Below are positions 1 to 43,158 of a stretch of 43,158 nucleotides of DNA, one piece after another (position 1 is the first letter of the stretch; each line of letters starts with the position of its first letter). The translations under genes were made by a program, and so were the position numbers. The DNA is taken from NCBI GenBank assembly GCA_022865705.1, contig JALHTG010000056.1:1-43158 (forward strand), read 5' to 3'. The DNA is from Candidatus Bathyarchaeota archaeon (GTDB taxonomy: Archaea > Thermoproteota > Bathyarchaeia > 40CM-2-53-6 > JALHTG01). The notes beneath the pieces are model-generated. The model did no database searches, was not told the DNA's origin, and worked only from the letters and a program-made list of their open reading frames with translations.

Positions 1-295
1 GGTAGAGAGTCACAACATCTGCCTTCGAGAGATCAACGTCAAAGAAGTTCGCCTGAATGATCTCGGCTTTTCCCTCAAGGTTAGATTTCTTAATCTCCTC
101 TTGGGCCTTGGCCACCAGGTCTTCTCTCATCTCAACGCCGAACGTTTTCGCCAGATAATCTCTCGCCGCTATCACAACGATTCTTCCATCACCGCACCCA
201 AGGTCGTAGAGAATCTCTCCTTCGGTAGGCTGAGCCATATCAAGCATCTTGCGAATAACCTCTGCAGGAGAGGGAACGAATGGGGCCACACTCAT
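1..295 (-). CDS. SAM-dependent methyltransferase, N-terminal part (runs off window)
   Basis: Class I SAM methyltransferase with Rossmann fold; substrate unknown. The reverse strand reads MSVAPFVPSPAEVIRKML, then the SAM-binding motif DLGCGDGR and a following acidic residue in FGVEMRED, the usual order for the family. The gene continues past base 1, so the C-terminus is not visible. An in-frame ATG also exists at 316, but a TATA-like stretch (331-337) would place transcription start near 307, downstream of that codon, so the ATG at 295 fits better. It follows, on the same strand, a broken LysE gene and a GC-rich element that lies between them; its promoter appears to sit inside that element. 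Family call is firm, the function is open. Confidence 0.85.
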   Translation of the reverse strand, partial: MSVAPFVPSPAEVIRKMLDMAQPTEGEILYDLGCGDGRIVVIAARDYLAKTFGVEMREDLVAKAQEEIKKSNLEGKAEIIQANFFDVDLSKADVVTLY

Positions 296-305
296 CGAAA
301 TCCCA

Positions 306-548
306 TCAATCACCATGTCTGTAGCGCGCGATATATAGCCGCGCGCGCTCGACTAGCGCGTGACCAACCACAACCATCAGGCCACCAAGAAAGCCTCGTT
401 CCGCACTCTCTGTAACTGTCATGGCGAAAATTGGACCAGGCGGAAGAGTAGCTGAGAGCCCTGCAAGGAAAGCCGCGAAGATGAATGAAGCGATAGCAAT
501 CTCCAAACTCTCTACCACGTAGACCAGAGATAATGCTGGCTTTAACAC
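306..548 (-). pseudogene. LysE/RhtB-family exporter, N-terminal remnant
   Basis: Remnant of an amino-acid exporter of the LysE family. The reading frame shows a first membrane helix followed by LAGLSATLPPGPIFAMTVTE and then GFLGGLMVVVGHALVE, which is the conserved family start through the second helix. The full protein is about 200 residues; here the similarity stops after GHALVE and the frame runs into the alternating GC tract at 341-348 and ends shortly after. A TATA-like box (549-558) upstream seems intact, so the fragment may still be transcribed into the downstream methyltransferase. The likely original start is a GTG near 518 rather than 548. The rest of the gene is not seen nearby. Clearly a broken gene; the mechanism is inferred. 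Confidence 0.8.
321..361. repeat. GC-alternating element cluster (three GCGCG blocks around a TATA-like core)
   Basis: Three blocks of alternating GC (324-330, 341-348 and 356-360) surround the A/T core ATATATA (331-337). The LysE remnant ends here and the methyltransferase starts just beyond, so the element marks the junction. A related arrangement occurs at 1474-1490, where GCGC and CGCG flank TATATA. The alternating purine-pyrimidine sequence is the type that forms Z-DNA easily (established physical property; not shown here). Confidence 0.8.
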
Positions 549-600
549 AATATATAAGACAAGTTCTGGCTGGCTATGAATGCAGACGTGAGGAATTGAA

Positions 601-1359
601 ATGGATGAGGAGATAGAAGCTACTTTGAGATCTCTTCACGCTCGAAATCTTGCAGGGTTATTCGCAGAAAACTCAGGGGATGCCAAGAACAAGATTCTGG
701 ACTTGATCCCTACAGATGCTTTAGTAGGTATAGGTGATTCCACAACGGTAGCGCAGATTGGCGTTAAGGATGAGTTGAGGAGAAGGGGAACAAGGGTTCT
801 AGATGGCTTCGATCGCAAAACGACCTACACCAGCCTCAAAGACTATGAAGAGCTCCATTACGTACCGGTCAGAGAGTCCACATTGTGTGACGTTTTCTTG
901 ACCGGTACAAACGCTGTCACTCAGGACGGTAGGCTTGTGAATGTGGATGCTGCGGGCAACAGGGTTGCTGGAATGTTTTGGGGTCACCCGGTGACAATCA
1001 TCGCTGTTGGCAGAAACAAGATAGTTAGGAACCTTGACGAGGCATTTCACCGCGTCCGGAAGGTCACCGCTCCCAACCACATAAGAATAAGAGCCATGGA
1101 ACTAGGACGGCGACGAGTTGAGACACCCTGCGTTATCACAGGTGACTGCAGTGACTGCAAGACAAAAGACAGGATGTGCAACGTCTTCACCATAATTGAG
1201 GGCAAGCCCCTTCGAACTCAAATCAAGGTAGTAATTGTGAACGAAGATTTGGGACTAGGTTGGGACGAGTCTTGGCCCCGCGAACGGACCGCCAAGATAA
1301 TCGAAAACTACAAGAAATTCGTTTGGATACCACCGCACGCCTTGCCAAGCGGCAGGTAA
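601..1359 (+). CDS. LUD domain protein (LutC/YkgG-like family)
   Basis: LUD (lactate utilisation, formerly DUF162) domain protein of 252 residues. Typical family segments are visible: VGIGDSTTVAQIG near the start of the domain, then CDVFLTGTNAVTQDGRLVNVDAAGNRVA and IIAVGRNKIVRNLDEA, with KVTAPNH before the C-terminal region. A C-terminal cluster of four cysteines (PCVITGDCSDC then DRMC) could bind metal. In bacteria LUD proteins work with Fe-S oxidoreductases in L-lactate oxidation, but no LutA/LutB partner is seen here, so the substrate is unknown. A diverged paralogue lies at 15316-16023 with the same cysteine pattern. Start chosen at ATG 601 with an A/G-rich leader (GAGGAATTGAA) just upstream. 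Confidence 0.88.
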   Translation: MDEEIEATLRSLHARNLAGLFAENSGDAKNKILDLIPTDALVGIGDSTTVAQIGVKDELRRRGTRVLDGFDRKTTYTSLKDYEELHYVPVRESTLCDVFLTGTNAVTQDGRLVNVDAAGNRVAGMFWGHPVTIIAVGRNKIVRNLDEAFHRVRKVTAPNHIRIRAMELGRRRVETPCVITGDCSDCKTKDRMCNVFTIIEGKPLRTQIKVVIVNEDLGLGWDESWPRERTAKIIENYKKFVWIPPHALPSGR

Positions 1360-1809
1360 ACGATTCAAAGTGGCATCGAGTTGCCAAAACAGCGACCAAG
1401 CAAAAAGTCCGAGGCATTCTTGTTTTCCTCCGCATCTTGGACTACGTCTGCTTCGAACCCGCGGCCGGCCGTGACGCGCATATATCGCGTTGAGACTGGC
1501 GTTGGAGAACATGTGCACGGAACCGTGAATGACTACAGCCACTAACCCATATTACAGACCTGAACCACGCAAACGAAAGCGCCGAACAAAGCAACTGCTG
1601 ATTTGATACTACCTTTGACGAACATAAAGCAGGCCATGAACACTAATCAATGTCGATTTTGCCGGCCGTACGGTGTGGAACTGAACGAATCGTTTCCGCA
1701 GACAGTAAATGGCTACATGCGCAGATTCACAAAGAATAGATCACAAGACAGCTAGCGTGCGCGCGCGAAAGATTCGAAAGGAAGGAAGATCAATACAAGG
1801 GAGGGCTTC
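1360..1809. other. Long intergenic region, no confident gene
   Basis: About 450 bases without a gene I can support. It holds a palindrome-like ACGCGCATATATCGCGT (1474-1490), a GC-alternating tract (1759-1767) and one short frame at 1636-1755 (39 residues, starts MNTNQCRFCRPYG, one CxxC pair) whose stop codon lies just before the GC tract. That short frame could be a further gene remnant, but nothing identifies it. Confidence 0.5.
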
Positions 1810-3207
1810 ATGAAAATAAGATTCCTGGGCGCAACGCGTCAAGTGACCGGATCAAGCTACTTTCTGGATGCCGGTGGAGTGAAGATCCTTGTCGATTGCG
1901 GCTTGTTTCAGGAGCGGGACTATTTCTACAGAAACTGGAAGGGATTCCCAGTTCCTCCAGACCAGATCCATTATCTCCTCCTCACTCATGTTCACCTGGA
2001 CCATTCCGGGCTTATCCCCAAGCTTGTCAGGGAAGGATTTGCCGGAGATATCCTCCTGACCTCTCCGTCCAAAGAGATGTTTCCGATCGTGATTTTGGAT
2101 TCTGCCCGAATCCAGGAAGAAGATGCCGCCTACAAGAAAAGACGCCATGATAAGGAAGGTCGAAAAGGACCCTACCCCAAAATACCTCTGTATACAGTCC
2201 AGGATGCCGAGAAGTGTTTTTCCCTTCTGAAGGATGTTCCCTATGAAGACCATCTTCCGTTGAATGACCGAGTCAAGGTCTGTTTCCACGATGCCGGCCA
2301 CATCCTTGGCTCGGCCATGATTGAGATCATTGTCCAAGATGAGAACAGGTCACAGAACATCATCTTTTCTGGGGATATCGGCCAGTGGGATAAGCCTCTT
2401 CTCAGCAACCCCTCTGTTTTTGATCGAGCGGATTATGTGGTCATGGAGTCCACCTACGGAAATCGCAACCATGAGAAACCCCAAGAGGTGGATGAAAAAC
2501 TCTGCAAGGTCGTCAACGACACGGTAAAGGCAGGCGGGAATGTCGTCATCCCCACCTTCGCTATCGAGCGTGCCCAAGAGCTGTTGTATCACTTTAACCG
2601 CTTAGCGAGTGCGGAAAGGATCCCTTATGTTATGACCTTTCTCGACAGCCCCATGGCTGTCGAAATCACGAAAGTCTTCGAACAATGCAAAAAGTATCTT
2701 GCCAAAGAGACACTCGAGCTCTTCAAGGATGGTCAATCCCCCTTTGACTTTCCGGCGTTGAAGCTCGTCGAATCCGTTGAAGCGTCCAAGGCGATCAACC
2801 TGATCAGAGGGTCAACCATCATCATGGCCGGTTCCGGAATGATAATGGGTGGACGTATCAAGCATCACCTAGTCAGCAATATAGCTCGCCCAGAATCGGC
2901 GCTTCTTTTTGTGGGGTACCAAGCGTTTGGGACGCTGGGACGCCAAATCTTGGACGGCGTCTCTCCGGTCAGAATCCACGGACAGTCCTATCCGGTGCGG
3001 ATGAAGATTGAAAAGATCGACGGGTTTTCCGCCCACGCCGGCATGAACGACCTGATACGCTGGCTGAACAGCTTCAAATCTCCGCCAAAGCATGTTTTCC
3101 TGACCCATGGCGAAGATGAGTCGATCTTGAGCTTAACGGACTATCTCCATTCCAAGGACGGATGGGAAGTGAGCGCGCCGGCATACATGGAAGAATATGA
3201 TCTCTGA
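1810..3207 (+). CDS. MBL-fold beta-CASP RNA-processing nuclease
   Basis: Metallo-beta-lactamase-fold hydrolase with a beta-CASP insertion, the family of RNA endo/exonucleases that includes CPSF73 and bacterial YSH1-like proteins. Zinc motif HVHLDH sits at residues 60-65, followed by GHILGSAMIEI (motif III), a motif IV aspartate in FSGDIG, YGNR, and the beta-CASP segments GSGMIMGGRIKHHL, FSAHAG and LTHGE. Length 465 is normal for the single-domain form without KH domains, so it is not the archaeal KH-containing aCPSF1. Start ATG 1810 has a strong ribosome site (GGGAGGG) a few bases upstream. It stands alone, with the AMP phosphorylase remnant following on the same strand. Confidence 0.92.
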   Translation: MKIRFLGATRQVTGSSYFLDAGGVKILVDCGLFQERDYFYRNWKGFPVPPDQIHYLLLTHVHLDHSGLIPKLVREGFAGDILLTSPSKEMFPIVILDSARIQEEDAAYKKRRHDKEGRKGPYPKIPLYTVQDAEKCFSLLKDVPYEDHLPLNDRVKVCFHDAGHILGSAMIEIIVQDENRSQNIIFSGDIGQWDKPLLSNPSVFDRADYVVMESTYGNRNHEKPQEVDEKLCKVVNDTVKAGGNVVIPTFAIERAQELLYHFNRLASAERIPYVMTFLDSPMAVEITKVFEQCKKYLAKETLELFKDGQSPFDFPALKLVESVEASKAINLIRGSTIIMAGSGMIMGGRIKHHLVSNIARPESALLFVGYQAFGTLGRQILDGVSPVRIHGQSYPVRMKIEKIDGFSAHAGMNDLIRWLNSFKSPPKHVFLTHGEDESILSLTDYLHSKDGWEVSAPAYMEEYDL

Positions 3208-3266
3208 CTCTGAGGATTACCTATGAGATAAATGGCAATGATTTCACTGTGCTACTGGTGGATGGA

Positions 3267-3674
3267 ATGAAGCTGAGATTGAAACGAATTGGCATAGACA
3301 CTCACAGAGAAAACATCGCTTTCTTGGCCTACGACGACCTAACCGGTCGTGCACTTGGTCTTCACCCGATGGATAGAATTGAGGTCTCAGCCAACGAACG
3401 AAGCCTCGTCGCTGTTCTTAACATAGTAGAGGGAAGCGTAATGCCGGTAGGCACAATCGGCCTAAGCAATGCGGCTTTCGGCAAGCTCGGAGTAAATGAC
3501 AACTCATTAGTGGAGGTGGCGCCGGCAGAGGAGCCAGCATCACTTGACTTGCTCTATAACAAGATAGCTGGGAAGCAGCTTACTTCGCATGATTTTGGAG
3601 GAATCGTCGACGATATTGTCCAAGGAAGATATTCGAAAGTTGAGTTGACCGCGTTCGTAGTCAGCGCGCGCTGA
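3267..3674 (+). pseudogene. AMP phosphorylase (archaeal DeoA type), N-terminal remnant
   Basis: N-terminal part of an archaeal AMP phosphorylase / thymidine phosphorylase-like enzyme, which in the complete form feeds AMP into the type III RuBisCO nucleotide pathway. Residues run MKLRLKRIGIDTH, LGLHPMDRIEV, GTIGLSNAAFGKLGV, VEVAPAEEP and end at DDIVQGRYSKVELTAFVVSA. The ELTAF segment is followed in intact members by about 350 residues holding the catalytic domain; here the frame meets TCAGCGCGCGCTGA and its TGA closes the frame. The fragment therefore lacks the active site. An in-frame start further upstream (3249) is possible but the family starts at MKL. The missing domain is not visible nearby. 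Confidence 0.85.
3661..3674. repeat. GC-alternating palindrome TCAGCGCGCGCTGA
   Basis: Perfect 14-base palindrome. Its last three bases form the stop codon that ends the broken AMP phosphorylase frame. Same core as the elements at 13648-13657, 30476-30485 and 33574-33583. Confidence 0.85.
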
Positions 3675-3732
3675 TTGCGTGTATGATATCGTATGTATGT
3701 ATTGTCGGGTTCCCTACTCTCTACTCTACTAC

Positions 3733-4059
3733 TCAACTACTCTCCAGCTCCTTCTGGCCGGAAACCTGCTGGATGTGTTCGGTCGGGATGTGGATGAAGA
3801 CCCCGTTCTCAAACTTGATGTCCAGAAACACGTTCTTCATCGCCCTAGCGTACTGATACATGGTTGCGGGCGCGAGATTCATCTGCAAGCAAAGCTCGCC
3901 CAAGGGAACAGCCTTCTCACGTATGATCCGGGCCATCTGGTTCAGTCGAGCCATCAAGTCTGTTCTCATGTTCTCATCGCGCGCGGCAAGTTCCTGCTCA
4001 ACCTCTTCCGCCACCCTGTGAAGCTCCCCAAGACGCCTAAGGTCGGGATGGAAACGCAT
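3733..4059 (-). CDS. Small helix-turn-helix protein
   Basis: 108-residue protein of unknown role. The N-terminal half is a charged, probably helical segment (MRFHPDLRRLGELHRVAEEV), the middle EKAVPLGELCLQMNLAPATMYQYARAMK looks like a helix-turn-helix, and the C-terminus ends in FENGVFIHIPTEHIQQV. It is likely a DNA-binding protein (inference from the motif). Its coding sequence holds one GCGCGC word, one of only three inside well-supported genes in the window. It converges on the AMP phosphorylase remnant, with 58 bases between the two stop codons. Confidence 0.6.
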   Translation of the reverse strand: MRFHPDLRRLGELHRVAEEVEQELAARDENMRTDLMARLNQMARIIREKAVPLGELCLQMNLAPATMYQYARAMKNVFLDIKFENGVFIHIPTEHIQQVSGQKELESS

Positions 4060-4167
4060 AGCGTCTATGACTAGCTGGTGCAGGGTGGATCCATACCTGA
4101 ACTTCCGGCCTTCCCCTGGCTACTGGTGTCTTCTAGGCTTCCAAATTATCATTAATTTGCCAATTAC

Positions 4168-4194
4168 TTCAAAACTGAGGTTTTGGAGCGTTTC
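4168..4194. repeat. Short direct repeat, copy 1 (TTCAAAACTGAGGTTTTGG)
   Basis: Pairs with 4362-4388. Each copy has TTCAAAA and TTTTGAA/TTTTGGA arms around a six-base centre, so it is an inverted repeat as well as a direct repeat. Spacing between copies is 194 bases. Could be operator sites or the ends of a decayed longer repeat. Confidence 0.55.
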
Positions 4195-4361
4195 AAGGCT
4201 GAATTCTGTCGCTTTTGGCTCCGACCTAGCCAGTTTTTCAGGCGGTATTTTCAATCAGTTCTGCCCTCTATCACGGCTATTTCCGTAGTACCCAGATACT
4301 TATTTCCCGTCCAGACGCGCCTTTTCGCGCGCTTTCCGAATTCCACACTTTTTGCGATTGG

Positions 4362-4388
4362 TTCAAAACTGATCTTTTGAAGTGTTTC
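4362..4388. repeat. Short direct repeat, copy 2 (TTCAAAACTGATCTTTTGAA)
   Basis: Second copy of the element at 4168-4194, with perfect seven-base inverted arms. The bases that follow (TTTCCGCCGTGATTTCAGC) weakly resemble the longer repeat at 6314-6480. Confidence 0.55.
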
Positions 4389-4552
4389 CGCCGTGATTTC
4401 AGCTTCTTCTAGCGCGGGAGCGACAGGTTTCCACACCCACGACGCGCGCGCTTACCCCTGCATAACCCATTTGATGATTGATCAGAGAATAGTGCTGCAA
4501 TCCTGCAACTAGTTCTGGCGTGCGCCAAATATACGCCTGCAGGAGGATAGGT

Positions 4553-4978
4553 ATGGTGTGCTTAGTGTCGGTGTCAAGGATGCCGGGCTTCGTAATCGAC
4601 TCGATGAGTATACCTGGGGTGAAAGTGCCTGTTCCGAACGAACGTGTTCTCAAGATCGTGATGTCTCCTGAGCTTGGCAATCACAAGGAGATCACGCTCC
4701 TCCTCTCCGTAATCAGCCCGCACAGCCAGACGGGCCTCCACACCCACGACTCCGATGAGATCATGTACGTGGCAACAGGTGAAGGCGAATCAACTATGGA
4801 CGGGAAAACGGAGAAGATACGGCCAAACACCGTCATATTCGCTCCAAAGAGCGTTCAACATGAGATTCGAAGCACGAGTGACGAGAGTTTGAAACGCGTC
4901 TGCCTGTACATTCCTCCCCTAAAACCCACAGGATACTTCCTAGAAGCCATATCCGCGGCGAAAAAAGAGCGAACCTAG
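4553..4978 (+). CDS. Cupin domain protein
   Basis: Single-domain cupin of 141 residues. The first cupin motif is HTHDSDEIMYVATGEGES (metal-binding His, His and Glu), and the second is PNTVIFAPKSVQHEIRS with its His. Such small cupins bind a metal and act as isomerases, dioxygenases or sensors; the substrate cannot be told from sequence. Start ATG 4553 is chosen because GGAGGATAGGT precedes it directly; an in-frame ATG at 4580 is an alternative. A GC element (ACGCGCGT, 4984-4991) follows the stop by six bases. Confidence 0.8.
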   Translation: MVCLVSVSRMPGFVIDSMSIPGVKVPVPNERVLKIVMSPELGNHKEITLLLSVISPHSQTGLHTHDSDEIMYVATGEGESTMDGKTEKIRPNTVIFAPKSVQHEIRSTSDESLKRVCLYIPPLKPTGYFLEAISAAKKERT

Positions 4979-5018
4979 CAACAACGCGCGTGCTACAGTA
5001 GAATTGAGGGGATCCCCT

Positions 5019-5036
5019 GTTATACAGTTGTATAAC
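5019..5036. promoter_or_regulatory. Inverted repeat GTTATACA-GT-TGTATAAC
   Basis: Perfect eight-base arms with a two-base centre, the geometry of a dimeric regulator's operator. It lies between the cupin stop and the HTH gene at 5350-5706, whose product is a candidate ligand (inference only). Confidence 0.55.
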
Positions 5037-5089
5037 CCCCCCAGTTTCAATAGACCTATGGTAGAATCGAAAGCAGAGGGGGTGGGGGG

Positions 5090-5111
5090 TGTGGCCACAA
5101 CTGTGGCCACA
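5090..5111. repeat. Tandem palindromes TGTGGCCACA x2
   Basis: Two identical ten-base palindromes separated by AC (12-base period). Could be paired binding sites on nearly the same DNA face, or a hairpin. No similar pair was found elsewhere in the window. Confidence 0.6.
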
Positions 5112-5150
5112 TTTCACCTCATCATACGCACACGCCATCTCATGGATTAC

Positions 5151-5310
5151 TTGAAATCAAACCCAAAACGATGAAAACTAGTGATTTCTGCCTTGATCTA
5201 CGCCTTTTCCAACGGGCACTTGCAAGAAAAATAGGTGGGACCCACCCTCCTTTCTATCTCAACCTGTTCACGGCGCGGTTCCGTCTAGCAGGCGGACGCT
5301 GTGGAATCGG
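5151..5310. repeat. Long diverged non-coding repeat, copy A
   Basis: Resembles 6314-6480 along about 160 bases, including AAACCCAAA-CGATGAAA, GATTTC-GCCTTGATCT, GCAAGAAAA and CACCCTCCTTTCTATC. It carries the palindrome GGTGGGACCCACC; the matching place in copy B has a different palindrome (GGGTGT/ACACCC), so pairing is kept while the bases changed. That points to a structured RNA or a protein-bound repeat. Confidence 0.65.
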
Positions 5311-5349
5311 CCGACGTCAAGTCACAGCCCCAAGCGCACGCGTGGTGAC

Positions 5350-5706
5350 TCAACTGACTGTACTAACAGGGATCTTCTGCTTTCCTTCTTGTTTCGCTAT
5401 CTGGAAGGAAGTCTCTTTCACGCTCTCGTTTAGCATCTTGACCATAGGGTGGCTTCTGTCTATTCGGTACATAATCGCCCTTCCTATATTTCTTGAAATC
5501 TTGACGATGCCCATGTCTTCCAGGTCGTTGAAGTTCTTGTAGACTGTTTGCTTGCTCATTCCAAGTTCTCTAGCCAGCTCTTCCTTGTTGAAATCGAAAT
5601 ACGGGTTGGTTAGGAAAATGTCTATTATCCGCAGTTTCGGAGAGTAGCCAAACGCCTTGAGCAGGAGCGAGTCTCCTGTATCTTTGTATCTAGCTTCCAT
5701 TTCCAT
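5350..5706 (-). CDS. Winged-helix transcriptional regulator
   Basis: 118-residue ArsR/MarR-type winged-helix DNA-binding protein. LRIIDIFLTNPYFDFNKEELARELGMSKQTVYKNFNDLEDMGIVKISR is a clear winged HTH, followed by the wing (IGRAIMYRIDRSHPMV) and a C-terminal helix with lysines. No cysteine or metal motif is seen, so the signal is unknown. ATG 5706 is preferred over the GTG at 5709. It is divergent from the small HTH gene starting at 5770; the shared region 5707-5769 holds an A/T-rich stretch (AAATACTT on the reverse strand) that can serve as its TATA box. Confidence 0.8.
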   Translation of the reverse strand: MEMEARYKDTGDSLLLKAFGYSPKLRIIDIFLTNPYFDFNKEELARELGMSKQTVYKNFNDLEDMGIVKISRNIGRAIMYRIDRSHPMVKMLNESVKETSFQIAKQEGKQKIPVSTVS

Positions 5707-5769
5707 CACTGGAATGGATTGGTTAGAAAAGTATTTATTCTTTTACCTTTAAAGTTCCGTGACAGTACG

Positions 5770-6036
5770 ATGATCCTGAGCGACGATCAGGTCAAAGTTG
5801 CGATACTTGAGTTCCTGGTAATGAAAGGCAGATGGGGCGCTCACTACTTCCCTATTGATACCCTCGTAAACTGGATGGGGAGAAAAATCGAACGAAACGG
5901 CAGGAGAGTCAGGGCATGCTTGAAAGAACTGGCCAAACAAGGCTACGTGTTGACGCACAAACGAGGAGAAGCAACCTCTCTGAATTCTGCAGTTGCTCAG
6001 AAGATCAGAGAGCTAATCGGAAGAACTTCCAGCTGA
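5770..6036 (+). CDS. Small winged-helix protein
   Basis: 88-residue protein reading MILSDDQVKVAILEFLVMKGRWGAHYFPIDTL, then GRRVRACLKELAKQGYVLTHKRGEATSLN. The spacing of helices and the basic wing-like GEATSLN suggest a compact winged-helix DNA-binding protein. The frame is open upstream, but ATG 5770 gives a normal start. Its neighbour on the left is divergent. Its 3' end overlaps a small reverse-strand frame (6005-6169) by about 32 bases. Function unknown. Confidence 0.65.
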   Translation: MILSDDQVKVAILEFLVMKGRWGAHYFPIDTLVNWMGRKIERNGRRVRACLKELAKQGYVLTHKRGEATSLNSAVAQKIRELIGRTSS

Positions 6037-6169
6037 ATGTGAAGTACTTGTTTCTTCTCTCCAACTTCACCTTAACCGGAAGATCCTTCCTTATCTTCTC
6101 AAGCTGATCCATTATCACTCTGGAACTGGTTGTTGTGAGCTCGTCCCCGTTGGATTTGAGAAAGGTCAC
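6005..6169 (-). CDS. Possible small hypothetical protein
   Basis: Reverse-strand frame of about 54 residues, reading TFLKSNGDELTTTSS, then MDQLEKIRKDLPVKVKLERR and NKYFTFSW. Its amphipathic lysine/leucine pattern and lack of rare residues look like real protein rather than a shadow. The start is uncertain: GTG 6169 is the best candidate, and the frame is open back to 6190. It converges on and overlaps the HTH gene at 5770-6036. No family recognised. Confidence 0.4.
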   Translation of the reverse strand: MTFLKSNGDELTTTSSRVIMDQLEKIRKDLPVKVKLERRNKYFTFSWKFFRLAL

Positions 6170-6717
6170 CGCAAATTCGTCACAGCAGAATTAGGTGGGG
6201 GAGGTGGTTCCACCCTCTATCCCCTCACTCAACAGAACTGAAAGTGTACGCGCTGCTTCATCGACTAAGCCAATATTCCGGATATTTTGCGCTTAGAACT
6301 CTCAACTTGAATTCCTGAAACTAAACCCAAAGCGATGAAAGGTAGCGATTTCCGCCTTGATCTGCGCCTCGTCCACGGCTACCTATGCAAGAAAACAGGG
6401 TGTGATACACCCTCCTTTCTATCACCCTCTTTCACGCCGCGATTCCGTCCAGTAAACGCGCGCTTGGAGTGGAAATTGCGGTCTTAATCAGCTGCAACCG
6501 TGAAATGTTTTGCGCCGTGGCCGCGTCAGGTCAATCAATGGCCTGATCACACTCCACACGTATAACACACCTCTAAGCGCCCTAGCCTCTAATCTATCGG
6601 TGCGCTAGAACGCGAGCTGTGCGCTCACTGAACAGTTCCAGCTCTCTCCCGGGCAACGAATGGTCCTTCACCGCATATATTCTCCCGCAGCCCAGTCATG
6701 GTTCGGGGGCGGGAAAC
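6170..6717. other. Non-coding region with long repeat copy B
   Basis: About 550 bases with no supported gene. It holds the hairpin GGTGG-TTC-CACC near 6210, the second copy of the long repeat (6314-6480), a GC-alternating site (6458-6463) inside that repeat, and then plain sequence up to the small ORF at 6718. Confidence 0.5.
6314..6480. repeat. Long diverged non-coding repeat, copy B
   Basis: Partner of 5151-5310, about 70 to 75 percent alike by eye. It contains the stem GGGTGT-GAT-ACACCC where copy A has GGTGGGACCCACC. A GCGCGC element lies near its right end, where copy A has GGCGGACGCT. Confidence 0.65.
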
Positions 6718-6837
6718 ATGGACTCCAAAAAAAGCGAATGTGAATCACGGCCTCATTCTTCCGGAGAAACCATGTTTCCCCTCCTACACGCATACATCGC
6801 ACTAAGACTAGCCCTGGAGAACAATGAGCATGGGTAG
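6718..6837 (+). CDS. Possible small protein coupled to the next gene
   Basis: 39-residue frame reading MDSKKSECESRPHSSGE and then FPLLHAYIALRLALENNEHG. Its stop overlaps the start of the 101-residue gene at 6824 by 14 bases, the arrangement of translational coupling, which is the main reason to believe it. The C-terminal half is a plausible amphipathic helix. No family recognised; it could also be the remaining end of a longer gene. Confidence 0.4.
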   Translation: MDSKKSECESRPHSSGETMFPLLHAYIALRLALENNEHG

Positions 6838-7129
6838 AACCATACCATCATACCGAATAAGCCTAATGGAGGAGCTGAAACGCTGGAAACGGTTCCAAGA
6901 AGTCCTACGCATAGACGAACGCGCAATCTTCCAAGACATGATGGACGAGTGCAACCGGCACGCGTCGGCGGCGGGAGCAGCATGCTTCCCATCCATCGCC
7001 GACGCCATGTTCCTCACAATACTCTTCGCACACCACAAAGCACTCAAAGAATTACAGGAGAAAATCAAGCAGCTCAACCAGCCTGCTGACAAGGCCGTTA
7101 TGCCCGAAAGAGTTGATCTAGAGCAATAG
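6824..7129 (+). CDS. Conserved-looking hypothetical protein
   Basis: 101-residue, largely helical protein: MSMGRTIPSYRISLMEELKRWKRF, then DMMDECNRHASAAGAACFPSIADAMFLTILFAHHKALKELQEKIKQL. No signal peptide and no enzyme motif. The pattern of a basic N-terminus with a helical bundle resembles small conserved proteins found near chromosomally integrated elements in other prokaryotes (weak recollection). Start could be ATG 6824 or the second ATG at 6830. It overlaps the small ORF before it. Confidence 0.6.
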   Translation: MSMGRTIPSYRISLMEELKRWKRFQEVLRIDERAIFQDMMDECNRHASAAGAACFPSIADAMFLTILFAHHKALKELQEKIKQLNQPADKAVMPERVDLEQ

Positions 7130-7354
7130 TCAGGCAGCATCCGTATAGCTAAGACACGGTATGCAGTCCAAGAAGGGCGCGCGCCACAGTGAATTCAAGA
7201 GACAAACACGGAGAACCGCTAGTAATATCAATCGAGAAACGATGCCTCGTATGGAATTTTCAATCCAAAGGACCTCGATCTTCCAAAATTGTTCTTCCAG
7301 GACGAGACATAAAGCTAATTAGAACTCTTTCACTCACGCAGTCTGTGTGATTTA

Positions 7355-8452
7355 ATGCTGATGAAGCATCAGCCAGCCCGCACGCTAAACTTCATGCGAT
7401 GGATACCGTTGGCCAAGAAAGTTGTACATCAATCGCTTGGTCTTGGTTGGAATGATGTCGTCGAGATCTACAGCTACATTCCGACGATACCCTTGGCTGA
7501 AGCCCTGGCCATCGAGGCTCGGCGGACGGGTAGCGACACTCACATCACATTAATGACCGATGATCTTTGGTTCACATCCATGCAGGAGTTGTCTCATCGT
7601 TGGCTCAAGACGCCTTCAGACGTTGAGCTGGCAATCAATAGAGCTGTTACTGCAGAGATATACTTAGGCGGCCCTAGAGATGTGCGTCGAATGCGAGATA
7701 TTCCACCTGAGAAATTCAGAGCAAACACGATGGGAAACATTAAGCAAGATGAGCCGAAGAGGAAGCGCAACGTTCGCAGCGTTGACCTGCCTATTGGGCG
7801 ACTGTGTCCTGAACGTGCTGAAGCTTACGGCTTGGACTATGAGCGATGGGAGAAGAGCTACAACGCTGCTCTAGCTGTGGATCTGCAAAAGATTCGAAAG
7901 GCTGGAGAAAGATGGTACCGGAAGCTGAGGGTGACAAAAGGCATCAAGATTACCTCGGATACAGGTACAGGTCTGAGATTCAAGACTCGAGCATGTCAAC
8001 CCATGGTGGAAGACGGAATAATCAGCGCATCCGACGTGCGTCGAGGATTCTTGGAAACATCTCTTCCTGCTGGGAAAATCGTTTCTGCGGTAGTTCCAGA
8101 CTCCGTGGAAGGAGTTGTGCATTTTGCTGACCCGGTCTTTCTGATGGGTCGTTCTGTGAAGGGGCTTCTGATCAACTTTGAGAAAGGAAGGCTTTCTCAT
8201 TGGGAGGCAGATGAGCATTCTGAACTCTTAGTTCATCTACTGCATGATCAGAAAAATCGTCGGAATCAGATGGGCTGGTTCACTATCGGCTTGAATTCCG
8301 CAGCTGAACCCTGCATGCTTGACAATAGCATCGTCTTGAATGGCGTGGGAATTGGTTTGGGGCCGCACCCCCTGTTGGAACCATTGAAGGCGAGGCCTGA
8401 CATACAATTCTACTCTACTATAGGCCTCGCTGATGTTGAACTCCTAGATTGA
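7355..8452 (+). CDS. M29 aminopeptidase-like protein, metal ligands apparently missing
   Basis: 365-residue protein with the M29 (PepS/AmpT thermophilic aminopeptidase) layout: an N-terminal LGLGWNDVVEIYSYIP segment, a middle PLAEALAIEARRTGSD helix, and the family's LPAGKIVSAVVPDSVEGVVHFADPVFLMGR segment with FEKGRL after it. In active members the C-terminal third carries Glu, His and Asp metal ligands within GEIALG, DEK...GTVHIALG and HWD stretches; here the matching places read WFTIGLNSAAEPCMLDNS and VGIGLGPH and lack most of them. It may be a non-hydrolytic or altered family member. ATG 7394 is an alternative start. Confidence 0.72.
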   Translation: MLMKHQPARTLNFMRWIPLAKKVVHQSLGLGWNDVVEIYSYIPTIPLAEALAIEARRTGSDTHITLMTDDLWFTSMQELSHRWLKTPSDVELAINRAVTAEIYLGGPRDVRRMRDIPPEKFRANTMGNIKQDEPKRKRNVRSVDLPIGRLCPERAEAYGLDYERWEKSYNAALAVDLQKIRKAGERWYRKLRVTKGIKITSDTGTGLRFKTRACQPMVEDGIISASDVRRGFLETSLPAGKIVSAVVPDSVEGVVHFADPVFLMGRSVKGLLINFEKGRLSHWEADEHSELLVHLLHDQKNRRNQMGWFTIGLNSAAEPCMLDNSIVLNGVGIGLGPHPLLEPLKARPDIQFYSTIGLADVELLD

Positions 8453-8926
8453 ATGCTCTTATGGGCGTCTTTCCTTCAGTCACCAATAGTGTGCGCGTTG
8501 AGGTTTGTCCTAGGGCAACTAGAGCATCAGTCTTTCTTGTGGAGACTTCGACTTATGAGGATCGAAGTGAGCAAAGCAAAGGGGATGAAGGCAGCTGTCA
8601 AAAGGGTTGCCGACTCATGCAGCGTGGTTTCGAATACGATCCTCGCCATCTCGGTGAGGTAGAAGGTGAGGACCAAGACCTCCAGCTTGTGGAGAATCTC
8701 CTGCAGGTTCACCAGCCGGACGAGCTGGCGCGCGCAAAACGTTCCGATGGGGAGTGGCTAGGTCTAAACGAGAAGGGACCTTAGGCTGGTACTGACCAAG
8801 TTTCTGCCACCTATTGCGGATAATCGGGGAACATGGGATTGTGATGGGGTGTATATTCTCCAACAGCGCGCTACTACGTCGTGAGGATTCTAATACAACG
8901 TGCAAAGAACTAGACGGTGGAACCAT
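8453..8926. other. Intergenic region with a membrane-protein remnant and two GC elements
   Basis: Between the M29-like gene and the ZIP gene. It contains the reverse-strand C-terminal fragment at 8527-8727, the GC-alternating tract 8728-8735 at its broken edge, and the palindrome AGCGCGCT (8865-8872). The 130 bases between the two GC sites have open frames on both strands but none was recognised. Confidence 0.5.
8527..8727 (-). pseudogene. C-terminal remnant of an unidentified membrane protein
   Basis: The reverse strand reads QLVRLVNLQEILHK, then LEVLVLTFYLTEMARIVFE and LLTAAFIPFALLTSILISRSLHKKD before its stop. The two hydrophobic stretches look like a pair of membrane helices ending in a basic tail, typical of the C-terminus of a longer protein. 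There is no start codon with a leader: the coding-like sequence begins directly at the alternating GC tract 8728-8735. I read it as a 5'-truncated gene. The family was not recognised; an intact small membrane protein starting at GTG 8712 is the alternative. Confidence 0.55.
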
Positions 8927-9673
8927 ATGAATCTGGCATTCGAACCGTTTCTCCTGAGCCTAGTCGCTGGGATGGCGACCGGGATCGGCGGCGTAATCGC
9001 CCTCTTCCTTGGAAAGCTGAGCGACCGAGTTGCGGGCTTCTCACTGGGATTTGCCTCCGGTGTGATGCTTCTCGTCTCCTTCAACAACCTCTTCCTAGAG
9101 GCCGTAAAACTGCTCACGCACTTTGAGTTGATCACCGTGTTCTCTCTAGGAGCGGTCACCATGGTCGTGCTGGATTTGTCGATTCCACACATTGAACTAA
9201 CGGCGAGAAGGGAAGGAGGAAACGCGAAGATGCTCCGAGCAGGAATGCTGATAGCAATAGGCATAACCCTCCACAACCTCCCTGAAGGACTAATTGTCAC
9301 AGCAGGCTACGCATACATGCCAAGACTCGGCTTGATAATTGCGATCGCCATAATGCTTCACAACATACCGGAAGGAATCGCCACAGCCATCCCTCTGATG
9401 GCGGCAGGGACGAAGCCCAGCAAGATTGCGACTCTCACATTCCTCTCAGGGTTAGCTGAACCGGCCGCAGCTTTGATCGGAGTCTTCGTCTTCTCTCTCT
9501 TGAACCTGAGCATAATAGGCTACTCGCTCGCCTTCGCAGCAGGAGTGATGACCTACATCACGGCTGATGAGCTGATCCCCGTGGCGCACGAGTACGGACA
9601 CAAACACACGGTCTCCGTAGCCCTATTACTGGGAATAATCTTCGCCTTACTGGTCGACGTCATTGTCAGCTAG
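8927..9673 (+). CDS. ZIP-family divalent metal transporter
   Basis: Zinc/iron permease of the ZIP family, moving divalent metal ions into the cytoplasm. 248 residues with about eight hydrophobic helices; the two signature segments HNLPEG (in helix 4) and HNIPEG (in helix 5) that form the binuclear metal site are both present, and ADELIPVAHEYGH near the C-terminus fits GufA/ZupT-like members. Start ATG 8927 is chosen over an upstream in-frame codon (8900) because the helix-forming part begins at MNLAFEPFLLSLVAG. The stop is followed by a variant GC element (GCTAGCGCACGCTA). Single gene, no regulator adjacent. Confidence 0.92.
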   Translation: MNLAFEPFLLSLVAGMATGIGGVIALFLGKLSDRVAGFSLGFASGVMLLVSFNNLFLEAVKLLTHFELITVFSLGAVTMVVLDLSIPHIELTARREGGNAKMLRAGMLIAIGITLHNLPEGLIVTAGYAYMPRLGLIIAIAIMLHNIPEGIATAIPLMAAGTKPSKIATLTFLSGLAEPAAALIGVFVFSLLNLSIIGYSLAFAAGVMTYITADELIPVAHEYGHKHTVSVALLLGIIFALLVDVIVS

Positions 9674-9705
9674 GCTAGCGCACGCTACCCTGAAGAAGTA
9701 GCGGC

Positions 9706-9948
9706 CTAACCATAATTCTCACGCCCAATGATCTTTTCGAGCAGACTGATTGCGAAAGCCATCGCGACGACTCCGCCAATCGTAAGCAGCGATAGTCTCA
9801 CCAAGAAATCACTCCACCGGGGCGATTGAACCGGAGCCTCGGCAACGTTGGATGCCAAATCAAATACAAAGGCGAAGGGAAAGACCGTGATCAATATTGA
9901 AAAACCAAAGAACGCGAGGAGGAAAATGAGACCTTTCTTCCACCGCAA
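9706..9948 (-). CDS. Small membrane protein
   Basis: 80 residues with a basic N-terminus (MRWKKG) and two membrane helices: LIFLLAFFGFSILITVFPFAF and LSLLTIGGVVAMAFAISLLEKII, separated by a polar loop. Both ends probably lie in the cytoplasm. No family recognised. It converges on the ZIP gene. A promoter-like sequence on this strand lies in the repeat at 10072-10125, but 125 bases upstream. Confidence 0.6.
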   Translation of the reverse strand: MRWKKGLIFLLAFFGFSILITVFPFAFVFDLASNVAEAPVQSPRWSDFLVRLSLLTIGGVVAMAFAISLLEKIIGRENYG

Positions 9949-10071
9949 GCCGACACACCACGCCTAAACTATCTAGATCTTCGTACATATTATAGGGCGC
10001 GCCTGAAAGCTCCGAAGAAGAAATACGAACAGCAACCAAGCTGCCTGAGTCATCATCAAACAATTCATCGA

Positions 10072-10125
10072 GAGTAGCGAAGGACTGAAGACTGCGCATA
10101 CGTCTATTGATATACTTGATGTGAA
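10072..10125 (+). promoter_or_regulatory. Orphan promoter copy, cut off at a GC element
   Basis: About 54 bases here match the promoter region of the coiled-coil gene (11739-11793): both read GAAGGACTGAAGACTG, then TCTATTGATATACTT and a GTGA stretch. In the other copy the TATA-like GATATACT stands about 27 bases before an ATG. Here the similarity ends and GCGCGCG (10126-10132) follows, with no gene on this strand. I read it as the relic of a duplicated promoter whose gene has been removed. Confidence 0.55.
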
Positions 10126-10142
10126 GCGCGCGGTCTAATAGG

Positions 10143-10616
10143 CTACAAAGCTATAGCCATTGATTCTTTCTCTGACTCAAATACAAAGCATGTCAACGTC
10201 TTCTCGATTCCCTGTACGAGTCTAAGCTTGTCTACAACGAATTTGCCTATCGAGTCCACATCTCTTGCTTTCGCTTTTATCAGAATATCCCAGTCCCCCG
10301 AGATTATGTGGACTTCCTGAACTTCAGGAAAGCGAGCGATTTCTTTGGCAACCTTCCTTTGAGACAACGCCTTCTTTCCTCCCCTGTACGCAAAAGACGC
10401 AAAGATGAAGGATGTAGTCCCTATGCCCAGCCTCGGGGCATCTAGAACAGCGTTATACGATCTGATTATTCCTAGGCGTTCCATTCGCTTGATCTTGGCG
10501 AACACCGTCGTAATAGGTAGGCCTATGCGGTCTGATATCTCCCGAGCAGTCAGACGACAATTCTCCTGAACCACTCTCAGGATCTCAGTATCCTTTGGAT
10601 CAAGGGCTCCTGTCAT
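10143..10616 (-). CDS. Lrp/AsnC-family transcriptional regulator
   Basis: 157-residue Lrp-type regulator: N-terminal HTH (DPKDTEILRVVQENCRLTAREISDRIGLPITTVFAKIKRMERLGIIRSYNAVLD) followed by a RAM ligand-binding domain (EIARFPEVQEVHIISGDWDILIKAKARDVDSIGKFV). The GDWD turn where amino acids usually bind is present. It is divergent from an archaeal AsnA-type gene, mirroring the bacterial asnC-asnA pair, so it probably senses asparagine or a related amino acid and controls that gene (inference). A TATA box (10641-10649, reverse strand) sits about 28 bases before the ATG, consistent with a leaderless transcript. Confidence 0.9.
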   Translation of the reverse strand: MTGALDPKDTEILRVVQENCRLTAREISDRIGLPITTVFAKIKRMERLGIIRSYNAVLDAPRLGIGTTSFIFASFAYRGGKKALSQRKVAKEIARFPEVQEVHIISGDWDILIKAKARDVDSIGKFVVDKLRLVQGIEKTLTCFVFESEKESMAIAL

Positions 10617-10640
10617 GATTGTAATTTTTACAAGCTCCGG

Positions 10641-10695
10641 TCTTAAAACGCTATTCTTTTTGTGATTTTTTCGAAAAAACCCGCAAATAGTTTAA
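10641..10695. promoter_or_regulatory. Divergent promoter region of Lrp and AsnA-type genes
   Basis: Reverse-strand TATA-like GTTTTAAGA (10641-10649) for the regulator and forward AATAGTTTAAG (10685-10695) for the synthetase lie back to back, with TTTTTTCGAAAAAA between them, a near-perfect palindrome that may be the operator. A GC element (10708-10713) lies just downstream of the forward TATA. Confidence 0.6.
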
Positions 10696-10728
10696 GTGGC
10701 AGCAACCGCGCGCTAGGGAGCTGGAGGT

Positions 10729-11685
10729 TTGGAGGCATTGACATCGTCGCTGGAGCATCTGACCTCACCGGACAGTCTGATGAGAAAGGAAAGGAGTGCA
10801 GTCTTCAGAATAGAGACTGGCGTTCTCAAGAAGATTGTGGATATGCTTGTCGGTAAGGACTTCTACTGGTTCTTACCGGTCATCCTAGCGAAGTCCACGG
10901 ATCCCCTATGGCCGGATGCAGGAGCGAGCTTGGAGAAAAAGATAGAGCTGGAAATCTACGGTCAGAAAGTCAGAACGATGCAGAGCATGATAATCCACAA
11001 GAGAGTTCTAGTTTCCCTCTGTCATGGAAAATTCTTCATTCTGTCTCCAAACATAAGAATAGAGACCAGGGATCGGTCCAGCACGGGGAAGCATCTCTAT
11101 GAATTCACTCAACTAGATCTGGAAGTCGCTCATGCGAAAACAGAAGACATATTCAAGTTATTCGAAGAAATCCTGGCAGAATCCATATCGTACATCAAAG
11201 AATACTTCGAAGAAGATCTTCAGATCCTCGGAAGGAAGATTGAGATCCCAAAGGTTCCATTTGAGATCTACCGGAGAAGAGATCTTGAGAAAGAACATGG
11301 CAAAGACTGGGAAAGGAGTATTTCCGAGAAGTCTGGCAGCCCTGTCTGGGTGACAGACATCCCCAGGGAATTCTACGATTTGGAAGATGAGGCCTCAGGA
11401 GAATGGAGAAACTATGATTTGATTCTGCCAGAGGGGTATGGGGAGGTGATCTCAGGAGGTGAGAGGGAGTATGAACACAGGAAGCTTCTTCATAAGATGG
11501 AGAGAGATGGTATTAGGAAGGAGGAGTATGAACTTCTCCTTGAACTCGCTTCGCAGCGGAGATTGAAACCTTCCGCTGGCGCAGGTCTCGGAATAGAACG
11601 ATTTATTGCATACGTATGTGGGGCAAAGCACGCGGCGGAGGCGCAGCCGTTCCCTAGGATTCCAGGCATCGTACCGGAATTGTAG
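10729..11685 (+). CDS. Archaeal asparagine synthetase A-like (class II aaRS core)
   Basis: 318-residue protein with the class II aminoacyl-tRNA synthetase catalytic core but no anticodon-binding domain, the arrangement of archaeal AsnA (aspartyl/asparaginyl-tRNA-synthetase paralogue; aspartate + ammonia + ATP to asparagine). Motif 2 region is HLYEFTQLDLEVAH, and motif 3 is GAGLGIERFIAYVCG near residue 290; EVISGGEREYEH precedes it. It starts at TTG 10729, seven bases after GCTGGAGG. The divergent Lrp gene supports an amino-acid role. Ammonia could come from the nearby glutamine pathway; no amidotransferase domain is present. Substrate assignment is from family knowledge. Confidence 0.88.
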   Translation: MEALTSSLEHLTSPDSLMRKERSAVFRIETGVLKKIVDMLVGKDFYWFLPVILAKSTDPLWPDAGASLEKKIELEIYGQKVRTMQSMIIHKRVLVSLCHGKFFILSPNIRIETRDRSSTGKHLYEFTQLDLEVAHAKTEDIFKLFEEILAESISYIKEYFEEDLQILGRKIEIPKVPFEIYRRRDLEKEHGKDWERSISEKSGSPVWVTDIPREFYDLEDEASGEWRNYDLILPEGYGEVISGGEREYEHRKLLHKMERDGIRKEEYELLLELASQRRLKPSAGAGLGIERFIAYVCGAKHAAEAQPFPRIPGIVPEL

Positions 11686-11738
11686 AGCTGTCCGTGCAGT
11701 TGCTTTTCTTGCGTGGAGGTGGCCACTTCGCGTGCCAG

Positions 11739-11793
11739 AGCAGAGAAGGACTGAAGACTGGGCATGCATCTATTGATATACTTTGAATGTGAG
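11739..11793 (+). promoter_or_regulatory. Promoter of the coiled-coil gene; second copy of a repeat
   Basis: Matches 10072-10125. GATATACT (11775-11782) is centred about 27 bases before the ATG at 11805, so the transcript should be leaderless. The conserved part reaches more than 30 bases upstream of the TATA box, more than a core promoter alone needs, which suggests recent duplication or a bound regulator. Confidence 0.6.
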
Positions 11794-11804
11794 GAATTTG
11801 GATC

Positions 11805-12692
11805 ATGGGATATCGGCCGCAGGCTAGGACTGCGCGAGACTTTGTTAGGCGATCTGAGAAGGCTAAGCAGAAGAAGTCTGACAAGGAACGAGCAAGCAGT
11901 AGCCAGGTATTTTCGGAAGAACGTGTTCTTACCTCTAGAGAGGTTTTCGACAGAACCCTCAACACTCTAAATCATCTGGGGAACCAGAGGTTTCCCATCG
12001 CTCCCTTCTATGAACACTTCGACAGGTGGCTTCTGAACCTACGAACCGTCCTATCTGAATTCGAATCAAACCCACTGATAAGCGTGGACGAGCAATTCGC
12101 AAAACAGTACTCACAAGTGCTCTCGGACATTGAGCAGGCCTTGAAGGAACGGCGGGAGAAGGAGGTTTCCCGTGAGGAGGAGATTCGAAGAATCAATCGG
12201 AATCTTCAGGATGCAAGGAACCTCCTAGCACGAACAGAACACGAACATGCTGTCAAGGAAAAGGAGATTGCTGATCGAAAGAAACGCGCAATCAAACCCC
12301 CAGTCGGCAAGGCGAAAAAACCCAGAAAAGAACAAAACCGTATCGTTCCATCGGGAACCAGTTTCCTCCGAGGCCTCTTCAGGAAGGCCCAACCACAGAA
12401 AGAAACAGAAACGACCCAGATCCCAGCCTCCGCAAAGAGAGAGGTCTCAAGGATCGAGCAATCCTTCGCAGACGAACAGAAGAAACTACAAGACGAATAC
12501 GACAGAAGAGAGCAGAGTATCCTGGAAAAGGTCGCCAATCACCAGAAGGAGATTGAAGACCTTGAGGCCAAGACGTCGATCGATGACGCTGTGAACCTCA
12601 GACGTGAAGCATGTGAAGCGCTTGTCGATGCTGTGAACGCACTTCTGCTAAGAACCAAGACAACATCGGAAGCGACGAGTCCTTCACCATGA
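11805..12692 (+). CDS. Long coiled-coil protein
   Basis: 295 residues, rich in Lys, Glu and Arg. Residues 40-85 form a conserved-looking segment (VFDRTLNTLNHLGNQRFPIAPFYEHFDRWLLNL); residues 95-155 and 215-265 are predicted coiled coils (heptad-like LSDIEQALKERREKEVSREEEIRRINRNL, RREQSILEKVANHQKEIEDLEAK). Between them is a basic, proline-rich linker (KPPVGKAKKPRKEQ). It is cytoplasmic, with no signal or membrane helix. The function is unknown; such proteins are often structural or chromatin associated. It starts on a leaderless promoter (TATA near 11778) and converges on the arcadin-like gene, with a GC element (12696-12703) in the 17-base gap. Confidence 0.75.
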   Translation: MGYRPQARTARDFVRRSEKAKQKKSDKERASSSQVFSEERVLTSREVFDRTLNTLNHLGNQRFPIAPFYEHFDRWLLNLRTVLSEFESNPLISVDEQFAKQYSQVLSDIEQALKERREKEVSREEEIRRINRNLQDARNLLARTEHEHAVKEKEIADRKKRAIKPPVGKAKKPRKEQNRIVPSGTSFLRGLFRKAQPQKETETTQIPASAKREVSRIEQSFADEQKKLQDEYDRREQSILEKVANHQKEIEDLEAKTSIDDAVNLRREACEALVDAVNALLLRTKTTSEATSPSP

Positions 12693-12695
12693 AGA

Positions 12696-12703
12696 GCGCG
12701 CGC
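12696..12703. repeat. GC-alternating element between convergent genes
   Basis: GCGCGCGC four bases after the coiled-coil stop codon, filling most of the short gap to the next gene's stop. Confidence 0.7.
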
Positions 12704-12709
12704 AATATT

Positions 12710-13030
12710 TCATTGCGTGACTTTGTCGATCTGCATGTGGATGATGTCGTTGATTCCTGGTCTGCCGAGTTGTTGATATTCCTCTTCTGTGATCTGCATG
12801 TCTATTCTGGCGTCCCACTGTGGACCACTGGGAGCGCCACCGACGATCACGGCCCCAGGAAAAGCTGTCCCCATCGCCTGTTGCACCTGAGAAGCTATGC
12901 TCTGCGCCATCCTCTGCTCTTCAGTCTGACTGATCGGCTCTATCCTAGTCTTGAGGCCACGCCTAACAAGCAGTAGACGAACCATGCCGTCCCCAAGACT
13001 CATCACCTGATTGACTTTCAACTCAAGCAT
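12710..13030 (-). CDS. Arcadin-1-like small protein
   Basis: 106 residues from ATG 13030: MLELKVNQVMSLGDGMVRLLLVRRG, then TEEQRMAQSIASQVQQAM, and a C-terminal ITEEEYQQLGRPGINDIIHMQIDKV. The last segment resembles the end of arcadin-1, a protein encoded with crenactin in TACK archaea and thought to belong to its cytoskeleton system; the likeness is from memory and weak. A longer reading from TTG 13204 is possible, but the added residues look unlike the rest. It lies downstream of a JAMM protease gene on the same strand with about 200 bases between. No actin homologue is seen in the window. Confidence 0.55.
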   Translation of the reverse strand: MLELKVNQVMSLGDGMVRLLLVRRGLKTRIEPISQTEEQRMAQSIASQVQQAMGTAFPGAVIVGGAPSGPQWDARIDMQITEEEYQQLGRPGINDIIHMQIDKVTQ

Positions 13031-13226
13031 CAATCGAATCACACTGTCGGATTTGACACTTCCTGTATAGTCTCCGGCCAAGATAAGTCTCTCGAAAAGA
13101 AGACCAGCGCGTACGACACTTAGCGACTGAATGCTGTCGGACCATGCATGCTTTCTTCGATCAAATGAACAGACTGAACAGAATGCAAGGTTCTTTTCGC
13201 CCAAATGATTCTTTCTGATCGAGCTT

Positions 13227-13622
13227 TCATTGTGCTACGACCTCGAAGGGAAGCATTTGACCCCCTTTGCCGAGTATGGTGACATCATCAACTGAACGAT
13301 AGGGGTAGGCGGCGATCATCGTTATCCTCCCGTAGGGATGATTGAGATCGTGCACCGATGGACTTGAGGAGCCTGAAGGATGTGAGTGGACTACACCCAC
13401 TATGGAGAGATCGAAAGGAAGCATGTGCGGTTGAAACCCGGAGAAACCCAGGCCCTGAATAGCTCCGGGCGGCATAACCACTTCATTCACTTCAATATCA
13501 TTTCCGGCTTTTCCTCTGAGGAGAAGAATTATCTCTCTTGGATGCATGTCCCTTGAGTAAGAGAGAATTCCATCTATCAATTCCTTCTTTACCCTCACCT
13601 TCAATTCGAGCGCTCTCCTCAC
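13227..13622 (-). CDS. JAMM/MPN+ metalloprotease (Mov34/Rpn11-like)
   Basis: 131-residue single-domain JAMM protease. Zinc and catalytic residues are all in place: Glu30 (HPREIILLL), His79 and His81 in HSHPSG, and Ser89/Asp92 in PSVHD, matching the ExnHxHPx6SxxD pattern. Archaeal JAMM enzymes remove ubiquitin-like small modifiers (SAMP/Urm1) from proteins or activate them; no E1 or modifier gene is in the window. The gene begins 18 bases after a truncated TrmB frame that ends at a GC element, so its transcription may come from the old TrmB promoter (inference). Confidence 0.9.
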   Translation of the reverse strand: MRRALELKVRVKKELIDGILSYSRDMHPREIILLLRGKAGNDIEVNEVVMPPGAIQGLGFSGFQPHMLPFDLSIVGVVHSHPSGSSSPSVHDLNHPYGRITMIAAYPYRSVDDVTILGKGGQMLPFEVVAQ

Positions 13623-13639
13623 ATGTGATCAACGCTGGT

Positions 13640-13738
13640 CTAATCAAAGCGCGCGCTGTTCAGCAGACTGAGGTATATTTGACTTTGATCCTCAGAGAAA
13701 CCAATAGACTTCAGAAGCTCTTGTGTTTCTTCCGTCAT
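13640..13738 (-). pseudogene. TrmB-family regulator, N-terminal remnant
   Basis: 32-residue reverse-strand frame: MTEETQELLKSIGFSEDQ, then SQIYLSLLNSA before it meets AGCGCGCGCT (13648-13657) and stops. This is the typical first helix pair of the TrmB winged-helix domain (LKxxGLSExExxIYxxLL), which in complete regulators continues with the recognition helix and a sugar-binding domain to about 250 residues. Everything after the first helix pair is missing, and the break coincides with the GC palindrome. Too short to act as a regulator. The family call is from the helix pattern and is fairly strong. Confidence 0.7.
13648..13657. repeat. GC palindrome AGCGCGCGCT at TrmB break
   Basis: Perfect ten-base palindrome that ends the TrmB-like similarity. 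A second GC element (AGCGCGC, 13791-13797) lies on the other side of the fragment, so the remnant is bracketed by two of them. Confidence 0.75.
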
Positions 13739-13802
13739 TTTCTTCTACCAGTATACACCCAGAAGCACTTGCGATAGAAGGATTCAAACAAGCGCGCAAG
13801 CT

Positions 13803-13811
13803 CTTATATTT
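13803..13811 (+). promoter_or_regulatory. TATA box of the M28 peptidase gene
   Basis: CTTATATTT, centred about 29 bases before the GTG start at 13836, implying a leaderless transcript. It begins six bases after a GC element. Confidence 0.6.
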
Positions 13812-13835
13812 ACTGCGCAGGTCTTATCTTGCTCG

Positions 13836-15272
13836 GTGTCTGTTTTGGAAAACCCATACGCTGAGGTTGACAAGAAAGTTGTATCTGAGATCTACACTTC
13901 GTCTGAACCGCTGGACAACTTGAAAGTTCTCTGCGACGTCTATGGTAGCAGATTTCCCGGAACGAGCGGAGATCTAGGCTCTGTACAGTACATGGTTGAG
14001 AAGCTGAAGAGCTACGGGGTTGAGAACGCACACCACGAATCCTACACTATTCCCGGCTGGAAACGCGGCGCTGCCAAGCTGACCGCCGTCAGCCCCATGA
14101 GGAGAGAGATCGACTGCATCAGCCTTCCTCACAGCATCGCCGGCCAGGTCGAGGGGAAGCTTGTGTGGCTGGGGGATGGCGCCGTCGAGTCATACGAGAA
14201 GAGAAGGAATGAGATAGATGGCAACATCGTGATGGTGTCGAGCGCTAACCCGATCGGCATGAATAGGCCGCTTCACAGGAGCGAGAAGTTTCTGCGCAGT
14301 GTCCTTGCGGGAGCGAAGGGCTGGATATTCATGAACCAGTATCCGGCGTATGGCCCACAGACGGGAGCCATCAGCGCGATCATACCTTCGATAAGCGTTT
14401 CCTATGAGGATGGAATGTTTCTGGTGCGTACCTTGGAGAGAGAAGGCGTGCTCAGACTGAGGATCGAGACGACGGATAGGAACATGGATGTGACCACTTA
14501 CAATGTCATCGCCGACATTCCAGGCACGACCGACAGTAAGGAGTACGTGGTGGTCGGGAGCCACTACGACGGCCACGACATCAGCCAAGGCGCCGAGGAC
14601 CCTGCTTCTGGCGCCGTGGTTGTGATGGAGATAGCGAGGAACCTCCGGATGGTGAAAGAGAGGTTGAGGAGGCGTGTCAGGTGCATATGCTTCGGTGCAG
14701 AGGAGATAGGCCTTTACGGGAGCTATAACTACGTCGTCATGCACAAAGACGAGATGGACGACATCAGGTTCATGTTAAACCTGGACTCTGGCGGAAGCAA
14801 AGGCAAGAAGGGAGTGATCCTCCACGATTTTCCTGAGCTTGATCCCTTCGTTACCAAAGCAGCCTCAGAAATGAGAGCCGAACTGCCTACCTTCCAGAGG
14901 GTGAGCCCTTACAGCGACCACTGGCCCTTCTTCCTGAAGAGTGTTCCGTGTGGCAGCGGCGGAGACCCAGAGATGATAAGGACCAGCACGGGCCGTGGCT
15001 TCGGACACAGCATGTTCGATACAGTAGACAAGGTGGAACCGGAGTATCTGCGCCTCGCCGCGGCAAACTACACACGTCTCCTGTTCAGGATCGCCGACAC
15101 GGAGGACTGGAAGCCGCGCAGAAAGTCGCAGAACGAAATTCAGGAGTTCATTAAGAAGCAGGGATACGACCAGACCGTTCAACTCGCTGACAAGGTCAGG
15201 GAATACGTGAAGACTTGGAAAGAGATCCATCCAGAGACAAAGGACTGGCTGAACAGAAGATCCGACTGGTAA
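13836..15272 (+). CDS. M28-family zinc peptidase
   Basis: 478-residue M28 aminopeptidase-type protein with an inserted PA-like region (about residues 100-200). Metal and catalytic residues are in order: GSHYDGHD (His, Asp), GAEDPASGAV (bridging Asp), FGAEEIGLYGS (Glu-Glu), LNLDSGG (Asp) and RGFGHSMFDTVDKV (His). No signal peptide is seen, so it is probably cytoplasmic and acts on peptides or amino-acid conjugates. Start GTG 13836 fits the TATA spacing. A GC element (15274-15281) follows the stop by two bases, and a LUD gene follows on the same strand. Confidence 0.9.
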   Translation: MSVLENPYAEVDKKVVSEIYTSSEPLDNLKVLCDVYGSRFPGTSGDLGSVQYMVEKLKSYGVENAHHESYTIPGWKRGAAKLTAVSPMRREIDCISLPHSIAGQVEGKLVWLGDGAVESYEKRRNEIDGNIVMVSSANPIGMNRPLHRSEKFLRSVLAGAKGWIFMNQYPAYGPQTGAISAIIPSISVSYEDGMFLVRTLEREGVLRLRIETTDRNMDVTTYNVIADIPGTTDSKEYVVVGSHYDGHDISQGAEDPASGAVVVMEIARNLRMVKERLRRRVRCICFGAEEIGLYGSYNYVVMHKDEMDDIRFMLNLDSGGSKGKKGVILHDFPELDPFVTKAASEMRAELPTFQRVSPYSDHWPFFLKSVPCGSGGDPEMIRTSTGRGFGHSMFDTVDKVEPEYLRLAAANYTRLLFRIADTEDWKPRRKSQNEIQEFIKKQGYDQTVQLADKVREYVKTWKEIHPETKDWLNRRSDW

Positions 15273-15315
15273 TGCGCGCGCTAACTGTGCGAAAAGGGCC
15301 TTTCGCTTGCTGAAG

Positions 15316-16023
15316 ATGTCTTCGTCAAAGAATAATAGTCCTGCGATACTGCAACTATTGCGAAGGTCATTAGCTTTGGAGAAGGCAAGAGATTGGCATA
15401 CCGAGAAAACAGTTCAAACCGTAGTGTTGAACCTTAGGAAGAACGGCTTCACCGCCCTCTACGCTCCAACCAAGGAGGAAGCCGTCAAGAAGATCTTGGA
15501 CATGATTCCTAAGGATGCAAAGGTGGGGCTGGGCGGCTCTGTCACCTTGAGAGAGATCGAGCTTGTTAAAGCTCTTAGCGAGCGCGGAAACACATTGGCC
15601 GACCACTGGCGGCCAGGCATATCGAAGGAAGAAGCCAAACAAGCCAGACAGAGCCAACTCACTTCAGACATTTTCCTCGCCAGCACCAACGCCATAACCA
15701 TGGACGGAAAACTCCTCAACATAGACGGATCAGGGAACAGAGTCGCCGCCATGATCTACGGACCACCCAAGGTCATAGTCGTGGCAGGCGTGAACAAGAT
15801 CGTGAAAGATCTGGAAGAAGCGATGAAAAGAGTCAGAAACGTGGCGACCCCAATGAACGCCAACCGTCTGGGATCCAAGCCCCCATGCTCCCTCACAGGC
15901 ATCTGCACTGAAGACCAATGCGAACTCCCAGAACGCCTATGCCACATCATCACAATCCTAGAAAGGAGACCCAACGAAACCGACACGACCGTGGTGCTAG
16001 TAGGCGAGAGACTAGGATACTAG
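15316..16023 (+). CDS. LUD domain protein, second copy
   Basis: 235-residue LUD (LutC/YkgG-like) protein. Landmarks: [71 protein letters not shown] and a C-terminal cysteine set [16 protein letters not shown] that resembles the cluster in the paralogue at 601-1359. Pairwise likeness to that copy is moderate, so the duplication is old. Start ATG 15316 is preferred over the TTG at 15307. It is followed after 106 bases by a flavin reductase-like gene on the same strand; they may form a small redox unit, but no lactate enzyme is seen. Confidence 0.88.
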
Positions 16024-16129
16024 CATCCTCCCTTTTGGCGTGAAACCGAGAATGGACCCACTTTTCGACGTCGTGTTTATAGCACACGCTGAATCGGCAA
16101 CGCAAACAAATCATCAGGAGAGATGTGTT

Positions 16130-16693
16130 TTGAAAAAATCTCTAGGCGCAAGAACCATGCTCTACCCCACACCTGTTTCAGTTGTGGGAACATACGATAA
16201 GAACGGAAAACCGAACGTAGCCACCGCCGCTTGGGTGGGCATATGCTGCTCCAAACCTCCCTGCATCACAGTCTCTTTCAGGAAGGCCACATACACGCAC
16301 GGGAACATCGTGGAGCGAAAAGCTTTCACAATCAACGTCCCACCTGAGAAATACGTCAAGGAAACAGATTACATAGGAATCGCATCGGGAAGAGGAGTAG
16401 ACAAGTTCTCCACCGCAAAGCTGACCCCGGTCAAAAGTGACCTTGTGGACGCTCCATACGTGAAGGAGTTTCCCTTGGTCCTAGAGTGCAAGCTACGCCA
16501 CATCTTAGAACTTGGATTGCACACACAGTTCATCGGCGAAATAGTGGATGTTAAGGCTGATGAAGCCATACTTGAGAACGGGCTTCCTGACATGAAGAAA
16601 ATAAATCCAATCCTCTATGCTCCAGAAGTCCGCAGCTACTACAGTGTTGGTAGCTATCTTGGAAAGGCCCACTCACTAGGAAAGGAAATGTGA
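16130..16693 (+). CDS. Flavin reductase-like FMN-binding protein
   Basis: Flavin reductase (DIM6/NTAB) family member of about 187 residues: [48 protein letters not shown], then [22 protein letters not shown], and [12 protein letters not shown]...[12 protein letters not shown]. Members bind FMN and reduce it or pass electrons. Start is placed at TTG 16130, nine bases after GGAG (16117-16120), with a TATA-like TTTATA about 50 bases upstream; an in-frame ATG at 16040 would add 30 residues that do not resemble the family. Neighbours are redox enzymes as well. Confidence 0.82.
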
Positions 16694-16851
16694 CCCAGCA
16701 GTTCCACTGTGCGGATCTTCCTTGTCAAAATGCATCATGAGACAGAAGCATGAGCTTTCCATTTTGAATCGATCCGCCTTCGTGATAGCGCGTCTCAATC
16801 AGAATGATTTTAGAGAAGAGAGAAAACTCAAGTCTAGATCCGTGATGTGTC

Positions 16852-17880
16852 ATGCGTCATAGAACTCTAGGGAGAACCGGGCTGAAAGTTTCAGAGGTGG
16901 GCTTCGGCGGAATCCCCATACAAACACTAAGCCATAGCGGGGCTGTGGCCGTAGTTCGAAGAGTCCTAGATGTCGGTGTCAATTTTCTTGACACGGCTCG
17001 AGCGTACACAACAAGCGAAGAGCGAATCGGAGACGCCATCAAAGGCCAAAGAAGCAAATGCATGATAGCAACCAAAACAGTAGCACGAACTGCTGAGGGC
17101 GTTGAGAGAGATCTCCAGAAAAGCCTCACTTTGCTCGGGACCTCAAATGTCGAATTGTACCAGCTACACAACGTAATGAGTGACGAGACGCTAAAGGAAG
17201 TCATGAAGCCCGGTGGAGCCCTAGACGCCTTCAAGAAGGCTCGGCGCGAAGGCAAGATCCAGTTCATTGGAATCACAAGTCATCGACCGAGCGTTCTCAT
17301 CCAAGCAATAAAGACCGGAGAATTCGACACAATAATGGTTCCGCTGAACTACGTGGAGCGCACACTTCTTCAAGAATTGATCCCGCTTGCAAACAAAACT
17401 GGCACCGGGTCAATCATAATGAAACCGCTCGGAGGAGGAGCCTTCACAAACGCAGAGGAAGCATTGAAATTCGTACTAAACCAGCCAGTATCGACAGTCA
17501 TACCGGGAGTTTGCTCCATCAAAGAAGTAGAACAGAACGCAGCAATCGGAACTGCCCCACTGACACTTGGCAAGGACGCGGAGAAGAGGCTAGAAGAACA
17601 AGCGAAGATTCTTGGCCAGACTTTCTGCAGAGCCTGCGACTACTGTCAACCCTGCCCCGAAGGCATACCAATATCAGCTCTCACCCGGGTCGACACCTTC
17701 ATCAAGCGAATGGGGTGGGAAAGCTGGTATTCAAGAAACAAAGAGGCACTGAAGAAGTATGAGAACTGTCAGGAATGCAGGCAGTGCGAATCAAAATGTC
17801 CATACCAGCTTCCAATACTAGAACTCATGGCAGAAAAGGTGACTTGGCTCCGCAAGCAGTACGGTTCCAGAATGACGTAG
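16852..17880 (+). CDS. Aldo/keto reductase with C-terminal Fe-S clusters
   Basis: 342-residue aldo/keto reductase fused to a ferredoxin-like tail. Catalytic tetrad: Asp in NFLDTARAY and Tyr after it, Lys in MIATKT, His in LYQLHN. The C-terminus holds two cysteine groups, CRACDYCQPCPEGI and CQECRQCESKCPYQLP, each fitting one [4Fe-4S] cluster, the layout of archaeal and clostridial ferredoxin-linked reductases. It therefore probably uses ferredoxin instead of NADPH (inference). Substrate unknown. The ATG at 16852 has no strong ribosome site. It stands alone in its orientation before the amidotransferase gene. Confidence 0.9.
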   Translation: MRHRTLGRTGLKVSEVGFGGIPIQTLSHSGAVAVVRRVLDVGVNFLDTARAYTTSEERIGDAIKGQRSKCMIATKTVARTAEGVERDLQKSLTLLGTSNVELYQLHNVMSDETLKEVMKPGGALDAFKKARREGKIQFIGITSHRPSVLIQAIKTGEFDTIMVPLNYVERTLLQELIPLANKTGTGSIIMKPLGGGAFTNAEEALKFVLNQPVSTVIPGVCSIKEVEQNAAIGTAPLTLGKDAEKRLEEQAKILGQTFCRACDYCQPCPEGIPISALTRVDTFIKRMGWESWYSRNKEALKKYENCQECRQCESKCPYQLPILELMAEKVTWLRKQYGSRMT

Positions 17881-18061
17881 GATCCGCCACACCACAGCCT
17901 ACCCCCACGATGCGCATGCCTGCATCATCAATAGTCAATCTTCGCAAGCCCTTTTCTTATCCAGAAGTCAACATTGCGCGAGCACATACTCTGGTGGAAC
18001 GAAGAGAATCTCTAATATGTATCATGACCGCTGATTGTCGAACACTGTGGGGTCTTGACCG

Positions 18062-18676
18062 TTGAAGATCCTTGTGCTCGATGACTATATGGATCACGCC
18101 AAATACGCTCCTTCGATGCAGAACCTGTGCGCTCAGATCGAGAAGAACTGTCTGGCAGAAACCGAGAGCATGATCCATGAAGATTTCGATCTTCTGTTCG
18201 TAAGAAGCAAGACACGCGAGTTCGATGCGATTATCATGAGTGGCTCTGAGGCTTTGTACAGTAAGCCTGAGGACAAGGCGAAGTTCTCGAAAGCAATCGA
18301 GGCGACAAAAGAGGTACAACTGCCGCTTCTTGGGATCTGCGGTGGCCACCAGTTGATCGGCATGGCGTATGGAGAGCAGGTCGTGAACATGGGCAAATCG
18401 ATCAAAGGCTACAGAGACGTGGAGATCATAGCTGACGATCCATTCTTTGACGACCTTCCAAGGGTCATCTCAGTGACGGAGTCGCACCAAGAAATGGTTG
18501 AACATGTTCCTACAGGTTTCGAACTCCTAGCCAACTCAGAAGACACACCGATCGAAGCCTTTCGGATTCCGCACCGAGTCCTGTACGGTGTTCAATTCCA
18601 CCCCGAAAGAAACGACAACGAACACCCAGCCGGAGCCACCGTACTTCGAAACTTCGGTCGACTAGTGAAACGATAA
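18062..18676 (+). CDS. Class I glutamine amidotransferase
   Basis: 204-residue class I (triad) amidotransferase domain. The catalytic Cys93 is in GICGGHQ and the His180/Glu182 pair in GVQFHPE, all in order and spaced as usual, so it should hydrolyse glutamine and pass ammonia to a partner. No synthase domain is attached and no obvious partner is adjacent; GMP synthase GATase subunits in archaea look similar, as do other stand-alone GATases, so the acceptor is open. Start TTG 18062 is used. Confidence 0.85.
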   Translation: MKILVLDDYMDHAKYAPSMQNLCAQIEKNCLAETESMIHEDFDLLFVRSKTREFDAIIMSGSEALYSKPEDKAKFSKAIEATKEVQLPLLGICGGHQLIGMAYGEQVVNMGKSIKGYRDVEIIADDPFFDDLPRVISVTESHQEMVEHVPTGFELLANSEDTPIEAFRIPHRVLYGVQFHPERNDNEHPAGATVLRNFGRLVKR

Positions 18677-18714
18677 CACCGTACGATTCAATGCAGTTAT
18701 GAGGCACATGAATC

Positions 18715-19182
18715 ATGGATAAGCTGAAACTTGTCACCTATTGCGGCCTTTACTGCGGACTGTGCGCCCAGCGCTGCCGCATTTCACGAGAGGCCAGTCG
18801 TTTAAAGGAATCAATGGTCAAGGAAGGCTACGAGTTCTGGGGAAAAGAGTTACCCGGATTCAAGGATTTCTGGACGTTCTTGACCGATCTCAGCAATCCT
18901 GGGAAATCTTGTCCCGGCTGTCGACAGGACGGTGGGCCGCCTTTCTGTTCGATCAGAAAGTGTGCCAAGAAGAACAAGCTCGATGTCTGCGTCTTCTGCA
19001 AGGAATACCCATGCAAACGATTGCTTGGAATCGCAAAAGGTTATCCAACTCTGATCGCAGATGGAAAGAGAATGAAGGAAATTGGAGTCGAGGCTTGGGT
19101 TCAGGAACAAGAGGAACGGTCGAAGACTGGATTTGCCTATGTTGATATTCGGTGCTATCCTTACGAGGTTCCTGAGGAATGA
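18715..19182 (+). CDS. DUF3795-type cysteine-rich protein
   Basis: 155 residues with cysteine groups CGLYCGLCAQRC near the start, CPGCRQDGGPPFCSIRKCAKK in the middle and CVFCKEYPCKR after it, the DUF3795 pattern. The cysteines could hold metal or an Fe-S cluster. Function is unknown. It is followed nine bases after the stop by a GC element (19192-19200) and then by an ABC exporter operon in the same direction. Confidence 0.8.
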   Translation: MDKLKLVTYCGLYCGLCAQRCRISREASRLKESMVKEGYEFWGKELPGFKDFWTFLTDLSNPGKSCPGCRQDGGPPFCSIRKCAKKNKLDVCVFCKEYPCKRLLGIAKGYPTLIADGKRMKEIGVEAWVQEQEERSKTGFAYVDIRCYPYEVPEE

Positions 19183-19224
19183 GAGCCTTAGGCGCGCGCT
19201 ACAGTCAGTAGGTAAGCCATTGTC

Positions 19225-20169
19225 ATGTTCAATATTGAAACGGAAGGTTTGACGAAGAGATTCGGATCCGTAACTGCAGTTGATCATCTGACTTTCAAAG
19301 TTGGTGAAGGTGAGATTCTTGGACTTCTCGGTCCAAACGGTGCTGGCAAGACAACAACAGTCCGAATGCTGGCATGTCTAATTTCTCCTTCAAAGGGCTC
19401 CGCTAGAGTGGGCGGATACGACATAGCTGAGGAATCGATGAAAGTCAGAGGAGTGGTTGGAATACTAACCGAAAACCCCAGCCTCTACGAAAGGCTAACC
19501 GTGTATGAGAACATGGATTTCTTCGCAGAAGCCTACGGCCTCTCTGATGTTCAAGAAAGGCGAGATCGGTTCAGGGATCTGCTTGATTTTTTTCAGTTGT
19601 GGGATCGGAGAAACGACAAGGTGGGTAAGTTCTCAAAAGGAATGAAACAGAAGCTTGCGATTGCTCGAACACTAGTTCACAAACCGCCTGTCCTATTGTT
19701 GGACGAGCCTACTGCTGGCCTTGACCCAGAATCCGCAAACGGAATAAGAAATCTAATCGCAAACCTAAGCCAGCGAGAAAATCACACCGTCCTGCTTTGC
19801 ACACATCACCTAGAGGATGCCGAAAGATTGTGCAATAGAGTCATGATCATTAATAGAGGCAGTTACGTGGTCGCGGGAACTCCTGAAGAACTTCAGGACA
19901 GAATCGCAGGCAAACCAACTCTTCAAGTCAAATTGAAGAGACTGGATCAGTCGATAGTTCGTGCGGTCAAAGACATCGAACAGGTCAGAGAAGTAAGTGC
20001 AGATGACGTTGCAGGCAGCCTGTTGATAACGGTTGATGATTTGGTGGGATCTACTCCTGAAATAGTCAGAAAAATCGTTCATGCCGGGGGCATGGTGCTC
20101 GCCGTCAATACGCTTCGACCATCGCTAGAGGAAGCCTACCTGAAACTGGTTAGGGAGGAGTCTTCATGA
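19225..20169 (+). CDS. ABC exporter ATP-binding protein
   Basis: 314-residue ATPase of a CcmA/NatA-type ABC exporter. Walker A GPNGAGKTTT (near residue 36), Q-loop around TENPSLYERL, signature FSKGMKQK, Walker B LLLDEPTAGLDPES and H-loop LLCTHHLEDAERL are all intact. The C-terminal extension after residue 230 is the usual family tail. It pairs with the permease whose ATG overlaps its stop by four bases, so the two are translated together. Cargo is unknown; this family commonly exports antibiotics, lipids or ions. Confidence 0.93.
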   Translation: MFNIETEGLTKRFGSVTAVDHLTFKVGEGEILGLLGPNGAGKTTTVRMLACLISPSKGSARVGGYDIAEESMKVRGVVGILTENPSLYERLTVYENMDFFAEAYGLSDVQERRDRFRDLLDFFQLWDRRNDKVGKFSKGMKQKLAIARTLVHKPPVLLLDEPTAGLDPESANGIRNLIANLSQRENHTVLLCTHHLEDAERLCNRVMIINRGSYVVAGTPEELQDRIAGKPTLQVKLKRLDQSIVRAVKDIEQVREVSADDVAGSLLITVDDLVGSTPEIVRKIVHAGGMVLAVNTLRPSLEEAYLKLVREESS

Positions 20170-20990
20170 GAATGCGGGCGGCCATGCTAGTCTTCAGAAA
20201 AGATTGGCGTGAGATCAGAAGAAACTGGCAGATCCTTCTCCCGATAGTGGCAGTACCTATCCTGATATCGGTTGTACTTCCAACTATCATCATCGTAACC
20301 CCTAGTTTATCGTCAATATCTGGGCCGCCTTTGGAGGACTCGACATCAATGATGAGGAATCTTCCAAGCCAAGTGAGAGAAGAGCTTGTGGGGATGAACG
20401 CCTGGCAGGCCCTGGTCTACGTCATGTCACTCTATTTCTTCGCGCCATTCTTTCTAATCATTCCTCTGATGGCTTCAAGCGTGATCGCATCAGACAGTTT
20501 CGCTGGAGAGAAGGAGAGAAAGACAATTGAAGCCCTCTTGGCGACTCCCCTGTCTGACAGCGAGCTACTACTAGGAAAAATGCTAGTATCATTCGTTCTA
20601 TCCATGATAGTGACCTGGGTCTCATTCACAGTCTATTCCATTATCATAGATCTTTTTTCGTCTCCTCTCTTTGGCGGCCGACTGTTGCTTCCCAACTTGG
20701 TTTGGACTTTGTTGATCTTTGGGGTTGCTCCAACGATAGCTCTTGCAGGCATAGGATTAACAGTGATGATCTCGGCCAGAGTCAAGGGGTTCAGGGAGGC
20801 GCAGCAGATCAGCGCGATTCTGCTAATACCCATATTAATGCTTGTGCTCGGGCAGGTTTCTGGAGCAATCGTCTTTGGACCTATAGTAGTCAGTGTACTA
20901 ATCGGAGTCTTTGTTGTGGTCGACCTCCTCGTCTTCTACTTTGCTGTAAAAATATTCAAGAGAGAGGAACTCTTGTCGAGACTACCATAG
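20166..20990 (+). CDS. ABC-2 type exporter permease
   Basis: 274-residue membrane protein of the ABC-2 type. One N-terminal helix (LLPIVAVPILISVVLPTIIIV) is followed by an extracytoplasmic stretch and about five further helices; the conserved ASDSFAGEKERKTIEALLATPLSDSELLLGK segment marks the NatB/YhaP-like permeases. It is coupled to the ATPase by a four-base overlap. A GC element (20998-21004) lies eight bases after the stop. Confidence 0.9.
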   Translation: MRMRAAMLVFRKDWREIRRNWQILLPIVAVPILISVVLPTIIIVTPSLSSISGPPLEDSTSMMRNLPSQVREELVGMNAWQALVYVMSLYFFAPFFLIIPLMASSVIASDSFAGEKERKTIEALLATPLSDSELLLGKMLVSFVLSMIVTWVSFTVYSIIIDLFSSPLFGGRLLLPNLVWTLLIFGVAPTIALAGIGLTVMISARVKGFREAQQISAILLIPILMLVLGQVSGAIVFGPIVVSVLIGVFVVVDLLVFYFAVKIFKREELLSRLP

Positions 20991-21079
20991 AAAGGGAGCG
21001 CGCGAGATATCTTATACATAGAATTCGCAGTGCAAGTGTCACCAAGAAGCTGAGGAATCGGTTTGCTGGTTTGAGAAGA

Positions 21080-21664
21080 ATGACTCAGGATACAGTAATG
21101 AGGTTGGCTACAAGGAGGAAGACGACGCGGGTGTTTGCTTCGACACCTATCAATTTGGAAGATGTTCTTCACTGCATCGGAGTCGCAGTTCAGGCTCCGT
21201 CTGGAGCGAATAAGCAACCGTGGCAGTTCATGGTAATTGATGATGCAAGGGTCAAAGAGAAGCTTCGCGCGAAATGCGAAGAGCAAGAAAAACGTTTTCA
21301 TGAGACTGCCGGAACGAGCTTTAAACAATGGCTTGAATCAAAGAGGATCACCTGGCGCAAACCCTTCTTAACAGAAGCGCCGGTGCTGTTGGCAGTGTTC
21401 TCCAATCAAGCCATGCCGTACGCTACGGAAAGCACTTGGCTTGCGATAGGCTACTTTCTACTCGCTCTGGAAGAAAAATCTCTATCGACAATGACGTATA
21501 CACCATCATACCCAGAGAAGGTTCGAGCTGCTTTGGATGTCGATGAGCCATACAAACTTGAGACAATATTCCCTATAGGGTTCTCAGCAGACTCCAGCCC
21601 AAAGGCTCATAGGCACCCGGCAGAGTCGTTCATCCACAAGAACGTATGGAAGACAAAGAGTTGA
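21080..21664 (+). CDS. Nitroreductase-family flavoprotein
   Basis: 194-residue nitroreductase-fold FMN protein. Family segments: RRKTTRVFASTPINLEDVLHCIGVAVQAPSGANKQPWQFMVIDD (FMN phosphate and N-terminal dimer arm), ATESTWLAIGYFLLALEEKSLSTMTYTPSYPEKVRAAL and PIGFSA. Uses NAD(P)H to reduce nitro or enal compounds; natural substrate unknown. The frame is open upstream into the permease, but ATG 21080 fits the family start. A variant GC element (ACGCGCACGCT) begins at its stop codon. Confidence 0.85.
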   Translation: MTQDTVMRLATRRKTTRVFASTPINLEDVLHCIGVAVQAPSGANKQPWQFMVIDDARVKEKLRAKCEEQEKRFHETAGTSFKQWLESKRITWRKPFLTEAPVLLAVFSNQAMPYATESTWLAIGYFLLALEEKSLSTMTYTPSYPEKVRAALDVDEPYKLETIFPIGFSADSSPKAHRHPAESFIHKNVWKTKS

Positions 21665-21719
21665 CGCGCACGCTAGTGATGTGTAGGATGAAAGTAGACG
21701 TTTCTCGAGGAAGCTAGGG

Positions 21720-22115
21720 ATGTTCACGTTTTGGCATTTCCTGTTCACTCTAATACTGGCTGTCGGTCTAGTTTTCTGGTTGAATCTGAATCCCTCTCAC
21801 ATCTTTCTACCTGTGATCGTTTTCGCAGGTTTGATGCCCGACGTAGATCATCTTCTCTGCTGGGACCCAGTTTTTCTCAGTAGGATATTCCCAGCGCGAT
21901 GGTGGGGCCAAGGACTAGCTTGGATGCCCCGCATAGATCTTGCAGTCTCAGCTCTCCCACTTCATCTATGGATGTGGCCTTCGGTGCTTGTCCTCGCCGC
22001 AGGAATTCTTGTGAAGAGATATCCTTCGAAAATGCTGCTTGCAAAGGCTCTCTTCTCCTTAGCCATCGGATGGGGATGCCACCTGGCCATGGACGGTGTC
22101 TTAGTTATCATCTAA
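21720..22115 (+). CDS. DUF457/YdjM-like membrane hydrolase
   Basis: 131-residue membrane protein. Histidine 6 in the first helix, the acidic/His motif MPDVDHLL near residue 40, and the C-terminal GCHLAMDGV are the spaced metal ligands of the DUF457 (YdjM, LexA-regulated) membrane-bound hydrolase family. About four helices. Enzyme reaction is not known. It is single, between a nitroreductase and an LLM oxidoreductase gene. Confidence 0.7.
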   Translation: MFTFWHFLFTLILAVGLVFWLNLNPSHIFLPVIVFAGLMPDVDHLLCWDPVFLSRIFPARWWGQGLAWMPRIDLAVSALPLHLWMWPSVLVLAAGILVKRYPSKMLLAKALFSLAIGWGCHLAMDGVLVII

Positions 22116-22218
22116 ACGCACGGGCGTACACGTCATGATCTTTTGTACTCGAATGGCAGATCACGTAAATGCAACGAGCCCTCGTATTCACCGCTCTGAA
22201 GAACAAGAGGAATAGACA

Positions 22219-23154
22219 ATGGTTGACGTCAGGTATGGCATTTTCCCAGATGTGAGACGTGGCTGGGAAGTGACAAGGCTAGCTGTTCAAGAGGCGGAGA
22301 AACTTGGCTACGAGTCCATCTGGCTAGCTGATCACCTGATGGGCGAACGACCCCTCCTCGAATCATGGACAACTCTCTCAGCCCTCTCAAGCCTAACAAC
22401 CAGAATCAGGCTCGGAACAATGGTCCTCTGCAACTCATTCAGAAATCCTGCGATACTCGCCAAGATGGCAGCAACCCTCGACAACGTTTCCGAAGGTAGA
22501 GTGGAGCTGGGCATTGGCGCGGGCTGGAAAGAAGATGAGTACGTTGGATATGGATACGAGTTCCCAAATCCAGCCACAAGGATCCGCCAGCTGAACGAAG
22601 CCCTAATCATAATCGACAAACTGTGGACTGAAAGCCCGGCAAGCTATGAAGGCAAACACTTCAAGATTCAGCAGGCGTATTGCGAGCCCAAACCGATCCA
22701 GAAGCCACGAATCCCCATAACCGTAGGAGGAACTGGCGAACAACTGATGCTCAGACTCGTGGCCAGACATGCTGACCGATCGAACTGGTGGGTCGGTTCC
22801 AAAGAACTGTTCGGAAGAAGGGTCCAGATCTTGGACGAATACTGCAGAAAACTCAGGAAACGCCCTAAGATCGAGAAATCCGCGACAGCGCTCCTAAACA
22901 TATCCGAGACCCAAGAGCAACTGACCAGAAACTTGGAACAGTTCTACCGAGCTGAAAAATCCGACAGACCATTCGACGAATGGCGAAAAGAAGTTTCAAG
23001 CAGAATGATCTCGGGGACTCCGGACGAGTGCATCGACCAGTTGCGCACTTACATTGATCTAGGGGTGACCTACTTCATGATCAGGCCGATAGATCTGCCG
23101 AAGACCGAAGGCATCAACCTCTTCGCAAACGAGATCAAAAGCGGGAGAATCTAG
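22219..23154 (+). CDS. LLM-class F420-dependent oxidoreductase
   Basis: 311-residue luciferase-like (LLM) TIM-barrel enzyme. DVRRGWEVTRLAVQEAEKLGYESIWLADHLMG, TRIRLGTMVLCNSFRNPAILAKMAATLDNVSEGRVELGIGAGWKEDEY and PRIPITVGGTGEQL are diagnostic, and the GAGWKEDEY motif is typical of the F420-using subgroup. In archaea that make F420 these act as oxidoreductases of unknown substrate. Start ATG 22219 has GAGG nearby (AAGAGGAATAGACA). Confidence 0.9.
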   Translation: MVDVRYGIFPDVRRGWEVTRLAVQEAEKLGYESIWLADHLMGERPLLESWTTLSALSSLTTRIRLGTMVLCNSFRNPAILAKMAATLDNVSEGRVELGIGAGWKEDEYVGYGYEFPNPATRIRQLNEALIIIDKLWTESPASYEGKHFKIQQAYCEPKPIQKPRIPITVGGTGEQLMLRLVARHADRSNWWVGSKELFGRRVQILDEYCRKLRKRPKIEKSATALLNISETQEQLTRNLEQFYRAEKSDRPFDEWRKEVSSRMISGTPDECIDQLRTYIDLGVTYFMIRPIDLPKTEGINLFANEIKSGRI

Positions 23155-23307
23155 GACGAGTCAGATGTGCAGTCGTAGTGCGTGTTAGAAAACACAAGAC
23201 TGCCCGGAAGGCATGAAAATACCTATGGGGGCTGTGGCCCACCCACCGACCAAGGAGTCAGAGTCTGGGGAACATTTGGTACCTGGCTTCAGAACGGTTT
23301 GCATTTC

Positions 23308-24033
23308 TCACCAGGTCCGTGAGAATCGCTTTGATTCTTTCTCAAACTGCTCTCTCATGGCAGCACGTGCCGCAGCCATCTTAGTAGGTGTGAAACTAGG
23401 TGACCGAGCCAAGTCGATGAGCGGCCGCTCCAGGTCCTCCATCGCCCCGCATGCAGCAGCCAGCTCCGGCGCTATTCTAGGTGGAATTAAGCAGATGCCG
23501 TGTTTGTCAGCGTGAATCAAATCACCGGGAGACACAGTCAGCCCGCCTACTTTGACAGGTTTCCCGAATTCTTCTAGGTGGACATAGGCGTGCGAGACCA
23601 GAATGAAGCTTGAGAAGTACTGAAAGCCAATCCTATGACATTCGTCAAGGTCACGCACTCCCCCATTCGTTATGTGCCCCGCGCAGCCCAGAGACTTGTG
23701 GATCGAGGCTTGGACCTCTCCAAACAAAGCTCCTACAGGAGGTTCGTCCAGATCCTGAGCGACGACGATGCGCGGTGTGGGTTGTGATAGCACATGTTCA
23801 TAGTAAGCGTCCACGTTGACGCTTCTTTCCGGTCTGGGCTCTTCTCGAGCACGGAACGTTGCAGTAACCGCATATCCCACCATAGGGTCTAAGTCAGGAA
23901 AACGGCACACAACGTCAGGCAACATGAACCCTTCGTTCCTCTTGCGGATCTTGAACATCTCGATCGCATTGCAGATGGTTGGGGTTGTGAATTTCTTTAG
24001 CTCCTCAAGTTGGGCATGTGTTAGATCGGTCAA
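23308..24033 (-). CDS. RraA-like / HMG aldolase family protein
   Basis: 241-residue member of the RraA (menG-like) fold, which includes 4-hydroxy-4-methyl-2-oxoglutarate aldolase and oxaloacetate decarboxylases. The key motif is GHITNGGVRDLDE (Arg and Asp for substrate and Mg2+), with VGYAVTATFRA, PPVGALFGEVQA and PGDLIHADKHGICLIPP. It probably cleaves a 2-oxo acid, but the substrate is not certain. It lies alone on the reverse strand with the methyltransferase divergent to it. Confidence 0.85.
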   Translation of the reverse strand: MTDLTHAQLEELKKFTTPTICNAIEMFKIRKRNEGFMLPDVVCRFPDLDPMVGYAVTATFRAREEPRPERSVNVDAYYEHVLSQPTPRIVVAQDLDEPPVGALFGEVQASIHKSLGCAGHITNGGVRDLDECHRIGFQYFSSFILVSHAYVHLEEFGKPVKVGGLTVSPGDLIHADKHGICLIPPRIAPELAAACGAMEDLERPLIDLARSPSFTPTKMAAARAAMREQFEKESKRFSRTW

Positions 24034-24130
24034 CAGACATTATTCTCCTAGACAACAACTTGGACGGGGCAATAGTAAAAATGTCTTTGTAGACTAAAAT
24101 GAAACGACACACCAATTGACAGGAGTCGAA

Positions 24131-24889
24131 GTGGTGGGGAATCCAAGGATGAAACTGTTGGAGTTGAAGAATATCTCGGAGCGCTATATGGAGTTGATTA
24201 ACCCGACCTCGCCCGAAAAAGTGCTGACCATTGGAAAGATCCTGGGGCTCAAGGAAGGCAGCCTTGTCATTGATTTCGGCTGTGGCTTTGGAGAGCCATT
24301 GGCTCTCTGGGCTGAGCGCTTCGGCATATCCGGAATAGGTGTCGATATTCGTGAACACGCATGCGATCGGGCGAAAAAGAAAATGTCTGAGCGAGGAGTC
24401 GCCGATCGCATAAAGATCGTATGTGCGAAGGGAGCAGAGTACCAATTCGAGAAGCAGTCCTTCGACGTGGCAGTCTGTATGGGAGCATCATTCATCTGGG
24501 GTGGATACAGGCCGACTATTCGTGGTATGAAGGAGGCGATCCATTCACGTGGAAAGCTTGTCATTGGAGAGCCATACTGGCTGAAAGAGCCGGTTCCTCC
24601 AGAATATGCAAGAACCGAGCAAGCCGTTCACACCGAGTACGAACTCCTGCAGATAACGCGTGAAGAAGGTTTGGACGTGGAATATGTTGTGCGCGCCAGT
24701 CATGATGATTGGGACAGGTACGAAGCTGACAACTGGTACGGTCTTATTCGATGGATAGAGGAGAATCCAAATCATCCAGAACGACAAGAGGTCATAGAAA
24801 ACCTCCACAAGAGTCAAGACGAGTATTTCAGATATGCCCGTGAATACTTCGGATGGGCAATGCACGTTTTGAATCCAATCAGCTACTGA
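24131..24889 (+). CDS. SAM-dependent methyltransferase
   Basis: 252-residue class I methyltransferase. SAM motif I is VIDFGCGFGEPLALWA, post-I IGVDIREHACDRAKKK, and FDVAVCMGASFIWGGYRPTIRGMKEAIHSRGKLVIGEPYW gives motifs II and III; the long C-terminal arm (DRYEADNWYGLIRWIEENPNHPE) resembles small-molecule methyltransferases. Start GTG 24131 follows GGAG by six bases; ATG 24149 is an alternative. It carries one of the few in-gene GCGCGC words (24691). Substrate unknown. Confidence 0.85.
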   Translation: MVGNPRMKLLELKNISERYMELINPTSPEKVLTIGKILGLKEGSLVIDFGCGFGEPLALWAERFGISGIGVDIREHACDRAKKKMSERGVADRIKIVCAKGAEYQFEKQSFDVAVCMGASFIWGGYRPTIRGMKEAIHSRGKLVIGEPYWLKEPVPPEYARTEQAVHTEYELLQITREEGLDVEYVVRASHDDWDRYEADNWYGLIRWIEENPNHPERQEVIENLHKSQDEYFRYAREYFGWAMHVLNPISY

Positions 24890-24941
24890 GCCAGAATAGA
24901 ATGCTATTTGAATCGATAACGCTCTATAGAATTGCTGAGTG

Positions 24942-25763
24942 ATGTTGTTGAGTTTCAGAGAGAAGATACTTGAATCCTACCGCAAGAAGAACAGCGTCCT
25001 CTGCGTTGGACTTGATCCGGCATTGCCCTCGCAGAGAAAGAGCAATGTGATCCCATCAAAATACCTTGATGAAAGAAACGAGAACAAGTCAAGACTCAAC
25101 TTCTGTCTTTCCCTAGTGGAAGCGACATCGAAGTACTGTGTTGCCTTCAAACCAAATCAGCAATATGTCGCTGGATTCACACTGGAGGACCATAGAAAGC
25201 TGACAACCGCGATAAGGGCCGCCGGATGCGTATCCATCTTGGACTACAAACTGAACGACATTGGAGACTCCATTGAGTCTGCGGTTTTCCACATCAAAAG
25301 GTGGGGATACGACGCGATCACGTTCAACCCCTTCCTAGGCAACATAGAAAGCACTGTGAACCTCGCTCATTCTGGCGATCAGAAACTGGGAATAATCGTG
25401 CTGACTTTGACTTCGAACCCGGAGACGGTGAGGTACCAGAAAGAGACGAAGCTGAACGGAAAACCGATCTACTTGGTGGTGGCCGAGGACGTGAGAAGGT
25501 ACGAGGCCGACGGCTGCGTCGTCGGAGCAACCGGTCACGTAACCGTTGACGAGATCAAAGCGATCAGGAACGCAGCGGGAAGCGATAAGATCTTCTTGGT
25601 TCCGGGAGTTGGAACCCAGAAAGGAGATCCACAGAAAGTTGTCGAGAGCGGAGGCAACGTTCTGATCAACGTAAGCAGAGACGTTGACTATTCAGAGTCA
25701 CCGGGAGAGAAGGCCAAAGAGTACACCGAACTCTTCAGATCCCTAGGAGCCAAATTCACATAG
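24942..25763 (+). CDS. pyrF: Orotidine 5'-phosphate decarboxylase
   Basis: 273-residue OMP decarboxylase of the longer (type 2) form, the last step of UMP synthesis. The catalytic DxKxND motif is LDYKLNDIGDS; the barrel also shows CVGLDPALPSQ, FKPNQQYVAGF, TSNPETVRYQ and the phosphate loop LVPGVGTQKGDPQKV. Length is typical for this subtype. Start ATG 24942 is taken after a GTG. It is alone; other pyr genes are not in the window. Confidence 0.93.
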   Translation: MLLSFREKILESYRKKNSVLCVGLDPALPSQRKSNVIPSKYLDERNENKSRLNFCLSLVEATSKYCVAFKPNQQYVAGFTLEDHRKLTTAIRAAGCVSILDYKLNDIGDSIESAVFHIKRWGYDAITFNPFLGNIESTVNLAHSGDQKLGIIVLTLTSNPETVRYQKETKLNGKPIYLVVAEDVRRYEADGCVVGATGHVTVDEIKAIRNAAGSDKIFLVPGVGTQKGDPQKVVESGGNVLINVSRDVDYSESPGEKAKEYTELFRSLGAKFT

Positions 25764-25845
25764 AGCCGATCTCGTTGCGGTCCAGATCTGAATCGTTATC
25801 TTTAAGCCAACGTCAGACCGATTCGATGCTCTGGTGTGTTAACGT

Positions 25846-26034
25846 ATGCCGATAGTTACGATAGATTTGGTAGAAGGCCGAACGATTGAGCAGAAACGTG
25901 AGCTTGCCAAGAGAATCACCGATGCCATCGTGGAACTATTAAAGACCACGCCCGACCAGGTGACAATTATCTACAGAGACGGTCCCAGGTCCAACTTCGC
26001 AAAAGCGGGAGTCCTGCTCTCCGACAGGAAATAA
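25846..26034 (+). CDS. 4-oxalocrotonate tautomerase family protein
   Basis: 62-residue tautomerase. After Met comes the catalytic Pro1 (MPIVTIDLVEGRT), followed by the helix KRELAKRITDAIVELL and the TTPDQVTIIYRD segment; the length is standard for the small, hexameric family. It isomerises keto-enol forms of aromatic breakdown products or similar. TATA-like TCTTTAAG lies about 45 bases upstream. Substrate unknown. Confidence 0.9.
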   Translation: MPIVTIDLVEGRTIEQKRELAKRITDAIVELLKTTPDQVTIIYRDGPRSNFAKAGVLLSDRK

Positions 26035-26148
26035 GCAAACAGTCTTGGTTGAAGGCGCGAGCCTACTCGTCTAGTCTATCTAGGGCCTCTCATACTAGTT
26101 TCCAAATGCTTGGAGCGTCTGCCGCGCGCTAGGCTTCGGTGAAAGATC

Positions 26149-26805
26149 TTGATCAAAGTCGGAATCATCAGAGTATTAACGACTCGAGACGAAGATTTGC
26201 TCAACGCGCATGGAAGACTGATAGAGAGCCACTTTCCTCAGTTGGAAACAGTCAGCAGATGCATTCAGGATCAACCTGAAGGGATTCACGATGAACACAC
26301 GAAACAGATCGCAGTTCCAAAGGTCGTCAGACTTGGCCGTGAAATGGAAGCAGAAGGCGTGAAAGCCCTAATCATCAGCTGTGCTGATGACCCAGGTCTA
26401 GACGAATTGCGCAAGAATGTCAAGATCCCAGTGATCGGAGCAGGATCCGCAGCTGCCTCCCTTGCCCTCTCTCTTGGAAGAAGAATAGGCGTCCTCACAT
26501 TGACCGAGGGAACGCCCGAACCTGTCAAGAAGATCCTTGGAAACTCCTTCCTGGCCGACATTAAGACAGAAGGTGTCATGACCACTCTTGATCTTTTAGA
26601 TGAGAAAAGGAAGACTCAATTGATCTCATCAGCAAGAGAGTTGAAAGCGAAAGGGGCTGATGTAATCCTCCTAAGTTGTACCGGATATGCTACTATTGGA
26701 ATCGCTCAAGAGTTGAAGCAAAGCCTCGGCATACCCATAGTGGATCCGGTCTTAGCCTCGGCCATGGCCACATGGTATGCAACAAGCGCGCTCACGCAGT
26801 CTTAG
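26149..26805 (+). CDS. Asp/Glu/hydantoin racemase-like protein
   Basis: 218-residue protein of the Asp/Glu/hydantoin racemase superfamily. The two catalytic cysteines are in ALIISCADDPGLDEL (first) and VILLSCTGYATIGI (second), with GVLTLTEGTP between. Such enzymes racemise amino acids or hydantoins, or cleave maleate; substrate not certain. Start TTG 26149 is used, 20 bases after a GC element (26124-26130). A further GCGCGC word lies inside the last codons of the gene (26786). Confidence 0.82.
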   Translation: MIKVGIIRVLTTRDEDLLNAHGRLIESHFPQLETVSRCIQDQPEGIHDEHTKQIAVPKVVRLGREMEAEGVKALIISCADDPGLDELRKNVKIPVIGAGSAAASLALSLGRRIGVLTLTEGTPEPVKKILGNSFLADIKTEGVMTTLDLLDEKRKTQLISSARELKAKGADVILLSCTGYATIGIAQELKQSLGIPIVDPVLASAMATWYATSALTQS

Positions 26806-26959
26806 CAAGCCTGTCCTCGTCAAGCGCGCGAACTGTAGAGCGCATGGCATGCTGTTGTGTTTGAGTCATCTTGGACCCAAAGACCTATCTACGCATCAGT
26901 CTTGGAAGCGTCTGCAGTTGGGAAGTTTCCTAATGCCATTGGGACGGAGTCTGTCAACA

Positions 26960-27874
26960 TTGAAGCATGTCTGGATGAACGGCAGAATGGTCAAATGGGA
27001 AGACGCTACGGTTCACGTATCTTCTCCTGTCGTCAACTCTGGGCTGGGCGTCTTCGAAGGCATCAGGGCATATTGGAGCAAAGAGAAGTCTCAGCTGTAC
27101 ATATTTCGTCTAAAAGAGCACGTTGAGAGGCTCTTCTTCTCTTCAAAAGTGCATCGAATGAAAATCCGATTCTCGAAGAAGCAGGTTGAGAACGCGATAA
27201 CGGAGACAGTTAGACGAAATGGCTACAGAGAGGATGTCTACATCAGGCCACTTGTTTTCCGAGGAGGAATGTGGCGAACGCCTGAGACTCCAATCGAGGT
27301 CGTCGTCTTCGTAATGCCAACACCTCGTCCCGAGAGAATGAAACGGATGAAAAATGGTGTGAGATGCTGCGTTAGCAGCTGGAGACGGATCCCTGATGCG
27401 GTCATGCCAGCGAGAGTGAAGACGTGCGGAAACTATGTCAACAGTCACATTGCCTCTATGGAAGCAGAGGCTGCAGGATACGATGGTGCAATATTCCTGA
27501 CGGTCAATGGAAGACTTTCGGAGGGCTCTGGAGCCAACATCTTTCTTGTGAAGCACGGGATCTTGGTCACGCCTGGGGTCACGTCTGACATACTTGAAGG
27601 CATAACCAGGGAGACTTTGCTCACCGACGGAGCAAGAGAGCTGGGCATTGAGGTATGTGAACGAGATGTTGACAGAACAGAACTATACGCCGCTGACGAG
27701 GTGTTCCTCTGTGGAACTGGTCAGGAGATCACCCCTGTCGTCTCAGTGGATCATATAGCGATAGGCAGCGGGAAGGTTGGGTCTTTAACTCGAAAGATAC
27801 AGAAGTGGTTTTTCGAAATCGTAGAGGGGAAGCAGGCAAAACACTTGAGTTGGCTGACTCCAGTCTACGGCTGA
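26960..27874 (+). CDS. ilvE: Branched-chain amino acid aminotransferase
   Basis: 304-residue fold-type IV PLP aminotransferase. Key residues: MNGRMVKWEDATVHVSS, then GLGVFEGIRAY, PLP lysine in VKTCGNYVNSHIAS, phosphate/cofactor loops EGSGANIFLV and TPGVTSDILEGITRE, and VFLCGTGQEITPV. It interconverts branched-chain keto acids and amino acids with glutamate. The start is uncertain: TTG 26960 gives the family-typical beginning KHVWMNG, while ATG 26933 would add nine residues. A GC element (26823-26830) precedes it. Confidence 0.9.
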   Translation: MKHVWMNGRMVKWEDATVHVSSPVVNSGLGVFEGIRAYWSKEKSQLYIFRLKEHVERLFFSSKVHRMKIRFSKKQVENAITETVRRNGYREDVYIRPLVFRGGMWRTPETPIEVVVFVMPTPRPERMKRMKNGVRCCVSSWRRIPDAVMPARVKTCGNYVNSHIASMEAEAAGYDGAIFLTVNGRLSEGSGANIFLVKHGILVTPGVTSDILEGITRETLLTDGARELGIEVCERDVDRTELYAADEVFLCGTGQEITPVVSVDHIAIGSGKVGSLTRKIQKWFFEIVEGKQAKHLSWLTPVYG

Positions 27875-27954
27875 CTGTTGAGCAAGAACGGAACGCAGTT
27901 TCTTCATCTGTGATCTAGTGAAGATCCTGTCCCTTCTTGTCTGCCGCTGCCAGT

Positions 27955-28362
27955 CTAGAAGAGAGACTCCATGAACAGTGACAGGAAGTTGAAGATCTCC
28001 ATTCCGGTAACGATTCCAACCAATTCTTCTCCTACGGTGATGGGAAGACGCATTATGCCTCGACTGGCCATGAGGATGATGGCGTCTCTCAGAGACGTTT
28101 CTTCATCAACCGTGATGAGCGGGCTACTCATGCAGGTTTCTACTCTTGTGTTCTTCAAGTCGATTCCGTTGGCGATCGCTTTGGTTAGAAGATCCCGTTC
28201 AGTAAATATTCCGACAGGTTTCAAATCTTTTGTGATCACTACGCTGCCGATTCTCTTTTCCCCCATTATTTTTGCGGCCTCGTGGATGGTTTTCTCAGCG
28301 TCGATCGTGACGACGGGGCTGATCATAATGTCCTTTATCTTGGGCAGAGTCTTCCTCTCCAT
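27955..28362 (-). CDS. Two-CBS domain protein
   Basis: 135-residue stand-alone pair of CBS domains: first copy IMISPVVTIDAEKTIHEAAKIMGEKRIGSVVITKDLKPVGIFTERDLLTKAI, second copy CMSSPLITVDEETSLRDAIILMASRGIMRLPI, ending in GIVTGMEIFNFL. Such pairs bind adenosine nucleotides and regulate partner proteins; none is adjacent. A GC element (28377-28382) lies 15 bases before the start codon. Confidence 0.92.
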   Translation of the reverse strand: MERKTLPKIKDIMISPVVTIDAEKTIHEAAKIMGEKRIGSVVITKDLKPVGIFTERDLLTKAIANGIDLKNTRVETCMSSPLITVDEETSLRDAIILMASRGIMRLPITVGEELVGIVTGMEIFNFLSLFMESLF

Positions 28363-28428
28363 GTTAACTTATGGACGCGCGCACTGAAGCATAGCTGGAG
28401 AAATGCCCAAAGACTCCTGCAGCTGTCT

Positions 28429-29154
28429 TCACTCCAGAAGTATTTTGAAGGCAACGTGCCAATATAGTTTATCGTGAAACTCCTCGAATTCGTGGACCAT
28501 CTGCCGGAGTTTTTCTTCACTTTTCTTCACTTCATCCCACGCAAGAATGTTCTGATAGGCCCGTCTAGGGCAATCACGCATTCGAAATTCCCTGAAGCTT
28601 GACTCAAAAGCCTCAATGATCTCTTCCTTCTTCATTTTCACTACGTCATTGTATAGAAGCGCGTTCTGGGCAAACTTCAAGGTCTGACCCAATGCTGTCT
28701 TTGCCTTCTCCTCTAGTGGTAGGCTATCTTTTCTCCGATCCCATTGATCCTTCAAGTCGTGCATTGTTTTGATGCTTGTCGTCTTGTGAAGGTCGGGCAG
28801 GGGGGCTTTCTCGACGATGGATTCTCCGTATATTGTTCTTGCCGATAGGGTTTCCCATATGGTTGGAACGCTCAGCAGTAGAGATTTTCCGAAAACCCAT
28901 GACTCATGTATCTCTACACCAGTCTTCTTTGCAACTGTCTCCTTTATGTTTCTCAGCAGCATGTAGTCTTGCGGGCCTCGTGCGTGATCTTCCATTACTA
29001 GCATTACGTCTATGTCGCTGAATCCTGGCACATGGTCTTCAACTGAGGTGCTTCCGTACAGAATTACACTCGTCAACCGTTTTCCAAAGTTCTTCTTGCA
29101 CAACTCAACCAGTAGGTTGGTCGCTTTATCGTACCTATCTTTGAGGGAACGCAT
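28429..29154 (-). CDS. Nucleotidyltransferase domain protein
   Basis: 241-residue protein with a Pol beta-type nucleotidyltransferase domain: VILYGSTSVEDHV then GFSDIDVMLV (the GS...DxD motif with metal-binding Asp). The C-terminal half (KTMHDLKDQWDRRKDSLPLEEKAKTALGQTLKFAQNAL) is helical like HEPN or kanamycin-transferase-type partners. It could modify RNA, proteins or small molecules; no antitoxin-type neighbour is seen. Low similarity to named enzymes was recognised. Confidence 0.78.
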   Translation of the reverse strand: MRSLKDRYDKATNLLVELCKKNFGKRLTSVILYGSTSVEDHVPGFSDIDVMLVMEDHARGPQDYMLLRNIKETVAKKTGVEIHESWVFGKSLLLSVPTIWETLSARTIYGESIVEKAPLPDLHKTTSIKTMHDLKDQWDRRKDSLPLEEKAKTALGQTLKFAQNALLYNDVVKMKKEEIIEAFESSFREFRMRDCPRRAYQNILAWDEVKKSEEKLRQMVHEFEEFHDKLYWHVAFKILLE

Positions 29155-29247
29155 CGCTGTTCTCTCTGGCCTCTAACGGTCAGTTTTCCATGTCGAACTC
29201 ATGTGTTTCCTTTGCAATGTCTAAGAACAAGTCATGTTCGACCTTGT

Positions 29248-30069
29248 CTAAAGCTTCAACGCCTGTACAAGCCTTTCCCTACTGAACTGAAGGTAAGTCC
29301 TATCTTGTGAGAAGACCTCGAGCGTGATCGTTTCGTCATATCCAATGTTTCTTACCTCTTGCAGGATTCTCGCGAAGTCTATTATTCCAGCTCCCAACGG
29401 GAGATGCAAATCACCGTAGCCTCCTAGGTTATCTGAGAGATGAATGTGGCCGAGTCTGTCACGGAATCTTCGCAGGTATTCAAAGGAACTGTTCTGGTGT
29501 TTCCCTATGTTGGCATGACCGATATCCAACGTGAACCCGAGATCTGGCACCTGATCAAAAAGCTCTTCGAAGTCAGTCATCGTAAACATCTCCTCGTCTA
29601 GGTTCTCAATCAACACCTTACATCCCAAATCTCTTGCAGTCGCAACGAAGATGTTCGCAGCTTCCCCGAATTCCTTCAGGGCCCTTTTTCCATCAATCAT
29701 ATGCGTCCCAGCTGTTAGCATAGGTGGGTGGACAGTGATTTTCCTGATTCCCAGTTCGTGGCACATTTCAATGGCCCTCTCAATCTGCTTCCCATGGACC
29801 TGCGCAATGCCTATCGATTGATGGTATGGAAAAAAGAATGATTGATGATACGGATGTCCCAGCTCGAAGCGCCATGGAACATGACCTAACAGCTCGATGC
29901 CGAGTGATTCAGCGCTGTTGACAATTTCCCGTTTGATTCTACCGAGAATTTCCATAGACGTCTTAGGTTTCTCGACCGTCAATTCCACATAATCAAAACC
30001 CAGAGAGGAAAGCGACTGCAACTCTGCCAGTATGTCTTCAGAAGGAGAGTTCATCGCTCCGAATTTCAC
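29248..30069 (-). CDS. Sugar phosphate isomerase/epimerase-like TIM barrel
   Basis: 273-residue TIM-barrel protein of the xylose isomerase-like/AP endonuclease 2 superfamily. Landmarks: SLGFDYVELTVEKP, LGHVPWRFELG, KITVHPPMLTAG, VLIENLDEEMFTM (metal Glu), LGFTLDIGHANI, LGHIHLSDNLGGYGDLHLPLGAGIIDF and ITLEVFS. Probably acts on a sugar or keto acid; a DNA-repair role is less likely because the overall length and the GDLHLPLG loop match the isomerase side. Transcribed alone. Confidence 0.85.
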   Translation of the reverse strand: MKFGAMNSPSEDILAELQSLSSLGFDYVELTVEKPKTSMEILGRIKREIVNSAESLGIELLGHVPWRFELGHPYHQSFFFPYHQSIGIAQVHGKQIERAIEMCHELGIRKITVHPPMLTAGTHMIDGKRALKEFGEAANIFVATARDLGCKVLIENLDEEMFTMTDFEELFDQVPDLGFTLDIGHANIGKHQNSSFEYLRRFRDRLGHIHLSDNLGGYGDLHLPLGAGIIDFARILQEVRNIGYDETITLEVFSQDRTYLQFSRERLVQALKL

Positions 30070-30244
30070 AATCGATCACCTACCCCGGCCACCTAGCTTG
30101 TCCCGCGGGCTATGACAGCGCTTCGAGTTGCCAGGGGACACATTCCAAACAAGAAGGTTTGAATCATTTTCTCACGTTTATCCGCGTCCGTCGAAGCAGC
30201 GTTCGACCAGCATACTCAATACATTTTCCCGAAGAATACAAAGC

Positions 30245-30300
30245 GCCGGCCGGATCATGGTTTTCTGATCTTTGACCGTAGATCAGTCTGTCCGGCCAGC
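30245..30300. other. Nested hairpin between the isomerase and the zinc-ribbon gene
   Basis: Outer stem GCCGGCCGGA (30245-30254) pairs with TCCGGCCAGC (30291-30300) except at one position; inner stem CTGATCT (30265-30271) pairs with AGATCAG (30280-30286), loop of eight bases. Two stems of ten and seven base pairs separated by an asymmetric internal loop suggest a structured RNA or a strong terminator; no run of T follows it. Confidence 0.5.
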
Positions 30301-30322
30301 ACGCGTGCATTTCTTATGCCCT

Positions 30323-30421
30323 TTACATTAGTTCTCTGCAATATGGGCATCGATAGGGAGGATTCAAGTCATACGCGACAATCTTTCCGCACTTGGGGCA
30401 TTTCGTCTCCGGCATAGACAT
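30323..30421 (-). CDS. Zinc-ribbon microprotein (32 aa)
   Basis: Reverse-strand frame of 32 residues: MSMPETKCPKCGKIVAYDLN, then PPYRCPYCRELM. Two CxxC pairs (CPKC and CPYC) spaced as in a zinc ribbon indicate one zinc site. The protein is far shorter than usual annotation limits. It may bind nucleic acid or another protein. It is divergent from the Nudix gene, with a GC palindrome (30476-30485) between the two. A similar but unrelated 38-residue zinc ribbon lies at 33590-33706. Confidence 0.75.
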   Translation of the reverse strand: MSMPETKCPKCGKIVAYDLNPPYRCPYCRELM

Positions 30422-30559
30422 TCACCTCGTGACAAAGCTGGTTCTTTTCGGTCAAATTAAGCTTTCTCTGAGGACAGCGCGCGCTCAGGAAGACTTGTGG
30501 TGCTTGCTGATCTGATAGATCTCTTATAGGTTTCACTGAATCATGATTCTGGTATCGGG

Positions 30560-31048
30560 ATGGTCTGCGTGGACAAAGAGCCGGAATATCCAACTGGCCC
30601 ATTTACGATCGGAGTAAGCGGCGTAGCGGTTGATCAAAACAAGGTTCTCCTCGTACGGATTATGTACGGTCACCGCGGATGGATGCTGCCCGGTGGGTAT
30701 GCGAAGTCGAACGAAACAATCGGAGAAGCCATTAAACGGGAGATGCTGGAAGAAACGGGGCTTATCGTCGAACCGTTGGAATTAGTGTCTGTGCGTAGCC
30801 GAGTCAGAGACCGCAGAAACGACATCTACGTAACATTCAAAGTGAAGGTCTTAGGAGGAGAATTGAGGCCCGACGGCAAGGAGATCGCTGAAGCAAAGTA
30901 CTTCACTGTGGCCGAGATGGAGAACAGAGAGGATGTTCCGAAGCTCAATCTGGAGATCGCTCGTCACGTATTTGACGGCGAGAAATCGCACTTCACATTG
31001 TCAGGCTACAGGCCTGCTCCGGATGAAATGTACGAGCTTTGGCTCTAG
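30560..31048 (+). CDS. Nudix hydrolase
   Basis: 162-residue Nudix protein. The Nudix box GX5EX7REUXEEXGU is complete (Gly46 to Leu68: GYAKSNE...REMLEETGL), so it should cleave a nucleoside diphosphate-linked compound with Mg2+. The substrate is not known. The stop codon TAG (31046-31048) overlaps the GC element AGCGCGCGC (31047-31055), and an MFS remnant begins about 20 bases after that, suggesting the gene's original downstream neighbour was replaced. Confidence 0.9.
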   Translation: MVCVDKEPEYPTGPFTIGVSGVAVDQNKVLLVRIMYGHRGWMLPGGYAKSNETIGEAIKREMLEETGLIVEPLELVSVRSRVRDRRNDIYVTFKVKVLGGELRPDGKEIAEAKYFTVAEMENREDVPKLNLEIARHVFDGEKSHFTLSGYRPAPDEMYELWL

Positions 31049-31076
31049 CGCGCGCAGGTTCCATAGTGTCTCTTAG

Positions 31077-31358
31077 CCAATCTTTTCAAGAATCTCTTCG
31101 GAATCTTTCCTTTTGTTTTCTCTTCAACAATCGTTGCTCATGGGCTTGGTGGCCAAAGACGAAAGAGGCGCTGCGTCAGGAATCAATGCCACGCTTTGGA
31201 GACTACCAAATTCTCTAAGCACCGCAATCGGAGCCGGCTTGATGGAGGCCGGCTTCTTGGCGACACCGTTCTACCTTGCGACACTTCTCTACATCGTTTC
31301 CATAGCTGCTTTCTGGTTCTTCTTCAACAAGGCGAGATTGCCTGACGAAATGCGATAG
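31077..31358 (+). pseudogene. MFS transporter, C-terminal remnant
   Basis: C-terminal end of a major facilitator transporter: open frame from 31077, PIFSRISSESF, QQSLLMGLVAKDERGAASGINATLWRLPNSLSTAIG, then helices LMEAGFLATPFYLATLLYIVSIAAFWFFF and stop. The RGAASGINATLWRLPN segment is the conserved loop of the second half of drug/sugar MFS proteins; at least eight helices are missing in front. The frame begins about 20 bases after GCGCGCGC (31048-31055) following the Nudix stop. It is probably not functional. Confidence 0.75.
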
Positions 31359-31434
31359 AGGCCCATTGAGAGAAGGCACGCCTTCAACTCTGTGATAACG
31401 TATATAGCTACCGCAGAAGAGAAAAGCGACATAC

Positions 31435-31444
31435 GCTTATTAGA
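31435..31444 (+). promoter_or_regulatory. TATA box of the KaiC-like gene
   Basis: GCTTATTAGA, centred about 27 bases before ATG 31466: a leaderless promoter, downstream of the MFS remnant. Confidence 0.5.
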
Positions 31445-31465
31445 TCTCAAGGCGAGAAGCCAACT

Positions 31466-32887
31466 ATGATCGAACGTTTACCTACTGGAGTTGACGGTCT
31501 AGATCCTTTGATCGGAGGGGGTATTCCAAGAGGAAGCCTTATTCTGCTTGCTGGAGAGCCTGGAACTGGCAAGACGCTGTTTGCATCAAGATTTCTTTGT
31601 CGGGGCGCCACTCGATATGGCGAAAACGGCATCTACGTCTCATTTTTGGAAGGAAAGGAGACGCTCATTGCGAATCTCTCTGGATTCTGCGATCAAGACC
31701 ATGCTAAGCTTGACAAGGATGGAAAGTTTAGGATTCTTGATCTTGTGGCAACGAAAGAAGGCGGCATCTCAGCTACTCTGGAGATAATCTTGGATGAGAT
31801 ACATGCGCTCAAGGCTAAGCGACTTGTCATAGATTCTTTCTCAGCCATGGCTCAAGCCTTCAAGGAGCCCATAGACGCCAGAATTGTACTGCACACAATT
31901 CTAAGCTACATGGTCAGGCAGGCCGGGTGTACAACCCTACTCATAGTTGAGACGCCGACTGGAACGAAAGGCTTGGGGCTGGGCATGGAAGAGTTTGTGG
32001 CTGACGGTGTCATTGTTCTCGGGAGAAGAAAGATTGCGGGTAGGTTGGTCAGGAAACTGGAAATCATCAAACTCCGAGGAACCAGGATAGACACACCTAG
32101 TCACCCGTTCACATTGGAAGGGGGACCCACGGTCATTCCCCCATTCTCACACGAATCATTAGGACAGCTGAAGAGGATGGAGCATGTCCCTGATTCTGAT
32201 GGCCATTTCTCTACTGGAAACAGATCGCTTGACAAGATACTTGGAGGGTTCCCGAAGGGATCCTTGGTGCTTCTCGAAGCAGGTGAGGCAGTTCCCCTGT
32301 CAGCCTATGGTTTTCTGACATATCCCATTGTTGCGAATTTTCTGAACGCCAAATCTCCGCTTGTTGGAATACAGTCTTTGGGAGCTGACCCAGCGATGAC
32401 CTATGAGAGATGGAAGGCTGTTGCGGGAGAGAATGCGGCATATGGTAGATCTGTTGGGAGACTACGGTTTGGTGCAGAAGAGCAGAGGCCTTACTTGGTC
32501 TCTCTGAGGAGCGAGAGGCCTGAGGAGAGAATGGCAGAGTACTTGGAGGCAGGGGCTAGGCTGAGGGAGCAAACTGGGAAGCCCGTCCTATGGTGGGTTG
32601 CCCTAGATCACTTTGTCGACATCTTTGGCGCTGAATATGCTGAGAGGGCGTTGAGTGAGCTATCGATGAATGTCATCCGCAACAGAGAACTCGCGGTAGC
32701 ACTTGCAAAACCTGGATTGGGGGATATCACAAGAAGCGCCAGCAATGTCGCGGCGATTCATCTTCGCGTATTTGACAGAGATGGAGGCGTTCTTCTGTAC
32801 GGAGTGAAGCCCAGAACTCCCTTATACGCCATGACGGTTGATGTTGAAAAAGGAGCAAGTTCCGTTTCTTTCACTTCCATGGTATAG
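31466..32887 (+). CDS. KaiC-like RecA-superfamily ATPase, second domain degenerate
   Basis: 473-residue archaeal KaiC-type protein with two RecA-like domains. Domain 1: Walker A GEPGTGKT (residues 30-37), Walker B RLVIDSFS, and the KaiC segment GLGLGMEEFVADGVIVL plus KLRGTRIDTPSHPF. Domain 2 starts at STGNRSLDKILGGFPKGS, but its Walker A place reads LLEAGEAVPLSA and cannot bind ATP; the Walker B-like VLWWVALDHFV is kept. Such proteins work as ATP-dependent signalling switches. It is followed 34 bases later by a NitrOD5-like gene in the same direction, the usual partner type of archaeal KaiC systems. Confidence 0.9.
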   Translation: MIERLPTGVDGLDPLIGGGIPRGSLILLAGEPGTGKTLFASRFLCRGATRYGENGIYVSFLEGKETLIANLSGFCDQDHAKLDKDGKFRILDLVATKEGGISATLEIILDEIHALKAKRLVIDSFSAMAQAFKEPIDARIVLHTILSYMVRQAGCTTLLIVETPTGTKGLGLGMEEFVADGVIVLGRRKIAGRLVRKLEIIKLRGTRIDTPSHPFTLEGGPTVIPPFSHESLGQLKRMEHVPDSDGHFSTGNRSLDKILGGFPKGSLVLLEAGEAVPLSAYGFLTYPIVANFLNAKSPLVGIQSLGADPAMTYERWKAVAGENAAYGRSVGRLRFGAEEQRPYLVSLRSERPEERMAEYLEAGARLREQTGKPVLWWVALDHFVDIFGAEYAERALSELSMNVIRNRELAVALAKPGLGDITRSASNVAAIHLRVFDRDGGVLLYGVKPRTPLYAMTVDVEKGASSVSFTSMV

Positions 32888-32921
32888 CTTGATCCACGAT
32901 TTGATGGATTGACTCGGCGGG

Positions 32922-33233
32922 TTGGTGGAATCGATTAAGGATGATTTCAAGAGGGCTCTGTTGGAGGCAGTTGACGAGGGGCTTCTTCTCATGGGTGAAG
33001 GCTCTAGACATGTGATCTACTATCATGCTGAGAGAAGCCATCATGTGAAACGTGAGGAGATTCCCGAGAAGTATGAAGCCTTCCACGAGGGTCTACAGGC
33101 GCTTCTAGGGACAGGGGCCAAGGTTCCTGAGAAACTGATCGCCAAGAAGCTCTACAACAAGCTTGGCTTGAGCTTCATAGACGGCAAGAACTGGACACTG
33201 GTCGACTATATCAAACACGCAAAGAGAACCTAG
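32922..33233 (+). CDS. NitrOD5-like output domain protein
   Basis: 103-residue protein: LEAVDEGLLLMGEGSRHVIYYHAERSHHVKREEIPEKYEAFHEGLQALLGTGAKVPEKLIAKKLYNKLGLSF. This pattern fits the NitrOD5 output domain described in thaumarchaeal signalling proteins (recognised from memory). It sits just after the KaiC-like ATPase, so it is probably its output partner or a sensor of the same switch. GTG or ATG starts near 32922 are possible; the one used lies close to GGCGGGTTGG. Confidence 0.75.
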   Translation: MVESIKDDFKRALLEAVDEGLLLMGEGSRHVIYYHAERSHHVKREEIPEKYEAFHEGLQALLGTGAKVPEKLIAKKLYNKLGLSFIDGKNWTLVDYIKHAKRT

Positions 33234-33347
33234 CCTGTTCGAGCGTGCTCTGTCAACGAATTCCTCTCAAACCTGTTTCTGGCCTGGAGCAAGCTTCTGA
33301 CTCAATTCATATATCTCACACGAACCGTATGAAACCGTCGAGAGGTA

Positions 33348-33539
33348 ATGGGCCAAGAAAGACTGTGCGAGATATTGGGAACCGCAGGGAGTATCTGGTT
33401 TTCAGTCAGCTTGTTCCTCTTCATTGTTTCGCCGAGCGATAGGTTGTCCCTCTTCTGGATGATTAATATTGCAGTTGGCACAGTCTTTTTTCTTCTGGCC
33501 GGAGTCTGGAAGAAGAGACTCCGCAAAACAACAAGCTAG
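33348..33539 (+). CDS. Small two-helix membrane protein
   Basis: 63 residues: short polar N-terminus (MGQERLCEILGTAG), helix IWFSVSLFLFIVSPS, helix LFWMINIAVGTVFFLLAGVW and a basic tail KKRLRKTTS. GAGAGGTA precedes the ATG at 33348 as a ribosome site. No family recognised. It lies downstream of the KaiC/NitrOD5 pair in the same direction. Confidence 0.6.
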   Translation: MGQERLCEILGTAGSIWFSVSLFLFIVSPSDRLSLFWMINIAVGTVFFLLAGVWKKRLRKTTS

Positions 33540-33573
33540 GGAAGCAGAGCCAAGCCCCGTACTGAGGGAGCGT

Positions 33574-33583
33574 AGCGCGCGCT
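33574..33583. repeat. GC palindrome AGCGCGCGCT
   Basis: Perfect ten-base palindrome between the small membrane protein gene and the zinc-ribbon gene, a few bases from the latter's stop codon. Confidence 0.75.
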
Positions 33584-33589
33584 TAGCGC

Positions 33590-33706
33590 TTACCAGTTCA
33601 ATGTCGATCTTCTCAGTCTGACGTTGCAGTACGGGCACGTGGACTGGTATTCAGAGAACTGAATTCTACATTTAGGGCAGTAATAGGCCATTGCAAGGTC
33701 GTTCAT
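33590..33706 (-). CDS. Zinc-ribbon microprotein (38 aa)
   Basis: Reverse-strand frame of 38 residues: MNDLAMAYYCPKCRIQF, then SEYQSTCPYCNVRLRRSTLNW. Two CxxC pairs (CPKC and CPYC) make one zinc site. An in-frame ATG at 33718 could add four residues. Downstream of the stop is AGCGCGCGCT (33574-33583) and upstream, after about 75 bases, another GC element (33793-33798), so this small gene is bracketed by the elements. Function unknown; compare the 32-residue protein at 30323-30421. Confidence 0.75.
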   Translation of the reverse strand: MNDLAMAYYCPKCRIQFSEYQSTCPYCNVRLRRSTLNW

Positions 33707-33861
33707 ACGGGTGCGCATCGAGTATTTAGATTAGAGAAGCACTTTCTACGAACTGGGTTCCCCAACGCAATTAATCCGAAGCCGTCAGACGTGCGCGCTG
33801 CTGGATAGTCAGCCGGAACGATAGTTATTGCCCATTACGAACATCCGCAATAAGCTCGAAT

Positions 33862-33869
33862 AGCGCGCG
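33862..33869. repeat. GC-alternating element at Lon break
   Basis: AGCGCGCG overlapping the stop codon TAG (33861-33863) that ends the upstream reading in this frame; the Lon similarity begins immediately after it. Confidence 0.75.
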
Positions 33870-34313
33870 AATGTAACAAGACTCTCCATGATGAACACGG
33901 ATGTCATAGTCACTGTGACAGCTGACTGGAGTGTTGAGCCGGTTGATGGACCGAGCGCCGGGGCCGCAATTACATTGGCAATAATAGCAGCAGTTAGAAA
34001 CCAGACTCTTCGAAAAGACGTCTTCGTGTCCAGAACAATCAATCCCAATCAGACCATAGGGCCGGTCGGAGGATTGGAGTACAAGGCTGTGGCAGCAGCG
34101 GAGAAAGGTGCGGCAATATTTCTTGTTCCCAAGGGACAAAGCGTGGTGACTGTGTACAAGCCTGTTGAACTGACCTCTACCCAAGGCGTGAGAGTAATCG
34201 CTTACGAAATCACGAAGGTTGATTTGGAGAGCCTGCTCAAAGAACGTGGCTACCGAGTCACTGTTGCAGAGGTCTCAACTATCCAAGAGGCTTATTTCAT
34301 CTTCACAAAGTAA
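33864..34313 (+). pseudogene. Lon-type S16 serine protease domain, C-terminal remnant
   Basis: The frame opens right after a stop inside TAGCGCGCG (33861-33869) and reads NVTRLSMMNTDVIVTVTA, then PVDGPSAGAAITLAIIAAVRNQTLRKDVFVSRTINPNQTIGPVGGLEYKAVAAAEKGAAIFLVPKGQ. This is the S16 (Lon) proteolytic domain with its catalytic Ser in DGPSAGA and Lys in GLEYKA. Related archaeal proteins are several hundred residues long with a preceding domain and sometimes a membrane helix. The missing part would begin exactly at the GC element. The domain itself could still fold; an ATG at 33888 exists but has no ribosome site. Another GC element (34330-34337) follows the stop by 17 bases. Confidence 0.8.
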
Positions 34314-34369
34314 CTGCCAGTGCCAGATAGCGCGCGCCCGATTATTCAAGGACGGTCATTCGCTTTTTC

Positions 34370-34837
34370 CTATATCAGTCGGTGATCTTCCTTTACGGTG
34401 GCTAAGACTACGTGCGTATTGGTTCTCTCCACAAACGGCATGGCAAGTAAGCCCTTTGTGAAGTCGCTCAGCTCTTTTCTATTCTTGAACTTGGCAATTG
34501 CTATTGCGTCCGTAGACCCGGTCACATCGTAGACAGCACATACATTCGGTATCTTTCCGATTTGTTTCTCCATTTCCAGCAACTTGCCCTTGGAAACGGT
34601 TATCTCTGTTACGACGGTCAGTTCGTAGCCAAGTCTTTCATGGTCGAGTACAGCAGAATATCCTTTGATTATTCCCTCTTGCTTCATTCTTCTTATCTTG
34701 GCTATGACGGTTCCAACTGAGACTCCTGTCTTCCTTGCCATTTGCCTGCTGGAAACTCTTGCATCCACCAAGAGATTCTCTAGAATCTTGACATCTGTCT
34801 GATCCAACTCCGCCGACACCCTCTGCTTTCTATACAT
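34370..34837 (-). CDS. Lrp/AsnC-family transcriptional regulator
   Basis: 155-residue Lrp-type regulator: HTH LDQTDVKILENLLVDARVSSRQMARKTGVSVGTVIAKIRRMKQEGIIKGYSAVLD, and a RAM domain with EKQIGKIPNVCAVYDVTGSTDAIAIAKFKN. Start ATG 34837 is preferred; GTG 34849 is possible. It is divergent from the small gene at 34924 and a TATA-like stretch (34893-34902) can act in both directions. It lies 350 bases from the glutamate synthase operon and might control it, since Lrp proteins sense amino acids (inference). Confidence 0.88.
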   Translation of the reverse strand: MYRKQRVSAELDQTDVKILENLLVDARVSSRQMARKTGVSVGTVIAKIRRMKQEGIIKGYSAVLDHERLGYELTVVTEITVSKGKLLEMEKQIGKIPNVCAVYDVTGSTDAIAIAKFKNRKELSDFTKGLLAMPFVERTNTHVVLATVKEDHRLI

Positions 34838-34892
34838 TCCTCCAACCACCAGGCGTTTTGATGAACACCTGTCTAAGAATCATCAGCGCAAT

Positions 34893-34902
34893 CTTATATA
34901 TG
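34893..34902 (+). promoter_or_regulatory. TATA box of the small gene at 34924
   Basis: CTTATATATG, centred about 27 bases before ATG 34924; supports a leaderless start for the frame that is later broken by a GC tract. Confidence 0.6.
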
Positions 34903-34923
34903 TTTATGGAGTATTCCTCTGCC

Positions 34924-35156
34924 ATGGCATACGACCGAACCGGAAAGCCAGAAGCATGGGCACCAGACATCGGGCGCAAAGAGCAGGTAAGAGCAGATCT
35001 GAGCGGAGTTGCGCGCGCGAGGTAGGACAGTTGCTGAATGGAGAAATAGACATCGAAGAAATCTCTCCGCCGAGGCTTTTCACAGTAATGGGTGTGGCTT
35101 CAATATACGCCACGATTGCTGAAGATGGTTTCGAAAAGATTAGCGCCGCACATTAG
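34924..35156 (+). pseudogene. Small gene frameshifted at a GC tract
   Basis: The frame from ATG 34924 reads MAYDRTGKPEAWAPDIGRKE, then QVRADLSG, and meets GCGCGCGCG (35011-35019), ending at a TAG right after. In another frame, downstream of the tract, the sequence continues plausibly as EVGQLLNGEIDIEEISPPRLFTVMGVASIYATIAEDGFEKISAAH to 35156. Removing one GC pair from the tract joins the two halves into a 76-residue protein without a stop. So the tract seems to have gained a dinucleotide (or switches length). The function is unknown. Confidence 0.6.
35011..35019. repeat. Dinucleotide tract GCGCGCGCG inside a small gene
   Basis: Alternating GC tract at the point where the reading frame of the small gene at 34924 breaks; a change of one GC unit switches the frame. 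Confidence 0.7.
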
Positions 35157-35160
35157 ATCA

Positions 35161-35167
35161 ATATAAC
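35161..35167 (+). promoter_or_regulatory. TATA box of the glutamate synthase operon
   Basis: ATATAAC, about 27 bases before ATG 35191, consistent with a leaderless operon transcript. Confidence 0.55.
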
Positions 35168-35190
35168 ACCTCTCATTTGGTTGCGTTTCT

Positions 35191-36591
35191 ATGGCGATTG
35201 ATGAGAAGAAAAATCGACGAGTGTCCGAGCACTATGTGAGGTATCACATCGAAACAAAAGAAACTCCTCCGTTGGCCAATCTGCCTTCAAAATTCAAAAT
35301 AAGACGGCTCAACAACTGTCTTGACGTTGGGGAATGCGCCGAAGTCTCCATATATGAAGTCCATAAAATGATGGCGGAGAAGAAAATCTCAGAGCCTATT
35401 GAAGATCGATGCCGGGGATGTTTCCTCTGCTACCTGAGATGCCCTGAGAATGCTATCATCATGCAAATGAATCCGGAATTCAAGAAACTGGGGAACTCCT
35501 ATTTTACTCCTGAGAGAATGGAAACAATCTATTTTGAAGCGGAAACAGGCAGGGTTCCCGTATCTGGAACCGGGTACGGAGGGCCTTTCTCAGGAAAAGG
35601 CTTCGATGGCATGTGGTTCGACTTCTCTGAGATCGTCAGACCGACAAGAGATGGAATCCACGGAAGAGAGTATATCTCAACTTCGGTGGATCTGGGAAGA
35701 AAACCTGCATATCTGCAGTTCAGCAAGGATGGGAGACTGCTTTCAGACAGTCCAAGAACCATAGAGATTCCCATACCGATGATTTTGGATGCTCCACTCG
35801 CGTGCGGAAACAAGGAAAACCTTCTATTGAGTCTAGCGAAAGCGGCTACTAAGCTTGAGACTTTTGCCATCGTCGATGCCAGAGATTACTCTTCGGATCT
35901 TCTGCCTTTTAAGTCAAATCTGATACCGAGAATTCGCGCTGACGAGGTGGATCAGTTTGCGGATCTGACTGGAATCTCAAGAATAGTGGAAGTTGACTTC
36001 AAGAATGACTACGATGCGATGGATCCGATTGAGAACGTAAGAAGAAGGAACCCATCCGCCCTGATATCCTCTCGTTTTCCTTATGATGAGAGGTCTTGTG
36101 AGCAGACTGAAGCCTTGGTCAAGATTGGGAGCGACATAGCACACTACTACGTAGAAGAGGAGATCGTTGAGAAAGATCCAGACATACTCAAGAGGGCCAT
36201 ACAATCAGTTCACTCCTATCTCGTTGACAGAAACATTCGAGATTCCATTACTTTGGTTCATGGGGGAGGAATAGCTGAGGTGGCGCATGTTTCCAAGTCA
36301 ATGATTGTGGGAGCGGATGTGGTTTCGGTTGGACTTGCCTACCAGATCGCATTGGGATGCAGAGTCTGCTATGGAGACAAACACGCATCAGACTGCAGGA
36401 TGGGAGTGAAGGCCGAAGAAACCGAACTGGCCATTCAGCGAATCACAAATCTGATGGGATCATGGAGGGACCAACTCCTAGAAGTCTTGGGAGGAATGGG
36501 ACTACGTGAAGTAAGAAGGCAGAGAGGCGAAATTGGCAGAGCGATATTCCATGAAGATCTTGAGAAGAGAATCTTCGGGGGCGGAGAATAA
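35191..36591 (+). CDS. Glutamate synthase-related Fe-S protein, degenerate FMN-barrel paralogue
   Basis: 466-residue first gene of the glutamate synthase operon. N-terminal ferredoxin-like part has CLDVGEC and CRGCFLCYLRCPE (one [4Fe-4S] pattern CxxCxxCxxxC). The rest resembles the FMN barrel of the third gene's partner, with an end cluster GCRVCYGDKHASDCRMG like the 3Fe-4S site, and VHGGGIAEVAHVSKSMIVGAD as the phosphate-binding segment. However, the GAKPGxGG loop and GGTGA segment that hold flavin and substrate in the active enzyme are absent. It is probably a structural or electron-carrying partner, not a second active site (inference). Confidence 0.85.
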   Translation: MAIDEKKNRRVSEHYVRYHIETKETPPLANLPSKFKIRRLNNCLDVGECAEVSIYEVHKMMAEKKISEPIEDRCRGCFLCYLRCPENAIIMQMNPEFKKLGNSYFTPERMETIYFEAETGRVPVSGTGYGGPFSGKGFDGMWFDFSEIVRPTRDGIHGREYISTSVDLGRKPAYLQFSKDGRLLSDSPRTIEIPIPMILDAPLACGNKENLLLSLAKAATKLETFAIVDARDYSSDLLPFKSNLIPRIRADEVDQFADLTGISRIVEVDFKNDYDAMDPIENVRRRNPSALISSRFPYDERSCEQTEALVKIGSDIAHYYVEEEIVEKDPDILKRAIQSVHSYLVDRNIRDSITLVHGGGIAEVAHVSKSMIVGADVVSVGLAYQIALGCRVCYGDKHASDCRMGVKAEETELAIQRITNLMGSWRDQLLEVLGGMGLREVRRQRGEIGRAIFHEDLEKRIFGGGE

Positions 36592-38141
36592 TGCAAGGAC
36601 AATCTCTTCTCTTTTTAATGCCAGAAACGAAGCCCGCACCTAAGATCTACCAAGAGAAAAAGGAGAATACCATAGAAAAGTATGAAGTCACAATAGATAG
36701 AACCAAGTGCAATACGTGCGGTGCTTGCATAGAAGCTTGCACAGCATATATCGGGTCCGCACAAATCAACTATGAGGCTTTTAGCAAAACGGACGGATAT
36801 TTTCGCGTCCATAACTCAAACTCTTCTTGCAGTGGATGCTTGAACTGCGTGAAGTGCTGTCAGCATGGGGCACTCTCAGTTCAGTTGAGCCCACAGTATC
36901 TTGCTCTGGGTGACCCGCGTTGGACAGCTGATTTGATACTGTCAACATGGCGGCAGGCCGAAACGGGAAAATCCTCGGGCAAATATGAGGATAGAATTGG
37001 AGACTCCGGCGGAGGCTTCGACAGAATAAGATTCGAGTTTGAGTTGACCAAGGAACCAAGCCCCAATGACAAATCGCTGTGTGAAATGGATACTTCAATA
37101 GTACTGAACAAAAGAAGAGACGGGAGGCCAGAGATAGAGCTGCCCGTTCCAGTCTATGGGGGAGATATGTCATTTGGCTCGGTTAGTCTGAATGTCATGC
37201 TTTCAAGAGCAATGGCCGCCAAAGCTTGGAACATCTTCACTAGCACAGGGGAGGGAGGCTACCCAGACGAGCTGATTGCTTACAAGGACCACGTGATAAC
37301 GCAGGTTGCCACTGGTCATTTTGGTGTGAACGCCGAAACCATCAAAAGAGCAAGGATTGTTGTGCTAAAGTATGCTCAAGGCGCCAAGCCAGGTTTGGGT
37401 GGTCACCTGCTTGCTGACAAGGTCACCCCCGAAGTTGCAAGGATCCGCGAAGTAGTCCCGAACATAAGCTTGTTTTCTCCTTTCCCATTTCACAACGTCT
37501 ACTCTGTTGAAGACCACTATCGCCATGTTCAGCTATTCAAAGACATGAATCCCCAGGCTCTTGTCTCCGTCAAAGTCTCTACGCCCACAGACGTTGATAT
37601 GGTCGCAATCGGCAGCTACTATGCTGGAGCCAACATCCTGCAGATAGATGGCGGTTATGGGGGAACCGGAGCTGCTCCAGACATAGCTAAGAAAAACATT
37701 GCCATGCCAATCGAATATGCAATCCCCATCGTCCACAGCTATCTGGTCAAAGAAGACGTAAGGGACGAAATAACGATAATGGCTAGTGGTGGGATTCGAA
37801 CAGCTTTTGACGTTGCCAAAGCAATCGCCTTAGGCGCTGACGGAGCAGTCATCGGAACTTCTGAACTGGTTGCCCTAGGATGCAAGAGATGCGAGAACTG
37901 TGAAAGGGGCAGAGGCTGTCCGTCGGGAATTGCAACAACTGACCCAGTACTAATGCATTCAATTGATCCAACTTGGGGAGCCCAAAGAATAGTCAACATG
38001 TATCATTCGTGGAAAAAACAGTGGGACTACATTCTGTCGAGACTTAGCCTTGAGAACATCAGAGAACTCCGCCCGAAAGATGAGGTCAAGTTCAGGAAAG
38101 GCCGATTCAACAACCTCGTTCATCTCGACCACCTTGGATGA
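36591..38141 (+). CDS. gltB: Glutamate synthase FMN/Fe-S central domain protein
   Basis: 516-residue archaeal glutamate synthase synthase-domain. N-terminus: two ferredoxin-type groups, CNTCGACIEAC and CSGCLNCVKCC. Barrel landmarks: AQGAKPGLGGHLLADKVTPEVARIREV, SLFSPFPFHNVYSVEDHYRHVQLFKD, GGYGGTGAAPDIAKKN, ASGGIRTAFDVAKAIALGADGAVIG and the 3Fe-4S cysteines GCKRCENCERGRGCPSGIAT. It combines 2-oxoglutarate with ammonia to glutamate, fed by the amidotransferase gene after it. The ATG overlaps the upstream stop by one base (TAATG), so the two are coupled. Confidence 0.93.
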   Translation: MQGQSLLFLMPETKPAPKIYQEKKENTIEKYEVTIDRTKCNTCGACIEACTAYIGSAQINYEAFSKTDGYFRVHNSNSSCSGCLNCVKCCQHGALSVQLSPQYLALGDPRWTADLILSTWRQAETGKSSGKYEDRIGDSGGGFDRIRFEFELTKEPSPNDKSLCEMDTSIVLNKRRDGRPEIELPVPVYGGDMSFGSVSLNVMLSRAMAAKAWNIFTSTGEGGYPDELIAYKDHVITQVATGHFGVNAETIKRARIVVLKYAQGAKPGLGGHLLADKVTPEVARIREVVPNISLFSPFPFHNVYSVEDHYRHVQLFKDMNPQALVSVKVSTPTDVDMVAIGSYYAGANILQIDGGYGGTGAAPDIAKKNIAMPIEYAIPIVHSYLVKEDVRDEITIMASGGIRTAFDVAKAIALGADGAVIGTSELVALGCKRCENCERGRGCPSGIATTDPVLMHSIDPTWGAQRIVNMYHSWKKQWDYILSRLSLENIRELRPKDEVKFRKGRFNNLVHLDHLG

Positions 38142-40708
38142 TTAACATGAATGAGTTGATTGACAGAATAATCGCCTCAAGACAGAGTCTAGACAATAAG
38201 CAGTGGAATTTCCACAACTGTGACAACGTGGCTGAGGGCGGATGCGGTGTTCTGGGCGTATCTAGCTCCGTACCAGTAGAAGGCAGGTACTTACTCCAGC
38301 CAATGACGCAGATGCATAACCGAGGCAACGGAAAAGGTGGCGGCATAGCAGCAGTAGGCCTTTCTGCGAGTCAACTCGGAGTTTCGTCAAAAACGCTTGA
38401 AGAAACCTACATTATGCAAGTCGCGTATCTCGACCCGGGAGTGAGAAATGAAGTAGAGGCAGAATTCATAGATTCACGCTTGAATGTTGAATTTTCCGAA
38501 AGGACCAACACGATTGAGAACTACAGAGACATCGGATTGGAGGTGAAACCTCCAGATGTCTGGCGATATTTCGTGAGAGTCAAGGAAGGTAGGCTGGCGG
38601 AGTTTGTTAAGAGAAATGGTCTGGATCGACTTGACGTAGGAAGAGCGGAGGACGAATTCATCTATCAGAACAGCTTTGAGCTAAACAACAGATACTACGC
38701 GTCCCTCGGTGACAAAAAGGCCTTTGTTCTCTCTCATGGAAAGAACATGATCGTGCTGAAAATCGTTGGCTATGCCGAGCAGGTTCTAACGTACTATCAA
38801 CTTGAAGACCTCCAAGCCAACGTCTGGATCGGTCATCAAAGATACCCCACAAAGGGAAAGGTCTGGCACCCTGGAGGTTCTCATCCATTCATAGGATTAC
38901 ATGACATATTGGTACACAACGGAGATTTCGCCAACTATCACTCGATAACTGAGTATCTCAAACAGAGGAAGATGTATCCCCTGTTCCTGACAGATACCGA
39001 AGTTGCTGCACTGTACTGGGATCTTTTGACAAGAGTGTACGAATACCCGCTGGAGTACGCAATTGAGGCCATTGCCCCAACAACCGAAAGAGATTTCGCA
39101 ATGCTTCCAGAGGAAAAGAAAGCAATCTATAAGGCGATTCAGGCAACACAGATCCACGGCTCACCAGATGGCCCCTGGTTCTTCATAATCGCAAGAAACG
39201 ACCGCACTAAGAAGCGGTTTCAGCTGATTGGCATAACCGATACCTCAATGCTAAGGCCGCAAGTTTTTGCACTTCAGGAAGGAGAGGTAAAGATAGGTCT
39301 CATAGCTTCAGAGAAACAGGCCATTGATGCTATGCTACGAAGCTTGGCCAATGATGACAATAGATTTCGTCCAGTCGCTGACATGTATTGGTATGCCAGA
39401 GGAGGCAGCCATACCGATGGAGGCGCCTTCATCTTCACGATTGACGAATCAAGAAGTCTGACGTGTACAGATAAATTCGGAAAGGTCATCTCAACCACTG
39501 TGCCTCGACACCATGGAGAGAAAGCAGACCGCGACACCAGATCCCGCTCAGATATAGTTGAGAAATTGTCTGACCGGCATAAACCTATCGAGTTCTTTGA
39601 CCATGTCGCAAGAAACATCAAAGACTGGGATCTCGACGAAATCTGTTCCCTCGCAGAAAAGTTGGCGAACTATGGGCATAGGGGTGACGAGGAAAGGTCC
39701 ATTGCTATCAGTATTCTCACTCTGCTTATCGATAGAAGATACGACATGGGAGACAAGAGGAGGAGCGACATACTCCCCGTACTGGAGGAACAGCTCTACA
39801 ATGTCTTCAGCTCTATACCTTCCATAACATCGGTCAAAGGCAGCGAGTACTGCTTGATTAACTGGGATAGTAGAAGCAAGCTAAGAAAACCGACGAATGC
39901 AGACCAAACCTTGACTATTGATGTGTCAGGGTTCCCGCCTGAAGGGCAAGAGGGAACTTGCCAGTTTCTGGACAAAGCATGCGAGCTCGGATGGAAGAGG
40001 ATTGTTGCTTACAACTTTACAGGGCAAAGAAACTTCGGTGCCGGTCTCGTCACGAGAGATAGGGTTAAGATTGATGTGTACGGCAGAGTTGGAGACTGCT
40101 TGGCCGCGTTTGCAGATGGCCCGGAAATTTATGTCCATGAAAGTGCCCAAGACTCCGTTGCTTATTGTTTCAAATCAGGAAAACTGGTCATTTTTGGAGA
40201 TGCTGGCAAAGCATTCGAGTACGGGGCCAAGGGCGGTGTCGCATACGTCCTAGGCGATCTCGTAGATAGACCATTGATCAATGCCGTCGGCAGCGCCACC
40301 GCAGTGATAAACGGTTCATGTAAAGACTACATGGGCGAATCCTTCATGGCAGCAAACGGACTCATAGTCCTGAACGGCATAGGGTTCGCGAATGGCAGAA
40401 TCTTGGAACAAGAGACCCCCTATCATGGTGGCAACCTGTTCCCACTGGCTGCCGCGGGCGCAATATACTTGAGAGATCCGCGAAAGACAGTTGGTGACGA
40501 TCAGCTTAATGGTGCAAAAATCCTCAATCTTTCAAGTGAAGACTGGAAGAGGATTGTGCCATTTCTAGAGGAGAATGAGGAACTGTTTGGCATAAAGGTT
40601 GAAGATCTCCTGAGTGTCGATGGGACTGTAAGAAGACCTGAAGAAGTCTATAGAAAGGTTGTTCCTGTCGAAGTGGCAGCTCTGTCAAGATACGACCGAG
40701 GCATGTGA
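38138..40708 (+). CDS. Glutamate synthase amidotransferase (GATase-2) plus GXGXG domain protein
   Basis: 856-residue protein. Class II amidotransferase at the N-terminus: Cys36 in GGCGVLGV with a propeptide before it, RGNGKGGGIAAVG, WIGHQRYPT and VHNGDFANY. The C-terminal part is the GXGXG beta-helix domain of glutamate synthase with AFEYGAKGGVAYVLGDLVDRP and NGSCKDYMGESFMAANG. Combined, it releases ammonia from glutamine for the FMN domain of the previous gene. Start ATG 38138 overlaps the previous stop by four bases. In bacteria both parts belong to one GltB chain with the FMN domain between them; here the order is changed. No GltD is in the window. Confidence 0.92.
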   Translation: MINMNELIDRIIASRQSLDNKQWNFHNCDNVAEGGCGVLGVSSSVPVEGRYLLQPMTQMHNRGNGKGGGIAAVGLSASQLGVSSKTLEETYIMQVAYLDPGVRNEVEAEFIDSRLNVEFSERTNTIENYRDIGLEVKPPDVWRYFVRVKEGRLAEFVKRNGLDRLDVGRAEDEFIYQNSFELNNRYYASLGDKKAFVLSHGKNMIVLKIVGYAEQVLTYYQLEDLQANVWIGHQRYPTKGKVWHPGGSHPFIGLHDILVHNGDFANYHSITEYLKQRKMYPLFLTDTEVAALYWDLLTRVYEYPLEYAIEAIAPTTERDFAMLPEEKKAIYKAIQATQIHGSPDGPWFFIIARNDRTKKRFQLIGITDTSMLRPQVFALQEGEVKIGLIASEKQAIDAMLRSLANDDNRFRPVADMYWYARGGSHTDGGAFIFTIDESRSLTCTDKFGKVISTTVPRHHGEKADRDTRSRSDIVEKLSDRHKPIEFFDHVARNIKDWDLDEICSLAEKLANYGHRGDEERSIAISILTLLIDRRYDMGDKRRSDILPVLEEQLYNVFSSIPSITSVKGSEYCLINWDSRSKLRKPTNADQTLTIDVSGFPPEGQEGTCQFLDKACELGWKRIVAYNFTGQRNFGAGLVTRDRVKIDVYGRVGDCLAAFADGPEIYVHESAQDSVAYCFKSGKLVIFGDAGKAFEYGAKGGVAYVLGDLVDRPLINAVGSATAVINGSCKDYMGESFMAANGLIVLNGIGFANGRILEQETPYHGGNLFPLAAAGAIYLRDPRKTVGDDQLNGAKILNLSSEDWKRIVPFLEENEELFGIKVEDLLSVDGTVRRPEEVYRKVVPVEVAALSRYDRGM

Positions 40709-40714
40709 GCTAGG

Positions 40715-41602
40715 GTGCTTAACTCATATGATGTGGTGGGGCGAGTGGGATTTGGACCCACGAGATTTTGGAATTCTCCAAAATCTCTAACGGACTTTGA
40801 ACGATTCCTCAGCGTTGACTTACAACTAGGTCCTTTGACGGTTGCAGCTCATAGGCGAAAGATCAAACGGTTCGTTGATTGGCTTGGTAAGTCGCCGCTT
40901 GATCTGTCTGTCGAAGACATTCGGAGATACCTAGAGTTTGAGAAAGAGAGAGCAGCGCCTAAGCACTATGTGAACATTCTGAGCGCCTTACGCCGTTTCT
41001 ATCGTGACTTTCTAAGACGACCTGATCTTGTTGAATCATTCGTCTTTCCACAGATTCCACTTAAACCCGTTCAAGTCCCTACCATAGAGGAATTGCGCAA
41101 GTTCTTCGTAATTCTCAAAGATGATAAATGGCGGGCCTTGTTTCTAATGTTCGCAAGCTCTGGACTACGATTTTGTGAGTTGTTTGGACTAGAGAAAAGC
41201 GACATTGATCTGAAAACTCGTAAGATCGTTCCTCAGCCTCACAAAACTGGAAGAACAAAGAATTCTCCACATTTCACATTCTTCAATCAAGAAGCCTCAG
41301 AGCATTTGGCAAGATACCTGAGCAATCGTCGTGACAATGATCCAAGGCTTTTCAAAATCTGCATACCAGCGTTTCGCCGTGGATGGAAACGCGCTGCTAG
41401 GAGATCTGGCGTAGAAGTCTACCCGCAAGGCTTACGGCGTTGGTTCTGTCAGACTTTGACCGATAAGGGCGTCAATGATCGATACATAGATTTCCTCGTT
41501 GGAAGATCACCAAGAAGCATTTTGGCAAGACACTATTCTGACTTTAGCGTGGAACGATTGCGAGAAGCCTACGACAAGGCAAACCTAACCGTGTTAGCGT
41601 AG
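40715..41602 (+). CDS. Tyrosine recombinase (integrase)
   Basis: 295-residue XerC/phage-type integrase. Catalytic residues: Arg152 in ASSGLRFCELFGL, Lys177 in HKTGRTKN, Arg241 in QGLRRWF and Tyr274 in LARHYSDF; an N-terminal SAM-like DNA-binding domain (LTVAAHRRKIKRFVDWLG) precedes. The first 25 codons translate the 3' end of a tRNA (reverse strand), as in archaeal elements whose attachment site lies at the integrase start. The integrase is intact and lies at the element's left edge, so the pNOB8-type (unsplit) integration mode fits. Its stop is inside a short hairpin. Confidence 0.9.
   Translation: MLNSYDVVGRVGFGPTRFWNSPKSLTDFERFLSVDLQLGPLTVAAHRRKIKRFVDWLGKSPLDLSVEDIRRYLEFEKERAAPKHYVNILSALRRFYRDFLRRPDLVESFVFPQIPLKPVQVPTIEELRKFFVILKDDKWRALFLMFASSGLRFCELFGLEKSDIDLKTRKIVPQPHKTGRTKNSPHFTFFNQEASEHLARYLSNRRDNDPRLFKICIPAFRRGWKRAARRSGVEVYPQGLRRWFCQTLTDKGVNDRYIDFLVGRSPRSILARHYSDFSVERLREAYDKANLTVLA
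40734..40761 (-). other. tRNA 3' fragment acting as attachment site
   Basis: The reverse strand has T-stem GTGGG, loop TCCAAAT, T-stem CCCAC, then acceptor 3' strand TCGCCCC, a discriminator A and an encoded CCA. The matching 5' acceptor strand is absent, so this is only the 3' portion, as left by integration into a tRNA. One loop base differs from the usual TTCAAAT. The amino-acid type was not determined. The full tRNA should lie beyond the right end of the window. Confidence 0.7.
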
Positions 41603-41638
41603 CTAACCTGTCCTAACCTAAACCCCCCTCTTTTTTCT
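41593..41638 (+). terminator. Hairpin and T-tract after the integrase
   Basis: GTTAGC (41593-41598) pairs with GCTAAC (41602-41607) around the stop codon, followed by CCCCCCTC and a run of T (41631-41636). Plausible terminator for the integrase transcript. Confidence 0.6.
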
Positions 41639-41703
41639 AAGTCAATCTACTGAAAGAAGAAAAAGACAATAAGAACGGTTGCCTACTACGACTTGGGTAG
41701 GCA

Positions 41704-42399
41704 ATGTTATCCTCACTTAAGCGGAGACTACGAGGATTCTGGCGATTCAAAGATTTCGTTGTTGAAACGGGATCTCTTGCGATTCTCGTTCTCTTGTTAG
41801 ACGCACTGGGCAAGTATACACTATTTACAGTGACTTTGGAAATAAAGATAATCTTTGTCCTGATTGGTTTGTTCGCATTATACTTGAGAAAACAAGGACG
41901 AGAGCAAGAGGTTATACTCAATGAATTTGTGGATATTGTGGGTGGTTACCAACATATGATCAACCCAGATGAACCAGAATCGCTTATTCAGTTGTCAACA
42001 CAATTCCGTGTTGTGGAGCCTCAGGAGAGACACGACGCTTTTCAACGGCAATTGTTGTCTGTGGGTAGTTTGATCGACCATTGGTGTAGCTCTATTCGAA
42101 GTAGGTTGACATTATTAGACAAGGAAACTCCAATCGGAGAAATAGCCAGTATTGCCAAGGATTTCAACGATCTCGTGAATTCGTATCAGAACGAAGTTGT
42201 CAAACCTGTAATCGGAGAAGTCAACAGGGGGCCCATTGCTAAAGGATGGCTTGGAAGATTCGACAAATTCCGACTGATTTATAATGACTGGGTTCGTGAT
42301 GCAAACGGATTCAGTCAAAAGCTGGGGAATTTGTCTGGGGGTAGATACCTACACGCCGAATTCATAACCGAGCCAATAACTTCTCGGGAAGTGGGTTAG
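41704..42399 (+). CDS. Membrane-anchored hypothetical protein of the element
   Basis: 231 residues. Basic N-terminus (MLSSLKRRLRGFWR), two helices (VETGSLAILVLLLDALGKYTLFTV and IKIIFVLIGLFALYL), then a soluble, mostly helical part (RHDAFQRQLLSVGSLIDHW, DKETPIGEIASIAKDFNDL). No enzyme motif was recognised. It belongs to the integrated element and may be a structural or immunity protein; function unknown. Start ATG 41704 follows AGGC without a clear ribosome site. Confidence 0.65.
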   Translation: MLSSLKRRLRGFWRFKDFVVETGSLAILVLLLDALGKYTLFTVTLEIKIIFVLIGLFALYLRKQGREQEVILNEFVDIVGGYQHMINPDEPESLIQLSTQFRVVEPQERHDAFQRQLLSVGSLIDHWCSSIRSRLTLLDKETPIGEIASIAKDFNDLVNSYQNEVVKPVIGEVNRGPIAKGWLGRFDKFRLIYNDWVRDANGFSQKLGNLSGGRYLHAEFITEPITSREVG

Positions 42400-42515
42400 T
42401 TATCCGAACCGAGGCTTGAATAGTCTACGAGAAGAAATGACAGCACTCCCAGTAGTGTGTTGCCATAGTATAGGAAAGGTTTCCCTTGCTCTTCTTTCTG
42501 ATCTGTGGCGTCCTT

Positions 42516-42541
42516 ACTATTAAGTAACGTCACTTAATAGT
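42516..42541. promoter_or_regulatory. Inverted repeat ACTATTAAGT/ACTTAATAGT
   Basis: Perfect ten-base arms with a six-base centre, 45 bases before the next gene (42587). Likely operator for an element-encoded regulator, or a terminator of the upstream gene. Confidence 0.55.
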
Positions 42542-42586
42542 GGTAGTAATAGTAGACGAAAAGAGGCTGAGGGCGTAGAGCGTCAT

Positions 42587-42895
42587 ATGTCATATGTTTT
42601 GGAGGAGAGACTTGAGCAGATTCTTGCGAGGCTTGATAGGATTATAGATACTCTCAAGCCTGATAGGATCTATGATCTGGATTCTGTCGTTCTGAGACTT
42701 GATGAGATTGTTGCGAGGCTTGGTAGGAGACGGCCAGATACTTCTGACAACGAGCTTCTAGTGGATTTAGAACCAATGATGATGTATGTTTTAGAGCAGA
42801 CTGTCGGTACGACACTTGATAGTATTAGGGATACACTTGATACGATTGCGGATACTCTTGACAAGGTTCTAGCGAAGTCAAAATGCCAGAGGTGA
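42587..42895 (+). CDS. Small acidic helical protein of the element
   Basis: 102 residues with regular leucine/aspartate repeats (LEQILARLDRIIDTLKPDRI, DEIVARLG, LDSIRDTLDTIADTLDKVL), likely coiled-coil helices. The two halves resemble each other (LARLDRIIDTL and IRDTLDTIADTL), so an internal duplication is likely. Start ATG 42587 is inside the repeated GTCATATGTCATATG. Function unknown. Confidence 0.6.
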   Translation: MSYVLEERLEQILARLDRIIDTLKPDRIYDLDSVVLRLDEIVARLGRRRPDTSDNELLVDLEPMMMYVLEQTVGTTLDSIRDTLDTIADTLDKVLAKSKCQR

Positions 42896-42937
42896 GCGAT
42901 TAGAACCGTTCCGTCATAGCGCCTGGCTAGTAGGTAA

Positions 42938-43054
42938 ATGGAGCGACGATTGAATCTAATGGACTTGTTTCCGATCACAAGACATACCACTGGGATACAG
43001 ACAATAAGGAAGAGACGTGCGCGCGCCAGCTTCTTGCTAAACTCTTTCGCTTAA
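42938..43054 (+). CDS. Possible small basic protein of the element
   Basis: 38-residue frame reading MERRLNLMDLFPITRHTTG, then IQTIRKRRARASFLLNSFA, with basic residues encoded through a GCGCGC tract (43019-43026). It is followed closely by short overlapping frames (43056-43094 and 43091 onward). Weak support: only the tight packing speaks for it. Confidence 0.3.
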   Translation: MERRLNLMDLFPITRHTTGIQTIRKRRARASFLLNSFA

Positions 43055-43090
43055 CATGAAGATGTATGCTTGGTTTTGGCAAGAGAACGG

Positions 43091-43158
43091 ATGAGCTTTA
43101 CACTCACTCATGCGGCTCTTGAGGAAGAGTCATTGAATGAGTGTAAGGCTCTGTATGA
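43091..43158 (+). CDS. Partial frame at the window end
   Basis: Starts with ATG overlapping the stop of a 12-codon frame and reads MSFTLTHAALEEESLNECKA to the last base. Too short to identify. An inverted repeat (TTACACTCA near 43098 and TGAGTGTAA near 43137) lies within it. Confidence 0.3.
   Translation, partial: MSFTLTHAALEEESLNECKALY

Follow-up and report, generated by a model that had tools for sequence, protein, structure and literature searches.

A short GC palindrome marks DNA joints and gene breaks in a Bathyarchaeota genome

Why do several gene remnants of one archaeal contig end or begin beside the same short GC run? To answer this question, we analyzed a window of 43,158 nucleotides, which is contig C30 of the 2.17-Mb, 117-contig genome of its source archaeon, Candidatus Bathyarchaeota (Bathyarchaeia; G000). 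The window contains 50 copies of the hexamer GCGCGC where 7.1 are expected, a 7-fold excess that was reached by none of 100 shuffled sequences. A first-pass annotation of this DNA had proposed that gene remnants break at these GC elements and named seven such breaks. Five of the seven hold within a few bases, and the MFS break fails. The features that enter the argument are listed below by window position, with the elements given without strand.

341-348: element GCGCGCGC, end of the LysE remnant
352-599, minus strand: LysE N-terminal remnant, Pfam LysE positions 2-37 of 193
3267-3665, plus strand: AMP phosphorylase N-terminal remnant, profile positions 2-129 of 500
3664-3671: element GCGCGCGC, joining the AMP phosphorylase remnant to block 3669-3850
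8728-8735: element, start of a C-terminal membrane-protein-like reading frame (8548-8730, minus strand)
9678-9685: degenerate element GCGCACGC, right end of the ZIP-type transporter block 8886-9677
10071-10125, plus strand: partial copy of a promoter region, 89% identical to 11737-11783, ending at the element at 10126
10126-10132: element GCGCGCG, end of the promoter copy
12696-12703: element GCGCGCGC, left end of block 12702-13074
13649-13656: element GCGCGCGC, broken end of the TrmB piece
13657-13784, minus strand: TrmB N-terminus (27 residues) with upstream DNA, 88% copy of the intact TrmB at C90:23074-23201
13792-13797: element GCGCGC, 8 bp past the other end of the TrmB piece
30477-30484: element common to the paralogous zinc-ribbon block C19:5933-6094; the DNA beyond differs
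33575-33582: element common to the paralogous zinc-ribbon block C108:7626-7784; the DNA beyond differs
33863-33868: element GCGCGC(G), broken N-terminal side of the Lon-like remnant
33869-34328, plus strand: Lon-like S16 protease C-terminal remnant, 74% DNA identity to the intact C8:6083-6542
34330-34337: element GCGCGCGC, right end of the Lon-like block
43019-43158, plus strand: GCGCGCGC, then one end of an IS1182/IS5-like insertion sequence (IS) with the terminal repeat GCGCGCCAGCTTCTTGC, 100% common to other contig ends

The Pfam homology of LysE stops at the element, and a methyltransferase block (1-337), which has a 93% identical copy on contig C16, ends 3 bp from the same element. The homology of AMP phosphorylase ends at base 3665, inside the element that joins it to block 3669-3850, which C107:62696-62877 matches at 96% identity. 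On C107, only the opposite end of the copy has an element, so that this most recent pair shows reciprocal truncations with elements at opposite ends. With the intact C90 paralogue as the reference, the TrmB break lies exactly at 13657, beside its element. The Lon-like piece matches the intact C8 gene and halts exactly at the elements on both sides; upstream of 33869, where the DNA alignment ends, a tblastn extension of the homology is weak and contains stops. For the promoter copy, identity reaches to about 8 bp from 10126, or to about 0–1 bp when a one-base indel is allowed. The MFS break had been placed about 20 bases after 31055, but the homology begins only at 31122, which leaves 66 bp to the element. 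For the membrane-protein-like frame we found neither a family nor a paralogue.

Further block ends fall on elements outside the originally named set, at 337, 3669, 12702, 33574, and 30485. The ZIP-type block has an 84% copy at C46:1340-2136 and block 12702-13074 a 91% copy at C41:6553-6925, both without the element. The search for the missing parts recovered intact paralogues of TrmB, the Lon-like protease, and MFS; AMP phosphorylase also has an intact counterpart, on C111, but a divergent one. Where the pieces in the window break, the intact copies of TrmB and the Lon-like protease have no GCGCGC. The zinc-ribbon genes are small and have several partial or whole copies in the genome (C19, C65, C50; C108, C87), some of them adjoining an element.

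We then considered how often breaks would meet elements by chance. The first 40 kb of the window, searched in two parts against its own genome, yielded about 20 paralogous blocks, and for 17 of their 41 ends an element is found no more than 10 bp away in one copy or both. Counting the window side only, 11 block ends lie within this distance against 3.1 expected for ends placed at random in non-coding DNA alone; none of 2,000 such placements reached 11, in agreement with the earlier judgment that chance placement is unlikely. A wider sample of G000 gave 16 of 85 duplicated-block ends within 5 bp of an element (4.1 expected). The same measure showed no excess (0/45) in a sample of G066, a relative of the same class whose genome is a single 1.98-Mb contig. 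Breaks in protein homology, called with a reference set of 1126 proteins, lie within 10 bp of an element in 7 of 165 cases in G000 (1.5 expected, 0/500 randomizations), in 4 of 130 in G066 (0.8 expected, p 0.004), and in none of 123 in the element-less G010; these counts are lower bounds, diluted by the ends of conserved domains. The element marks DNA joints.

The element is a real, genome-wide phenomenon of G000 with a bias to non-coding DNA. We sampled about one quarter of the G000 genome and one fifth of that of G066, with genes called by a simple codon model. In 527 kb of G000, GCGCGCGC is 22-fold above its dinucleotide expectation, at a density of 0.703 per kb in non-coding against 0.027 per kb in coding DNA (about 26-fold). 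The corresponding ratio in G066 is 18-fold, and the word is nearly missing from G010. The elements often directly follow stop codons. Their full form is TA-(GC)4 or TA-(GC)5 followed by TA, a palindrome TA(GC)nTA, with no sequence conservation outside the flanking TA. The left and right halves vary independently in length and end base. When the GC run ends in C, the next base is T in 65–75% and then A in 44–57% of cases; runs ending in G show no such T/A preference, a pattern expected from trimming of each half. Core forms with one mismatch are about as frequent as the perfect core, with transitions in excess, and the element thus decays like neutral DNA. In bacterial genomes, (GC)n runs otherwise belong to the words whose absence is most often significant (PMC8034619), and no published description of a TA(GC)nTA element was found in the open-access literature.

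To compare genomes, we counted AGCGCGCGC against its reversed control word. Among genomes of the same class, the counts are 169/29 in G000, 160/12 in G012, 84/9 in G008, 108/8 in G025, 55/6 in G019, and 282/32 in G066; others are also enriched, but most relatives show no such excess. Outside the class, one genus is enriched (G092, 144/13; G127, 45/3), of which G106 has none, and G261 shows a weaker enrichment (228/79). The presence of the element is patchy, even inside families and within one genus.

At the joints, homology reaches the element and stops there, and the intact partner mostly continues without GCGC. At L021:13196, for example, CTGTC is followed by GCGCGCGC where the intact copy has CTGTC followed by CGAAGC. 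The usual lack of GCGC in the intact partner indicates that the joint gained its tract, by addition or capture, as it formed. The TrmB piece, the Lon-like piece, and an IS fragment (L042:7170-7465) have elements at both ends, the IS fragment being bounded just as the gene pieces are. Fragment ends that already read GC or GCG are in excess in a small sample (5/14 against 1.1 expected, p 0.003), a sign of microhomology. Direct repeats of 4–7 bp around elements, as target duplications would leave, occur at the shuffled expectation in G000, G066, and G019. Unrelated pieces, including gene halves, promoters, and IS fragments, meet at the element. The window has just two clear cases of re-use of an element, at 30477 and 33575, in which the same piece and element are followed by other DNA. 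The modular shuffling envisaged by the first-pass annotation accordingly stands as a mosaic of gene and promoter pieces with bordering elements, produced by real rearrangements, but not as shuffling through pre-existing sites, since the partners are mostly element-free.

The reading we prefer, to which we give a probability of roughly 0.5, is that each TA(GC)nTA is the scar of an illegitimate DNA joint, made by end joining that does not depend on Ku and in which a self-complementary GC tract bridges the ends. The mechanism, enzyme, and chemistry that we infer would run as follows. Double-strand ends would be joined by a Ku-independent pathway of the microhomology type. A short self-complementary tract, TA followed by GCGC and so on, would be added to, or bridged between, the 3′ ends and let two unrelated ends anneal. 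The ends would then be trimmed, a natural GC at the end being used if present. Fragments of the cell's own genome would be patched in and gene remnants left beside the scars, and selection would purge joints within needed genes, letting scars accumulate in non-coding DNA. A more far-reaching version is tentative and, in our view, doubtful: that some Thermoproteota possess a dedicated joining system, which caps or bridges broken ends with a fixed TA(GC)nTA linker, sews together unrelated genome fragments, and makes gene fragments and new junctions at a high rate.

Ku was found neither in G000 nor in 10 of 11 element-rich relatives, the exception being G070, and classical non-homologous end joining (NHEJ) is ruled out by its absence from G000, G066, and most other element-rich relatives. 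Ku is present in the f3 family, which is not element-enriched. The correlation is weak, since Ku is likewise missing from many element-poor genomes; the pattern excludes the classical pathway and does not prove an alternative one. Alternative end joining has been reported in Haloferax and Sulfolobus, and Pol theta is known to add nucleotides and thereby create microhomology (PMC8708640). The joints described here resemble those of Pol theta-type alternative end joining in their unrelated ends, 1–3 bp of microhomology, few added nucleotides, and independence from Ku. They differ in that the added tract is nearly constant, palindromic, and present in hundreds of copies per genome, and any Pol theta-like enzyme behind it is hypothetical. 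Several observations speak against the end-joining model: a constant tract is atypical of known untemplated additions, the GCGCGC ends of ISs in the same clade are left unexplained by it, two window joints share the element with different DNA beyond, and the block-end test in G066 was null. If the model is true, illegitimate joints would be labeled in the sequence and the history of genome rearrangement would be directly readable. A Ku-less end-joining pathway in uncultured archaea would become testable, and the unusually low coding density of these genomes (0.70–0.77 against 0.85 in an element-less relative) and the many gene remnants would be explained.

The main alternative to end joining, though a rather unlikely one, is that the elements are footprints of an IS family with GCGCGC terminal repeats: adjacent deletions would truncate genes, and a later deletion between the palindromic tips would remove the IS, with GCGCGC left behind. 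G000 contains a suitable multicopy IS with a DDE transposase of the IS1182/IS5-like type. Its full copy on C107 measures 1141 bp and has the 7-bp repeat GTTTGTA on both sides, and the right end of the window is an end of such an IS. One end of the IS recurs at six contig ends, and the other is common, at 100%, to at least three (C8, C10, and C19), suggesting that the G000 assembly is broken by an active-looking IS. The terminal repeats of the family, which occurs in G000, G012, G023, G068, and other Bathyarchaeota, begin with GCGCGCCAG, GCGCGAG, or GCGCGCTAG; the terminal hexamer is the scar sequence, and identical IS ends carry GC runs of 4–8, as variable as those of the solo elements. Against a footprint origin, the transposase (P0001) has no match in six element-rich genomes (G066, G008, G025, G015, G019, and G021), with other families of the same ends excluded only within a 420-kb sample of G066, and G023 has eight transposase matches but almost no elements. 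Solo elements have neither an IS interior nor target duplications and are abundant where the IS is not found, and in G066 no recurrent sequence lies beside the elements (two weak pairs among 318 flanks). Simple insertion and excision of an IS was rejected for the lack of target duplications and the mismatched IS distribution. Taken together, the absence of the IS from element-rich genomes, of target duplications, and of recurrent neighbors in G066 makes the IS alone insufficient to explain the elements. A coincidental sharing of the hexamer is nevertheless unlikely; the ISs may have borrowed the sequence, or the joining process may act on IS ends.

It is quite unlikely that the breaks result from recombination or a fragile site, i.e., from cassette-like exchange between pre-existing elements, through a recombinase or breakage at the GC palindrome. 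At 30323-30485 and 33574-33732, block and paralogue have the element in common and diverge beyond it, indicating some re-use of elements, and the three pieces with elements at both ends would also fit such exchange. In most joints, however, the partner is element-free, which rejects exchange solely at pre-existing elements, and a precisely recombined core would not show the variation in length and end base that the two halves have. Integron cassettes with attC sites are similarly modules bordered by a short recurrent sequence, whereas the element here is mostly missing from the parental sequence. No associated integrase, recombinase, or cassette structure was found, and neither an integrase-linked array nor an attC site was noticed beside the elements.

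The end-joining reading also has to be set against an ordinary intergenic signal, such as a terminator or a HIP1-like or REP-like palindrome, which would lie near remnants merely because remnants are non-coding. We regard this as highly improbable. The elements are indeed strongly non-coding and often stand just past stop codons, but the breaks match them to the base and above the non-coding null, the partners lack them, none occurs in conserved synteny, and they decay neutrally. HIP1 of cyanobacteria is likewise a short palindrome with hundreds of copies and a patchy presence among genomes. It is a fixed octamer and is present within genes too. The element, in contrast, marks joints, and its density in non-coding DNA is 18–26 times that in coding DNA. 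A MITE or REP repeat was rejected, as there is no conserved body past the TA and the flanks almost never recur.

Congeners provided a further comparison. Elements are missing at orthologous positions between congeners at three loci so far, which also speaks against an ordinary intergenic signal. In a comparison of G019 with G021 and G015 (90–94% identity), the species-specific non-coding DNA (13.7 kb) holds 25 elements and the non-coding DNA that aligns (3.6 kb) holds none; the chance of such a split is about 0.003 by simple proportion. Synteny of G019 ends exactly at the element at L153:4981 and also at the element at L157:9446, after which about 7 kb of extra DNA follow. This species-specific stretch (L157:9446-16473) lies between a gene stop codon and a tRNA gene that are adjacent in G021, with the element at its left border. 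Another species-specific block of G019 (L156:15416-18673, 3.26 kb) contains five elements inside, and its outer borders are not at elements.

A chimera of assembly, binning, or whole-genome amplification, which the first-pass annotation had held to be the main alternative, is scarcely credible even though G000 is a fragmented metagenome-assembled genome (MAG) of 117 contigs with 6.3% contamination, because element-marked breaks also occur on other contigs, in congeners, in G019, where synteny with a congener ends at an element, and in the separately assembled single contig of G066 and other relatives, the element is enriched in another class too (G092), elements decay by mutation, and joints occur at all paralogue divergences (74–96%).

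Several observations accompany these results. A tyrosine-recombinase-like frame (40715-41602) follows a glutamate-synthase-like cluster and precedes the AT-richer right end of the window; this region is possibly an integrated element. G000 also carries several diverged TATA-binding-protein-like paralogues with 73–84% DNA identity (L042:114-689, L042:7508-8122, L021:11283-11936, and L013:19297-19902). One element of G019 has an isolated C-terminal membrane-anchor tail, LEILTPYLALTGLIVAVSAVVVVKRR, immediately after it (L156:18355-18462), and the same tail has many copies in G012. Short sorting tails of this kind may be spread by the same joints.
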